A stretch of 64,000 nt of DNA, taken from NCBI RefSeq assembly GCF_032854445.1, contig NC_088305.1:5767606-5831605 (forward strand). The letters run 5' to 3'. Positions 1-64,000 of the stretch are shown here, in pieces. Every line of letters begins with the position of its first letter. The stretch's first letter is position 1. The notes beneath the pieces are model-generated. The model was not told where the DNA came from. It saw only the letters and a program-made list of their open reading frames with translations, and searched no databases. A program made the translations under genes and the position numbers. The DNA is from Liolophura sinensis (lineage: Eukaryota > Mollusca > Polyplacophora > Chitonida > Chitonidae).

Positions 1-257
1 ACATGTGTACATCGTTACGGGATTGTCTATGCTACTTTACTTCTACATGTGTACATCGTTACGGGATCGTCTATGCCACTTTACTTCTACATGTGTACAT
101 CGTTACGGGATTGTATATGCTACTTTACTGCCACATGTGAACATCGTTACGGGATTGTCTATGCTACTTTACTTCTACATGTGTACATCGTTACGGGATT
201 GTCTATGCTACTTTATCGCTACATGTGTACATTGTTACGGGATCGTCTATGCAATCT
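1..257. repeat. 44-bp tandem repeat, about 5.8 copies
   Basis: Units start at 1, 45, 89, 133, 177 and 221, each beginning ACATGTGTACATCGTTACGG with few changes. The array is cut by the left window edge, so its full length is unknown. Overlapping open frames here come from the repeat and are not genes. Confidence 0.95.
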
Positions 258-560
258 ATGTCATGCGTTTTCTTGATACTTTTTTTTCACCACGTTTTGT
301 TTATGGCTTCAAAGCACTCACGTGAGAGGTCATGTATAGACAATGTAATTATGATGAGTTTCCTTATAAAATGCATGATTATGAAAGGTTGCCAGTTCCA
401 TCAATGAACCCTAGTTATTCAAAACCGTTGAGCTTATATCAAACCATCTTCATGAACAGTTGCGGTATGGCCACTTAGCGAAGTTTCAAAAGTTGCTCAT
501 TCACATTGCCATCGAGCTGATACGCCATATTTATAATCTGTCTAGATCTGTCATTCACTT
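258..560. other. unassigned spacer
   Basis: I see no exon, RNA gene or recognisable repeat here. Confidence 0.5.
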
Positions 561-655
561 ACGGATGATCGTGGGTTTCACCCGGGCTCCGGTTCTTCCA
601 CCTCAATGTTGGTCGTCGTCGTGTGAGTGAAACATTGAGCACACGGAATAAAACA
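561..655 (+). mobile_element. V-SINE fragment (3' half), diverged
   Basis: It keeps the core (GGATGATCGTGGGTTTCACC, then GGTCGTCGTCGTGTGAGTGAAA) and the AAAACACC motif near the end of the family. The tRNA-like head is absent, so it is 5'-truncated. Confidence 0.7.
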
Positions 656-737
656 CCGGCTTGTTTCACATCAGGAGTTCACAGGCCATTAGACCCAACT
701 GTAGTGCGGATAATACAGCAGTCTACGTAAAGCACTA

Positions 738-884
738 TATTTATTTATTTGACTAGTGTTTTACGCCGTACACAAGAATATTTCACTTATACGACGGCAG
801 CCAGCATTATGGTGGGAGAAAACCGGGCAGAGCCCGGGGGAAAACCACGACCATCCGCAGGTTGTTGCCAGACCTTCCCACGTA
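738..884 (-). mobile_element. V-SINE fragment, 5'-truncated
   Basis: Reverse complement of the family 3' half: TATTTATTTG tail, GTTTTACGCCGTAC, ACTTATACGACGGCAGCC, then the V-domain core with CATTATGGTGGGAG. It stops near the CACGTACTTA motif, so the head is missing. Confidence 0.85.
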
Positions 885-944
885 CTTAAAGCACTATAAG
901 ATAACGTATGTATGTTTGTATTTATATATGTATGTACCCATGCT

Positions 945-1265
945 TTAGTTTTTACCTCGCACTCAACACCTTTCCAGTGATATGGCCACGAGGAGTCATT
1001 AGGTGTGTGTACGTATATAGTGTCTTCTTAAGGTAGGGCGACTGCATGCTGCCAAAGTGCTGCGACCGTTGAAGCGTCATGCCGAAGACACAAGACATGA
1101 CACCCCACCCAGTCACATTATTCTGACACCAGGAGAAACAGTCCTTTTTCCTTACTTTAGCCTCTTAGTTCTGAGCGCTAAGCGAGGCAGCGACAAGTAC
1201 CATCGTCAAAGTCTTTGGTTTTTATCCGACCAGGGTTTAATCTCACGTCTCTCGACATAACATGG
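945..1265 (-). mobile_element. tRNA-derived SINE, family B
   Basis: On the minus strand it reads from a worn tRNA-like head (near GAGATTAAACCCTGGTCGG) through the family-B body (CTGGGTGGGGTGTCATGTC, CTTCGGCATGA, GCAGCACTTTGGCAGC) to the tail region. Other copies are at 18728, 44588, 54950 and 56222. Confidence 0.75.
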
Positions 1266-2437
1266 GAGTGACAAGAAAACTTGAAAATTGTAAAGAGATA
1301 GCTTAAAAGGATGCAGAATCTATTTGGATTGCCTGGTGTGAGAAATATGTGCTGAATTTTAGGCATGGTACATTTATTCAAGCGTGACCAGGTTTTCTAG
1401 GTTTTACCCAGTGAACCTATCTCCACTGTCGGCCCACCGTCGTCGATTCTGTGTCCCTTTAAAAATAAAGATATCAACTGGATGAAAACATACAGTAACA
1501 TTTGTTGGCCCTTTTCATTGTTAATTCAGTGTTAACTGCAACCCAATATCATCTTTAAAAAATACTACGTAATTAAAAACACAAAACACAAACACAAGGA
1601 GTATGAAACAATTATAAATGGTTTACGAACAGATCAAGGTTACGTACAAGTTAAGGATTGGGATACGCGTTTGACCACGAGGAGTCTACGGTTTGTTAGA
1701 CGTAATCAATGAACTGTGTCAGAGAATAGATGAAGCGTAAAGTACCGATAAAGAGGCGGTAGGCCTATATTGTCAAGGCTCATATTCCGGTGGCTCCGCA
1801 GGTTAGAGCGTCAAGATGCGTAAGTTCAAACTCTAACTGGGTAATGTTTTAAAATCAGCTGACAAAGAGCTGGCAAGTTTCCTAGCTTGGCATTTGAGAT
1901 AAAGCAGCAAATTTAGTTAAAAAAAAACCTGCTGCAAACAGCCTGTCCTGATATAACAGAGATATTGTTTGAAGCACCAAATAAACAAAAACCCAATCGA
2001 AGCACTTGCAATGTATGGGGAGGCAAAAACGTACACAGTCGACAGGTTACAAGTTCAAACTCCAGTAGCGTTTGACGTGGAATGTCGTTGACATTTGGAG
2101 ATATGACTTTATGGCAACGTTCCTTAGCGACATAACTTCGTCGCTTTATGGCACTGTACATGAGCCATATACGACCAATTTGCCATTTTTGCATAACATG
2201 GGGTTTTATGCAGGGCACAAAAAAGTAATCGAGTATAGGATTAAACCAAACTTCTGAATTACGTTCTTGGGTGAGCTTGGATGTAAAACATATTGCAAAA
2301 ATACTTAATTTCTGTCTTTGGTTTTTAAACTGAGATGTCAGCCTGGCGTTGTCATGAGGTTACTCGAAAACCGGAGATTGGTTCTTGCCATATCTTGTAG
2401 GCACTTCCATTGATGGTTAGTGTACTAGCACAGAAAA
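1266..2437. other. unassigned intergenic DNA
   Basis: No supported exon. Near 1795-1850 there is a possible worn SINE head (GGTTAGAGCGT followed by AAGTTCAAACTCT), too weak to call. Confidence 0.4.
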
Positions 2438-2562
2438 ATGACCCTGGAGCCTCTCACCAATGTGGTCGCTATGAATTCAAGTCCAAATACTGGCTTTCCC
2501 TCCGGTCCTAATTGGGAAGGACCACTGGCAACCTGCGGATGGTCGTGGGTGTCCTCTGGACA
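2438..2562 (+). mobile_element. V-SINE fragment, 3'-truncated
   Basis: Contains the family section TGACCCTGGAGCCTCTCACC, the B-box-like GAATTCAAGTCC and the V-core start CCTGCGGATGGTCGTGGG, then loses similarity. The 3' tail is absent. Confidence 0.8.
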
Positions 2563-2673
2563 TTCGAGTGTAGAAAACGGCACATGCGCTGTATAGAATA
2601 TGCGCAGAAGAGCATTTTGTACGGAACTGCCCAGAGCTTATACTAGCAGTGACCAGTGAGAGTTTCTATAGCC

Positions 2674-4411
2674 GGATTTACTCTGTGGATCGTGCTGGGG
2701 TTTGAACACTGATGTCAGCTTATGTTACACTCGGTCTGGCTGTGCCACCAGTCTTGTCACGGCACCAATGTAATGGTACTAGGATTTACTCTGTGGGTCG
2801 TGCTGGGGTTTGAACACTGATGTCAGCTTATGTTACACTCGGTCTGGCTGTGCCACCAGTCTTGTCACGGCACCAATGTAATGGTACTAGGATTTACTCC
2901 GTGGGTCGTGCTGGGGTTTGAACTCTGATGTCAGCTTATGTTACACTCGGTCTGGCTGTGCCACCAGTCTTGTCACGGCACCAGTGTAATGGTACTAGGA
3001 TTTACTCCGTGGGTCGTACTGAGGTTTGAACTCTGATGTCAGTTTATGTTACACTCGGTCTGGCTGTGCCACCAGTCTTGTCAAGGCACCAATGTAATGG
3101 TACTAGGATTTACTCCGTGGGTTGTACTGAGGTTTGAACACTGATGTCAGCTTATGTTACACTCGGTCTGGCTGTGCCGCCAGTCTTGTCACGGCACCAA
3201 TGTAATGGTACTAGGATTTACTCCATGGGTCGTGCTGGGGTTTGAACTCTGATGTCAGCTTATGTTACACTCGGTCTGGCTGTGCCACCAGTCTTGTCAC
3301 GGCACCAATGTAATGGTACTAGGATTTACTCTGTGGGTCGTACTGGGGTTTGAACACTGATGTCAGCTTATGTTACACTCGGTCTGGCTGTGCCACCAGT
3401 CTTGTCACGGCACCAATGTAATGGTACTAGGATTTACTCCGTGGGTCGTACTGAGGTTTGAACACTGATGTCAGTTTATGTTACACTCGGTCTGGCTGTG
3501 CCACCAGTCTTGTCACGGCACCAATGTAATGGTACTAGGATTTACTCTGTGGGTCGTGCTGGGGTTTGAACACTGATGTCAGCTTATGTTACACTCGGTC
3601 TGGCTGTGCCGCCAGTCTTGTCACGGCACCAATGTAATGGTACTAGGATTTACTCCGTGGGTCGTGCTGGGGTTTGAACTCTGATGTCAGCTTATGTTAC
3701 ACTCGGTCTGGCTGTGCCACCAGTCTTGTCACGGCACCAATGTAATGGTACTAGGATTTACTCCGTGGGTCGTACTGGGGTTTGAACTCTGATGTCAGCT
3801 TATGTTACACTCGGTCTGGCTGTGCCGCCAGTCTTGTCACGGCACCAATGTAATGGTACTAGGATTTACTCCATGGGTCGTGCTGGGGTTTGAACTCTGA
3901 TGTCAGCTTATGTTACACTCGGTCTGGCTGTGCCACCAGTCTTGTCACGGCACCAATGTAATGGTACTAGGATTTACTCCGTGGGTCGTACTGAGGTTTG
4001 AACACTGATGTCAGCTTATGTTACACTCGGTCTGGCTGTGCCACCAGTCTTGTCACGGCACCAATGTAATGGTACTAGGATTTACTCCGTGGGTCGTACT
4101 GGGGTTTGAACACTGATGTCAGCTTATGTTACACTCGGTCTGGCTGTGCCACCAGTCTTGTCAAGGCACCAATGTAATGATACTAGGATTTACTCCGTGG
4201 GTCGTACTGAGGTTTGAACTCTGATGTCAGCTTATGTTACACTCGGTCTGGCTGTGCCACCAGTCTTGTCACGGCACCAATGTAATGGTACTAGGATTTA
4301 CTCCGTGGGTCGTACTGAGGTTTGAACACTGATGTCAGCTTATGTTACACTCGGTCTGGCTGTGCCACCAGTCTTGTCACGGCACCAATGTAATGGTACT
4401 AGGATTTACTC
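2674..4411. repeat. 108-bp tandem repeat, 16 full copies
   Basis: The motif GGATTTACTC recurs every 108 bp from 2674 to 4402, giving exactly 16 units plus a short partial one. Units differ by few single-base changes (for example CACTGATG/CTCTGATG, GTGCTGGGG/GTACTGAGG) and no length changes were seen. Although 108 is a multiple of three, no frame stays open, so it is not coding. Confidence 0.97.
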
Positions 4412-5879
4412 GGTGTCATCACTATACCGTATACCAATATATGAATCAGTCAATCAATCAATCAGTCTCAACTGTCATTAATTATTGTTCTCAAACTGAT
4501 CCTATATAGACCCTATATGTCAACAGGAGAGGTTGAGCCCAAAAGTCTTACTCGATGAACCCATGTTTGTTTCCTCCATTGGAAAAACGACCATGCACCT
4601 GAGCGGGAGTCCAGAAAAAGAAAAGGTCGTTAGACTTTGAAGAAAAGGAAAATTTGAGTGTACACAAAGTCAAATTTCAAATCTAATTTTAAAAAGAAAC
4701 ATGTTCTGCTTTATTTTTATCGATAAAGGCTCAACAGGTATTTCCTCCGAAAATAATAAATAATGTATGATAATGTTGATAAGATCAATTCCACCCGCAG
4801 GCGGCTCATTGGAATGGCGAAATTATTACTGTTTCCAGGAAACATACATGTACGTCATTTTGACCTCACAGACAATTTCTCACTGCCTTTAGACTACTGG
4901 TTTGCTTGGAAATAACAGGGGAAGAATTGCCTACTGAGCACTTTGCCAGATACTGAGAAAATATCTAAGCGGCACAGCGCCCTCTTGCGGCCATTCAGGG
5001 AAGCAGAAACAATCGCTCTTTGTTATTGTGGTGTCAGAGAAATGACGTGAACCACGTGTTCTCATTTACAGGCAAAGAAAACACTCATATGTAGTTTGTA
5101 TCACGTGAGAGACAATTAAACAGTGACAAGCACAATAGTTTAGTTTATTTTTTTTTAAATTGTTCCATCCGAGTAAAATGGTTTTGAAAGATTTGCAAGG
5201 CTGAAAAAATTCGAAAAAAAAATTAAATCAAATTATTTTCATGAACATGTCTAATATAATTGCCGTTTGTGTTTTGTTTGCCTTTAGAGTAATACAGTGT
5301 CGTTATACACAAGTGGACGCACTCTATTTAGTTAAAATGTAGGTACAATGTAGACAAACTCCGAACACAATGGACAATAAGACCTTAACTTTGCGTTTTG
5401 GCTCGTTCGGTCAAATTATCGGTGTTTTTGTACACTTAGACATGTATCAATGGCTCTCTTGGTTTCTACTGGACTCTGAGTTAACTCTTAGTGTCTAGCT
5501 TTCGCAATGCTGAGTCGGTTCTTAGAACAGATATCTTTATTGAGACGGGGTAAAGTGTCGCGTCTGGTCTCAGGTATCTACAAGGACCGAGGTGTCCAAT
5601 GTTATGAACAGTCTAATGTTCGAATCGTTGAAGTAATCAAGCAATCACTCAAGTCGACATTAAATTAATTAAACAGACGCAGAACTGCACCAAGAACGTT
5701 TAAAAGCAAGAAAAACACTAACCCAAAGCACTAGTGTATGTCGGATGAAAGAACAATACGCGCTGTGGAGTAAAATAGCTTGATTTATTTTTTCGAATCT
5801 TTCTGCACTCTGGTATTATGCATTTGAAACCTTGGGTTCTGCGGAGATCTTTTTTACCATATTGAGACCAAAGGTGAAA
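4412..5879. other. unassigned intergenic DNA
   Basis: AT-rich sequence after the 108-bp array. No exon, RNA gene or known repeat could be supported. Confidence 0.4.
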
Positions 5880-6325
5880 TACGGTTCCCGTCAGTTTGAC
5901 GGCTAAGTGAAGTAAAGCTTCCACCTGGTTGACGACTAAGTGAAGTAAGGTTCCCGCCAGTTTAACGGCTAAGTGAGGTAAGGTTCCCGTCCGGTTGATG
6001 ACTGTGTAAAGGAAGGTCCCATGATTAAGTCAAGGAAGGTTACCGTCTGGTTCACAATTAAATGGAGTGAGGTTGTTGCCTGGTTCACTACTAAGTTAAG
6101 AAACGTTCCTGCCCAGTTCACGAATAAGTAAAGTGAAGTTTCCAACTCGTTCACGACTGTCAAGTCATGTTCCCGTCTGGTTCACGATTAAGTTAATAAG
6201 GTTCTCGCCTAGTACACGACTAAGTAGAGTATGGTTTTCTTCTGGTTCACGACTAAGTAAAGTAAGGCTAGCTGGCTTGGTTTATAAATAAGTAAAGCCA
6301 AGTTTCCGTCTGGTTCACATTTGTC
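5880..6325. repeat. degenerate 33-bp tandem repeat, about 13 copies
   Basis: Repeated pattern GGTTCCCGTCTGGTTCACGA followed by CTAAGTAAAGTAA, with many substitutions and some indels. The minus-strand open frames at 5718-5924 and 5969-6163 are partly or wholly built from it. Confidence 0.85.
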
Positions 6326-6407
6326 CAAATCCAGGACCCGTTTTCTAAGTGACTACAACCCAGTACAAAAATGCTGAAGCAGTGATGCTATATTTTCTCG
6401 CCAAAAC

Positions 6408-6413
6408 TTTATT
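6408..6413 (-). promoter_or_regulatory. candidate polyadenylation signal for the peptide gene
   Basis: AATAAA on the minus strand, about 670 bp beyond the tentative stop codon at 7086. No other candidate was ranked; the assignment depends on exon 6 being real. Confidence 0.25.
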
Positions 6414-7085
6414 TTACATTTTTGAAGGTAAACATCTCAAACAAATACGGGTACATTTTTGTCAACGTCAGTGTACAAAGAGCTACATAGAATAAAGTTT
6501 TTCCGTGGAACTACAGAATACTGTATCATTTCAATAGACGAACACTTAGCTACATGTGTTTTATAATAAGAAAGGTGATACTATTGATACAAGGTGATAA
6601 AAACACATCTCCATTTTTGCTATTATATGTATTTGCACATTACCCCTTGTAGCTGAAATACATACTCTGGAATCATCTTGCCAGATTTGAATAGATCGCG
6701 TCATTGTATTCAAAGAACAGCAAAGTGAATATAAATTGCACAACGTCGAGTTAACTTGAGACACACGATCGTCAATAAATAAGTGAAATAAAACGGTGAT
6801 GCAAACAGATGTTCCAAACGGTAAGCTGCCTGGCGTAGTAATTTAATTTACTACCTCTTTTGAAGCGAAAATCGTCATAACCTTCTCATTTACGTGGAGT
6901 GGCCTTAAATGAAAATCCGCACTGGCTTATCAATGTAATTAGGAAACAACTGCGGTTAGATACAATAATGTGTTGGATACAATAACGATACAAATCCCTG
7001 TCCGTGCGAAAAACTCCCAAACTAATCCCAAGTCCCGAGGGCATTGTCGTAAAATCTGTAAGGGGTTCACTTTTCGGCGGAACGT
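6414..7085 (-). other. possible 3' UTR of the secreted-peptide gene
   Basis: Lies between the tentative stop codon and the candidate polyadenylation signal. No feature in it proves transcription. If exon 6 is wrong, this is plain intergenic DNA. Confidence 0.25.
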
Positions 7086-7093
7086 TTACTTGT
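7086..7093 (-). CDS. secreted-peptide precursor, tentative last coding exon (exon 6)
   Basis: On the minus strand a pyrimidine-rich acceptor (CTCTTTATTTTTTCAG) is followed by AC AAG TAA. Exon 5 ends in phase 1 with a single A, so the joined codons would be AAC (Asn), AAG (Lys), stop. The acceptor ends with the same AC dinucleotide start as exon 5, which keeps the frame. The coding part is only 8 nt, so chance is a real risk. The alternative is read-through of the exon 5 donor, which adds six codons and stops at 12534-12536. No other phase-compatible terminal exon was noticed between 12.5 and 7.1 kb. Confidence 0.35.
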
Positions 7094-7289
7094 CTGAAAA
7101 AATAAAGAGAATATGGTATTGATCAGAACTTGTTTAGACAATTAAGTCACTTTCGTGAACGCCATTGACAATGATTAATTATAAGGAACTGACGCATGCA
7201 ATGAGAACAACGACAACAATGGAACACACGTTAAGATGAGACAACCACAAAAAAGGAAATAAACAGTCAAAATTTAAAAAAAGAGAGAA

Positions 7290-7490
7290 ATAATAACAAA
7301 GAAACGTGTCAACAATACTGATAAACTAAAACTGATATTATTAAAATTTAAAAATAATAATAAAGGAACGTGTAAAATAATATTGATAAACTAAAACTGA
7401 TATTATTAAAAATTAATAATAATAAAGAAACGTGTAAAATAACGTTGATAAACTGAAACTGATTTTATTAAAATTAAAAAAATAAAGTTC
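7290..7490. repeat. AT-rich tandem repeat, about 63 bp, three copies
   Basis: The segment AACGTGTNAA..AT...TGATAAACTRAAACTGAT followed by TTATTAAAATT recurs three times. It sits just upstream (minus-strand sense) of the tentative exon 6 acceptor, inside the presumed last intron. Confidence 0.85.
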
Positions 7491-8806
7491 AATGTAGAAT
7501 GGACTGAAAAGAACGGCATGAATTATCTTAGGCATTACAATAGCAACAATAACAATGTTTTTAACAAACTTGACAAAGTTTACTCTGACTAATTACTGTA
7601 ATCAAGCCAATGAATTAACCATTAGGCGCCGTTGCCAGCGAGTTCGACTGTCGTATTTAGAGTTAATATTTCATTAGTCATGATTAAAGACAATCGTTAT
7701 ACGACACATAATGAGGGGGAAGGATCATCGGAAAACGGGGATTACTAAACACTAGTACTGGGTAGGCCTTTTGACGAACACGGACGACAAAGCCTATCGG
7801 ATCATGGAACCTTGTGATAAAAATCACCCGAACAGTAGTTCACACAAAACCAGTCATGCTGCCAATATAATGACAGCATGCCGATCACGCTGTGCTTGTA
7901 GAGACATGATCAGTTGTGAACTTGCCAAAACGAAATAAATTGGAGGAATAGTGGAAGTTGAAAAGAATATACCTGTACCCTTAATCCTAATATAAGTCAC
8001 TTCTTACTGAATGTCTAAACATATATATACCATACACCTGGAATTGTCATTTGACTCTTCCTTACAGACACGCAAAATGATTTCGTAAATTTTCCCACAA
8101 TTAATGTTAGTGCTCAGTCCCATGTTTCTCACCGGAAGTGATTGATGGATGTGTATTTGAAAAGTCATGTGTTATTACCCTCCACAAACGAGCTCTTCCA
8201 GAGAAAGCCAAAGTCGTAGATCTTGCCGCTTGAAGGACTTGAATGTTTAGATGACGAGAACAGTCCCAAAAGGACAAGCATGAAAAAATTCTAAAAAAAA
8301 ATCGAACTATTTTTGTGGACGTAATTTATTAGAGAACCTTGTCTCTCCACGACAGACCTTTCGAAACTGTCTATTCTGTGCTCCGTCGAAAGACACCTGA
8401 TTTTATGCTCCGAGTGAAAAGTGACGGCACCCATGTTAGTCAAAAAATAAAATACTTCGGCAAACCGGTACAAAGTCCAGTGGTCGAAGTGGAAGTAATA
8501 TTGGAACTGAATAATATTCATATAGCTTATGCAGAGGCAGAGTGTGTCGGCTGCCGTGCTTCACATTTCCAGCCAAATATAATACACTTCATAATACACT
8601 TATAACATACATACCTAAAGCCCAATCTCAGTCAACGAATTTGGCAAAATTTGGCCAGTATTCACGTTCCGGATTCGTTCAGTCACAGCACGGAGGTTAT
8701 ATCCTATCTCCATGGTCACAGTAAGTTTACTTTATAACGAGCGTTAAATATTTGAGTTTTAGGACGATGTGGAACGGATTAAATGTATGGCAGCACTTAA
8801 TCCGAA
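7491..8806. other. unassigned DNA, presumed intron 5 of the peptide gene
   Basis: Short overlapping open frames at 8291-8724 show no family resemblance or splice-site context. I see no supported feature. Confidence 0.4.
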
Positions 8807-11137
8807 AGAAACACTCTTACCATGGTAAATCAATGGATCCTTACACAGACATATCCCTGACACAAACAATCTTACCATGGTAAATCAATGGATCCTTACA
8901 CAGCCATATCCCTGACACAAACAATCTTACCATGGTAAATCAATGGATCCTTACACAGACATATCCCTGACACAAACACGCTTACCATGGTAAATCAGTG
9001 TATCCTTACACAGCCATATCCCTCTCACAAACACTTTTATAATGGTAAATCAGTGTATCCTTACACAGCCATATCCCTGTCACAAACACTCTTGCCATGG
9101 TAAATCAGTGGATCCTTACACAGCTATATACCTATCACAAACGCTCTTATAATGGTAAAGCAGTGGATCCTTACACAGCCATATCCCTGTCAGAAACACT
9201 CTTACCATGGTAAATCGGTGGATCCTTACACAGCCATATCCCTCTCACAAACACTTTTATAATGGTAAAGCAGTGTATCCTTACACAGCCATATCCCTCT
9301 CACAAACGCTCTTATAATGGTAAATCAGTGTATCCTTACACAGCAATAAACCTGTCACAAACACTCTTACCATGGTAAATCATTTTATCCTTACACAGCC
9401 ATATCCCTGTCAGAAACACTCTTATCATGATAAATCAATGGATCCTTACACAGCCATATCCCTGTCATAAACACTCTTACCATGGTAAATCATTTTATCC
9501 TTACACAGCTATATCCCTGTTACAAACACTCTTACCATGATAAATCAGTGTATCCTTACACAGCTATATCCCTCTCACAAACACTCTTACCATGGTAAAT
9601 CAATGGATCCTTACACAGTCATATCCATGTCACAAACACTTTTATCATGGTAAATCAATGGATCCTTACACAGACATATCCCTCTCACAAACACTCTTAC
9701 CATGGTAAATCATTTTATCCTTACACAGCCATATCCCTGTTACAAACACTCTTACCATGATAAATCAGTGTATCCTTACACAGCTATATCCCTCTCACAA
9801 ACACTCTTACCATGGTAAATCAATGGATCCTTACACAGCCATATCCCTGTTACAAACACTCTTACCATGATAAATCAGTGTATCCTTACACAGCTATATC
9901 CCTCTCACAAACACTCTTACCATGGTAAATCAATGGATCCTTACACAGCCATATCCCTGTTACAAACACTCTTACCATGATAAATCAGTGTATCCTTACA
10001 CAGCTATATCCCTCTCACAAACACTCTTACCATGGTAAATCAATGGATCCTTACACAGTCATATCCATGTCACAAACACTTTTATCATGGTAAATCAATG
10101 GATCCTTACACAGACATATCCCTCTCACAAACACTCTTACCATGGTAAATCATTTTATCCTTACACAGCCATATCCCTGTTACAAACACTCTTACCATGA
10201 TAAATCAGTGTATCCTTACACAGCTATATCCCTCTCACAAACACTCTTACCATGGTAAATCAATGGATCCTTACACAGCCATATCCCTGTTACAAACACT
10301 CTTACCATGGTAAATCAGTGTATCCTTACACAGTCATATCCATGTCACAAACACTTTTATCATGGTAAATCAGTGGATCCTTACACAGTCATATCCATGT
10401 CACAAACACTTTTATCATGGTAAATCATTGGATCCTTACACAGCAATATCCCTGTCAGAAACGCTCTTATCATGGTAAAGCAGTGGATCCTTACACAGCA
10501 ATATCCCTCTCACAAACAATCTTATCATGGTAAATCATTGGATCTTTACACAGCTATATTCCTGTCATAAACACGCTTACCATGGTAAATCAATGGATCC
10601 TTACACAGACATATCCATGTCAGAAACACTCTAACCATGGTAAATCGGTGGATCCTTACACAGCCATATCCCTGTCACAATCACTCTTATCATGGTAAAT
10701 CATTGGATCCTTACACAGACACATCCCTGTCACAAACAATCTTATCATGGTAAATCGGTGGATCCTTACACAGCCATATTCCTGTCATAAACACGCTTAC
10801 CATGGTAAATCAATGGATCCTTACACAGACATATCCATGTCAGAAACACTCTAACCATGGTAAATCAATGGATCCTTACACAGCCATATCCATGTCACAA
10901 ACACTTTTATCATGGTAAATCATTGGATCCTTACACAGCAATATCCCTGTCAGAAACACTCTTATCATGGTAAAGCAGTGAATCCTTACACAGCCATATC
11001 CCTGTCACAAACACTCTTACCATGGTAAATCAGTGTATCCTTACACAGCCATATCCCTCTCGCAAACACTCTTATCATGGTAAATCATTGGATCCTTACA
11101 CAGCAATATCCCTGTCACAAACACTTTTATCATGGCA
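8807..11137. repeat. 55-bp satellite-like array, about 42 copies, with higher-order repeats
   Basis: The unit contains the 12-bp palindrome TTACCATGGTAA, then ATCAATGGATCCTTACACAG and a CATATCCCT segment; starts are spaced 55 bp (8821, 8876, 8931). Inside it, 9541-9869 is identical to 9981-10309 apart from its last few bases, a 440-bp (8-unit) higher-order period, and 110-bp dimers repeat around 9760-9980. It lies in the presumed intron between exons 5 and 6 of the peptide gene. Confidence 0.97.
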
Positions 11138-11213
11138 GACCAGTGCGTGGTTAAGCCGATGATAGTCTATGATGAACATACACGCCAAAACCCCACTTGT
11201 CTTTCTCTTTAAA

Positions 11214-11640
11214 TTATGCGGTGTGTGAGATAAAAAGAAAAATGGGGTTAGTGAACAGAAAAGTTCTAGAGAAATGGTGTATGTGAACAGTTATAGAATA
11301 TGTGTTGGAGACAAATGAAATAAGTGAGGAAAAAGTGTGCAAAAATGTACAGATCTTGGGATGAGACACTTGAAAGGAGTAAGGAAAATGTGTGAGCAAC
11401 TGGTGTGGTGAGAGAATTGAAAGAATAAAAATAAAGTGTGCAAGAAAATGTAGGAGGTGAGACACTTTCAAGGAGCAAGGGAAAAGTGTTGAGCAAATGG
11501 TGTCGTGAGAGAATTGAAAGAATAAAAAAGTGTGCAAGAAAATGTAGGAAGTGAGACACTTTGAAGGAGCAAGGAAAAAGTGTGCAAGAAAATTTATGGA
11601 CAGGTGTGGGGCGAGATACATGGAAGAAGTATCTAAAAGG
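11214..11640. repeat. degenerate repeat of about 95 bp, roughly three copies
   Basis: GAGACACTT ... GGAGYAAGGRAAA ... GTGAGAGAATTGAAAGAATAAA ... GTGTGCAAGAAAATGTAGG recurs at about 11362, 11459 and 11551. The minus-strand frames of 135 and 162 aa here are purine-strand artefacts rich in Phe, Leu, His and Ser, not a recognisable protein. Confidence 0.8.
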
Positions 11641-12512
11641 TGTATGGAGAGGTGGGGTTAGAAGGAAAGTAGACGGAAAAGTGTGAAGTGATTGTAAAAC
11701 AAGGATCAGGATAGGAAGAAAACATGTCTTTCTGACAACTGAAAAAATCTTCAAACTTCAAACCCAGCAATGGGTACACCGAAAATACGCATGGTACATG
11801 TACGCCCCCTTGCGCAAACCTGCATTCGTGCACACACAAATAAAAACTATAAGTTTCAGGTTTGCTGACGTTACTTTTCGTCTCTTTCATATTGCTAACA
11901 AGGTCTGAGTGTTTTAATTATATTACCTGCACACTTAGGTAACAAAAAGCTTGCAAAATGTCGGGTAAAATGTGTTTAACGTCATCAGATTTATTTTGTA
12001 ACGATAGTATTATTACTTGGCGGAGTTTAATTGAGATGCAAATATCGAAATAAAAGACAAAAATCTTACACGCTAGCCTTTTCAATGGCCTCTCGGACGG
12101 TTGGGGTAACTTTGGGTCTACTTTTAATTACCATATTGTAAGCTAGTTTTAAAATCGGTGAGTTCAGAATTCATTCCAATAAAGCTCGGATACGGTTCGT
12201 TTTAATGTTTTTTGAAAAAACAATAAACGCCGGGGATTCCAAACGTATATTTATGATTTACTTTAAATGCTTTTCTTTAGTGTGATTTATTTCACTTTGT
12301 TTTTCATTTGAAGAAACAGTACCATATACATTTTAATAATTTATACTTTTACACTAAATAACGTTACATAACATTAAGAAATCGATATCTTTTTATCTAG
12401 GAATAAATATGTGGTGCTGTTTAAATGTAGGACTGCAGATATTCAATCCAAAAAAAAAATAATGTGCTCGTGTTTAAAAATATCTTGTGTGAAAGCATGC
12501 CAAATACACATG
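11641..12512. other. unassigned DNA, presumed intron 5 of the peptide gene
   Basis: AT-rich with no supported exon or known repeat. Confidence 0.4.
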
Positions 12513-12536
12513 TGACGTCATAAACTGATGACGTCA
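12513..12536. promoter_or_regulatory. pair of CRE-like palindromes
   Basis: Two exact TGACGTCA sites at 12513-12520 and 12529-12536, 16 bp apart, lie just past the donor of exon 5. TGACGTCA is the full cAMP response element bound by CREB/ATF proteins. Function here is inferred only. The second site overlaps the stop codon used if exon 5 is read through. Confidence 0.4.
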
Positions 12537-12550
12537 CCAGAGGTACTCAC

Positions 12551-12649
12551 TGTTCTTCCAGCACACGTACGGCATGACGCGATTTTGTGAGATTCTCCTG
12601 TAGCAGAGTCCCTGAGACCCACGCTTAGCGTCAGAGGGAGGAGTGTCGT
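12551..12649 (-). CDS. secreted-peptide precursor, exon 5: second cyclic peptide
   Basis: Acceptor TCTGACCCAG precedes, and the donor A|GTGAGTAC follows. The exon is 99 nt and symmetric (phase 1 in, phase 1 out). It encodes DTPPSDAKR, a Lys-Arg convertase site, then GSQGLCYRR, ISQNRV and MPYVCWKN (precursor residues about 113-144; cysteines 127 and 141). The two cysteines probably form a ring with 13 residues between them. The peptide matches the one in exon 4 at GxQGLC, the following aromatic-Arg-Arg, V.P and CW, so the exon looks like a tandem duplicate. Mature peptide 2 would carry four basic residues before the C-terminal end. If the donor is not used, six codons follow before a TGA at 12534-12536. 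I do not recognise the family. Confidence 0.72.
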
Positions 12650-14499
12650 CTGGGTCAGAGAGAGAGAGCAGGAGAGTAGGGGAAGACAGACAAAGAGAAA
12701 GATAGAAGGGGAAAAGCTGCATTCTTCCTCAAAAACTGCCAAAAAACTAGGCGACGCTCTAATCGATGTTTTTCATACAAGGAGAAAACTCTCGCGGAGA
12801 TGTTGGATCGCTTACCAAAACCTTGCATGCTCCAGTGCACATAACATGTAGCCAATTTCGTTTGTTTGAGGTCGAACATGAACGGGGAATGCAAGTCATG
12901 TACTGGTTTGGTTAGAATTTATAAACAAGCTGAAGAAGGCAGCGAAAGGATTTTTAAAATGATGTGGCTTCTCTTAAATGTCCTCCCATTCAACATTTTG
13001 CAGAAAAGGTCGGAAGTGGCTAAAACTTTTATCTTGTTCTGTCTGACAGGTTGTCCTACCACAGCAGAAAGAAGTGACACGTTCGTGGCAGTTATAAATG
13101 GAATCGGACAGAGCCGTATTCACAGCCTGGGAGGTGGATGAATTCCATCGGCGTAAAACTCCCGCTAAATAAATAAAGAAAATGAATTGAACACGCCAAT
13201 CGTCTCTTGCAAGCATACGTCTACATCAAACGAATACAAATTGACCCCATCCAAGACAAAATTCTTACATATTGTTTCAAGCTATCCCTCACTTGGTTTA
13301 TCAGAGACCCCATTGTCCACATACCTAACAGAAAACATCATGTTTTGGCCAAATTTTTGCAAATCTCCAATTTTAAACGTGAATGTGCTTAAAGTGATTT
13401 TAATTCCAGTCAGAAGTGGGTATTCAGCCGCATGAATCCGCCTGAGACAGACACATGTGAGCAGACTGCTAAAGCTAGATCAGAAAATAAATCTACCAAC
13501 AGCTATCGGATTAAGAGTCGATTACGTCATATGCAAACTTCCTTTTAGTGCCGTGTTTGGAACACTGCAAAAGACGAACTCACAAAAGAGTTCGATGATC
13601 GAAGAGCTTAAGGAATAAAAGGGGCAGTCTTCCGAAGTTGTGAGGAAGGTACGTTATCCACCAATCTGAAAACGTCCATTTCCTCTTAGCTGCTGGGTCC
13701 CCTAGTCCAAGCTAAATCTGTATGCGTTTGTCATCAGATGGAGAATTCTTTCCATAATCAAACCTTACGTTTACTTCACCTAGGCCGCCTGTAAATAATG
13801 AATGCGAGTGGGACGTCTAGCGGTGAAGCGACAGCGGGCTCCGCAGAAATCGCACGGTGATACAACTCACTCTGTTAGGAGTTAATCAATGAAGGCCATT
13901 TCCGAGGAGTGCACAGTTAATGTCTTCAATTACTGACAGACGTTGTTTATCATTTAGCTAACGGGCTAGGGGCTGATTCAACGCAGATCACGAACGACGT
14001 TAGGGCAAATGGTGACGCTCCTCAGAGAGGGTCTCGTGACTTAAAACTGACAGAGCACTTCCTGCCCAGTCTGCTGATGTGATATGGTAGTGTGTTTTTT
14101 TTGTTGCATATTCCAAAGCTTTCGCGTCAGAATGTAGGACCCTACTAAATGCTGACCAGAACTGAGCTCATACTGAGGACTTTAAAGCATTCACGTTTAA
14201 AATTTGAATTTTGAACTTTTTGGGGGGTAAATTGTGACAAAGTGTCATTTTTATTCTGGGGTTTATAGACCGTGCAAATGTTGAAAGTATGGCGTGTGTA
14301 GGTGTAGGTACGTATTATGAACAAGGCGAACGGACTATTTATTTCATCTACACAAAGTGATTCGTATTTGTTTCATGGCTCCATCTCCGGTGGGGCGTGG
14401 GAAGGTCTGGCAAAAATCTACAGATGATCATGGGTTTTGAAAGCTTGAAAGTATCTCAGATCACCTCAGGCCAAGAATGTACTGAACAGTATGTTGTGA
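12650..14499. other. intron 4 of the peptide gene; no internal feature supported
   Basis: Short open frames on both strands at 12655-13435 flank exon 5 but have no splice context or family match. Most of the stretch shows no recognisable feature. A fragment near 14370-14440 resembles the V-SINE core (CGTGGGAAGGTCTGGCAA). Confidence 0.5.
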
Positions 14500-14735
14500 G
14501 GTAGACATTCATCATCATGCAATAAAAGTGTCTTATCTGAGAAGTGCACGGGATTCTGCTTAAGTCATGGTGCTAGAGTGTGCGCTATTTGTAACTATTC
14601 AAGCATTTACATGAACAGTTAGCATACCAACTATAACTGAGGTAAATTGACATGAGGGGATATTGCACAGGCTACGGGTGACCAGCTATCATACTTTTCT
14701 CTCTATGATGCTGTCTTTTATGGTTTGTTCGTTGT
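14500..14735 (+). mobile_element. R260 interspersed repeat copy
   Basis: Shows the family order: AATTCTGCTTAAGTCATGGTGCTA-like section, ACATGAACAGTTAG, CTGAGGTAAATTGACATGAG, GTGACCA, and a worn ACTCTCTATG end. Diverged from the 31.1-kb copy. Confidence 0.65.
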
Positions 14736-14770
14736 AATAAAGTATCATCTGGAGGCGATTTTGCTAGATC

Positions 14771-14880
14771 TTTCACAAAGCGGCGTACGACATTTTCTTA
14801 TCGTACGTTTGTCGTATGATATTTTGTACGTCACTGTTACGAGTGACGCGTCATGCTGTGTCCGGTTTCTCTGACATGGC
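14771..14880. mobile_element. fragment of the CTTTCACAAAG hairpin element
   Basis: TTCACAAAGCGGCGTACGAC and TCGTATGATATTTTGTACG match the left half of the fuller copy at 58248. The right inverted end is missing. Confidence 0.5.
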
Positions 14881-14999
14881 GTATGCCATGGCCTTGTACG
14901 AATTCCATATTGAAAGTTGCCTTACAGAATGACATCAGAACAAAATAACTGTGGCCGTTTACGTCTGTTTCCACTCACCTTTCAGATTAAATAATATAT

Positions 15000-15060
15000 C
15001 TATTTATTCAATTGGTGTTATTCTACTCAAGAATATGTCGCTTATACGACGGCAGCCGAA
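15000..15060 (-). mobile_element. V-SINE 3'-end fragment
   Basis: Only the terminal section remains: TATTTATTCAATTGGTGTTA, then CTCAAGAATATGTCGCTTAT and ACGACGGCAGCCG. Confidence 0.75.
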
Positions 15061-15815
15061 TTAAATAAAATAAAATTATTTGTTGTCTTTTCCTTTAACT
15101 ACTGAGACATGCACAGGAAAGAGGGACGACATTTCCAAAACCCCAGAAAAGGTTTGAGTGTAACGACTGACAGTTACTTTGGGTAATCCACAATATCCAG
15201 GGCCACGCAAGATTCCTGTATATAGACGGAGTTCTCTGTCCGATGATGATGGAACTCTTCGACGGAAGTGCTAATGGCCATCACCCTTGCACACAGACAA
15301 ATAATTTTGACAACGCGCAAGACATAACATTACGTAACAACATTTTAACGCTCTACGAGATAATGGCAAAACACGGCGCATGCGTGACAATATCTATCCC
15401 TGAGGAGAACTATCGCTGTTACCATTCGTGACAGGCTTTGTCCTTTAGATTCTTATAACTGCAACAGTAATTATGTATAAAAATATAGAAACAAATTCTA
15501 GTGATTAACAGCATAGAAATGCATTGCCAATCACACAGTAAGCGAAGGGATAACGGGATAAAGGAATTACCCTGATTTAGCTGCGGATGGATCGAGGAAT
15601 AGTTCTGACTTCTCCGGAACTCATTTTCTTCTGTCAAAATCTACCGAGAAACTCAGTTAACGTTCTGACTAATTATGGTTTAAACAGCTTTCAGCTGATA
15701 AATCCTAAGTTGGGATTTTGAACATTTTTGCTCCCTGAAATTATTCTGTTGGTGTTAGTCTGAACACTTTTACGTACATTAAAAAAAAAAGAAAAAATGT
15801 GATAAGGAGCCTTAC
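15061..15815. other. intron 4 sequence next to exon 4
   Basis: Short open frames at 15243-15431 (+) and 15419-15637 (-) are unremarkable. A run of 12 A lies at about 15780, close to the exon 4 donor. Confidence 0.45.
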
Positions 15816-15960
15816 TTCCTCTCCAGCAGAAGAAAGGACGGACTTTGCCATTTGAACGGCGCCAGCACAGACCCTGTCGCCCCCGCTTGTCGGCCTTTAC
15901 TTCTTTTGCTTCCTCATCGCTTGGCAAAATTTCGGAGTTAAGTTTTCCTTCCACAACCAG
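15816..15960 (-). CDS. secreted-peptide precursor, exon 4: acidic spacer and first cyclic peptide
   Basis: Acceptor ATCTTCTTTTCAG precedes and donor A|GTAAGG follows; 145 nt, phase 0 in, phase 1 out. It encodes an acidic spacer (SDEEAKEVKA), a DKR convertase site, then GRQGLCWRRSNGKVRPFFCW and RG (precursor residues 64-111; KR at 88-89; cysteines 95 and 108). The one-disulfide ring would hold 12 residues. Asn-Gly in mid-ring is a common beta-hairpin turn, and the peptide has six basic and no acidic residues up to CWRG. The acidic spacer facing a cationic product is usual for both neuropeptide and antimicrobial precursors. Ring size and the C-terminal CW recall several cyclic peptide hormones only superficially; I cannot name the family. 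Confidence 0.78.
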
Positions 15961-16227
15961 CTGAAAAGAAGATGATATCGCTTGAATTTGTATATCCATT
16001 TTATTAATTATTGTTCTATTAACACATTACTATAATACGAACTTGTCACTTGCACGACGGTGGTGAAGTGGATAAAATCCGAGGAAAACCATCGTGCTTT
16101 GACAAGTTACTGGTAAACTTTCTAAAGTGACGTTCAGATCTCCACACCATATTGGTGGAACACGAGTGGTATTTAACGAACTTTACACTGACACACCAGG
16201 ATCGTCGACCGCTTATTGTAAACAAGA

Positions 16228-16345
16228 GGCTCCCGTAACACAGAAACCTGTCACCAATGCGGTTGCAGTGTGTTCAAGTCCAACTCATGCTGGCTTGCTC
16301 TCCGGTCGTACTTTAGAGGTCTGCCAGCAACCAGTCTGCCAGCAT
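16228..16345 (+). mobile_element. V-SINE fragment (tRNA-like head side)
   Basis: CCTGTCACCAATGCGGTTGC, TGTTCAAGTCCAACTCATGC and TGGCTTGCTCTCCGGTCGTA match the middle of the full-length copies. It breaks off after CCAGCAACC. Confidence 0.8.
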
Positions 16346-16354
16346 ACTAATTAA

Positions 16355-16450
16355 ACATACACACGAGCGACCATTTGCCAACTATCAAGCTGTCCTCGGT
16401 GCTCGGGCTGTACTCTTCCATGATGTATGTCTTTTATATTCTTTCCTTAA
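16355..16450 (+). mobile_element. R260 3'-end fragment
   Basis: GACCATTTGCCAACTATCAA, a worn CTGTCCTCGGTGCTCGG (for CTGTCGTCGCTGCTCTGG) and TGTATGTCTTTTATATT match the last third of the repeat. Confidence 0.55.
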
Positions 16451-16675
16451 CGCTGAACGTTGCTTTAGGAATTTATTTTGCTATTACTGACCGTACATCA
16501 TGGTTGACGGCAGGTATACTAACGTCTGTTACAACGCCCTCAATTCATCACTACATGTGATCGTTGCATGTTCTACCGGGGTTCTTTAATAACCACTTTA
16601 CAATGAGCTGGCTACGTTAGGAACACGTGTTTCAGTTAATGACATTATTTCATAACATAATTCTACTGCAGTTTT

Positions 16676-16948
16676 GGGGGCCCTCCGTGGCCGGAGAGTT
16701 AGCACGCCAGGGCAACACAATGACTCAGGAGCCTGTCACCAATGCGGTCGCTGTGAGTTCAAGTGCAGCTCATGCTGGCTTCCTCTCCAGCCGTAAGTGT
16801 GAAAGTATAGCAGCAACTTGCGGATGGTCATGGGTTTTCACCAGGCTCTGTCCGGTTTCCTACTACTATAATGCTGGCCGCCGTGGTGTAAATGAAATAT
16901 TCTTGAGTAAGGCGTAAAACACCAATCAAATAAATAAATAAATAAGTA
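16676..16948 (+). mobile_element. V-SINE, near full length
   Basis: Head CCTCCGTGGCCGGAGAGTTA, B-box-like GTGAGTTCAAGTGC, V-domain core GCGGATGGTCATGGGTTTTC, 3' part TATTCTTGAGTAAGGCG and AAATAAATAAATAAG tail. It lies in intron 3 of the peptide gene, ending about 60 bp from the donor of exon 3. TGCAGTTTTGG before and TGCAATTTTTG after may be an old target-site duplication. Confidence 0.9.
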
Positions 16949-17008
16949 ATGCAATTTTTGTAACACTAGGCACACCATAACGCTGTAAGCCAGGCGCTCG
17001 ATACCCAC

Positions 17009-17107
17009 CTCTTGAATAGAGGAGAGAATCAAACTTTTGAAGGCGTCTTCAAGTTCTCTTGTATCCATATATTTCGGCCTCTTGTCTGCGGATATTTCAG
17101 ATTCACC
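17009..17107 (-). CDS. secreted-peptide precursor, exon 3: spacer with dibasic site
   Basis: Acceptor ATCTGTTTGCAG and donor GAG|GTGGGT bound a 99-nt, phase 0/0 exon of 33 codons (precursor residues 31-63). It encodes GESEISADKR, with Lys-Arg at 39-40, then PKYMDTRELEDAFKSLILSS and IQE. The second part is likely an amphipathic helix and continues into the exon 4 spacer without another dibasic site, so it is either a linker of about 48 residues or a released peptide. The ADKR form of the cleavage site is repeated before peptide 1. The exon joins in frame with both neighbours. No family resemblance was recognised. Confidence 0.75.
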
Positions 17108-17182
17108 CTGCAAACAGATAGAAAACAGACACATTTTACATTGTAATGCTATTAAAGACATATGGGATAGAAACATAAGAAC

Positions 17183-17330
17183 TGAGAGTTAAACCAGAAT
17201 AGCGACGAAAGTGGGACAGTTGACAAATAGTCGCACGTAACCGGTGAAATACGGCCTCTTCTCAACTTACCTCAATCAGGGTTTTGTTTCTAACTGGCTA
17301 TGTACATGGATAAATTGGTGCAAAGGAGGT
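17183..17330 (-). mobile_element. R260 fragment, reverse orientation
   Basis: GAGAGTTAAACCAGAATAGCG, CGCACGTAACCGGTGAAATA, CTTACCTCAATCAGGGTTTT match the reverse complement of the repeat's 3' half. It is 75 bp from exon 3. Confidence 0.65.
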
Positions 17331-17589
17331 CATTTCATGCAGTTTGGTTTTAAAAGTAATAGTGTAAGCATCTGTTGTTGGAAATCCAAAATTGCACTGA
17401 TGTTTAAAATTAATATAAATCAAGGTAAGCCATAGAAACTTTATTATTACCGACAGTGGCATAAGTCACAAATCTTTAGTGCGGTGTTAAATACTAATCA
17501 AAGAATAATTAGGAAATAAATAAATAAGATTTACAAATTTAGTAATAAAAAGAAACTCTGCAATGTTTCTAGAAACGTTGAATTTAATA

Positions 17590-17705
17590 TTTTATTCATT
17601 TATTTGATTGTTGTTTTAACGCAAGACTCAAGAATTTTTAACTATTATGATGGCGACCAGTTTTTGGGGGTGGAGCAAAACGGCCGGGTTCGGGATAAAC
17701 CACAG
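17590..17705 (-). mobile_element. diverged V-SINE-like fragment
   Basis: TATTTGATTGTTGTTTTAAC, CTCAAGAATTTTTAACTATT and GATGGCGACCAGT follow the family order but with strong divergence (GGTGGAGCAAAAC in place of GGTGGGAGGAAAC). Similar variants lie near 52100 and 56930, perhaps an older subfamily. Confidence 0.5.
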
Positions 17706-18033
17706 ACCTTTAGCTCCCTAATGGCGAACTTTTGCTCATGAGACGTGCAAATATGGCCGCCTTATTGATGAAAGACAAGTAATCTTCAACTAACACCAGA
17801 CTGTGCAAACGGCCAGTTGAGCGTCTCCATCGCTTACTGTTACCAAGGCCCCACAAGAGGTGAAGACCGCCGTCGTATATATTAAAATATTCTTCATATA
17901 GTATTTAGTATGGCATAAGACAACAATCAAATAAATAAACAAAAAAGCAGTGAGAGTGGGTAAATCTACCAATTCCATGTCAAAGGCCGGATTTGAACTC
18001 CCACCTCGTGTGTCTTAGCCATTAAAAGGCAAT

Positions 18034-18296
18034 CGACAGTCACGTCTAATAAACTAGAATTAACATTGCTGCATTTTTGTTTACCTAATTCTGCATAGGA
18101 TATGGCTTCTTTAGGGAGCGTGTAAATTGCTAGTATTTATGCATTTGCATGAACAGTTAGAATAAAACCCTGGCTAAGGTAAATTGACATGCGGCCGTAT
18201 TTCACCGGCTACTTGTGAACATTTGCAAGCTACCACAATGTCGTCGCTGATCTGGTTTTACTCTCTATGCTCTACGTCTTTAATTATATTTAACCA
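18034..18296 (+). mobile_element. R260 copy
   Basis: Nearly complete: CAGTCACGTCTAATAAACTA, TTTACCTAATTCTGCATAGG, CATGAACAGTTAGAATAAAA, GGTAAATTGACATGCGGCCG, TTTCACCGGCTACTTGTGAA, and TCGTCGCTGATCTGGTTTTA to the CTCTATGCTCTACGTCTTTA end. Confidence 0.8.
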
Positions 18297-18727
18297 CTCG
18301 ACCAGGGCCCGTTCCCGTTAGAAGGTTAAAAATTACACAAGTGCATGAAAGCAATACATATATAGGCCTACCAGGCGAATTTTGCAAAGCTGAATTCATA
18401 TCAACGCTATAGCATATATTGATCGAGTATAGCTGATAGTCATAGTTGCTTGGTTAACACGGTAAATGTAACCCTAAGTCCCCTATGATGAAAGCCATGT
18501 GATCCCTGTGGGGGATTAAGGGGATGCGCATTCCGCCACAATACATCATTAATATTTACCTAGTCTATGAAAACTCTGGATCATTAATTCACAATGCCTG
18601 AATGGAGTTAAAAGGGGGTTTAAGATAAAAGTCACGATGCCGTTTGATGCAGGCCATCATTGATTTATAAACACGTATGTACTTTTTTACTCCAAAAACG
18701 AAGTACATGTACATATATGTGTATATA

Positions 18728-18918
18728 TGCTTGAGGTTTTACGTCGTACTTAACAATTTTTCAGTCAAATGAGTCATTAGTTGTGTGTACATGCACTGTG
18801 TCTTCTTATCACAAGGCGAGTCTATGCCGCCAAAGTGCTGCCGCCACTAAAGTATCATGTGGAAGACACCAGACAAGACACCTCATCCAGTCACACACTG
18901 ACACTAGGCCAACGCTCA
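18728..18918 (-). mobile_element. SINE family B, 5'-truncated
   Basis: Reverse of the family tail (TTGAGGTTTTACGTCGTACT, TTTTTCAGTCA) followed by the body (CCGCCAAAGTGCTGCCGCCA). It ends at the family section before the tRNA head, exactly where the 33-bp array begins. Confidence 0.8.
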
Positions 18919-20272
18919 CAACTTTATCTCTCAACGTCAGCACCTTATCTCTCCACCCATACATCCCTCTCAACACCTTATCTCTCCACTCATGCATCCC
19001 TCTCAACACTTTGTCTCTCCTCCCATACATCAGTCTCACCACCTTATCTCTCCTCCCATACATCAGTCTCACCACTTTATCTCTCCACTCATACATCCCT
19101 CTCACCACCTTATCTCTCCACTCATACATCAGTCTCACCACTTTATCTCTCCACTCATATATCACTCTCACCACCTTATCTCTCCACCCATACATCCCTC
19201 TCACCACCTTATCTCTCCACTCATACATCAGTCTCACCACTTTATCTCTCCACCAATACATCACCCTCAACACTTTATCTCTCCACCCATAGATCAGCCT
19301 CACCACTTTATCTCTCCACCTATACATACCTTTCACCACTTTATCTCTGGCCCCGTATATCAGTCTCATCACTTTATCTTTGCACCCATAGATCAGCCTT
19401 ACCTTTTTATCTCTCCACCCATACATACCTTTCACCACCTTATCTCTCCACAAATACATCACCCTCATCATATTGTCTCTCCTTCCATACATCACTCTCA
19501 CCATACATCAGCCTCACCACCTTATCTCTCCACCCATACATCCCTCTCACAACCTTGTCTCACTTCCCATACAACACTCTCACCACCTTATCTCTCCATC
19601 CATATATGCAACTCTCACCACCTTATCTCTCCACCCATACATCACTATTATCATCTTGTCTCTCGTCCCATACATCCATCTCACCACCTTATCTCTCCAC
19701 CCATACATCACTATCACCATCTTGTCTCTCCACCCACACATCACTCTCACCACCTTGTCTCTCAACCCATACACCTCTGTCACCACCTTATCTCTCCACC
19801 CATACATCACTATCACCATCTTGTCTCTCCACCCACACATCACTCTCAACACCTTGTCTCTCAACCCATACACCTCTGTCACCACCTTATCTCTCCACCC
19901 ATACATCACTATCACCATCTTGTCTCTCCACCCACACATCACTCTCAACACCTTGTCTCTCAACCCATACACCTCTGTCACCACCTTATCTCTCCACCCA
20001 TACACCTCTGTCACCACCTTATCTCTCCACTCATACATCACTCTCACCACCTTATCTCTCCACCCATACATCCCTCTCACCACCTTATCTCTCCACTCAT
20101 ACATCAATCTCACCACTTTATCTCTCCACTCATACATCCCTCTCACCACCTTATCTCTCCACCCATACATCCCTCTCACCACCTTATCTCTCCACTCATA
20201 CATCAGTCTCACCACTTTGTCTCTCCACTTATATATCACCCTCACCACTTTATCTCGCCACTCATACAGTCG
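18919..20272. repeat. 33-bp tandem repeat, about 41 copies
   Basis: Unit CACCTTATCTCTCCACCCAT plus ACATCACTCTCAC with variants. Thirty-three bases is 11 codons, so frames stay open on both strands (plus strand S-P-P-Y-L-S-T-H-T-S-L; minus strand R-D-K-V-V-R-V-M-Y-E-W), giving false proteins up to 508 residues. Around 19640-19990 a 132-bp (4-unit) block repeats about three times. It lies in intron 2 of the peptide gene. Confidence 0.97.
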
Positions 20273-20490
20273 TTTATAGCATGGAGAGTAAAACGACAGT
20301 GTCGTAAGTGGTACATTATAGCACGCATTTTGTGAAATCCAGTCTCGTGCCAATTTACCTCAGGGTTTGATTCTAACTGCTCGTGTGAATGCTTACATTG
20401 TAAAACCATGACTTAAGCAGAAATAGGTATAAAAATTCGGTTATGTTAATAAGATTTTATTACAAGTCACAGGTCTAAAATTACGTGATG
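20273..20490 (-). mobile_element. R260 copy, reverse orientation
   Basis: TAGCATGGAGAGTAAAACGA at the start, then TTTACCTCAGGGTTTGATTC, ACTTAAGCAGAAATAGG and TTATTACAAGTCAC, the reverse of the family order. It runs between the 33-bp array and the donor of exon 2. Confidence 0.75.
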
Positions 20491-20495
20491 CTTAC

Positions 20496-20592
20496 CTCTT
20501 CTCCGCTCATAGGGGCGGATAACACTTGGGCAGTTAAAAATAACGTCACAAAAACAGATACAACGATCGTCGTCTTCACTTCCATGTTCCGT
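20496..20592 (-). CDS. secreted-peptide precursor, exon 2: start codon and signal peptide
   Basis: Acceptor TTTTATTATTGCAG is followed by 7 untranslated bases and ATG at 20585; the coding part is 20585-20496 (30 codons), and the donor is GAG|GTAAGC in phase 0. The product is MEVKTTIVVSVFVTLFLTAQ then VLSAPMSGEE: a charged start, a hydrophobic core of about 15 residues and a probable cleavage after ...VLSA, which is a secretory signal peptide. The start is chosen because it is the first ATG after the acceptor and is directly followed by the signal. An upstream non-coding exon is required and a good candidate lies at 36122. The combination with the downstream dibasic sites marks a regulated secretory precursor. 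Confidence 0.8.
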
Positions 20593-20721
20593 CTGCAATA
20601 ATAAAAGTAAAAACAAACCATGTACAACCAGATGACAAAGATCAGATTAATACCTACCGGAAACTGTATGAAGCGGAATTTTATGAAAACAGCCTGAAGT
20701 TGGGTTTTATTGTTGTATTTT

Positions 20722-20915
20722 ACTTATTTATATATTTCATTCGCACTCAGGAATATTTCACTCATATGACGGCAGCCAGGATTATAGTGGGAGGAAACCG
20801 GACACAGCCATGGGGAAACCCACAACAATCCGCAGGCTGCTGTTTCCATGGGCACGACCGCAGAGGAAGCTAGCATGAGCTGGATTTAAACTCACGGCGA
20901 AGGCATTAGTGACCA
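20722..20915 (-). mobile_element. V-SINE, partial
   Basis: CACTCAGGAATATTTCACTC, ATGACGGCAGCCAGGATTAT, TGGGAGGAAACCGGACACAG, AATCCGCAGGCTGCTG and AGCTAGCATGAGCTGGATTT. It covers the V-domain and part of the head, and lies 130 bp upstream of exon 2. Confidence 0.85.
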
Positions 20916-21000
20916 CATAGGTTATATAGGTATAGAACAAAATAAAAAGAGTAGATGGACAGTGACCCTCAGTGATAGCCAGCCCATCATTTAATCATTT

Positions 21001-21142
21001 CGTGGGAAGGTCTTGCAACAACCTGCGGATGGTCGTGGGTTTCCCCCGGGCTCTGTCCGGTTTCCTCCCATCATAATGCTGGCCGTCGTCATATAAGTGA
21101 AATATTCTTGAGTACGCCGTAAAACCCCAATCAAATAAATCA
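21001..21142 (+). mobile_element. V-SINE, 5'-truncated
   Basis: CGTGGGAAGGTCTTGCAACA, GCGGATGGTCGTGGGTTTCC, TCCCATCATAATGCTGGCCG, TATTCTTGAGTACGCCG and CAATCAAATAAAT tail. Confidence 0.9.
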
Positions 21143-22397
21143 TTTAGTCTGAAAACATGTGTTATATAAGAAAATGTACATTTGATAAATGTTGATTAAA
21201 TATATTTGTAATTCAATGGCCTCAGACTTTTGGCCTCAGATATTGCAGTTTAAAATGCTTTTAAACTGTGGATTTATAAATAAATGATCAACTTCCATCC
21301 TGAAAACGGGAACGGAGAAAACAGCATTAAATGGGTTATAGAAACCCCCAGGATTTTTTTTATAGAAGTGAATTCCATTTCAAGCGTGAACTGGGTGAAT
21401 AGAGGTTTAAACATCAGCTAAAAACTCGGCCTGTTTGTCACATAACCACTGAATGTGTTGTGCACGCAGACCGGTAACTCCATGTAAAAAGTTCAGCGTT
21501 TTGAAGACGGGCGTTGACGGAAAAAAGACAAAAGATGTTGATATTCCTCGACAGAATTTAGTTCCCTGTAAAAATGATGGATTTATTTAAAACTACCGGA
21601 AGATGATAAATTATGCAAAAGCGAATATCTGGAGGCTCCACTGCTAACAAAACGTTCCCGAGTCTGCAATGGACGACAAAATAGATTCTTTGTCGATTCC
21701 TTCCGAACTTGCTCTCAATAATTCAGACTTCTGAGCGTCCAGCTTACCTTTTTGCAAAGTTCCATTTGGCTTTATTAAGTTATTTAGTAAAGGTGAATAT
21801 TTCTTGAGCTCAGTGTTACCGCGTTATTGGAAAGGCTCACGCTGTGGTGGAACACGGTGGGGGGTGTGGTTACTTGTCAATCATTTACACATCCGCATAT
21901 CGCTTACGTCTGAACACCATACAGCTTACACAGTAATGAAGACTATGCCTTTACCCTCGGAATCCGCCATTTTGTAAAATTCATTTTCATCTTCCGTTAA
22001 GTGTCAGATTTTGGATTTTACACTCTGTCTCAAATCATATACTGAATCATTTGCCGTCAAAAGGATATATCGAGTCAAAAACCGAGAAAAGTAAAATTAC
22101 AAAGCCGCTCTTGTTACAGTTCTTAGCAATACACTGGATATTTCAAAAGAATAGAATTTTCCGTACCGGTTGTATTTGATTTTTGTTTTTTTTTTGTTTT
22201 TGTTTTTGTTATTTGCTTTTTCATTAGACAATGCAAATTAGCACGGCACGTAACACCGGCTAGTTTTTCCAGCCTAAAGAAATAGATCCGAACTGTCAAT
22301 TATGAACACGCAAATGACCAATCATAAGCAGTATTGTTGCAAATAGGTCAACCGGATGTCCACACATACATCATATTATACAAATGTTCAATCTTTC
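21143..22397. other. unassigned DNA, presumed intron 1 of the peptide gene
   Basis: No exon supported. A T/G-rich simple tract (TTTTTGTTTTT pattern) lies at about 22175-22215. Confidence 0.4.
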
Positions 22398-22417
22398 TGT
22401 GACGTCATGACGTCACA
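22398..22417. promoter_or_regulatory. 20-bp perfect palindrome made of two abutting CRE sites
   Basis: TGTGACGTCATGACGTCACA equals its own reverse complement and holds TGACGTCA at 22400-22407 and 22408-22415. It is 1.8 kb upstream of the signal-peptide exon, inside the presumed first intron. CREB/ATF binding is inferred from the consensus. Confidence 0.45.
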
Positions 22418-23938
22418 ATTGCTTTCGCCAAGAATGGAATAAAAAGTAACGTAATCCCGAGAAGGGGTGGTGAGACATCAGATGTGTTGGATCCATCCGT
22501 TTGGGCAAAAGCTGTTTTTCACTCCTGCTTTTGCGATGACCATTATTGGACAAACTGGTAACGCTGTGCACGAACACGTGTATAAATGAGAGAAAGAATA
22601 TCAATCCAGCTTGTACCCGAATGGCTGCTGCACTGGACAAGGCACAAAACAGATAACACAAAACAAATACGGTCTAAAGGCCAATACGAGTCGATGTATA
22701 TCGGACATCAACCAAAATAGACGTTCCAAGTCAATAATCGCAAGGCCAATTCCTCCCCAATTCCTCCCCAAAAAACAAAAAACAAAACAGAGGCCTACTT
22801 GTAGTACTGCATAAATGAAACAACATACCCAAGTCACAAAACATGACACTGCGGTATACTCACCCTGAATCGAGCATAACTTGCAAATTGGCCGAGCCTG
22901 TTTCTAGACCAGTGATTCTATTCTATAGATCATAAAGTGAAGCATCCGATAACAGTTCACGCCCTCAACAGGTAAAGAAAAACAAATTCAAGTCCCTAAA
23001 ATTTCTTTATTAAAACATGTCAAACGCCCGGAAGCAGGACCTTTGTAACATTTTACAAACACCAAGTGTTCCTTTCCCAGCTCATCATTATTACGTCACA
23101 TTAAAGACAGTACGACGTTACAATAGAAACTGATACATTGTAAAAGTGTAGACGTTATGTTACAATCCATTCTTGGCCGAGGTCTTTCGTCACATTGGCG
23201 TCACTTCACGAGATTAAAAAATATGCCGCCTCCCCATCAACATAGCTGTCTCTTAAATTTCTTTATACAAATAATTGTAACGGAAGGCAGTTACCTAAAA
23301 ACAGATTTGAGGGATGTCGGAAAGACATATGCGTTTAACGTTAAATGTGTTCTTTGTCCACAACGTTTTATGTTTAAAACATTTAAATCTCAAAATGTGT
23401 ATTATACACAATATCATGTTATGACGCAAGAAAAAAAAATTATAAAAGTATTTGAGATACCGGTAAGCTTTTAGAATTGATACGGGCATATAATAATACC
23501 CCATTAGACCAAGGCGGCGAGTTTAGCAGACTGAGATACATGTGAGCAGACAGTTCTAAACCCTTGACCGCAGCTAAAGGGCCATATATTGACTTTGTAT
23601 TTGTCTTTAATTGTTTAAGAATTAAATGACTGTTGTGCTGGTAGATTGGCTTTAGTTCGGAACATGACCTGACTGCGTGTATATTTTCCAAATAATTATT
23701 GAACTGCGCATATAAGGAGTCACCCCGGGGGGTTTGGGAGCCATGCCAGTGCGGTCATCGAGTAACCTGCCCCTCCCTACAGATCGCTTCCAAACACCAG
23801 GCCATGAATATCATTTGCATGACTCAAACAACCATCATGGGCATCTGAGAGATCACAGGTGGCCCGACCGGAAGGTGGATCTGTTTAATGCCCTTTGGGG
23901 GTTTTGGTGGGGGTAATAAGAGAGAAAAATACTCTGTA
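22418..23938. other. unassigned DNA, presumed intron 1
   Basis: Several short open frames (22413-22849 minus, 23157-23474 plus) have no family match, splice context or codon evidence. Confidence 0.4.
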
Positions 23939-24394
23939 CCGATTGGTGTGAACACCTTATTACAGGCGCGCCAAGTGTTAAGTTTGACAAAAAGCTATAC
24001 ACATATACCGGCTGTTGTGAACACCTTATTACGGGCGCGCAAGGCGTTAAGTTGGACAAGATCCTATACATATATACCGGCTGGTGTGAACACCTTATTA
24101 CAGGCGCGCCAAGCGTTAAGTTGGACAAGATCCTATACATATATACCGGCTGGTGTGAACACCTTATTACGGGCGCACCAAGTGTTAAGTTTGACAAGAA
24201 CCTATGCATGTGTACCGGCTGGTGTGAACACCTTATTACAGGCGCGCCAAATGTTAAGTTTGACAAAAAGCTATGCACATATACTGGTATATACGGGCGC
24301 GCCAATCGTTAAGTTTGACAAGAACCTATATACATATACCGGCTGGTGTGAACACCTTATCACAGGCGCGCCAAGTGTTAAGTTTGACAATAAA
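23939..24394. repeat. 69-bp tandem repeat, about 6.5 copies
   Basis: GTGAACACCTTATTAC recurs at about 23948, 24017, 24086, 24155 and 24224, with a shortened unit near 24285 and a last one near 24348. Many units carry GGCGCGCC followed by AAGTGTTAAGTTTGACAA. Sixty-nine is a multiple of three, so frames on both strands are artefacts. Confidence 0.95.
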
Positions 24395-24625
24395 TAAATA
24401 AATAACTATTTGTCAAATGATCAAACATAACCGACGAACTCCGACCTTGACAGTTTACATCAGGTAGGGATTTATTGTAGTTGTTCTTGTAAATGCTTAA
24501 ATAGTAGCAAATGTACACGTCCCTTAGCACCATGTCCTAATCAGAAATAAGGCGCAAAAAGCAGTGATGTTAATTACAATTTATTACACGTCACTAATAA
24601 AGAATTTCGCAAATGCTGTGTTGTC
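24395..24625 (-). mobile_element. R260 copy, reverse orientation, diverged
   Basis: TTGACAGTTTACATCAGGTA, TTCTTGTAAATGCTTAAATA, CTTAGCACCATGTCCTAATC, AGCAGTGATGTTAATTACAA and TTTATTACACGTCACTA follow the reverse family order. Confidence 0.65.
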
Positions 24626-26384
24626 ATCGCATTGTGGTTCTTTAAACCGTCGCATAATTGTGAATATATGACGGTTATCAGCCTTTAAAATAAAAATGGA
24701 ACAAAGCGTATTTTCCCCGTCACTTAGCACAATTACTTCAGTCTCCAGGGTCAGTCAATATTAAATTACAGACATTTTGCCCTTGGCGACATACTTTGTC
24801 CACAGTGTCATACCTGCCGTAAAAAAACTACCAATATCTAATTCAAGAGTTTCGATTGTGTATTTGGTACTACATAGTTTCATCATTAAGACCTATACAA
24901 AGGCCAGTATCGAGGTGACATTGTAAAGTTCTCCCTTTACCGAGCCGCTATCTGATATGAAGAATAATTCATTACGCCGATTTATTTTTACCAGCACCGC
25001 AGACAGCACGACCAGACTTGCTACCAGCCATTCCGTACTCGCCATACAATTCCGTGTGTGAGAAATTATAAAGTCATCGATTCCTCCCATCACAGGAGTA
25101 AAGTTTCGCAGATGGCGCCACCGGAGACTCGGCTGTGTCATGGACGGCCTGATCACGAGAGACCATCGGACGAGTGTTTTCATAAAGGTTCACGCTCAGT
25201 TTGAACAGTTTGCCACTTGTACTGAGGAGTTAGTCACGCGAGTACACCTCACACTTTTTTCCTAATAACCTCTCATATTCTATTTGTTGGAACTTGGGAC
25301 TTGGGACATTGGAACTTTCATTACTGACTTGCCCACCATTCAGTATGCTCTCGACTCACGGATTAGCCAATCAATGTTCAGAAGTGAACTGGTAGACGCT
25401 CTGGCAAGGTGCCAACGGTAAAAATCCGTCTTCTCATCTGTAGTAATAACATGAATGCAAAAATGTCCGATTTGACATGACAAAAGTAGGCTGCCAAATG
25501 TCACGGTTACTTTTCAATCATAGTCAACGAGCCAAATACTGTACTGAAGTGAGTCTTTCTTTGTTTAATAAATGTGATGATAAAACAGCATTTTTGTAAT
25601 TCTATATTAGTGACGTCTTATAAAATTGCAACAAACATCATTACATTTTTCTTTACTTAATGTTGCTTAAGGTTACATGAGCGCATTGATTTTACTGGCT
25701 GTTCATAGAGTAAATTTGTCAACCCCCAAAATATATATCCCTTAACTATCGCAGGGTGTCATGCCATACCACCCACAAGCAGCATGTACTTTTCTCTAAA
25801 GCGTATCAGCTTAGTATGACCCCAGTTTTTGAACCGTTGTTGTTGGAAGTGAAGTCATGGCATTTTGTCATCTTAGTAATCTCTATAGGGTTGGGTAGTA
25901 TCACGGAGAAAAAGGTTAGCAGTTGTATCCAAAACATACACCATTCTGATATATTTTAAGTGGGTGCAAGTAACAATGTCGTATCGACACACTGTAATGT
26001 CTGTGAGATATAGTTATCCAATCAGTGCCCTAGCACTGTTCACTTCCGGGGCAAATCTTAGACCCAGTTGCACAAATTACTCATGTGTATCCGGCCATTG
26101 TGCTAGGATGTGTTATGAGTTGCTATGACCTTTCAACCGTTTCCGGGTCACACAGCTGATCAGTCCAGTCCTAACTCATGGACAAGATGACTGGACGTCG
26201 CTCCCAAGTTTGCTACGTTGTCCACATTATCGTGAAAGAAAGTACAGGGCACTGGTTTATCAACCGCTGACTATTCCTAGTCGTCATCGGCAAAACTAAA
26301 TTGGCGCAATGTCATTAGTGGAGAGTACACCAGAAGCACAAGTATGATTTATCTATTTAGTTGATTGGTTGTGACAACACTACA
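24626..26384. other. unassigned DNA, presumed intron 1
   Basis: A minus-strand open frame of 96 aa at 24893-25183 lies in locally GC-richer sequence but has no recognisable domain or splice sites. Nothing else was supported. Confidence 0.4.
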
Positions 26385-26560
26385 GCAAACGAGATCAAAA
26401 CCAGATCAGCGACGACAATGTCATAGTTGGAAAATGCTCACGTTATCGATTAAATACGGCTTCTTGTCAATTTTACCTCAGTTAGGCTTTTATTCTAAAC
26501 ATGGGTTAAGCAGAGTTAGGTAAATATACACTGATGCTAATGACGTAAAAAATTACCCAG
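26385..26560 (-). mobile_element. R260 copy, reverse orientation
   Basis: CAAAACCAGATCAGCGACGA, ATACGGCTTCTTGTCAATTT, TACCTCAGTTAGGCTTTTAT, GGGTTAAGCAGAGTTAGGTA and TGATGCTAATGACGT. Confidence 0.7.
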
Positions 26561-27892
26561 CATGCACACAGGGTGAAAGTAAACGTTAAACACACAGAAG
26601 AGATTATACATGCCTGGGAGACGGTCAAACAAGCATTCTTTGGGACAGGAAGTGAAAATCTCTAGTTCTTCAGCTCTAAATTTCTAATATCCATTTATGT
26701 CTACTACAAGTATTTTTAAATCAGCCCGTACATATCCGCATCTTAAATTGGACCTCCGACAAGTTAAATGTCGTATCGCAAAATCATAACTTACATGATT
26801 ACATTTTGCGTGCACTCTGGCAGAGCTGTGGCAAATCGTGAAAAGCAACTCGCACCAGAGCCCCGAGGAATACACACATACAATCATGATGATATTATCT
26901 ACCAGTGTACACTCTTTCCAATCTATTACCATATCATTAGTATGACTAATTTAGCCGTGGCTATAGAGAAAGCCCGCTTCCAGTCAGTCCGTCACACCCG
27001 GCTGGATTGCACATGCGCTCTGGGACAGGACAGGCTGTTTGAACTCCCCGGAGTGACGCAAGTCAATCGGATACCGAGCAGTCACGCGAGAACATCCTCA
27101 TCGGACGAGCTACCAGTGCTGTTTGCAATCATTCATAGAACGGATCGCCAGGGCTTCCCCTCGGCAGGTTATATCATATATCTGTGTTTTTGTTCTATCC
27201 AATTTGCCTGATGAGCTACCTTTAACACCACTCACCTCTGGTTATAACGTCATTTTGCGCAGATCACGTCTGTGTGACTTACAATACGGGATGAAGTTTG
27301 TCCGAATATATCCAGCTGCAAGCATGCGCATTTCAAAACATCACGCAACGATCGAGAACAAATTGAACAATTAACATGCCTCAGGACGACAGCAACATCG
27401 ACATTCTCCAATGTATAAATGCTCGTCTCAACTTAGCACAAATTCGTCGAAACACAGCTTACATGTATGTGTAATAAACAGTACTTATTATTTACTTAAA
27501 GGTGAAATGTCGGGATATCCTTAACCGATAGAAGTGATATTTCACTCAGTTAGATATCACTTTCACTATCATACTTTGATACGTCACACTCAGTTATCAT
27601 CTCTACGTCTCAATCGAAATATATTTTTGGTATTTAACCTTTACTTTGCAATGCCATCTGTATGGCTACGTAGAAGGTTGAAAATGATGTTTTTATTTGA
27701 TTATGGATTTGTTATAATAGTACAGAACTGTTTCGTGCCAAATAAGTGAGGCGACGTATCCCCTCATCCAATAAACCGGAACACGATCATAAAAGCGAAG
27801 AGGTATAGTTTCAGTTTTAACATTATCAGTTACCGTCTCCCGAATAACAATATAACGAATGGTCCTGCATGTAGTCTGTTAAGGGTAAAAAC
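26561..27892. other. unassigned DNA, presumed intron 1
   Basis: A plus-strand open frame of 147 aa (26768-27211) lies in GC-richer sequence, but its composition looks random and there is no splice or homology support. Confidence 0.4.
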
Positions 27893-28118
27893 AACCCTAC
27901 AGTGACGACTGTAGCACAAAGGTCTGTCACAGTGAACGACTGTAGCACAAAGGTCTGTCACAGTGACGACTGTAGCACAAAGGTCTGTCACAGTGACGAC
28001 TGTAGCACAAAGGTCTGTCACAGTGACGACTGTAGCACAAAGGTCTGTCACAGTGACGACTGTAGCACAAAGGGTCTGTCACAGTGACGACTGTAGCACA
28101 AAGGTCTGTCACAGTGAA
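27893..28118. repeat. 30-bp tandem repeat, about 7.5 copies
   Basis: CAGTGACGACTGTAGCACAA plus AGGTCTGTCA repeats nearly perfectly; single-base insertions in two units shift the frames. Units are very homogeneous, which suggests a young array. Confidence 0.97.
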
Positions 28119-28200
28119 TTTTGTGATGGTGAGATGCTGATGCGATACATGAACATCCATTTCACACGGTAACTTATATATTTATGACTTCCTTTTCCAG

Positions 28201-28329
28201 GGAGACGTAGATGAAAGGGCCAAGTTTCCCGCCAAAAACCTTCCTGTGCTCAGGTTTACTTCGGACCGACCAAGAGTTGATAAATCCTTCTTCAGAAGAA
28301 GCCTTATACGGCGGGTGCGAGCGCGTTAA
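28201..28329 (+). other. possible exon or exon relic, unrecognised
   Basis: An acceptor-like tract (TTATGACTTCCTTTTCCAG) is followed by 42 open codons and TAA: GDVDERAKFPAKNLPVLRF, then TSDRPRVDKSFFRRSLIRR and VRAR. It is short, no partner exon was found on the plus strand, and the family is unknown. It could be chance. Confidence 0.22.
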
Positions 28330-29349
28330 CAAAGTCAAGCTCTTTGCCGCTTACGCCGCACGCTGATAATGACGCTGCGACCACGGTAGTTTTGAGAGGC
28401 AATCGCTGTGATAGGCCAGAAATTAACTCCTTATCTTTGCTTAAATATCCGATTCTGTAGGATATTTTGTCTGAAATGTTACTTGATCAAGATTTTTCCT
28501 AAGGATATTAGCCAGTCTGCGTTTTTCCTGTTTTAGAGTTTGTGCCCGTACGTAAATGCGAGGTATCTTTGGGAGGTGAAAGAGTGGTACAACATTGTTC
28601 TGACTAAGCGCGTGAAGCCTGTTTTAGTCAGTCATCATGAATTTCATACGTTTCTTGTAGGCCAGATATTCATTGTGACCATTGTTGAGTCGAGACTCCA
28701 CTCGTGGTATTTTTGCTTACATGGTTTTACACTGTACTGGTGTAGAGGTTTCATAACAACGATTGGTATTCGGAGTTGCCAACCATACTGGGCGTTCCGT
28801 GTCAATAATCGCCAGGCGAATGGCGAGGCTCAATCCGTGATATTTTGCCTACAAAAGTTTTTACACTATACAAACTTTAGAATTCATAAAATACATTGGT
28901 AAACCAAGATAATAAACGTTCATTTCGATAATCACAAGGCCAATTCCCAAGACACTGTTGCACATAAACGAACCAAAGGAACTAAGAACGCATATAACGT
29001 GTGAAAATTAGGGCGGGTTTATGTAAAGGAATGCAGCCAAATATTTTCCTTGATGCCGGAAGCTCATTTTAATGAATGTTTCAAGCACGCAAATTGAATT
29101 CCTATCCAGATAGTTGCAGCATGGTGGGAATTTCGTACATTGGTATTAATAGGATGATGGCGATAAGAGTGGGGAGTCCGACATTCGTATCGCACTCGTA
29201 AACCAAGTCGTTTCCCTGTCATTAGTATAAAACTTTCCCCACGTCGCTATCAATAAGGTTGAGTTTGAGACAGTACTAGACCACCAAATAATAGAACAAA
29301 TGAACTGCATTCAAGAACATAACCAAAATTAGTTAATAGAAAATGAAGG
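28330..29349. other. unassigned DNA, presumed intron 1
   Basis: A plus-strand frame of 120 aa at 28540-28902 has no recognisable features. Nothing supported. Confidence 0.4.
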
Positions 29350-29488
29350 TGGCTGCGGATGGTCATGGGTTTCCCCCGGGCTCTAACTGTTTTCCTCCTG
29401 CCATAAGGCTGACCGTCGTCGTATAGGTGAAATATTCTTGAGTAGGTCTAGGACGTAAAACATCAGTCAAAACACCAAATAAATCATA
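29350..29488 (+). mobile_element. V-SINE, 5'-truncated
   Basis: CTGCGGATGGTCATGGGTTT, CCATAAGGCTGACCGTCGTC, TAGGTGAAATATTCTTGAGT and a worn CACCAAATAAATC tail. Confidence 0.88.
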
Positions 29489-31129
29489 TAAATTTAGATC
29501 AGGAAAGATACAAGTTCCTGAAATCAGTCTAATCTTTCCTCATGGACGACTGTGGGAGTCACCTTATGGAGGGAAGTTAAGCCCACGGACCTAATTAACC
29601 CATGTATTTGCGTGATGAAAAAGTGTTTTTGGCAACCAATTTGTGAAAAAAAGAAAGCCCTGAGTTATTAGAGTAATGAATTAAAACGTCATGGCGTAAT
29701 CTTCATGACATGAACATAGACAAAAATTATAGACTTCAGGGATCTGTATTCTAGGTACTGGCATTTTGGGGGTAGGGTATAGCTGGTAGGAGAACAACAA
29801 TTCAATTTTGGGATTTTACTTCTGAGGGATTAGGGGAGGTGGCGCTTTCTGTGATGTATGTTGTGATAGGTAAAATATTTTAGAGAACTTTGTGAATTTG
29901 ACCTCGTGTCTTGTGAATTTGACCTTGTACCATCTGAATTTGACCTTGTACCTTCTGAAGTTGACTAACAGAGGTTTATATTTTATGCCGAAGTTACCAA
30001 TACCCTTCAGGAAGAACACAATGGGAACGTGTGTGAAATGGTAAGTTTAATTGTTGTAAGAACACTTCAGGTCATGGACTCTTCTTGAAATCAGAGTAGC
30101 ACATGCGCAGTCAACATTACTTCTACGGATTTCTAACGAGGTTCGTGGTTGCAAGGTTTCTGCCTTTATACGTTGCAACAGAGCTAAACAGCATCATACA
30201 ATCGCAATTTTCGCTTTGTTTCACTTAAATCAGACAGTGAATCGGCAGGCGGAAAGATGGATTTGTGAAGTTTTATAAATGTGGCTCGTAAAAGATCCCC
30301 TGTGTCTGCATGTGACTCGTCTAAGGAATTGATGCCAACTCAGGCAATGTATGCTGACTTTCTCACTCTGTCTCCCCCTGCGGACATTCTTAAGACATCA
30401 TCGTTCTCATTGCCAACAAAAACAAGACTAATTTGCCTGGATGTTTCTCATTCCAATTTCTTCACTGCACGTTACGACCCAATGTGATTTGTTGTAGCCT
30501 GTCCTCTCGTCGAAATCCACATCCCACAGTGGGGGTGGGGATCGGTGGTGTAATTTGGACGGCATTCCAATATGAACAATGGCATATTTTCACAATGGCA
30601 AACATAGTTCTGGTCATTAACATGATATAATTATGGCCTTTCATTTGCCTGATTCGATTACCGCTGCTCTGATTACGCAACTGTATTTCACTGCTGTGAC
30701 TTGTTGAATCTAACATAAGCGCAATCACCGATGAGAAGCGAGGAGGATGCAAAAAGGAAAAGAGGTGTCCACTGGATTAATGGTCAAGAAATAGGATCAA
30801 AAAGGAATATTTATATGCAACTGTTTCTTACATTTTTCATGACAGTGTTCAAAAACGGGAACGAATTTAAATTAAACTATTCTGTTTTTTTCGAGTTGGT
30901 AACAAATTGTGCAGCGTAAGAACGTGTATTATTTGGTTGTATTTGGAAATTCTACACCTCTTGACAGACTAGTACTGTCCTTGTGACAGTTGGTTTTATC
31001 TTCTGACACTGTCATCAGCAAGGACGACGAGCAAAGATATACCGAGCTATATTTGACTTGCAGGTTTTCTTCTGTTACGATATTTTCCATAAACCAGCCA
31101 CCGTCACCGGCTCTGTGACTTAAATGTCA
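29489..31129. other. unassigned DNA, presumed intron 1
   Basis: Contains three short copies of a CTTGTGAATTTGACCT-like motif near 29890-29960. No exon supported. Confidence 0.4.
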
Positions 31130-31375
31130 TGTGATGTTAGATGTGATTACCGCACATCACTCTGAGTAATTCTAGGCCAGTGACGTCTAATAAATTGCAG
31201 TTAACATCACTGCATTTTTTTTACCTAATTCTGCTTCCGCTAATGGTGCTAGAAGGCGTATAAATTGCTACTCCTTATGTACTTACATGAGCAGTTAGAA
31301 TAAAACCCTGACTGTGGTAAACTGACAAGAGGTTGTATTTCGCCCATTACGTGTGACCATTTGCCAAATATCAAA
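31130..31375 (+). mobile_element. R260 copy leading into a tandem array
   Basis: CCAGTGACGTCTAATAAATT, TTTTACCTAATTCTGCTTCC, CATGAGCAGTTAGAATAAAA, CCTGACTGTGGTAAACTGAC and GTGTGACCATTTGCCAAATA. The family's 3' end is amplified in the array that follows. Confidence 0.82.
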
Positions 31376-31715
31376 CTGTCGTCGCTGCTCTGGTTTCACT
31401 CTCTATGCTGTACGTCTATCGCACTGTCGTCGCTGCTCTGGTTTAATCTCTATGCTGTACGTCTATCACCCTGTCGTCGCTGCTCTGGTTTTACTCTCTA
31501 TGCTGTACGTCTGTCACACTGTCGTCGCTGCTCTGGTTTCACTCTCTATGCTGTACGTCTATCACACTGTCGTCGCTGCTCTGGTTTTACTCTCTATGCT
31601 GTACGTCTATCACACTGTCGTCGCTGTTCTGGTTTTACTCTCTATACTGTACGTCTATCATACTGTCGTCGCTGCTCTGGTTTACTCTCTATGCTGTACG
31701 TCTTTAATTATATTA
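31376..31715. repeat. 47-48-bp tandem repeat, seven copies
   Basis: CTGTCGTCGCTGCTCTGGTT, TCACTCTCTATGCTGTACGT, CTATCAC recurs from 31376, with starts at 31424 and 31471. The unit equals the 3' end of R260, which occurs once in other copies. The plus-strand frames of 124 and 130 aa here are artefacts. Confidence 0.95.
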
Positions 31716-34700
31716 TATTACTATTAGGCGATAAATCCAGCCATAAGAAGTAAATAAATGCTGCTTTTATTTCCGTGGCATCTGCAACCACGGAACCAAC
31801 CAATGTTACCGGAACAATTTAATGACTGAACGCACCGAGTTAAATTCTAGGTAAAAAATTTTAAAGAAATATGGCTGAACGCGGTAAGAAATATGATACA
31901 ATTCAGTGTAACACGTACTATTTATTTATTTATTTATTTAAATGGTGATATGTTTGCTGTTTAACTATGTTATACTTGAAACATTTCTATTTATTACAGT
32001 TCGAGGAAACTGCAGTACCCGGCGTAAACCACCGACCATTGGCAATTTTCTCACGGACATTCTCACATATGACGTACAGATATGCAGATATTGGTGGGAG
32101 ACAAGTGGTCTTTAACCAAAGTAAGACTGCACAAAGAGCCACGCGAAAGTCCTCGGTCGCTTAATATCATCAGGTTTTTGGCACTTTAGACAATATCACA
32201 AATAAATATTTGTAATGTCCTGAAAAAAACAAACCTTTCCATCGAAAAATACTCCGTGTTTAATTTGAAAGAAATTCTGAATGAATGTGCTTGGTGTAAT
32301 GATTTCTGGGTTACAATTCGGGCGTTTGACAGCATTCATCAGCACATATACACAGTGGCAATTAGGAAAATATGCCGTCCAACTGTTTATCAGACACAAA
32401 CAATGCAGGACATATCACTTAACGGATGATACGGGTATTGTGAATGGCGTTTGAATGGCGGTTAAATATACATGAATATGATTGGGTCATTCCTCACGGG
32501 AGGTAACTTGTCTACATTTATCTGTGGACAATAGCTTCCTGATCTGATCCATTGAGGGTAATATCAGCTCTGAGCAACAAAATATCTACAACGGCCGGGA
32601 TACAGGTTATTTACAGGTCGCAATGTACAATGTCAGTCCCCTACGGAGTCGAACATTTGTCATGTGTATGAAGACACCTAATAGCGCAGAAGTTTACAGT
32701 GTAAAAATGACAATTTAAAATGAGTTTAAAACTGCGATTCGAAGAAATCGCTGTCTGCGAGACCATTCGGAGCTCTTTGAAACTCTTCGGGGGATTCCGA
32801 TGGGCGGTCAAGCCTACTCTCCGGAAAATTAGATCAATCATATCATTTGTGATATTTCTGGTTGAATACTAGTGCTTCTGTTATTGATCGTATTATATAG
32901 TTTTTCTGTAAAACAAACTTTGTTACTAAACCCGGAAAGTACTTGAAAATATTTGTTAGAGTATTATCAGAATTATTCGGCAACGATCGTTTTCAGACAC
33001 TAATCCTCTCAGTTTGAAGCTACGCTGAACGTGCCACGTGATTCGAAATCATTTGCAGCTCATCGAGGGACATCGACAAACGTGAAACACAGAGCGTGTT
33101 CAGAGCGTCTGTATGACGGGTGCGCGATCTTCTATAAACATGTCAGGCAGCTATAGCCTAACTCTAGTCAAACCTTGGGTTGTAAAAGACACATGTACAA
33201 CAGATCAGCGAAACACCCTCGTTTAACGTTAAAGCGTGTTGATGAATTTAACCGTCATTATGGTATAAAAAAAATCTCTGTTCGCCAACCGCCGATTGCT
33301 TGTGACCTCACTCAACACAGCGTTTCGGGTTATTTGGTTCACGTAACAAAATAATATGAAAAGTGGATGTGAGTTGCCAATTCAGACATTTTGATCGATT
33401 ATTTATGTCTTGTCTCTCTGTTACAATCAACATTTTGTATAATTCAGAAAGTATGTACCTCCACAACACTTTTTAGACCGTTAGGCGCTAACCGGTACGT
33501 CGTTTAGGAATGATTGGATGGAGTGTTATGGTGTAGACTATAGCGTGTTTAATGACAGTACACAAAGTAGCGTACCTCATTAATTTGACATGTTTAGCCG
33601 GGGGACGTTCTCAATTCATTTGACTGACACATTCCAATGATGACAGGGATTGTCAATGGAAGAGTAGATAAATAGATGAGTCCTGGCATCGACACAGCAC
33701 GCTTTAACAGGTAGTATCGGAACACCTGACTTTCGACAGGAAAACGGTGATGTTCACGTCCACTAGAATATTTAAATGATCTAAATCTTCAAGCAAAGCA
33801 AGTAAATGCCATAAAAATATTGGTGGTGACATTTGGTGATACCTTATTTTAAAAGATGTCATCCTTCCAAACAAACAAACCTCAAAACACCTTTCTGAGA
33901 TCTTTTGAACTCTTAGAATTTAAAAATAACAAGTGGCCAGGGCCTCGTTAAATCGTTAAAGAGAGGACCGGTCAGCAGCTGGCAGAGTTGCACAGATTAA
34001 GCTGTGTTACCGTTTTAAAACTCTTCACTTGATTTCTGCGCCAAACTCGTTTTGTCATCCTGATAAAATGACAGCTAAGGTAAATAACTGTACCTGACTT
34101 TGCCCCGTCAAACATCGTATGATGAAACAGTTAATAGCACACTGAAAAAAGTAGTCTTAATGTTAACAGAAAGACTGTTGTCTGAATAATACTGGAATGT
34201 ATAATATAATACGATGTCATATTCAAAATAATATCCAGCTAGTCTCATACAATGTTTAGATTAAAGTGACAGGATAAGTGTGTTACACCTAGCAGAATAA
34301 TCTTCCGCGATGAAGAAATATATTCTAGCGTCACTAAGATAACGAAAATGACTGTTAAATTTAACAGACCATTTTCTTGGAGACTGATTCGATGATTTAA
34401 ATTAATTTGGCTCCACAACAGTAATCACCGCTGAACTTTTTGTCATTCCAGTGTCCGTACTATTCATTGTGTTGAATGTGATCGCCAGTTTTTATATATG
34501 ACCATCTGCCAATGGCGGTCAAAGCGCAAATGAGATACATATTTTGATAGCCGCAAGTTATGTACTACCCTTAGGCCTATATACGGTTTGGATACTTCTT
34601 TAATTCATTCGCTTATACAAAGTTCCTGGCATCTTTCCTTCAACATTGAAAAAAATACTTATCTTTCCATGAATCCGTCTTAATTTTCTAACTTTATTTA

Positions 34701-36121
34701 GTTTATAAGTTCTTTGGAGTCTTGTGGTCTTGCAATTATTCACTCGGGATGACATCTGGTATATATCCGTTTCAGCGCCTAGATACTTATAACCCCTGGG
34801 GAATAAATAACTCAATGCACGGTGGTCGGAGGAAATCCACATGGTTTTGGTGATGACATGATCTAATCTAAAACCACGCGATATGATTGGTCTGTGTAAA
34901 GTAGTTACACTGAGGAGCGCCTTATAGACTACTTAGACTCGTAACTTTGCTGAGGTGGCAACTGGAATGATACGAATAAAGCATATTTTCGTTTTCGTCG
35001 CGTTATGCTCAGCACTGAAACGTAGCCCACAGCATAGAAAACAAACGTTTTGATGTGATCAGATGGTATTTAAGCTGAAAGAACTATTTAGTAGGTATTT
35101 ACTCCTTTCGTTCTTTCGTGTAGAACGTCACTCTTTTCGGTGCATCTGCACTCACAAAACACTACGTATGCAAGCGCTGGAGATTTAGAACAGAAATAAC
35201 CAACCTAGTCGCCTCATAACATATCAGGCATATCAAATGTGACGCGGGGATGGGAAAACCCTAAATTTACTAACAATGTACAAAAGCCCAAACTGTTCAC
35301 GTGAAGCTTTACTCTCGATATTTAACATTGAAATCAACCTGATAATGACTTTATCTCTGAGTCAATACAGGTATATCCATCTGAATGGCTCTCTGTAAAC
35401 CACAAGCATTGCGCATGTCTAGTATTAAGGAGTACCTGACCTGACAGCAACGTATGTGATATTTCAAGGTTAGCAAATTGCATCGAGAAATAAAGTGAAA
35501 TCATCTTTCTTTCAAGAAAGGGAGCGCGTCATGGACAAACAGTTTGAGGCGTTTGAAGTGCGGGTTCAAATCAAGCCCTGGGCCAGGGATTTCCCACTCT
35601 CAATAGTTGTGGGCCCTTGGTGACAATAATCGGTCGCGTATTGCCCAGCCGTTCGCGTAGTCTAACATTTGTTGAAGACCACACGTCCGCCATAAATATT
35701 CATTTGCATATACCTAAGAATCATATGTGGGGAAAGTTCGTCAGTAACTCGAAGAAGTCCGGTGGTTTCCCCAGGGCACTCCAGTCACCTCCATCAACGC
35801 TGGAATAGTTATTTGTTGGAATATAAACAAATGCGCGAGACGTTTGTTGAATGAAGTACTGCGTTGTCCTCAAAGAGCAGAGTCGCGAGTTCAAAACCAA
35901 CTCTTACCTCGAAAAGTTTGTTGTTGGAGTATACTTAGTTGCTTTAAGCATATGGGGAAAATACGACGGTTTTGTGTTCTTTATAACCTACCAATAAATT
36001 CATGGGGGCAACAGAGGGCACAGGAACCCTGCTCATAGCACAAGTCATGTACATGAAGAAGGTGCTTAAGATCAACTTAATTGTTTGAGTCATCAAGAGG
36101 TTGGTATCGTCAGCTACTTAC
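31716..36121. other. unassigned DNA, presumed intron 1 next to exon 1
   Basis: About 4.4 kb with no supported exon, RNA gene or classified repeat. A TTTATTTATTTATTTATTT tract lies at about 31920-31940. Short sequences with tRNA B-box likeness occur near 35560 (GCGGGTTCAAATCAAGCCC), too isolated to call. Confidence 0.4.
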
Positions 36122-36235
36122 CTGTGGCTGTACGATCTGTAGGATGAGATGAACTTGCAGGCGATGTTCCCTGTACAGAGCTCCTATTGGGGTCTCAAAC
36201 CTCGGGACTTGTCGGATTGAATTCTCTTACTAACA
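36122..36235 (-). other. secreted-peptide gene, non-coding exon 1 (5' UTR)
   Basis: Ends at a consensus donor, CAGCCACAG|GTAAGTAG, and begins about 30 bp downstream of a TATA box. The roughly 114-nt stretch has no ATG, as expected for a leader. Exon 2 begins at an acceptor 7 nt before its ATG and so needs such an exon upstream on the same strand. The transcription start is estimated (36225-36240). Linking it to exon 2 across 15.5 kb is inference. Confidence 0.5.
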
Positions 36236-36255
36236 GTGGATGTGTGGACCTGCTG

Positions 36256-36264
36256 CCTTATATA
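36256..36264 (-). promoter_or_regulatory. TATA box of the peptide gene promoter
   Basis: On the minus strand TATATAAGG, about 30 bp before the estimated start of exon 1. Upstream lie a C/G-rich stretch (ACTAGGGGAGGGGAG at about 36320-36340) and an inverted CCAAT box at 36362-36366. TATA promoters are common in tightly regulated tissue-specific genes. Confidence 0.6.
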
Positions 36265-36361
36265 CAGATGCAGGTCGGAGATGGGTCATTGGGAAATGCT
36301 ATAACACTGTGTCATCTCCCCTCCCCTAGTCAATAAGGCGGGGCAGCATCCAACGAGGACG

Positions 36362-36366
36362 CCAAT
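36362..36366 (+). promoter_or_regulatory. CCAAT box, inverted relative to the peptide gene
   Basis: GCCAATCAG on the plus strand (ATTGGC reading toward the gene), about 100 bp upstream of the TATA box, a usual NF-Y position. Weak by itself. Confidence 0.35.
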
Positions 36367-36961
36367 CAGAGATTTGTATGTTCAGAATACGCCGCTGCTG
36401 CTTGGAAACCACGTGCTCTCCTTTCATTCTGATGCTGCCAATGATACTGCTTTACGTTTTACATGGGTGGGAATAGAGAGAGGATTGACAGCTGAATGTG
36501 GTTACCGGCCACTGCTTGATTGCTATTATTTTGCCTTCGTAAATATGCATGTATGTTTCTTTTATGCAACAATGGAGTTTGAATTAGAATACTAGATTCG
36601 GTGGAACCTAGTTCACAGTGTGCGTTTCAGCAGGCTGGGTAAACAGGACAGACAGGAATGTCTGCTTTTTTGTATCAAATGTCTCAAGTTAAAAAGACAA
36701 AAGCGTGACGTGTTGTTTACCATGCTGACAAGTTTCAACGAGTGGGAGTCACCCGACATGCTGTGGGAAAGTGACAAACAAGAAGCAATAACGTCACTAC
36801 CCCCACCGTCGTAATTCTCGCCCACATCCCTTGGGACTCTCAGGGGGTAGATACAACATTAGACACTGTCGCCCGATCTAGACACACATTTTGTTCACAA
36901 TATATAACCTGGAGTATTTGGTTTAGTTTAAAAAGATTATTTCACTTATTAATGCGGATAT
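36367..36961. other. unassigned upstream DNA
   Basis: Overlapping short frames on both strands (36374-36825) are not supported as genes. Confidence 0.4.
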
Positions 36962-36975
36962 ATTAAATGAGAGCT

Positions 36976-37244
36976 GGGGACCTCCGTGGCTCAGTTGTTT
37001 AGCGCGCTAGCACAGCGTCATGACCCAGGAGCCTCTCACCAATGCGGCCGCTGTGAGTTCAAGTCCAGCTCATGCTGGCTTCCTCTCTGGCCGTAAGTGG
37101 GAAGGTCTGACAGCAACCTGCGGATGGTCGTGGGTTTCCCACGGGCTCTGCCCGTTTTCCTCCCACCATAATGCTGGCCGCCGTCGTATAAGTGAAATAT
37201 CCTTGAGTACGGCGTAAACACCAATCAAATAAATAAAAAAATAA
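36976..37244 (+). mobile_element. full-length V-SINE with target-site duplication
   Basis: The 14-bp ATTAAATGAGAGCT flanks it at 36962-36975 and 37245-37258. The head has A-box-like TGGCTCAGTTGTTTAGCGCG and B-box-like GAGTTCAAGTCC; the V-domain core is GCGGATGGTCGTGGGTTTCC through CCTCCCACCATAATGCTGG; the tail is AATAAATAAAAAAATAA. The intact duplication shows a fairly recent LINE-type insertion. Confidence 0.96.
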
Positions 37245-37399
37245 ATTAAATGAGAGCTTCAGGGATGACTTTCTCTCCAAGCCTACTTGAGAATGTCGGC
37301 CAACAACCTGCGCGTTAGGATGTATCCGCGTGTTACCTTGCAAGCTTTCTTGATTTTTCTCTAGCTTATGTTTGGTCAGCTGTAATATTTCCTAACAAA

Positions 37400-37830
37400 T
37401 AAGAGGCCTCAGTTTTCCCTCAGGAGGCTTTGTCAGTTGAGATTTTCCCTCAAGGCGGAGCTCGCCGAGCCTCAGTTTTACATCAGGGGGATTTGACACT
37501 TGGGGTTTTCCCCTCCAGGTCAACCTCGATGAGTTTCAGTTTTCCATCAGAAGGCTTTGTCAGTTGTCAGTTTTCCCTTTAAATTCAAGCTTAGTCATCA
37601 TTAGTTTTCCCTCAGGAGGATTTGTTAGCTGGGGTTTCCCCTCAAGGTCAAGCTTGATGATTTTCTTCTTTCACTTAGAAGGTTTTGTGAGTTCGGATTT
37701 TCCTCTCAAAATCAAGCTTGTTGGGCTTCAGTTTTCCTTAGGGTAGTTTTTGTCAGTTGGGATGTTCCCCTCAAGGTCAAGCTAGGTGATCATTAGTTTT
37801 CCCTCAGGGTTTTTTGTCATTTGCATGTCA
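37400..37830. repeat. degenerate tandem repeat of about 68 bp, six copies
   Basis: Repeated theme: CAGTTTTCCCTCAGGAGG, TTTGTCAGTTGGG, TTTTCCCCTCAAGGTCAAGC, TTGATGA. Strongly diverged between copies. Confidence 0.85.
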
Positions 37831-38240
37831 TGTTTCTGAGATTTCCCGTCAAATTTCTGCCAGATTTCCACCAATCATAACATGTTATCACTGTATATCA
37901 ATAAAATATTCTTCAGCACATTGAAGCATCGCCATTCAAAAAAAGGCATATTGAGATTGATTTTATTTCAATATTGCGTAATTCGATCATCGTTCCTCAG
38001 CCATTTAGAGTGAAGCAATTGTGCAGTACTGCGGCCCAGTGTACCTTGTCCCGCCATCCTCTGAATTTTAGTACATTTGTTCTTGGTTAGACCACGTTTG
38101 TGGATAACTAATGTTTTCTAAAAATCAAGAACCCTGACGTAAGCTGTGAGTTTTTGATTACGGGCTCAGTAATAAAGATGTTAAAGTGAAGTTGTTTAAA
38201 TAAATAGCTTGCTTGGTTCACATCTATTTGTTGGTTTGCT
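37831..38240. other. unassigned spacer
   Basis: Nothing recognisable between the 68-bp repeat and the next SINE. Confidence 0.4.
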
Positions 38241-38252
38241 TCAAATCGCCTA

Positions 38253-38524
38253 GAGGAGCCTCCGTGGCTCAGTTGGTTAGCGCGCTAGCGCAACGTAATA
38301 ACCCAGGAGTCTCTCACCAATGCGGTCGCTGTGAGTTCAAATCCAGCTCATGCTGGCTTCCTCTCCGCCCGTACGTGGGAAGGTCTGACAGCAACCTGCG
38401 GATGGTCGTGGGTTTCCCCCGGGCTGTGCCCGGTTTCCACCCACCATAATGCCGACCGCCGTCGTATAAGTGAAATACTCTTGAGTACGGCGTAAAACAC
38501 CAATCAAATAAATAAATAAATAAA
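38253..38524 (+). mobile_element. full-length V-SINE with target-site duplication
   Basis: TCAAATCGCCTA occurs at 38241-38252 and 38525-38536. The body is complete: CCTCCGTGGCTCAGTTGGTT, GTGAGTTCAAATCC, GCGGATGGTCGTGGGTTTCC, TACTCTTGAGTACGGCG, and tail AAATAAATAAATAAA. It is inserted at the left edge of a TTTGCTTCAAATC minisatellite. Confidence 0.96.
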
Positions 38525-38539
38525 TCAAATCGCCTAAGT

Positions 38540-38950
38540 AGTTTGCTTCAAATCACGTTTGTTTGTTTCAACTCATATGGCTTGTTTCGGTCAAATCAAG
38601 ATATTGGTTTGCTTCAAATAACCAAACAGGTTTGGTTGAACGAAACTTGAAGCTCGTTTAGATAAAATTACTTTACTGGTTAGCTTCAAATCACGTTACA
38701 GATTTGTTACAGCTTATGCATTTGCTTCGTCCAAATCAAGTTATTGGTTTCCTCTGTATCACGTTACTGATTAACAGCATGCAGTTCGTTTGGTTCAAAT
38801 CAAGCCATTCGGTTGCTTGAAAGAATGTTACCGGTTACTTCAAATCATGTTAACGGTTTGTTTAAAATCAAGCAGCTGGTTAGGCTCAACTGGTTTCAAT
38901 TATGTTACTTGTTTGTTTCAACTTCAGTTATATGTTTATCTGTAATACGA
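38540..38950. repeat. degenerate minisatellite, about 33-bp theme
   Basis: Variants of GGTTTGCTTCAAATCACGTT and CAAATCAAG recur about a dozen times with irregular spacing. The first part of the repeat (38225-38250) lies on the other side of the SINE. Confidence 0.75.
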
Positions 38951-39574
38951 ACACGCGTGTACTGGAATTCAAAGTCAATTTTGATTGGATCATTGTTTAG
39001 TGTAGAAGTTTGGGAGAGACGAGATGAACGTGTATTAATAGAAATGTAAGGACACGAACGATTTCTGGACACGACAAGCTCTAATATAATTACATCTACC
39101 CATGCAGCCCGTATACGGGCAAATTGATTAAACTTAAAGAAAAGTATGTATGAAATGAAAGATCTCTAAAAACTGTCCAGGAATATAGCTGGATTTTATT
39201 TTTTTACAATTTGTCTTACCTAGTAAAATGCATTTGAATATTTTATCCTATGGTAGCCTTTTCCGACCAAAATGTACCAGTGACGTCACATAATGTTTTC
39301 GTAACTTAACACACATTAGCCTGCTACATTTAATCATTTAAAATGCATTTACATATAGATCTATGAATACACTCGCCGATTCGACCTTGAAACGAATTAT
39401 TTCAGGCAAAAAGTAGAAAATGTAATGTAACTGATACCTTTTGGGTCACAACAGACCACCGTAGAATCGGGTCTTTCAACACAATTTCACTCGGTGGGAA
39501 AATTCCAAAAAAAAACAAAAAAAACAACGTGCACAGCACTGCTCTTTACTTACCTAGGCCTATAGAATATAATT
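38951..39574. other. unassigned spacer
   Basis: AT-rich, no supported feature. Confidence 0.4.
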
Positions 39575-39830
39575 AAAAACATACAGCATAGAGAGTAAAA
39601 CCAACACAAAGACGACAGTGTGAGAGCTGGTAAATGGCCACCTGTAACCGGTGAAATACGTTCTCTTGTCAGTTTACTTCAGTCAGGGTTTGAAACTTAC
39701 TGTTCATGTAACAAGTAGCAAATTACATAACTTAAGCAGAAATAGGTTTTGTTTATCGACAAAGCTGAAATAGCATGTGATCGGTGACGTCTAATAAATT
39801 GCAATTAATTGTCACCATATTTTTTTATAC
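39575..39830 (-). mobile_element. R260 copy, reverse orientation, near complete
   Basis: ACAGCATAGAGAGTAAAACC, GGCCACCTGTAACCGGTGAA, AGTTTACTTCAGTCAGGGTT, ACTGTTCATGTAAC, ACTTAAGCAGAAATAGG and GGTGACGTCTAATAAATTGC, the whole family in reverse. Its far end overlaps the start of the 39748/41008 duplication. Confidence 0.8.
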
Positions 39831-39852
39831 AAAAATGGAATGTATACTAGTA

Positions 39853-40110
39853 TTTATTTATTTATTGATTGATTGGTATTTTACGCCGTACTCAAGAATA
39901 TTTCACTTATACGACGGCGGCCAGCCTTTTGGTGGTAGGAAACCGGGCAGAGAAACCCATGACCATCCGCAGGTTGCTGTCAGACCTTCCCACGTACGTC
40001 CGGAGAGGAAGCCAGCATGAGCTAGACTTGAATTCACAGTGAATGCAATGGTGACAGGCTCCTGATCCTTGTGCAGAGCTGGCATGCCAACCCCCGGCCT
40101 TGGAGGTCCC
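39853..40110 (-). mobile_element. V-SINE, near full length
   Basis: TATTTATTTATTGATTGATT tail, ACGCCGTACTCAAGAATATT, AGGAAACCGGGCAGAG, AGGTTGCTGTCAGACCTTCC, AAGCCAGCATGAGCTAGACT and head CTTGGAGGTCCCAG. The V-core lacks about ten bases (GGGCAGAGAAACCCATG). Confidence 0.92.
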
Positions 40111-40137
40111 AGTGGGACGTACAAGTTGCTGCTGCTG

Positions 40138-40272
40138 TTGATGTCATGCATCTTAACGAACAGTTAGAATAAGAGCCTAACTCAGGCAGATTGACAAGAG
40201 GCCGAGTTTCATCATTTGCCAACACAGTCGTCGCTGTTCCGGTTTTACTCTTCATTCTGCAGTCTTTTATAT
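40138..40272 (+). mobile_element. R260 3' half
   Basis: ACGAACAGTTAGAATAAGAG, CTCAGGCAGATTGACAAGAG, AGTCGTCGCTGTTCCGGTTT and TACTCTTCATTCTGCAGTCT. It directly follows the V-SINE head. Confidence 0.7.
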
Positions 40273-41007
40273 TGTGTTATTGGACGGGTTTGCTGGCTTT
40301 AATCAACATTTTGTTTTGTCTGTCGATGTAACAAGAGTACAAATACAACGACTCACATCATACAGAGTTATATCAACGAAATGCCATTTCTAATCAGCTC
40401 TAGTGTGTTGCGAATGTTTTTTACGAACACTGACTTTTTGCGACATGCGCACTGGAGTATCCGATCCACCGTATTAACAACACCGATTAAATCAGCAATC
40501 AGCAGCCACTCATTTATAAGGCTACTGGTCACCTCGGAACTAATTCATACCACAGTTAAGCGTTAATAAAGGCGTTCATTGTCACTTACTTCCAGGTTTA
40601 CGCAGTTAAAAGGTATTTGACATAACGTCCCTACAGCGTTTCATTATTTCCGACTTAGAGTCATTCACGCCAATGTGTTACGTTGTGTAACATTTCCCCT
40701 CTCTGTGGTGTTTAACACAGACAAAGATATTTAGTGCCTGGAACACCCTTTTTTAATGACTAAAACAGTGGTGACACGAATATAAACTGGCTTCAGTGAA
40801 TGTATATAGCTTTAAGTTGCACGTTGTTGTATAACAGGAAAAAAAGAGTAAAACGGAACTGAAAAGTGTTCTTATACGAAGATGTCATCAGTTGTCACAG
40901 TTATACTGAGTTTCGCTTCTTGATATGCACGGTTCCTTGCGCTGGGCTCGATTCATCACCATTTATACCATACACAACCCTCCTTCTTAATTCGTATCGA
41001 AAGTCAT

Positions 41008-41512
41008 TTGTTTATCGACATAGCTGAAATGACATGTGGCTCGTGACGTCTAATACACTGTAATTAATATCACCATATTTTTATACAAAAATGGGACGTA
41101 TATTTATTTATTTATTTATTTATTTGGTGTTGTACACCGGATTCAAGAATATTTTCAAGAATATATTGTTTTTTTACAACAACACATATCATACAGAGTT
41201 ATATCAACAAAACGTCCTATCTAAATCAGCTTCGGTGTGTTGCGAATGTTTTTTACGTACACGGACTTTTGGAGACATACGCTCTGAAGTATTCGGTCCA
41301 CAGTATTAACAACACCCGATTAAATCAGCAGCCACTCATTTACAAGACTACTGGTCACCTCGGAACTTATTCACACCACGGTTAAGCGTTAATAAAGGCG
41401 TTAATTGTCACTTACTTCCAGGTTTACGTAGTTAAGAGGCATTTGACATAATGTCCCTACAGCATTTCATTACTTCCGGCTGACATTCATTCACGTCAAT
41501 GTGTTACGTTGA
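41008..41512. repeat. segmental duplication, copy 2 (shortened)
   Basis: Matches copy 1 but lacks about 430 bp: only the tail of the SINE survives (41095-41150, TTTATTTATTTATTTGGTGT and CAAGAATATTTTCAAGAATA). Copies differ by roughly one base in ten by eye. Confidence 0.88.
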
Positions 41513-42032
41513 GTTTCCGTACAAATGTACCTAATCAGTCTTAAACCTTTCCCTTGCGGTATAAGTTCGCGGGATCTCACGCGTGATTATGCGATAAAGA
41601 CCCACTAATCTGTCTTGTCTCAGATGGAATCTCTGAACAAATGATCAAAGCCGCTGACAACCGGACACAAAGCGACACGTGCAATTTGTCACTATATATG
41701 TAGTTAGCTCCACGAAATTAAAATATTAATTCATTACACGCTAGTATTTATTAATTGAGTTGTTCTGTTGACAATGATGTTAACTGCTGACCAGGAATTG
41801 CCACGCTATTACAGGCCCGGGACGCTCTCTGATTCCAGTTGACGATTGTTTCACGAAAATATGAACAAATGAGTATGGCGTAATCAACGTGGCCTCAGCA
41901 ACTTTTCATCCGCAGCGTTGTGAGGACTGGTTTGAACTAGGAAACAGCATAGTTTTTGATCTGAAACTGTCAAACGAGTGACATATATCAAAGGAGAGGA
42001 AAACATAAAAATGATACAAAATCAAATAAAAG
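41513..42032. other. unassigned spacer
   Basis: Nothing recognisable. Confidence 0.4.
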
Positions 42033-42505
42033 AGCGTTAAAACTTATTTGCAATTATGGTCTCTTTTAGAAGAAAATGATATTTAAAACTATTTTTATGT
42101 GGTGGTTGTTTGGGGGTCACCTCTTGGTATTTATCATCTTTTCATAATAGCCTTCTGAACTAGGATGGGATGTATGTCTAATAACTTTATTTGAATGTAC
42201 AAATTGTTGTTTATATCCAAACACGTGTATTTAACTTAAATTATGATAATAGTTAGGAATATATTAAAAATATAAATATGATCAAAAAGTTGAACATGTT
42301 TGTTAGCTGAAAAGACCAAATTTTAATGCAAATATATATATTTTTAACGTGTGTTACATCCTAGTTTATAGCATTATTACGGAAAGACAATATATACCGA
42401 GAGGTGGTCCCAAATATCTATCATACAAAAATTATTTTCAAGTCTTCTTCTCTTTAAAAAATATTGAAGATTACATTTACAACTAACTTTTCGCACTCTT
42501 TCATC
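42033..42505. mobile_element. foldback element with long inverted ends, copy 1
   Basis: The left arm (TTTTAGAAGAAAATGATATT ... GGTCACCTCTTGGTAT) pairs with the right arm (ATACCGAGAGGTGGTCCCAA ... TTCTTCTCTTTAAAA); similarity reaches the outer GAGCGTTAAAAC and GTTTTTCGCACTC-like ends, about 110-130 bp per arm around an AT-rich centre. No open frame. A second copy lies at 52515. It looks like a non-autonomous DNA transposon or foldback element; target duplications were not clear. Confidence 0.75.
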
Positions 42506-42644
42506 TGGACTTCACGTGATTTTTATGTTATCTTCCGCTTTAAAACACAAAAGACCTATAAGGTGGAAAGGTGAAGGCTATATGGAAAGAACAATCTTTA
42601 AAATGACAGAAGTAAAGCCAATGCAGTGCAGGAAATAGTCAAAC

Positions 42645-43060
42645 GACAAAGCTGTTCTGCTCATGCAATCAAGTGACAAATCTATTCAGCTTAGTCAAAC
42701 GACATACCTCTCAGATCAGTCAAACGACAAACCATTCAGCTCAGTCAAACGACAAATCTATTCAGCTCAGTCAAACGACACACCTTTCAGCTCAGTCAAA
42801 CGACAAACCATTCAGATCAGTCAAAGACAAATCATTCAGCTCAGTCAAACGACTAAACCATTCAGCTCAGTCAAACGACAGACCTTTCAGCTCAGTCAAA
42901 CGACAAACCATTCAGCTTAGTCAAACGACAAACCTTTCAGCTCAGTCAAACGACAAACCAATCAGCTCAGTCAAACGCCAAACCTTTCAGCTCAGTCAAA
43001 CGACAAACATTTCTGCTCAGTCAAACTACAAATCTATTCAGCTCAGACAAACAGTAAACC
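42645..43060. repeat. 25-bp tandem repeat, about 16 copies
   Basis: CATTCAGCTCAGTCAAACGA plus CAAAC, with small length variants that shift the frame. Frames of 85 and 144 aa on the plus strand are artefacts. Confidence 0.95.
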
Positions 43061-43264
43061 TGTTCAGTTTAGTCAACCTGATTTCTTCCCACACAGATTC
43101 GTTGTAGTCATCTATTAAATCTCATAGTGTTTTTAGAGATTCATATACCACACACGCCAATTTTGTATTTATATTGGCCGCTTGTATTGCATCACCTTTC
43201 GGTACTACATCACCCTGTGTCAATAGTGTCAGTTTGAAGGGTGTTTTAGCCTTCTGAGTAAGTC

Positions 43265-43500
43265 TAGACCAGTGATGTCTAATAAATTGCACTGCATTAT
43301 TTTTTACCTAATTCTGCTTAAGTCATAGTACTAACGGGCATGCAATTTTCTACTATTTAATTTTTTTCCATGAACATTTAGGATAAACCCTGAGTGAGGT
43401 AAACTGACAGAAGGCCGTATTTCACCGGTTACGTGTGACCATTTGTCAGCTATCACACTGTTGTCGTAGCTCTGGTTTTTCTCTCTACACTGTACGTCTT
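43265..43500 (+). mobile_element. R260 copy
   Basis: GACCAGTGATGTCTAATAAA, TTTTTACCTAATTCTGCTTA, CATGAACATTTAGGATAAAC, GAGTGAGGTAAACTGACAGA, TATTTCACCGGTTACGTGTG, and CTCTACACTGTACGTCTT at the end, next to the 43-bp array. Confidence 0.82.
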
Positions 43501-43740
43501 GACCCATGCAATGCCTGGAGTACGATACCCATGCCTACCGTTTGAACCCATGCAATGTCTGAAATATGTACCCGAGTCAACGGTTTGGATCCATGCAATG
43601 TCTGAAATATGTACCCGAGTCAACGGTTTGGATCCATGCAATGTCTGAAATATGTACCCGAGTCAACGGTTTGGATCCATGCAATGTCTGAAATATGTAC
43701 CCGAGTCAACGGTTTGGATCCATGCAATGTCTGGCAGTAA
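43501..43740. repeat. 43-bp tandem repeat, about 5.5 copies
   Basis: GGATCCATGCAATGTCTGAA, ATATGTACCCGAGTCAACGG, TTT; starts at 43587, 43630 and 43673 are 43 bp apart. Outer units are diverged. It begins exactly at the 3' end of an R260 copy. Confidence 0.95.
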
Positions 43741-43917
43741 GAATCTCAGTCTACAATTTGAACCGAAATCTACATTTTCAACCCACACAAGTATATCCGT
43801 TCGAGCCCGTGTATATCCTTTGAACCTTATAAATAACTCACCATTGGTCGAATATATGACTTCATTAAGCGATGGTATTAAAAAGGTCCGATTCATGTTT
43901 AAAACTGAAACACAAGT

Positions 43918-44000
43918 ACGCTGTATGCACAAGTATGCAGTATGCACAAGTACGCTGTGTGCACAAGTATGGTGTATGCACAAGTATGCTGAATGCACAT
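43918..44000. repeat. short tandem repeat, about 18 bp, four to five copies
   Basis: Variants of TGCACAAGTATGCTGTA. Confidence 0.85.
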
Positions 44001-44079
44001 TTTAATATTACCGCTTAGCACAATTAGTGATGGTGATGATGTGATAACACAGTGATCTTTAAATGCTGATTTGATGATT

Positions 44080-44560
44080 TCACATTAACGTTTTTATCTA
44101 GTTCATTAGTGTTTTGTAAGCTGACGTAAAATTTCGTTGTCAGCTGGTTTAATATTTTTGTGTTAGTTAGTCTAACATTGTTTCTTTTGCTTATTTAATA
44201 TTGTTCTGTAAGCAGATGTAAAATTGCTTTTCAATCGGTTTAACCCGGCTGAATTCATTCGCCTGACACATTCTCTGCGTCTGTCCGTCATTTACATTTG
44301 CACGAATCCATCCTAATATGGTACTTTATATACTTTCTTAGTTCTTTGTTGCTTTGTACTGAAAGTTGTTCTGGAAATGACCCTGCAGACCATGATATAA
44401 TCGCATTGTCAGCTGGTTCAACACTGTTTTTGTTAGCTAATCTAACGTGGCTTTGTAGGTTGGTGAGAGTTGTATTGTTGTGTAATTGTTTTCTGTCAGT
44501 ACCGACCTTGATTACTGTTGACAGTACACCTTTTCCCTCACATTGCTAGTTTTCATTTGC
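44080..44560. repeat. very degenerate repeat (TTGTCAGCTGGTTTAA theme)
   Basis: GTAAGCTGACGTAAAATT, GTTGTCAGCTGGTTTAATAT, TTAGTTAGTCTAACATTG recur two to three times with heavy divergence. Borders are uncertain. Confidence 0.5.
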
Positions 44561-44587
44561 AGAAGAATTCGTAAACTCAGTCGGCTT

Positions 44588-44915
44588 GCTCCGTGATCTA
44601 ATGGTTAGAGCGTACGTCTCGATGTCGGGAGACCCGGGATCAAACCCCGCCCGTGGACATTAAAAGTGGTACTTAATAATGCCTCGCATGGCGCTCAGCA
44701 CTGAGGGGTTAGAGCAAGGAAACTGACCGGTGTCAGTTAGGGTGTTGTGTCTGATGTCTTCGGTATGATACTTCAGTGGCAGCAGCACTTTTGCGGCATA
44801 GACTCTGTTACAAGGAGACACAATGTCTGTACACACAGCTAACGTCCTCCTCTTCGTCATGTGACTGAAAAATTATGAAGCGCGATGTTAAACCTCAGGC
44901 ATACGTACATGCATA
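44588..44915 (+). mobile_element. tRNA-derived SINE family B, near full length
   Basis: Head CTCCGTGATCTAATGGTTAG (A box) with GACCCGGGATCAAACCCC (B box); body GCCTCGCATGGCGCTCAGCA, GTGTCTGATGTCTTCGGTAT, GCAGCACTTTTGCGGC; 3' part CATGTGACTGAAAAATTATG and GCGATGTTAAACCTCAGGCA. It is the clearest copy of the family. There is no cloverleaf, so it is not a tRNA gene. Confidence 0.88.
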
Positions 44916-45794
44916 CACTACGTGCTCTGAGTGATGGTAAATTTGTTGTAGTTTGACAGATTTGTTCTGTATTTCCAACAGAATGTATTTGCCAGTTGTC
45001 CATAGGGTAATATCGTGCTTCTGTAACAAGATCTGCTCTACCATCACTCAAAAGAAAATGATAGTATGTTTCGCTTAACAGACTAGTTTTTACGGAGTAT
45101 AAGGTTTGTACTGATCATTTCAAGTTTGTGAAAGGCCTATGTTTGGATAACAAGCCTGAAGGTGAGCTCTGATCGCAGCGCCTTTTCTGCGATGCCAAGC
45201 AGGTGCTCGCTGTTGGTGGTCAAAGTGTTCCCACAGGCCGTGTAAATCAATTCCACAAATTAGCGGGAATAGCATCCGGCGCTGAGGGTGTTTATGAAGA
45301 CAAGACTATTAGGTCGTCAAGGTCTAGCGTCAAGGGAAATAAGAGGGCCATGGTAAAAGCTACAGCCCTGCTAGTACGGCAAGGACGCCAGAAAACGGCA
45401 TGCTAATTAAGTCTATACGTTCTGGGCTTTCGGTGGCAGCAATATTCGGATTTCTATGATTGGATTCGTTGGTGTTCAGAAGCGTACATAACTTAACGAC
45501 GATAAAAACGTGATCGGACGGCCAAATGGTACCGGTGAGATTCCAAACATGGCGACTTACGACAGCAACCGGTTGTGCTGGCGAGCGGATTGAATGCGCC
45601 AAGAACGCACATAATGCTGGCTACAATATATGGATGGGGATTTGGATATATGTTCGTATGACTAAGCAATTAGTGTAACATTAGTGTAATGTAAACATAA
45701 TGTGTATATAATGTATATGTATAAATATATACGTACATTTTATAACAAAATGAAATTGAAAGGACCTGTGCGGGCTGGGTAAGAATTTGGGCCA
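44916..45794. other. unassigned DNA; GC-richer block at 45160-45620
   Basis: The block has open frames on both strands (67 aa plus, 80 aa minus) with no domain I recognise. It may be a worn mobile-element piece. Confidence 0.35.
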
Positions 45795-46160
45795 TTTCAA
45801 TGAGTGAGTGAGTGAATGAGTGCTTGGGGTTTAACGTCGTACTTGACAATTTTTTAATCATATGACGACGAAGGAATCCTTAGAGTGCATGTAATGTGCC
45901 TCCTTGTTGTAGGACGGATTTCCACCGCTCTTTTATCTAGTGCTGTTTCAATGAGACGCCTTACCGAAAGCAAGTAAGGCGCCCCACACGAGCCATTATA
46001 CTGATACGGCTCCACTGGTCGTTGAACTACCTTCTTCATGCTGAATGCCAAGCGAGGAAATTACTTCCTCTTGTACGGTCTTAGGTGTGACTCGACCCAG
46101 GATTGACCCTGGATCTACCACTCCCGAAGCGGACGCTCTACCAACTGTGCTATTGAAATG
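45795..46160 (-). mobile_element. tRNA-derived SINE, family C (shares its tail with family B)
   Basis: On the minus strand the head is AGCACAGTTGGTAGAGCGTC, then CGCTTCGGGAG and the B-box-like region GGGTCAATCCTGGGTCGAGT. The body differs from family B, but the 3' end (AAGTACGACGTTAAACCCCA then AGCACTCATTCACTCACTCA) is the same. A shared tail suggests both families use the same LINE machinery. Confidence 0.8.
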
Positions 46161-47397
46161 CTACCATTCCAGTACTTGGTATGAACTCAACCTTTAAATG
46201 AAAAGACAACAAATAATACATTACCTTAGATACTTTTAGGAGAGGGATAGAAACAGGTCAATGTCCAAAGCCATTTTTTCTGACGTATATTTTGTCTAGT
46301 GCTGTTTATTCGCCAAAGAGCGCTATTTGCGAAAGCCAACTTGAAAGTTCAAGAGGAAATGCACCTCACTGCAAAAATGCCATGTATGCATGAGGCCCAA
46401 TCATTTTTGATTATTTAGTTTCAATGCAAAAACACATGCCCACCTCTTGATTTCCGTACATTATGGTTTTGGTTGCAGAGGATGATTTTGGTAAAAACTA
46501 GAAAAAAAAACCCACCCACATCTCCTCCGACGTTCACTTATGTGCCGCTATTAGCAACACCAACAATCCAGGTCCAAGGGGTTCAAATCCCGCTGTTTAG
46601 TTTTAACCAATTCTTTCATTTCTTAATTTCATTATTTTAAGGTGTTCTCTTTGTATTTTAAACTTCTTGCCTTTAAACTTCTTAGCTTTAATACAATAAG
46701 GGGCTTGGAGTTAAAGGTAATATGTGTCTAATTGTATCATGTGACTCGTTGAAAAGGTATATGAAACCTTTGCTGACACTTATTTACTGATCGCCTATCT
46801 CGCCGTGTTACAGATGCACAAATGACTCATTTTTCCTTTAGGAAGTTCTCACGTTCACACACGTTCATCGTTCGTCCACACTAAATTACTTTTTGTGAAA
46901 CTTTTTTCAGACGTCTGTGGCATAGTAAATGTGTAGTAAATATATTTGACTAACATTTTTTGACAGGTCACATGACACAGTAGGGCATTTTCACCTTGAG
47001 CGATAAAAAAGTTCGAGCTCGAGACTCCTCTATTACCAGAGAAAATGTGTGTCAATCCCAGTATACCATTCGCCGTGTTATAAAATACATGTGACGTCCA
47101 GCTATAGCCTAACACAATATTTGTACGTCCAACGAGTCCTCGTGATATCACATTTTCATGAAAATGTAACGGGGAACAATTCCTGCCAAAAGTCAATCGG
47201 ATTCAAGCTTTGTAATCTGTTGTCTTTTGGGTGACCTTTTGGGAGCTAATTGGTAATGTAATACTCATGTATTACAAAAGACTAGTGGTCAGTCCAGCTT
47301 GGACCCGAATCACCATTATGAGACAAAATGCACATGTACCTCATTGTGGTGTAAATATGTGACTTTAAGTTCAGCATACACCGGAGCTTAAAATTCA
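46161..47397. other. unassigned DNA
   Basis: No supported feature. Confidence 0.4.
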
Positions 47398-47680
47398 GCC
47401 CGTCGTGGCCGAGGGAATTAGCACGCCACCACCGCGCAATGACCCAGGTGCCTCTCACCAATGCGGTCGCTGTGAGTTCATTTCCAGCCCATGCTGCTTT
47501 CCTCTCCGGCCGTACGTGGGAAGGTCTTCCAGTAACCTGCGGATGGTCATGTGTTTCCCCCCGAGCTCTGCCAGGTTTCCTCCCACCATAATGCTGGCCG
47601 CCGTCGTATAAGTGAAATATATTTGAGTTCGGCGTAAAACACCAATCAAATAAATAAATAAATACATTAAATAAATAGTG
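47398..47680 (+). mobile_element. V-SINE, near full length
   Basis: Head CCCGTCGTGGCCGAGGGAAT, GTGAGTTCATTTCCAGCCCA, V-core CTGCGGATGGTCATGTGTTT, CACCATAATGCTGGCCGCCG, tail CAATCAAATAAATAAATAAA. It abuts the left end of the 47.7-kb duplication. Confidence 0.93.
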
Positions 47681-48624
47681 CGTCCGGTTGTAATGGATAA
47701 TGTATGATATTACAAGTAATGTCGATTCCAGCGGACTCGTAGTCGCTATTTCATTTACATGAAGACTTGTGACACGATGCAGTCATTGATTTGAGTTGAA
47801 TTGGGTGCTGACCTCTCGAAAATGCCGAGCTTTAGGCTAAGACCGCTCCAACAATCTCACAGTGCGTATTCCTACATGTATAGACATGCGTACTCACCAG
47901 ATGTAGTGCGTTTTACCCCATGTATTGACAAAATGTGGACACCGTCTGTGTGCAAGAAAGGGCCCTTGATCTAAATAGCTAAATGTACATCTGATCAACC
48001 GTACGTCTTTCTCAACATGACTGTTTTGGGAATCACGTGGACATTTTTGCCCTGTTCAATTGCCAAGTAATTTGGGCATTGACGCGGACTGTCTGGAAGA
48101 CATCAATACATCCGGGACACGGATGAATATTTAAACATGTCGAATGAATGTTACAACCGACCAAGTCTCGTGTAAGGGGTAAAGTGAGAACTTTTTTGTG
48201 TGATTTTCGGAGAAAATTGCTAGTTTTAATCTGGACTCTTATCTTGGTGAAGTCCCGAGAGACTTGACCGTATTACCACATGCTTGTGATGGAAGTCTGA
48301 CATCGCACGCCCATCCTCTTCTCACTTGCGATTATTTCTTTATAGTTTCTTTACCTTTGGGATTTGAGCAGACTGAATTAGGTAACAGAACATAGCAAAT
48401 TGGATCGCGTTTATTTCCTTTACCACTTTAAATAAGCAAAGGAGAGAACCTTTATGAAATCGAGCAGAACATTATCGTATCCGGTAGTGCTTCTCCGCTA
48501 TAGGCTTTCATGATGTCACAAGATAATGGAGGAGATTGCAAACCGAAAACTGATCATTTTTTGTACAGTTTCATTGGGCCTATGATGCCTGTCCTATAAT
48601 GAACTTTCAAACATGTTTATATGA

Positions 48625-48770
48625 AAGCCTCTGCGGATGGTCGTGGGTTTCCCCCGGGCTGTGCCCGGTTTCCTCCCACCATAATGCTGGCCGCCGTTGT
48701 ATAAGTGAAATATTCTTGAGTACGGCGGAAAAAACCCATCAAATAAATAAATAAATAAATAAATATAATA
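48625..48770 (+). mobile_element. V-SINE, 5'-truncated
   Basis: CTGCGGATGGTCGTGGGTTT through TATTCTTGAGTACGGCG and an AAATAAATAAATAAATAAAT tail. It sits between blocks B and C of copy 1 and is absent from copy 2, so it inserted after the duplication or was lost with rearrangement. Confidence 0.93.
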
Positions 48771-48971
48771 ACCTAAACTACGCGTAGTTTTCTCCATTAT
48801 CTTGATGCAGCCATGTAAATTAATAATCAGTTTTCATTCCTTATAAATGTTAATGGCGAACAGTTTGTTAACTTATTATTAATATTTAACCGATCACTAA
48901 ATATAGTGATCGGTTCAAACATTCACCGTTAAAACATTAAGGCATAAAAATGAGTTATTCGAGTGTGCTGT

Positions 48972-49085
48972 TGGGACGGTCGTCGGGGTGGGGGTGGGGG
49001 TTGTAGTGGGGATGGGGGGTGTTGGTGGAATGCTGAGGAGTGGTTGGATGGCGGGGGCTGGGAGGGGGGGGGGGGGCGAGGGGTC
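48972..49085. other. G-rich tract with G-quadruplex potential (plus strand)
   Basis: About 110 bp with more than ten runs of three or more G, including GGGTGGGGGTGGGGGTTG and a run of about 13 G near 49065. It interrupts block C; the matching place in copy 2 (around 50625) has only a short GGTCGGGGGATGCGGG. Confidence 0.85.
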
Positions 49086-49231
49086 ATTCGCTCCCAGGCA
49101 GTTCAACGTGAACATTCCCGCTCCACCAGTACTTGTATTTCTTTCAACTCACCTTACTTTTTATTTGCTGTTTACGTTCCGCCAAATGTCATTACCTGAT
49201 TCCCATTCTTAAACCAAAAAGCTATATATAT

Positions 49232-49312
49232 TACAGGGCCTCGCTGGATCAGACGAGAGCCTTACCTCGCTTTGACTGCCATGTTCTTGACCAATGGATT
49301 CGCGGGTTCGAA
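49232..49312 (+). mobile_element. tRNA-like SINE head, isolated
   Basis: GGCCTCGCTGGATCAGACGA with B-box-like CGCGGGTTCGAATCCAG. The duplicate at 50783-50850 keeps the first part but has lost the B box. No cloverleaf stem pairs, so it is not called a tRNA gene. Confidence 0.4.
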
Positions 49313-49589
49313 TCCAGATTACGTCGCTGTATTAAATCAAGCTGTTTCGTCTGTAATTTACAGTATTCCCGAGGTATATGTACACGTCACAGAATTTGCA
49401 CGTGTAGAAAAGACCCAATCTTGTAATAATGGAAACAATTAACCGAAAACATGCAGTACTCAGTTATTGCCCAAATATTATACATTTCAATTGCCTTAAC
49501 GTAACACTTTTTAATTTTAACCAAACACAGTCTATAAAATAAGTGTTTATCTGATCACATTTGGAATTTTGACTGAAAACAAGCCTTTG

Positions 49590-50870
49590 TGTACGAAAGG
49601 GGCCCTGATGCAGATAGCTAAATGTATATCTGATCTTCCATACATTTCTGTTTGCCTGGCCATTAGGTACGTCTTTCTCAACTTGGATGTTTAGCGAATC
49701 ACACGGACTACTTTTTTGTCCTGTTCAATTGCCAAGTGATCTGGGCATTGACACGGACTGTCTGGAAGACAATACATCCGGGACACGGATGAATGATTAA
49801 ACATGTCGAATGAATGTTACAGCCGACTAAGTCTCGTGCAACGGGTAAAGATTTTTTGTGTGATTTCCAGAGAAAATTGATAGATTTAATCCGGACTCTT
49901 ATCTTGGCGCAGCCCCGAGAGACAATAAAGGAGATTGCAAACCGAAAACTGATCATTTGTTATACAGTTCCATTGGGTTTACGATGTCTGTCTTATAATA
50001 AGCTTACAAACATGTTTGAATATAGGCTAACAGAGAAAAATGTGCTAGTTTTCTACATTCGGGCCATCGAGAAATTCCTCTTTGGCCAAGCGGTTGTGCA
50101 GATTTTATAGACTTATCATTTCCATTGCTTTTAGTTTTTACATAATGTATGAGGGTAGAACCGGTGCCGATTCTAGTCGAGTCGTAGTCGTTATTTCGTG
50201 TACACGATTTGTGACACGATGCAGTCAATGATTTGAGTTGACTTGGGTGTTGACCTCCCCAATATGCCGAGCTGTAGGCTATGACCCCTCCAACCTCCCC
50301 ACAGTGCGTATTCCTACATATGTACTTTGCATCACCAGATGTAGTGTGTTTTACCCCGTGGATTGACAAGGTGCGGACGGGTCATTGTCATTTTTATTGT
50401 CAGTGATAATCTAAACTACACGTGGCTTTCTCCATGTTCTTAACACGGCCAAATACATTAGTGATCAGTTCAGCGTACCGTGGACTTTGTCTCTCCAGTC
50501 GTCTTGTATTCATTTCTTATAAAGGTTAATGGCGAACCTTTTGTTCGCTCATTATTAATATTTTACCGATCACTAAATATACCGTTTAAACATTAAGGCG
50601 TCAATATGAGTTATACATGTGCGCGGTCGGGGGATGCGGGTCATCCACGCCCACGCATTTCAATGTGAACGTTCCTGCGCCACCAGTCCCCTTATTTCTT
50701 TCAACTCACCTGATTTTTTATTTGCTGTTTACGTTCCGCCAAATGTCACCATGTGATTCCCCTTCTTAAACCGAAAAGCTATATATCACGAGGCCTTGCT
50801 GGTTTAGACAATGAAGGCCCTACCTCGCTTCGACTGCCAGGCTGTTGACTAACAGAAAAATGTACTATAG
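49590..50870. repeat. diverged segmental duplication, copy 2 (blocks B-A-C)
   Basis: Block B' 49590-50030 (lacks about 260 bp present in copy 1 between GTCCCGAGAGACTTGACC and GGAGGAGATTGC), block A' 50150-50385 and block C' 50400-50870. A linking piece, TTTTCTACATTCGGGCCATC, recurs again at about 51630. Confidence 0.85.
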
Positions 50871-52514
50871 TCGATCTCTCTTAGCCAGCCGCCTATATTC
50901 AGCTCGTGTAAAATCAGTCATACTCGCCTTTAGACCCGTAACAACACAGGCGTAGATATACTGGAAGTTCATATTCCTGCAAGGAAAATAAAGTTAGAAC
51001 AATTTTTTAAGTCCATAAACTCGGTCTCGACAGAAAGAAATCATTGCCTCGGGTGATTATGGGTTAAGTAATTATTTGGAATCCAGTGGCAGGCTGGATA
51101 TTGGGCGGAGCACAACATATTTTGTCGGAGGGCGACACCATTTGGGAAGTTTAAACTTGAGGGAGCCTTTACATGGTAAAATGACGTCAATTCATTGAAG
51201 GACCCGTTTTTCACAATCAACATGTGAGAATGACCTCATTGACTATTAGGAAGGCCCCCCCCTGGATGTTAGAAAATTAAAGCGATGCGTCTGTTCGAAA
51301 AGACAGTGTAGGCTGTGTTACTATGTGGAATGTGCTCCGACTGCTTGTTGGTTCAGGCATTTTAAAACAAATTACTCTCAACGTCCATTATCCAGCATGC
51401 AACTTGGTTTTGAATAATTATGACGTCACCCGAAACAATGAGTTCTTTGTGTCGAAACCAAGCTGATGAAGGTTAACATTATGAATCAGAAAAAGTATTA
51501 TAACTGCATTTTCTTAGCAATAAATGGACGCTCAAAATATCAATGTGTATAGTATATGCAAGTTTGGTAACGAGTATGGTTGATTTTACAGACAGCTGAA
51601 TACAGGCGACTGGGTTAAAGAAATAGACTATAGCTTTCTACACCCGGGCCATCGAGAACTAACTAGCGTTAGTGCAGTTTTTATTAACTTTTCATTTTGG
51701 ATACTTTTACCTTTTTTTTTTTTTTTTGCTTAACCTTTTGAAACAAAGATTAGGAACCATTTTTATGCTGGTATGTTTCATTTCTTGGGTAATTCCAAAG
51801 TATCGATTACGGAAACGGATGTGAGCCCAGACTTCACCTATCCACCCCTCGTAACCCACATCCCCGACCTGCCACATCCCCCACTGGCTTGTCCGTTAAC
51901 AAAATCGCCAAAACATTTCTGAAGTTATTGTAAATTTAGTTGGAATCCATGTCACTTTGTGCATGAGATTGATTATTTTCTGTGGATACAAAGTACAATG
52001 TTTTATTCATATAGTATTTCAGCATTTTTTTAATATTGTTCACGTATGTTTCTTGATAATGCTCTTACTGCATGCCTCTAATCGGTATTTTCTAATCCAT
52101 TATTTGTATTTATTTGATTGTTAAAGTCGTACTCAAGAATTTCCAAGGTGGACGAAACTGGAGTTTCGATCATAAACAACTTACCTTTGGCAAGTTACAG
52201 ACAAACTTTTCCACAAATGGCACAGATATACAATCTCCAGATTGTAGTGTCATTGATGGCTTAGTTATTGTCACCAATGAGTGAGAGCGGGTGAAACCAC
52301 AAATTCCCTTTCCAAGACCGGGATTAAACTCGTACCGTGTATGTCCTAGCGATTGGATTTATTTATTTATTATATTTTATTTCCCCAAAAATTTAGTCGA
52401 ATCGGCAGCGAGAGCTCGATTCCAGCCTGCGATAGTATTGGCCAAGGGACCATCGCCTGTTGTCGAAGACAATTAACGCTAACATAAAAACATAAAATAG
52501 TCGGGTAGAAAAAA
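50871..52514. other. unassigned DNA with SINE-like scraps
   Basis: A diverged V-SINE-like piece lies near 52105-52350 (TTATTTGATTGTTAAAGTCG, CTCAAGAATTTCC, then ACCAATGAGTGAGAGCGGGT). A T-run lies at 51710-51727. No exon supported. Confidence 0.45.
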
Positions 52515-52995
52515 AAGTGCGAAAAGCTAGCTGTAAGTGTCAGAGTTGCCTTATAGATATATTTCAATTTTTTAAAGAGGAAAATGATACTTTAAAATAA
52601 TTTTGTATGGTGGGTATTTGGGACCACCTCTCTTGATATATATTGTCCCCACATAATAATGTTATAAAAGAGGATGTAACATATGCTTAATAAATATATT
52701 TTACAAGAATTTGGTCTTCACAGATAACAAACTTGTTCAACCTTGATTTTGATCATATTCACATTTTTAATATATATATTATATGGACATCACAACAATT
52801 TTGCATTCAAATAAATTTAATAAACATGCATTACATCGTATTTAGAAACAAGACAGTATATACCAAGACGTGGTCCCAAATACCCACCGCACAAACATAT
52901 TTTTGAATACCCTCTGTTCCTGAAAGAAAAAGTCGAGAAAAAAAATATATAAAAGAAAACACTTAGAAATAAGTTTTTACACCCTTTCATGTGAT
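52515..52995. mobile_element. foldback element, copy 2
   Basis: Left arm AGTGCGAAAAGCTAGCTGTA ... TTTGGGACCACCTCTCTTGA; right arm TACCAAGACGTGGTCCCAAA ... AATAAGTTTTTACACCC. Same layout and length as 42033-42505, with the arms better paired within each copy near the GGACCACCTC core. Confidence 0.75.
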
Positions 52996-53119
52996 TTCTC
53001 TTTCTACTTTAAAGAACTGGGGTTTTACAAGGTGATGAATGCCCAGATGGTTTTGTGCACGCATGGATTCATTTTCAACCATCCAAGAATTAAGCTGTTA
53101 GCAATTGCGCTGAAGCTGC

Positions 53120-53460
53120 AATCACACTGGCGTACATGCTGACGTTCCCTGAACAGAAAAACTGCGCTCTATAAACCCCGTTATCCGCTGGCATCTTTGC
53201 TTAGCGGGACTAGGCTGATTGAAGAAGACTACCATTTCCGTACGAGTGCTCTTGTTCAGGGAATCCCTGCTTATCCCGCTACGTTCACCATCGGGGCGAC
53301 TTCCGGTCAGACAGCCCATGGAGCGTGGGGAATTAAAAAAAGAGGTGTCCCGGTTATCTGTACACTCCCAGGTCCCGAAGACTCGCCTACTCCCCGGAGA
53401 AGTCAAGTCTTGGAGAAAGGCCAAACGCTGGGAAAATTTGGCCGTCACGTCTAATTGCAA
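53120..53460. other. GC-richer block open on both strands, unassigned
   Basis: Open frames of 112 aa (minus), 85 aa and 82 aa (plus) overlap. None shows a signal peptide, motif or splice context. Balanced composition contrasts with AT-rich neighbours, so it may be a worn coding or mobile-element fragment. Confidence 0.25.
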
Positions 53461-54417
53461 TCGTTAGATTGATCAGTGAGCTGGAGAGATCACGTGATCT
53501 CCTTCTGATGCGAACAGACGGACAGACCAACATGTATTCTTTGCTGATGAACAGTTAATGAATTTCTGTCCATAAAGTCCCAGAGACAAGATTATTTACA
53601 GTACCCAAAAAAGCATTATCTGTTGAAAATTAGAAACTATATGCAAGGGTTTATTTCAGTCATCCTTTTCGACTCTCTCTGGATAAACAACTGCAAATCG
53701 TTTGGATACGACAGGCTCCGGCATCACCAAGCGATCTTAGACTGAAGTCAAAATTTCAAATCACTTTAACATTGTTGTTTGTTACGCAACAAGGTCAAAA
53801 TATTGTTTGACAACGTAAATTCTGATTAAGTTATTGAAACACAAATGTCTGCTAAAATAACGGAAGGGAACATACCAAGTTTACTGAATGAAAGTTTCAC
53901 TTAAGTCTAAGATCGGTTCGTGATCCCGGGGTCAGGCGTACAAAAGTTGCGACGTCACGAGTTTACCGTCAGCTTTAAAACATGAAATAACTTACATTTA
54001 TGCACACAAACTTTACTCGGATGTATATAACTGTGTTCAATTGGCAATCCAGTCTTTAAACTAAAAACTCATATGCACTTTGTGTCACATGGGTGTCTTT
54101 GTAACATTAGACGGCCGGGCTTAAAATGATCTAAATATCAGGAATTTCGACAGTTATGATGTATACCGTGTGAACTGCGGTGGTCTTATCCCGTCCGGAC
54201 TGCCCACCCATTTACCCGCGAGGCGTTGGAGAAGTCAAAAGCCAATTAAATGCAGAAGTCAAATTTGGAGTCTAAAGCAGTTTTCTCCTACCTTGCAAAA
54301 TGTTCTTATCAGAATGCTCCAAAACATGACCCTACTACTAGACACAAGAACGGACAGAGATATTTAGAAAGGTTCAGGTGATCACTTAGTTAGGTGATCA
54401 GTTTATGTAGTTATTTA
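53461..54417. other. unassigned spacer
   Basis: No supported feature. Confidence 0.4.
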
Positions 54418-54525
54418 GTTTTCATTGGTGTTTTACGCCGTACTCAAGGATTTTTAACTTACACGACGGCGTTCAGCATTATGGTGGGAGGAAACCGAGC
54501 AGAACCCAGGGAACGATGATCAATT
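54418..54525 (-). mobile_element. V-SINE 3' fragment
   Basis: TTCATTGGTGTTTTACGCCG, ACTCAAGGATTTTTAACTTA, CATTATGGTGGGAGGAAACC, then it breaks off at the start of the 18-bp array. Confidence 0.88.
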
Positions 54526-54948
54526 AGGTACAGGTGATAAGCTTGGTAGGTGATCAGTTACGTGATAGGTGATCAGCTTGGTACGTGATCAGTTAGGTGA
54601 GTGGTCATTTAGGTGGGTGAGGTTAGGTTGGTGATCAGTTAGGTGTAGGTGATCAGTTAGGTGTAGGTGATCAGTTAGGTGTAGGGGATCAGTTAGGTAT
54701 AGGTGATCAGTTAGGTCGGTGAGTAATCAGTTAGGTGTAGGTAATCAGTTAGGTGTTGGTAATCAGTTAGGTATAGGTGATCAGTTAGGTATAGGTGATC
54801 AGTTAGGTATAGGTGATCAGTTAGGTGTAGGTGATCAGTTAGGTCGGTGAGTAATCAGTTAGGTGTAGGTAATCAGTTAGGTCGGTGAGTAATCAGTTAG
54901 GTGTAGGTAATCAGTTAGGTATAGGTGACCAGTTAGGTATAGGTGATC
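54526..54948. repeat. 18-bp tandem repeat, about 22 copies
   Basis: GGTGATCAGTTAGGTGTA with variants TATAGG, GTAATC and longer GGTCGGTGAGTAATC units. It fills the gap between a V-SINE fragment and the 5' end of a family-B SINE. Confidence 0.95.
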
Positions 54949-54949
54949 G

Positions 54950-55228
54950 GTTCTTCTAGCCTAATTGTTAGAGCGTCTGCCTCGAAGCCCAGAGAATCGG
55001 GATCAAACCGAGGTCAGGTCATGCCAAAAAAAACGAAAGAAAAAGGGCGGTACTTGCTGCCTCGCTTGACGCTCAGCGCTGAGAGGTTTGAGCGAAGGGA
55101 GCAGGACTGGTTGGCCTGGGGTCAGTATAACGTGACCAGGTGGGGTTTCATGTCTGGTGTCTTTGGCATGATACATGAGTCGCGGCAGCACTTTGGCGGC
55201 ATGGATTGGCCGTGCCACAAGAAGACAC
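54950..55228 (+). mobile_element. tRNA-derived SINE family B
   Basis: Head CTTCTAGCCTAATTGTTAGA, B box ATCGGGATCAAACCGAGG; body GCCTCGCTTGACGCTCAGCG, GACCAGGTGGGGTTTCATGT, CTTTGGCATGATACATGAGT, GCAGCACTTTGGCGGCATGG. Truncated at the 3' end. The 122-aa plus-strand frame is inside it and is not a gene. Confidence 0.87.
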
Positions 55229-55574
55229 AGTCTAAATATATCATTATCACAAAGATCGCACCTTTCAGGCCCCTGATTCTTTGCGCTGCAGTTATGTACC
55301 AATGTGGTTGACGATTGGTACGCGAATGTCTGTGTGCAGGCTTATATAGATCCAATGAAATACCGTTCGGTTCGTTTTTAAATCTGTTTCTGTCCCTCAG
55401 AACTACGCCTAAATGTACAGGCCTACAAGGTTTTGGTCATTATTCTTTTGGTACTCAATCTCCACGTTTCACTAGCTCCGTTGTTCGTATTTGTTTGGTT
55501 AGTGTATTCAAGAATATCTGACGTCAGATAGGTTTTTGAGTGGATTAACCCATCAACCTTCAGCAAGTAACTGA
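55229..55574. other. unassigned spacer
   Basis: No supported feature. Confidence 0.4.
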
Positions 55575-56097
55575 CAAACTAGTCGACGGCACATTCGCTC
55601 CGATATGATGTTGGAAATCACTCCAGTGCAACGATACATCCTTACATTTACTTTTCTTAAGAGTAGTGCCAGAGTTATGCAACCTCGCCCCTATCGACCT
55701 GTCGGTGTCTCCTTTGAGTGAGTAAGTAAGTGCTTGGGGTCTACTGTGTCTCCTTTGAAAGCACAGACCTCCGCAAATATACGCACTACAACTTTACCGA
55801 TCTTTATTCCATAGCAACCTACCCACTAGAGCAGCAGCACTCCTTCAAGAAAAGTAGATTTAAGGATGTAGGACTGCACCGTAGTGACTTCAAATCATAT
55901 CTGAGCGAAGATGCCGTCAAGGACTACTGACAAACATGCCACACGCATATTGGTGGATGGCAAGTTATACCCAGTTTACTTCATGTATATATACGACCAC
56001 GCAAAAGAACACTGCGAAGGCTTTCGGCCGCTCATTGTCACAATGCCCCGATACCAATGGAGACACGTGAAATATAGAGGATTAACTGTTTGCGGTT
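55575..56097 (+). pseudogene. decayed coding region of unknown family
   Basis: Frame 1 (55575-55717) is open and ends ...QPRPYRPVGVSF. A small insertion follows, then 55759-55924 is open (STDLRKYTHYNFTDLYSIAT ... SYLSEDAVKDY) to a TGA. After a one-base shift it stays open from 55925 to 56097 (DKHATRILVDGKLYPVYFMY ... MPRYQWRHVKYRG). The insertion is 28 bp (55718-55745) flanked by a 13-bp duplication, GTGTCTCCTTTGA; that 41-bp change accounts for the frame change. About 160 codons of former coding sequence are implied. The text looks protein-like (balanced, aromatic-rich), but I cannot name a family and no splice sites are seen. Confidence 0.45.
55718..55745 (-). mobile_element. 28-bp insertion resembling the SINE B/C tail
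   Basis: GTGAGTAAGTAAGTGCTTGG plus GGTCTACT resembles the terminal part of families B/C (GTGAGTGAATGAGTGCTTGG at 45800). It is bounded by 13-bp direct repeats at 55705-55717 and 55746-55758, a target-site duplication of an extremely 5'-truncated copy. Confidence 0.6.
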
Positions 56098-56221
56098 GAA
56101 ATTTTAAACACACTGCACCAATTTCTGCACACTTTATTTATGACTTTATTTGATTGCGTACAAAGCACTGCAGAGCTGGAAAGTTGCGTCGTATGTATGT
56201 ATGTACGTATGTATGTACGCA

Positions 56222-56425
56222 TGGTTATGTGATTGGGGCTACACGTCGGACTTAACCAGTTTTCAGTCATATGACGAGGAGTCATTATGTGTGTGTACCT
56301 ATACTGTGTGTTCTTGTGCCAGGAGGCTGCCGAAGACGCCATACATGACACCCCACCCAGTTACATGATACCTACCAGTCCTGATTCTTTCCTCTAACCT
56401 CTCAGTGCTGAGCGCCAATTAACCA
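56222..56425 (-). mobile_element. SINE family B, partial
   Basis: GGGGCTACACGTCGGACTTA, TTTTCAGTCATATGACGAGG, ACATGACACCCCACCCAGTT and CTCTCAGTGCTGAGCGCCA in reverse family order. The head is missing. Confidence 0.8.
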
Positions 56426-57244
56426 GGATAACTTCAGCAAATAACAATAATTTTATCTAACGGACTTGTCCAATTGCCTGTCGAATTTCACGTAAAAATT
56501 TTCTACTGTATACCATTTGTTGCGGTTGCGCTACGAGCCAAAATGGGACAAATGGGGATGTGGATTGAGGAAAGGGTGGGAGTTAGCGCCTTTAAATACT
56601 TTTAGAGAGCAGATCCTCGCATAATTAAGCGAAAAGCCTAAATAGTTTTAGGCATTTCGTTCCTAAAACCGTTACCATCGCCCTCCGCAAACAAAACGTT
56701 CAGACGAGTTATCCCCCCACCCCGGAGTTCACCTAGATCTTACACCATGCCGTTCGACAACGCGGTTTCTTAAATCAGATCAGCCGTTTTCACCCAGACA
56801 GACATTGTGAGAGTATCATGTCCATTTTAGCGCTAGAACGTTTACTTTTTTTCAGGACACTTTATTATTACCATAACTCGTGTCATGGAACAAGATTCAA
56901 TGTGGCTTCCACTTTTTTCTTTTTTCCTGTTTACTTCACTCCCGCTGCAGCCGTGCTCAAGAATTTTTCACTTGTATAACAGCGATCAGGTTTATGGGTG
57001 GAGCAAACCAGAGAGCCTTCCCTAGGTAGTTTTCTTTTCAGTAGCAGAGCATAGACATCATGTGCATTAGATCACCAACAACAAGGATTCACCTGTCAGA
57101 ATCTATTTTAAATGTACCTGTTTACGTATGAAGTTGTTAGAAACAAGGTATCAAGTTCAACTCACCATAACTAAATCAACAATTTTTTTTACCTACACAA
57201 CAGCAATCGGTTTACAGATGGAGGAAACCCAAGTGTTCGGACTA
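56426..57244. other. unassigned DNA with a SINE-like scrap
   Basis: A diverged V-SINE-like piece lies at about 56930-57020 (GCTCAAGAATTTTTCACTTG, GATCAGGTTTATGGGTGGAG). Nothing else recognised. Confidence 0.45.
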
Positions 57245-57478
57245 ACCCACCGACCTTCACAATGTACCTGTCATACCTCCTGACTAACGCACCGACCTTT
57301 ACAATGTACCCGTCATCTCCTATTCCAACCTTCACAATGTACTGGTCATACCTCCTGACTAACGCACCGACCTTCACAATGTATCCGTCATGTCCTATTC
57401 CAACCTTCACAATGTACTCGTCATACCTCCTGACTAACTCACCGACCTTCACAACCTACCTGTCATACTAATAAGCAA
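57245..57478. repeat. tandem repeat (ACCTTCACAATGTACC theme), about six copies in two forms
   Basis: Alternating long and short units: CACCGACCTTCACAATGTAC plus CTGTCATACCTCCTGACTAA, and CTATTCCAACCTTCACAATG. It lies just beyond the 3' end of the L27 gene. Confidence 0.9.
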
Positions 57479-57725
57479 CCTTCCTGCTGACCACATCGGC
57501 CTATGCACTAGGTAGATATATTAGTAAGGAATGCATTTTTTTTTTTTGCCGTTTTACACCAATCTTACTGTTCTTGTACTTTAGAACTGTTCTGTTGTCA
57601 ACTACTAGCCATTACTTACATGTACTGATAATGTCCCTTCAACATTTACTAAATTAACGCCTGATATGCCAGAACAAAAGTACAAATAATACACAATACA
57701 CACCAGTGTACTGGACAGTTTTTTC

Positions 57726-57731
57726 TTTATT
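57726..57731 (-). promoter_or_regulatory. RPL27: polyadenylation signal of RPL27
   Basis: AATAAA on the minus strand 21 bp after the stop codon. The very short 3' UTR is normal for ribosomal protein genes. Confidence 0.85.
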
Positions 57732-57751
57732 CGGCCCTATATTTTTACAGT

Positions 57752-57800
57752 TTAGAAACGCAGCTTCTGGAAAAACCATCTGTTTTTGCCAGTCTTGTAT
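57752..57800 (-). CDS. RPL27: ribosomal protein L27 (eL27), last exon
   Basis: Acceptor TTTATTTTTCTACAG, then one base completing Arg-121 and YKTGKNRWFFQKLRF with TAA at 57752-57754. This is the conserved eL27 C-terminus (residues 122-136); FFQKLRF at the end is diagnostic of the family. The phase (1 base) fits the donor of the preceding exon (AG|GTATCT). The protein is a structural part of the cytosolic 60S ribosomal subunit. Confidence 0.97.
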
Positions 57801-58247
57801 CTGTAGAAAAATAAAAAAACATATCATTAAGTACATGTATATTGATGAATTTACGAACTTAAAATTTACTGCTTTGTTCCCTGGATGGATCTTAGTATCC
57901 CATCTTCCTGATCATAACCGCCATACTGAATGAAACAGTTACAGCATTTGACCACTCCTTACCCAGGAAACATACTCTCAAGTTAATTTGTATTACACTA
58001 GACTGAGGGAACGTTTTAACACGAACAAAGGTGGTTAGGATTACTGTAGTTCAAAACTGGAGTACCTCCGAATAAATTACATGAAAACACTACCAGCCTT
58101 TGCTTCATACCAGAACACATCTACATCATTTTGAAATGCATTGCAAATACACCAGTACATGAAGTTGATGGCATCTGTTCATCAGAACAAAGGAATCTGT
58201 TATCTCTCTATGTACTAAAATGAACTAGCTCAGAAAAACAGTGGCCA

Positions 58248-58382
58248 CTTTCACAAAGCGGTGTATGACGTTTTTCTATTGTACATTTGTTGTATGATAC
58301 TTTGTACGCCACTATTAATGTACCATTGTCCTGTATGTGCGATATCGTACAAGTATGACATCTTTGTGAAAGTGTTCCCTGA
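58248..58382. mobile_element. small hairpin element with CACTTTCACAAAG inverted ends
   Basis: Left end CACTTTCACAAAGCGGTGTA and right end ATCTTTGTGAAAGTG are inverted repeats about 130 bp apart, with partly paired interior (GTATGACG / AAGTATGAC). No coding capacity. A left-half copy lies at 14771. Confidence 0.65.
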
Positions 58383-59041
58383 TCTTTAGGATTTCTTCAG
58401 TAGATCTGTATATTTTTGAGCAGAAAACAAAGCAGTTGAGAGAAGCAAAAGCAAAGTTACAGAGCTTGACAGACCGTCTGCATAAAATGTAGAATTTAGG
58501 ACACTCAGAATGGCGCTATGACCGAAGATTATGAGCGTACGTAAGCAAGCCTCCACATAAAGAGGTGATCGAACTGGCCAATCACCTGTCGATCTCCTAA
58601 ATGTATATTCAAGAGAACAATTTCTCGATCACCAAGTAAACTGCACGGGAATGATAATTCCACTTGTTGTCATCAGCCAAGAACAGTGTGCTTTCAGTTG
58701 GTCGCAAACAGATAAATTTGTTTTACTCAAAAGAAAATCTGTGCGGGTTTTTCACCGGTTTAAAAGATAACTAATCATCTACGTCAGTAACTGACATGAA
58801 AATGGCTGTGGTGCGCCTAGACTACATATATTTAATGTACTCTATGATTGTCTCAACAAATATTTTGTGACCAATCCTAAATAAATGCTCTACATACACA
58901 TGGTTTGGAAAATTACCTCCAAAAAGCCGGAAACCATTCATCAAAAGACTTTTAACCAATGGCAATTCAAGAAGGAGTTTATTGTCCTGAACACTGATAG
59001 TGCCGGTTATATAACTGAATTGCAATACAGCAATATTCATA

Positions 59042-59120
59042 TTCGATTGGTACTTTATGCCGTGTTCAAGAATTTTCCCCCTACGCAATGGCGACCAGCA
59101 TTATGGTGGGAGGCAGTCAG
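59042..59120 (-). mobile_element. V-SINE scrap
   Basis: TTGGTACTTTATGCCGTGTT, CAAGAATTTTCC, GGCGACCAGCATTATGGTGG, GAGGCA. Only the 3' end of the family is left. Confidence 0.65.
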
Positions 59121-59929
59121 GGTGAAAGCAACAATGTCGTCCAGTCATGTATTCACAGCAGTGACGTCATACACAAATATACAGAATATCAAATGTGATT
59201 TAGTGATTAATATTCTAATTAACACTATTTCCACACAAAAATCAACGCAACAATTTTATTAAAAAAACAGTCAATATCTATGACAATTATAATTCCATTC
59301 AAACATGATCAAATCAAATGGCAATGTGGGTATATATAACTGATAGTAATTTTGTCCATACACGACTTCTCTCTAACCAGATGGTTACGGTAATATATGG
59401 TTCCCGTACATCCTTCTAGAAGGTGACATCCCCCAGATGACAGCGAAGTCACTGTATAGGGTGGGCAAGGACAAAAAGCGCCGAACCACGGTGAATACAA
59501 GTGAGGGAATGAGGGGATCAGTCGAACCCCCTGGATTTGGCTGAGGGTGATCAAAAGTTCGATCCCTGACTGAAAATCCAGAGGAACAATTTTTCGATCT
59601 TCAAATTTATCCATATGTCGAGGCCTGCGTAAGACTGCTAAGTTGAGGGAGTTTTACCCTTAAGTCCACTATCTGGGCCCTTGTTACCTCCCCTGTTTCA
59701 ATAACATGAAGTCCAGTACTGGCAGTACCAGCATTGCTCAACGGCAACTGGTTTAATGGTCGAGATGTTCTCCAGACGCAGGCAATTAATTCAACATTGT
59801 GCAGCCTCAGTGAGAGCACAATCTTATGAGAATTCTTCTCACAGAAGCATTATCAAGCTCTGACAGAACCTGTGCTTGGAGATTGAATCTTGTATTTGCA
59901 GTGGGGGGAATCTCTGCTAGATTTAACAT

Positions 59930-60060
59930 GTGACAGATATGTGGTGACAGATGTGTGGTGACAGCTATGTAGTGACAGATGTGTGGTGACACACATGTGG
60001 TGGCAAATGCCGTGACAGATATGCCGTGACACATGTCGTGACAGATACGTCGTGACACAA
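59930..60060. repeat. 15-16-bp tandem repeat, about eight copies
   Basis: Variants of GTGACAGATATGTGG and GTGACACATGTCG. Confidence 0.9.
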
Positions 60061-60537
60061 TGACTACCCTTCAGAATCTAATTCTGGAAGTTTATCCTCC
60101 TTCAAGTAGGGAAGAATTTTGAAAATGAAAGATTTTCTATATCCTGTTATCCAAACACACCTTCAATCAATCCCCTGTTTCTGTTTGAAGGAAATTAAAT
60201 CCTATGTCTCTTGCTTTGTTCATACCCGACAGCCTTATTTTTATTTTACTGACTGATGCAGGTAGCTTTACCCACACTTTATCGCCGGGTTAGCGGGGGA
60301 TTCTCCGAAGCCCTGATCCATAAACAGCTGACCAGTATGCGAAAACCAGACTGTCCTGATTAAAAGGGAGACCAGCCAATGAGAGAGCTACCTCAGAAGC
60401 AATGGTGGTGATGTGTGCTAGACCCTACATGCCCATGTGGGCAAGTGTGGATAATGTGCCAATGAAAGGGAGGTAAGTTGATTGGCATTAAGTCAATGAC
60501 AGCCTATAAGCCAATGTAAGGGAAATAACAAAGATAC

Positions 60538-60648
60538 CTTTCTTCAAACTTGGCTTTGACCTCTCTTCTGGCTTTCCTCTTTTTGGCTGGATCTCTGAAA
60601 GCATCTTTGTTGACAACCTCCTTCTGCAGGTTCACATCAACAGAGTAC
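60538..60648 (-). CDS. RPL27: ribosomal protein L27 (eL27), next-to-last exon
   Basis: Acceptor TATCCTCAG|GTACTCTG and donor AG|GTATCT bound 111 nt: one base completing Arg-84, 36 codons, and two bases of Arg-121. It encodes [20 protein letters not shown] then [16 protein letters not shown], the conserved basic helix region of eL27 (family residues 85-120). No gaps or extra residues relative to the family. The junction at 60648-60649 is the source of the 58-bp array upstream. Confidence 0.97.
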
Positions 60649-60654
60649 CTGAGG

Positions 60655-61130
60655 ATAGAAATACATGTCAACAGTCAGCCTGGGGATACATACATTAACA
60701 GAGTACATGAGAACAGAAATACACATCAACAGTCAGCCTGGGGATACATACATTAACAGAGTACCTCAAAACAGAAATACACATCAACAGTCAGCCTGGG
60801 GATACATACATTAACAGAGTACATGAGAACAGAAATACACATCAACAGTCAGTCTGGGGATACATACATTAACAGAGTACATGAGAACAGAAATACACAT
60901 CAACAGTCAGTCTGGGAACACATACATTAACAGAGTACCTCAAAACAGAAATACACATCAACAGTCAGTCTGGGGATACATACATTAACAGAGTACCTCA
61001 GAACAGAAATACACATCAACAGTCAGTCTGGGAACACATACATTAACAGAGTACCTCAGAACAGAAATACACATCAACAGTCAGTCTGGGGATACATCCA
61101 TTAACAGAGCACCTCAGGATAGACATGCAC
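60655..61130. repeat. 58-bp tandem repeat built on the exon's 3' splice site
   Basis: TAACAGAGTAC starts at 60696, 60754, 60812, 60870, 60928, 60986, 61044 and 61102 (58-bp steps), following the true junction CAACAGAGTAC|CTGAGG at 60648. Each unit repeats the exon's first 10-14 bases and the flanking intron (ACAGTCAGCCTGGGGATACA). On the minus strand the units at 60754, 60928, 60986 and 61044 keep GAG|GTACTCTGTT; others read CATGTAC and have lost the AG. Confidence 0.93.
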
Positions 61131-61700
61131 ACCAACAGTAACATCAACAGTCAGTCTAGAAGTGCAATTACACATCAGCAGTCAACTCAAGGACACAAAT
61201 ACACATCAACAAATACATCATGAGACTGCCTGGAAGTAAAAATACATATTAACAGTCAGCCTGAGGTACAAATACACATGAACAGTCAGCCTGTGCTAAG
61301 AAAGCACATTAACAGTCAAGATGGGGTACAAATACACATGAACAGTCAGCCTGGGCATACAAATACACATCACCAGTCAGTCTGGGGTACAACAGTGAGC
61401 CTGGGTGCAAATACACATCAACAGTCAGTCTGGGGTACAACACTGAGCCTGGGGTGCAAATACACATCAACAGTGAGCCTGGGGTACAACAGTGAGCCTA
61501 GGATACAAATACACATCAACAGTCAGCCTGGAGATACAAGTACAATATCAACAGTCAGTCTGGGGACACACACATTAACAGAGTACCTCAGCACAGAAAC
61601 ACACCAACAATCACAGTCTGGAATTGCAAATACAGATCAACAGTCAGCACGAATACATGTTTACATTAAATCAGTGTCTGTTGACCTTTGGTTATCATGA
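61131..61700. repeat. degenerate continuation of the 58-bp array
   Basis: CACATCAACAGTCAGCCTGG and GGTACAAATACACAT variants with irregular 25-60-bp spacing. The exon-derived part (CAGAGTACCTCAG) reappears once near 61578. The 140-aa plus-strand frame is an artefact. Confidence 0.85.
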
Positions 61701-61933
61701 CTATGGGTGTTGGGCTGGGATGGTTGAGGAAATTGGACAAAGCCTGAAGTGGTCAGAGGCAAAACCGATGGTAACACAGCCATGGGAGGACACATGCAAA
61801 AGTACAATAGAACAAAGACTGTGATTTTCCTAACTTAAGATTTAGTACCAAGGATACCGAAGAGCTCACAAGTAGGAGACACACGAATACAAAACTTCTA
61901 CTCAATACATATAGTCCTGGTCATGAATTTGGT

Positions 61934-62228
61934 AATTTATGGTAATTAATATTCTCACAGAGCGTCAGCGATGAAACGTTCCCCTTGGGACATTTTGCTT
62001 TACACATATGTAAAACTTCAATTCAATACATGCTGTACTTTTTGAGGTAACACCCCTACCACTGACTTTACCACTGACTCTAATACATGATACACTAAGT
62101 AGTGAATTTTGTAATTTACCGTAATTAATACGCACAGTGAATCATCAATGGAAAATCCTTTCACATTAATGTGCTTTACATGTGTGCAAAACTTGAGCTT
62201 AATCCAGGCAGTACTTTGTAAGATATCA
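61934..62228. repeat. two-copy diverged repeat, about 178-bp spacing
   Basis: AATTTATGGTAATTAATATT ... CATTTTGCTTTACACATATG ... ATACATGCTGTACTTTTTGA (61934-62052) matches AATTTACCGTAATTAATACG ... AATGTGCTTTACATGTGTGC ... CCAGGCAGTACTTTGTAAGA (62112-62228). Confidence 0.7.
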
Positions 62229-62719
62229 TCCTTAAAATTTTGTTTAACATTGCTTTCCCTGTCATGCCTGTTATTGGACACGTAGCTTAGACATAAACTA
62301 TACCAAAAATACACAAATGCTAAAAATAATGCAAGATATGCCAGAAAAAATGACAAAAAAAATTTCATGTCAAAGGCATACTTTGTTTTTCTTAATAACC
62401 CCTCTATTTTATTCTTATTTTCTGTCAACAGTCAGAAAATGGGAATGCATGACCAGCGTAGCACCCCTAATTCAAGCTCACCCATAACAGGACACTTAAT
62501 TTCTGGAATGACCACTGGGGCTTAAAGAAAACAGTACCTTGAAGTTATTTAGACACCCAAAATAACAAAGAATTGTTTTGGCACTACAGAACTTGAAAGG
62601 TTCATGCATAAAGCTATAACAGATGTTGGCGAGATGGACGGACAGCCGGATGGACAGACAGAAGCAAATTCTACCTTCAAAATACCCTGAACCTTTTCTG
62701 AAAAAACTTTTTAACTCAC

Positions 62720-62889
62720 CTTGTGGGCATTAAATGATTGAAGTTATACACTCTGACAAAGGCCTTCAGCTTTGAGCGGTCCTTGATTTTCTTCTTGCCC
62801 ATGCCCTTTGTGACTTTCCTGGGGTAGCGTTCTATCCCTGCCACGAGAGCGTGGCCATACGGCTTGTCAGGAGACCCGTCATCGTAATT
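62720..62889 (-). CDS. RPL27: ribosomal protein L27 (eL27), central exon
   Basis: Acceptor TATTTTGTCAG|AATTAC and donor ACAAG|GTGAGT bound 170 nt: 56 codons (family residues 28-83) plus two bases of Arg-84. It encodes [40 protein letters not shown] and [16 protein letters not shown]. The DDG..D.PY.HALVAGI.RYPRKVT block and NHLMPTRYSVD across the junction identify eL27 beyond doubt. Frame and residue count match the 136-residue family exactly with the two later exons. The upstream exon, with the start codon, is at or beyond the window edge. Confidence 0.98.
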
Positions 62890-63991
62890 CTGACAAAATA
62901 CAAGCAATCTCTTTAACAATTGCATTCAACATGCCTTGGAGTTTGAAGCCCTCTATCACACTCCCATGCCCAACACACTCTTGAAACAAAGACTACTTGT
63001 TCTAGTAAGACACACCTGACAAAATCGAAAGTCTGGGGAGAATGAATTTAAGCGTGCAAACCACACTTCTGCTCTTTTGCAAGGGGTGCAATGTTCGCAC
63101 ATTTTGTTCAAGAACAAAAATGAAGGCCTGATGTATCATCTCAATGTTCAATAATTCATTTGAATTTTCTATTGATTTATTTGACAGGTGTTTTATGCTG
63201 TACTCAAGAATATTTCACTTATACATCAACAGCCAGCATAATGGAGGGAGCACATTGGGTACAGCCCCGGGGAAACCCATGACCATCCGCAGGTTGCTGG
63301 AAGACCTTCCGACATACAGTCTGAGATAGAGCCAGCATGAGCTGAACTTGAACTCTTAGTGACTGCATTGGTGAGCGGCTCCTTTCGCAGCGCCCAATCC
63401 ATGTTAAGAAACAATCTTAATGAGATGAGCTTCATCATGACGAGGTGAGCTTCATCACCACAAGGAGAGCAATACCAGTGCCACAAACCTTCATCTCTTG
63501 TTTTTAGTCTTTTGTCACATGTGATTCAGAGGACTAGGGGCATTGTTTGCACAGCTAGATTAACACTAACCAGATCCTTCATTAGGTCTGACAGGCTATT
63601 AAGCACACCCAGATTTTGTCAAATTTAAAAGTCTGGGGAACAAAAGCCTTACATTAACAAGAGCCTTACATTAACAAGAGCCTTACATTAACAACATGAG
63701 CCTAATCTGGACTACGAGTGCCATAACTTCACAGCAAGAGCCTTATTTTAACACCAAAACCCTTATGAGAGCCTTACTTTGACAATGAGAGCCTTTCTTT
63801 GACAATGAGAGCCTTACTTTGACAATGACAGCCTTACCTTGACAATGAGAGCCTTACCTAGACAATGAGAGCCTTACCTAGACAATGAGAGCCTTACCTT
63901 GACAATGAGAGCCTTACCTCGATAATGAGCCTTACCTTGACAATGAGCCTTACCTTGACAATGAGTCTTACCTTGACAATGAGAGCCATAC
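62890..63991. other. RPL27 intron with SINE and 20-bp array
   Basis: Intron upstream of the central exon on the minus strand. It holds a V-SINE and a splice-donor-like array, with little else. Confidence 0.8.
63172..63405 (-). mobile_element. V-SINE, most of the element
   Basis: TTGATTTATTTGACAGGTGT tail, CTCAAGAATATTTCACTTAT, GAAACCCATGACCATCCGCA, GGTTGCTGGAAGACCTTCC, AGCCAGCATGAGCTGAACTT, and CACTAAGAGTT-type head remnant. It lies in an RPL27 intron in the gene's orientation. Confidence 0.88.
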
Positions 63992-64000
63992 CTTGACAAT
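63640..64000. repeat. 20-bp tandem repeat built on a 5' splice site
   Basis: TTGACAATGAGAGCCTTACC repeats about 10 times from 63780, with looser variants (ACATTAACAAGAGCCTT) back to 63640. On the minus strand each unit reads ATTGTCAAG|GTAAGGCTCTC, a near-consensus donor preceded by codons for Ile-Val-Lys. That is the sequence expected at the end of the preceding eL27 exon. The array runs off the window. Confidence 0.93.
63992..64000 (-). CDS. RPL27: ribosomal protein L27, probable end of the preceding exon
   Basis: The last nine bases read ATT GTC AAG on the minus strand, followed by GTATGG as a donor. eL27 has a conserved IVK directly before the Asn that opens the central exon (family residues 25-27), and the phase (0) fits. 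Because the same triplets recur in the 20-bp array, this copy may be another repeat unit, with the true exon end beyond the window. Confidence 0.4.

Follow-up and report, generated by a model that had tools for sequence, protein, structure and literature searches.

Whitnin, which corresponds to SPTR in Lymnaea and to PKYMDT or proctolin in Lottia (PMC3434067), is a neuropeptide precursor that has already been described in snails, abalone and bivalves. In the gastropods covered by the available parts of that study (Haliotis asinina, Lymnaea, Aplysia and Lottia), the precursor comprises a signal peptide, an SPTR region, a dibasic site, the hexapeptide PKYMDT and a two-cysteine ERYM peptide, in that order. 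In Haliotis, some of the reported masses agree with an amidated ERYM peptide in both its disulphide-bonded and its open form, while PKYMDT itself went undetected according to the same parts of the study (PMC3434067). For the scallop Patinopecten yessoensis, the precursor is listed with PKYMDT, a segment starting with ELGD and a ring peptide (PMC5996578), and a single ERYM peptide is given per precursor in the accessible descriptions of both H. asinina (PMC3434067) and P. yessoensis (PMC5996578).

A PKYMDT precursor is also known in oysters (PMC4200219; compared here on PKYMDT only), and precursors named whitnin by their authors have been reported in the annelids Platynereis (PMC3890597, PMC6377233) and Urechis (PMC7737342), the comparison being in this case by name. 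These annelid reports conflict with the statement, in the available text of PMC8557429, that among lophotrochozoans no PKYMDT orthologue had been identified outside molluscs. PKYMDT has moreover been proposed in print as the molluscan homologue of insect proctolin (PMC3434067). As for chitons, a mollusc-wide survey whose data include them covers the PKYMDT/whitnin family (PMC6425005, in its accessible sections), and the open-licence literature, as far as its texts are accessible, yielded neither a description of a chiton whitnin nor a paper on Liolophura neuropeptides.

Here, we describe a gene on the minus strand of a 64,000-nucleotide stretch of DNA (the window, which is the whole sequence analysed) from the chiton Liolophura japonica, which, judging from its predicted peptides, is almost certainly a whitnin/PKYMDT (SPTR) neuropeptide precursor gene. 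While the peptide family is already known, three small points appear to be new: (i) a second ERYM exon, (ii) the possibility of skipping this exon (exon 4) in frame and (iii) the lack of an amidation glycine in the predicted products.

Gene model and predicted precursor

The exons of the gene and their reading frame are shown by our analysis, as are the cleavage sites of the encoded precursor. Exon 1 (20496-20592, minus strand, like the other exons) carries the start codon at 20585, a hydrophobic signal-type N-terminus and the start of an SPTR-like region; exon 2 (17009-17107) encodes the first Lys-Arg and an exact PKYMDT, followed by Arg and ELEDAFKSLILSSIQE; exon 3 (15816-15960) encodes the second Lys-Arg and a first ERYM-like peptide, GRQGLCWRRSNGKVRPFFCW; exon 4 (12551-12649) encodes the third Lys-Arg and a second ERYM-like peptide, GSQGLCYRRISQNRVMPYVCW. 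The coding part of the last exon (7086-7093) finishes an Asn codon and adds Lys and a stop codon ending at 7086, beyond which lie the 3' UTR and candidate polyadenylation-type motifs (ATTAAA at 6847 and AATAAA at 6413). Joined, the coding pieces of exons 1 to 4 (90, 99, 145 and 99 nt) and the 8 nt of the last exon translate into a predicted product of 146 aa, or of 113 aa without exon 4. Upstream, a putative non-coding 5' exon ending at 36122 is followed by a donor, CAG/GTAAGT after 36122, that matches the consensus perfectly and, together with a candidate TATA box, TATATAAGG, at 36264, it may represent the start of the gene.

By a simple consensus count, four of the five donors are within the best 5% of the 4345 GT sites on the minus strand and all five acceptors are within the best 4% of its 3651 AG sites; the donor of exon 3 is the weakest in the set, 17% of GT sites being equally good. 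The exon chain would presumably be spliced in vivo at the predicted junctions. It agrees with a preliminary description of this DNA, which had joined four exons in frame (20496 to 17107, 17009 to 15960 and 15816 to 12649) and had read in them a signal peptide, three Lys-Arg sites and two paralogous peptides with two cysteines each, all of which were found again, the paralogous peptides being those of exons 3 and 4.

The predicted N-terminus has the hydropathy peak of a signal region, the best 12-residue window, which starts at residue 6, scoring 2.69 versus 1.62 for windows starting past residue 25. It is followed by a short region ahead of PKYMDT, which is assigned to SPTR by its position only. 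Lys-Arg pairs are found at residues 39, 88 and 120 of the 146-aa product, and PKYMDT directly adjoins the dibasic site that precedes it (KR-PKYMDT). The view that this is a secreted precursor of the prohormone type is upheld, and the predicted gene is very probably real. A Pfam search with a 111-residue query reaching up to exon 3 returned no model above cut-off, a match to Thx being rejected as spurious (15.4 bits vs a cut-off of 29.7), and a scan of the window against Rfam returned no match at the gathering threshold.

In such a precursor, entry into the secretory pathway would be followed by cleavage at Lys-Arg, and probably also behind PKYMDT, where a single Arg stands. The products would be an acidic peptide from the SPTR region, PKYMDT itself and one or two basic peptides (23-30 residues), each forming a ring through its one disulphide. 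The [M+H]+ values calculated for these predicted products are 754.34 for PKYMDT, 2778.38 (without exon 4) or 3461.66 (with exon 4) for the first ring peptide in its disulphide form, and 2870.38 for the second ring peptide, the C-terminal Lys being counted as removed for 2778.38 and 2870.38.

Membership of the whitnin/PKYMDT family

Family identity stems from the match of the peptides themselves, since both an exact PKYMDT and a Cys-Cys ERYM peptide are present. Both chiton ring peptides align with the two published ERYM peptides that were compared (from Haliotis and Patinopecten), and five positions (Cys6, Arg8, Ser10, Pro16 and Cys19) are invariant across the four. The pair scores are 36 (exon 3 peptide) and 42 (exon 4 peptide) with Haliotis, and 29.5 and 33, respectively, with Patinopecten. 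In 5000 full shuffles, these scores were reached by 1, 0, 1 and 2 shuffles in the same order, and by 2, 0, 15 and 10 of 5000 when the cysteines were held fixed, each test comparing one short peptide with one short peptide. In the chiton, PKYMDT is followed by Arg and then ELED, while the next scallop peptide starts with ELGD (PMC5996578); the score of 35 between these two segments, which are again two single short peptides, was reached by 1 and 0 shuffles in two sets of 5000. Finally, when the window is translated in all six frames, the motif C.[RK][RQK].{4,9}P[YFW].C is found at the two ring peptides and nowhere else, while a match was seen in only one of 100 Markov controls (first-order, 64 kb each; mean 0.01 matches) and none had two, although this test was not blind because the motif was drafted after the peptides were known. 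It is the shuffle tests, the exact PKYMDT and the shared order of parts that make membership next to certain in our eyes. The preliminary description, which knew of no described family with such peptides and suggested that the family may be new, is not borne out on this point, since PKYMDT and the ERYM peptide have already been published as whitnin/PKYMDT.

The chiton precursor has its parts in the same order as the gastropod ones in the available descriptions (PMC3434067), including the Cys-Cys peptide that comes last, after the other precursor peptides, in Lymnaea and Haliotis. Without exon 4 it is also of similar length (113 aa vs 114 aa for Haliotis whitnin). It differs from gastropods by its second ERYM-like peptide, encoded on an exon of its own, by the predicted lack of an amidation site after the ring and, relative to Haliotis, by the residue after the last Cys, which is Trp in both chiton rings but Met in the abalone. 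With Patinopecten (PMC5996578, in the part available), the chiton shares PKYMDT, the EL-D segment and a ring with CxRR...PYxC, whereas the scallop has one amidated ring listed, which ends in CYKYG rather than in CWRGN and CWKNN.

Three readings outside the family have to be weighed against this. The preliminary description had left the choice between a hormone and a host-defence precursor, of which the hormone stands, since the precursor belongs to a known neuropeptide family, while nothing beyond positive charge speaks for host defence. The predicted rings are indeed basic (+4 to +6, counted as K/R minus D/E) with two cysteines each, as would suit host-defence peptides of a new, cationic and disulphide-closed family, but the same precursor carries an exact PKYMDT and the rings correspond to a neuropeptide already reported from nervous tissue in the accessible literature, which makes this reading very improbable. 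Even less credit can be given to a CCWamide (agatoxin-like) precursor, another lophotrochozoan neuropeptide, which the Cys-Cys pattern with a Trp close to the end might evoke, because the published text available gives CCWamide eight conserved cysteines and a C-terminus that is both aromatic and amidated, while each chiton peptide has two cysteines and no predicted amidation site after them; the cysteine count refutes membership. Hardly more plausible is a chance assembly of open stretches mimicking a precursor. The exons were joined by eye in a region rich in repeats and introns, and one donor is weak, yet PKYMDT is exact and in the right place, two published peptides are matched, two exons are paralogous and some 0.01 motif matches would be expected per window. 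Pleurin was also considered and dropped, its peptides being described as PRXamides in the text available. Other two-cysteine peptides include allatostatin C, MCH and urotensin-like peptides.

A duplicated ring-peptide exon

The main unusual feature of the chiton gene is that the ERYM exon is present twice. Over the 21 codons compared, a small count from which one codon is omitted owing to a gap in exon 3, the ring-peptide coding stretches of exons 3 and 4 are 56% identical at the nucleotide level (44% differing), with pS 0.70 and pN 0.37. The protein sequence is therefore better kept than silent sites, and exon 4, which appears to be a duplicate of the ring-peptide exon, has diverged as expected for an old duplicate retained for its protein.

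Exon 4 has 99 nt and is in phase 1 at both ends, so that skipping it keeps the frame, while exon 3 has 145 nt, runs from phase 0 to phase 1, and its skipping shifts the frame. On this ground, we rejected simple alternation between exons 3 and 4 (mutually exclusive use) at these junctions, and the options are therefore one ring or two, with no choice between rings. With exon 4 included, the first ring peptide would also have a longer tail (CWRGNDTPPSDA instead of CWRGN), unless this tail is trimmed.

Beyond the second Cys, neither predicted form has a Gly that precedes a basic residue, the last exon being itself a prediction, although ERYM peptides are reported as amidated in Lymnaea and Haliotis (PMC3434067) and in Patinopecten (PMC5996578), in the sections available. 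Hence, either amidation has been lost in chitons or the predicted last exon is wrong. We treat ERYM amidation as a processing feature, not as one that defines the family.

A scenario that would bring these features together, which we put forward tentatively and deem possible rather than probable, is that the ERYM exon was duplicated in chitons and its copy became a cassette exon, whose regulated splicing would yield one or two rings and alter the tail of the first, amidation having been lost in both. A variant within the whitnin explanation, and not an alternative to family membership, is that exon 4 is decayed or rarely used, the gene making a single ERYM-like peptide from a 113-aa precursor that ends in CWRGNK. 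It is compatible with the intact frame left by skipping and with a length close to that of Haliotis whitnin, but the frame of exon 4 is open, its acceptor and donor are both good, it has retained Lys-Arg, the two cysteines and the Pro-aromatic-x-Cys-Trp end, and it shows pN below pS relative to exon 3, all of which speaks against this variant and leaves it unlikely.

Possible functions

In the accessible parts of the reports on relatives, whitnin transcript levels track the spawning cycle in Haliotis (PMC3434067), the whitnin precursor of Platynereis is regulated by lunar phase (PMC6377233) and the precursor is expressed in posterior neurons of oyster larvae (PMC10396302), while the proctolin-type receptors of lophotrochozoans were still orphans in 2021 (PMC8557429). 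It is from such relatives that we infer the role of the chiton peptides. The peptides would be released by neurons as neuromodulators, with the abalone and annelid precursors suggesting a role in reproduction. Provided that the homology with proctolin proposed in print is correct, the receptor of PKYMDT would be of the proctolin type.

With this locus, a family proposed as the molluscan side of proctolin signalling gains a chiton whitnin gene together with its exon structure. Receptor tests could draw on the two ring variants that the duplicated exon supplies naturally, and the links with spawning in abalone and with lunar timing in an annelid make expression in the chiton worth measuring.

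Copy number in the genome

Protein searches of the genome (632 contigs, 609,464,459 bases) gave meaningful E-values at these exons only, two further rows having E-values of 3.67 and 8. Three places in the genome, namely the locus and two on contig C2, fitted a degenerate DNA pattern that encodes PKYMDT with Arg or Ser after it, while the reversed control pattern had no match. The C2 matches were rejected by eye as a second PKYMDT gene and are taken as chance, because they lie in repeated units and a stop occurs four codons after each match. No second whitnin/PKYMDT gene was thus found in the genome by the protein and pattern searches, a missing match not being proof of absence. The C2 region itself (near 12.81 Mb; L014, 3000-9000), also inspected by eye, consists of units some 0.6 to 1.2 kb apart, with PKYMDT words in one frame.

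Repeats and other genomic observations

The window contains several tandem arrays. A 33-base minisatellite of about 40 units (18937-20268) occupies part of the intron after exon 1 and generates meaningless ORFs of up to 508 aa on both strands. Two other long arrays are found, one at 8809-11135 in the intron that precedes the last exon (42 copies of a 55-base unit) and one at 2674-4415 (16 copies of a 108-base unit, with 96% matches). In addition, ORF lists inspected by eye reveal similar minus-strand stretches at about 16680-16950, 37059-37391 and 47282-47782, which read like FIYLFDWCFTP...GGQHYxGRKPGRA and are probably an interspersed repeat, one of them being situated within the intron that follows exon 2.

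Elsewhere in the assembly, COX1 matches recur every 15.5 kb or so, with seven on contig C99 (108,685 bases; one match is shorter) and one on C632. This pattern suggests that C99 consists of mitochondrial genome copies joined head to tail, an assembly artefact. Lastly, the eight PF14830 matches that were scored form one cluster on one contig, which we take to be a single eight-unit molluscan haemocyanin gene.
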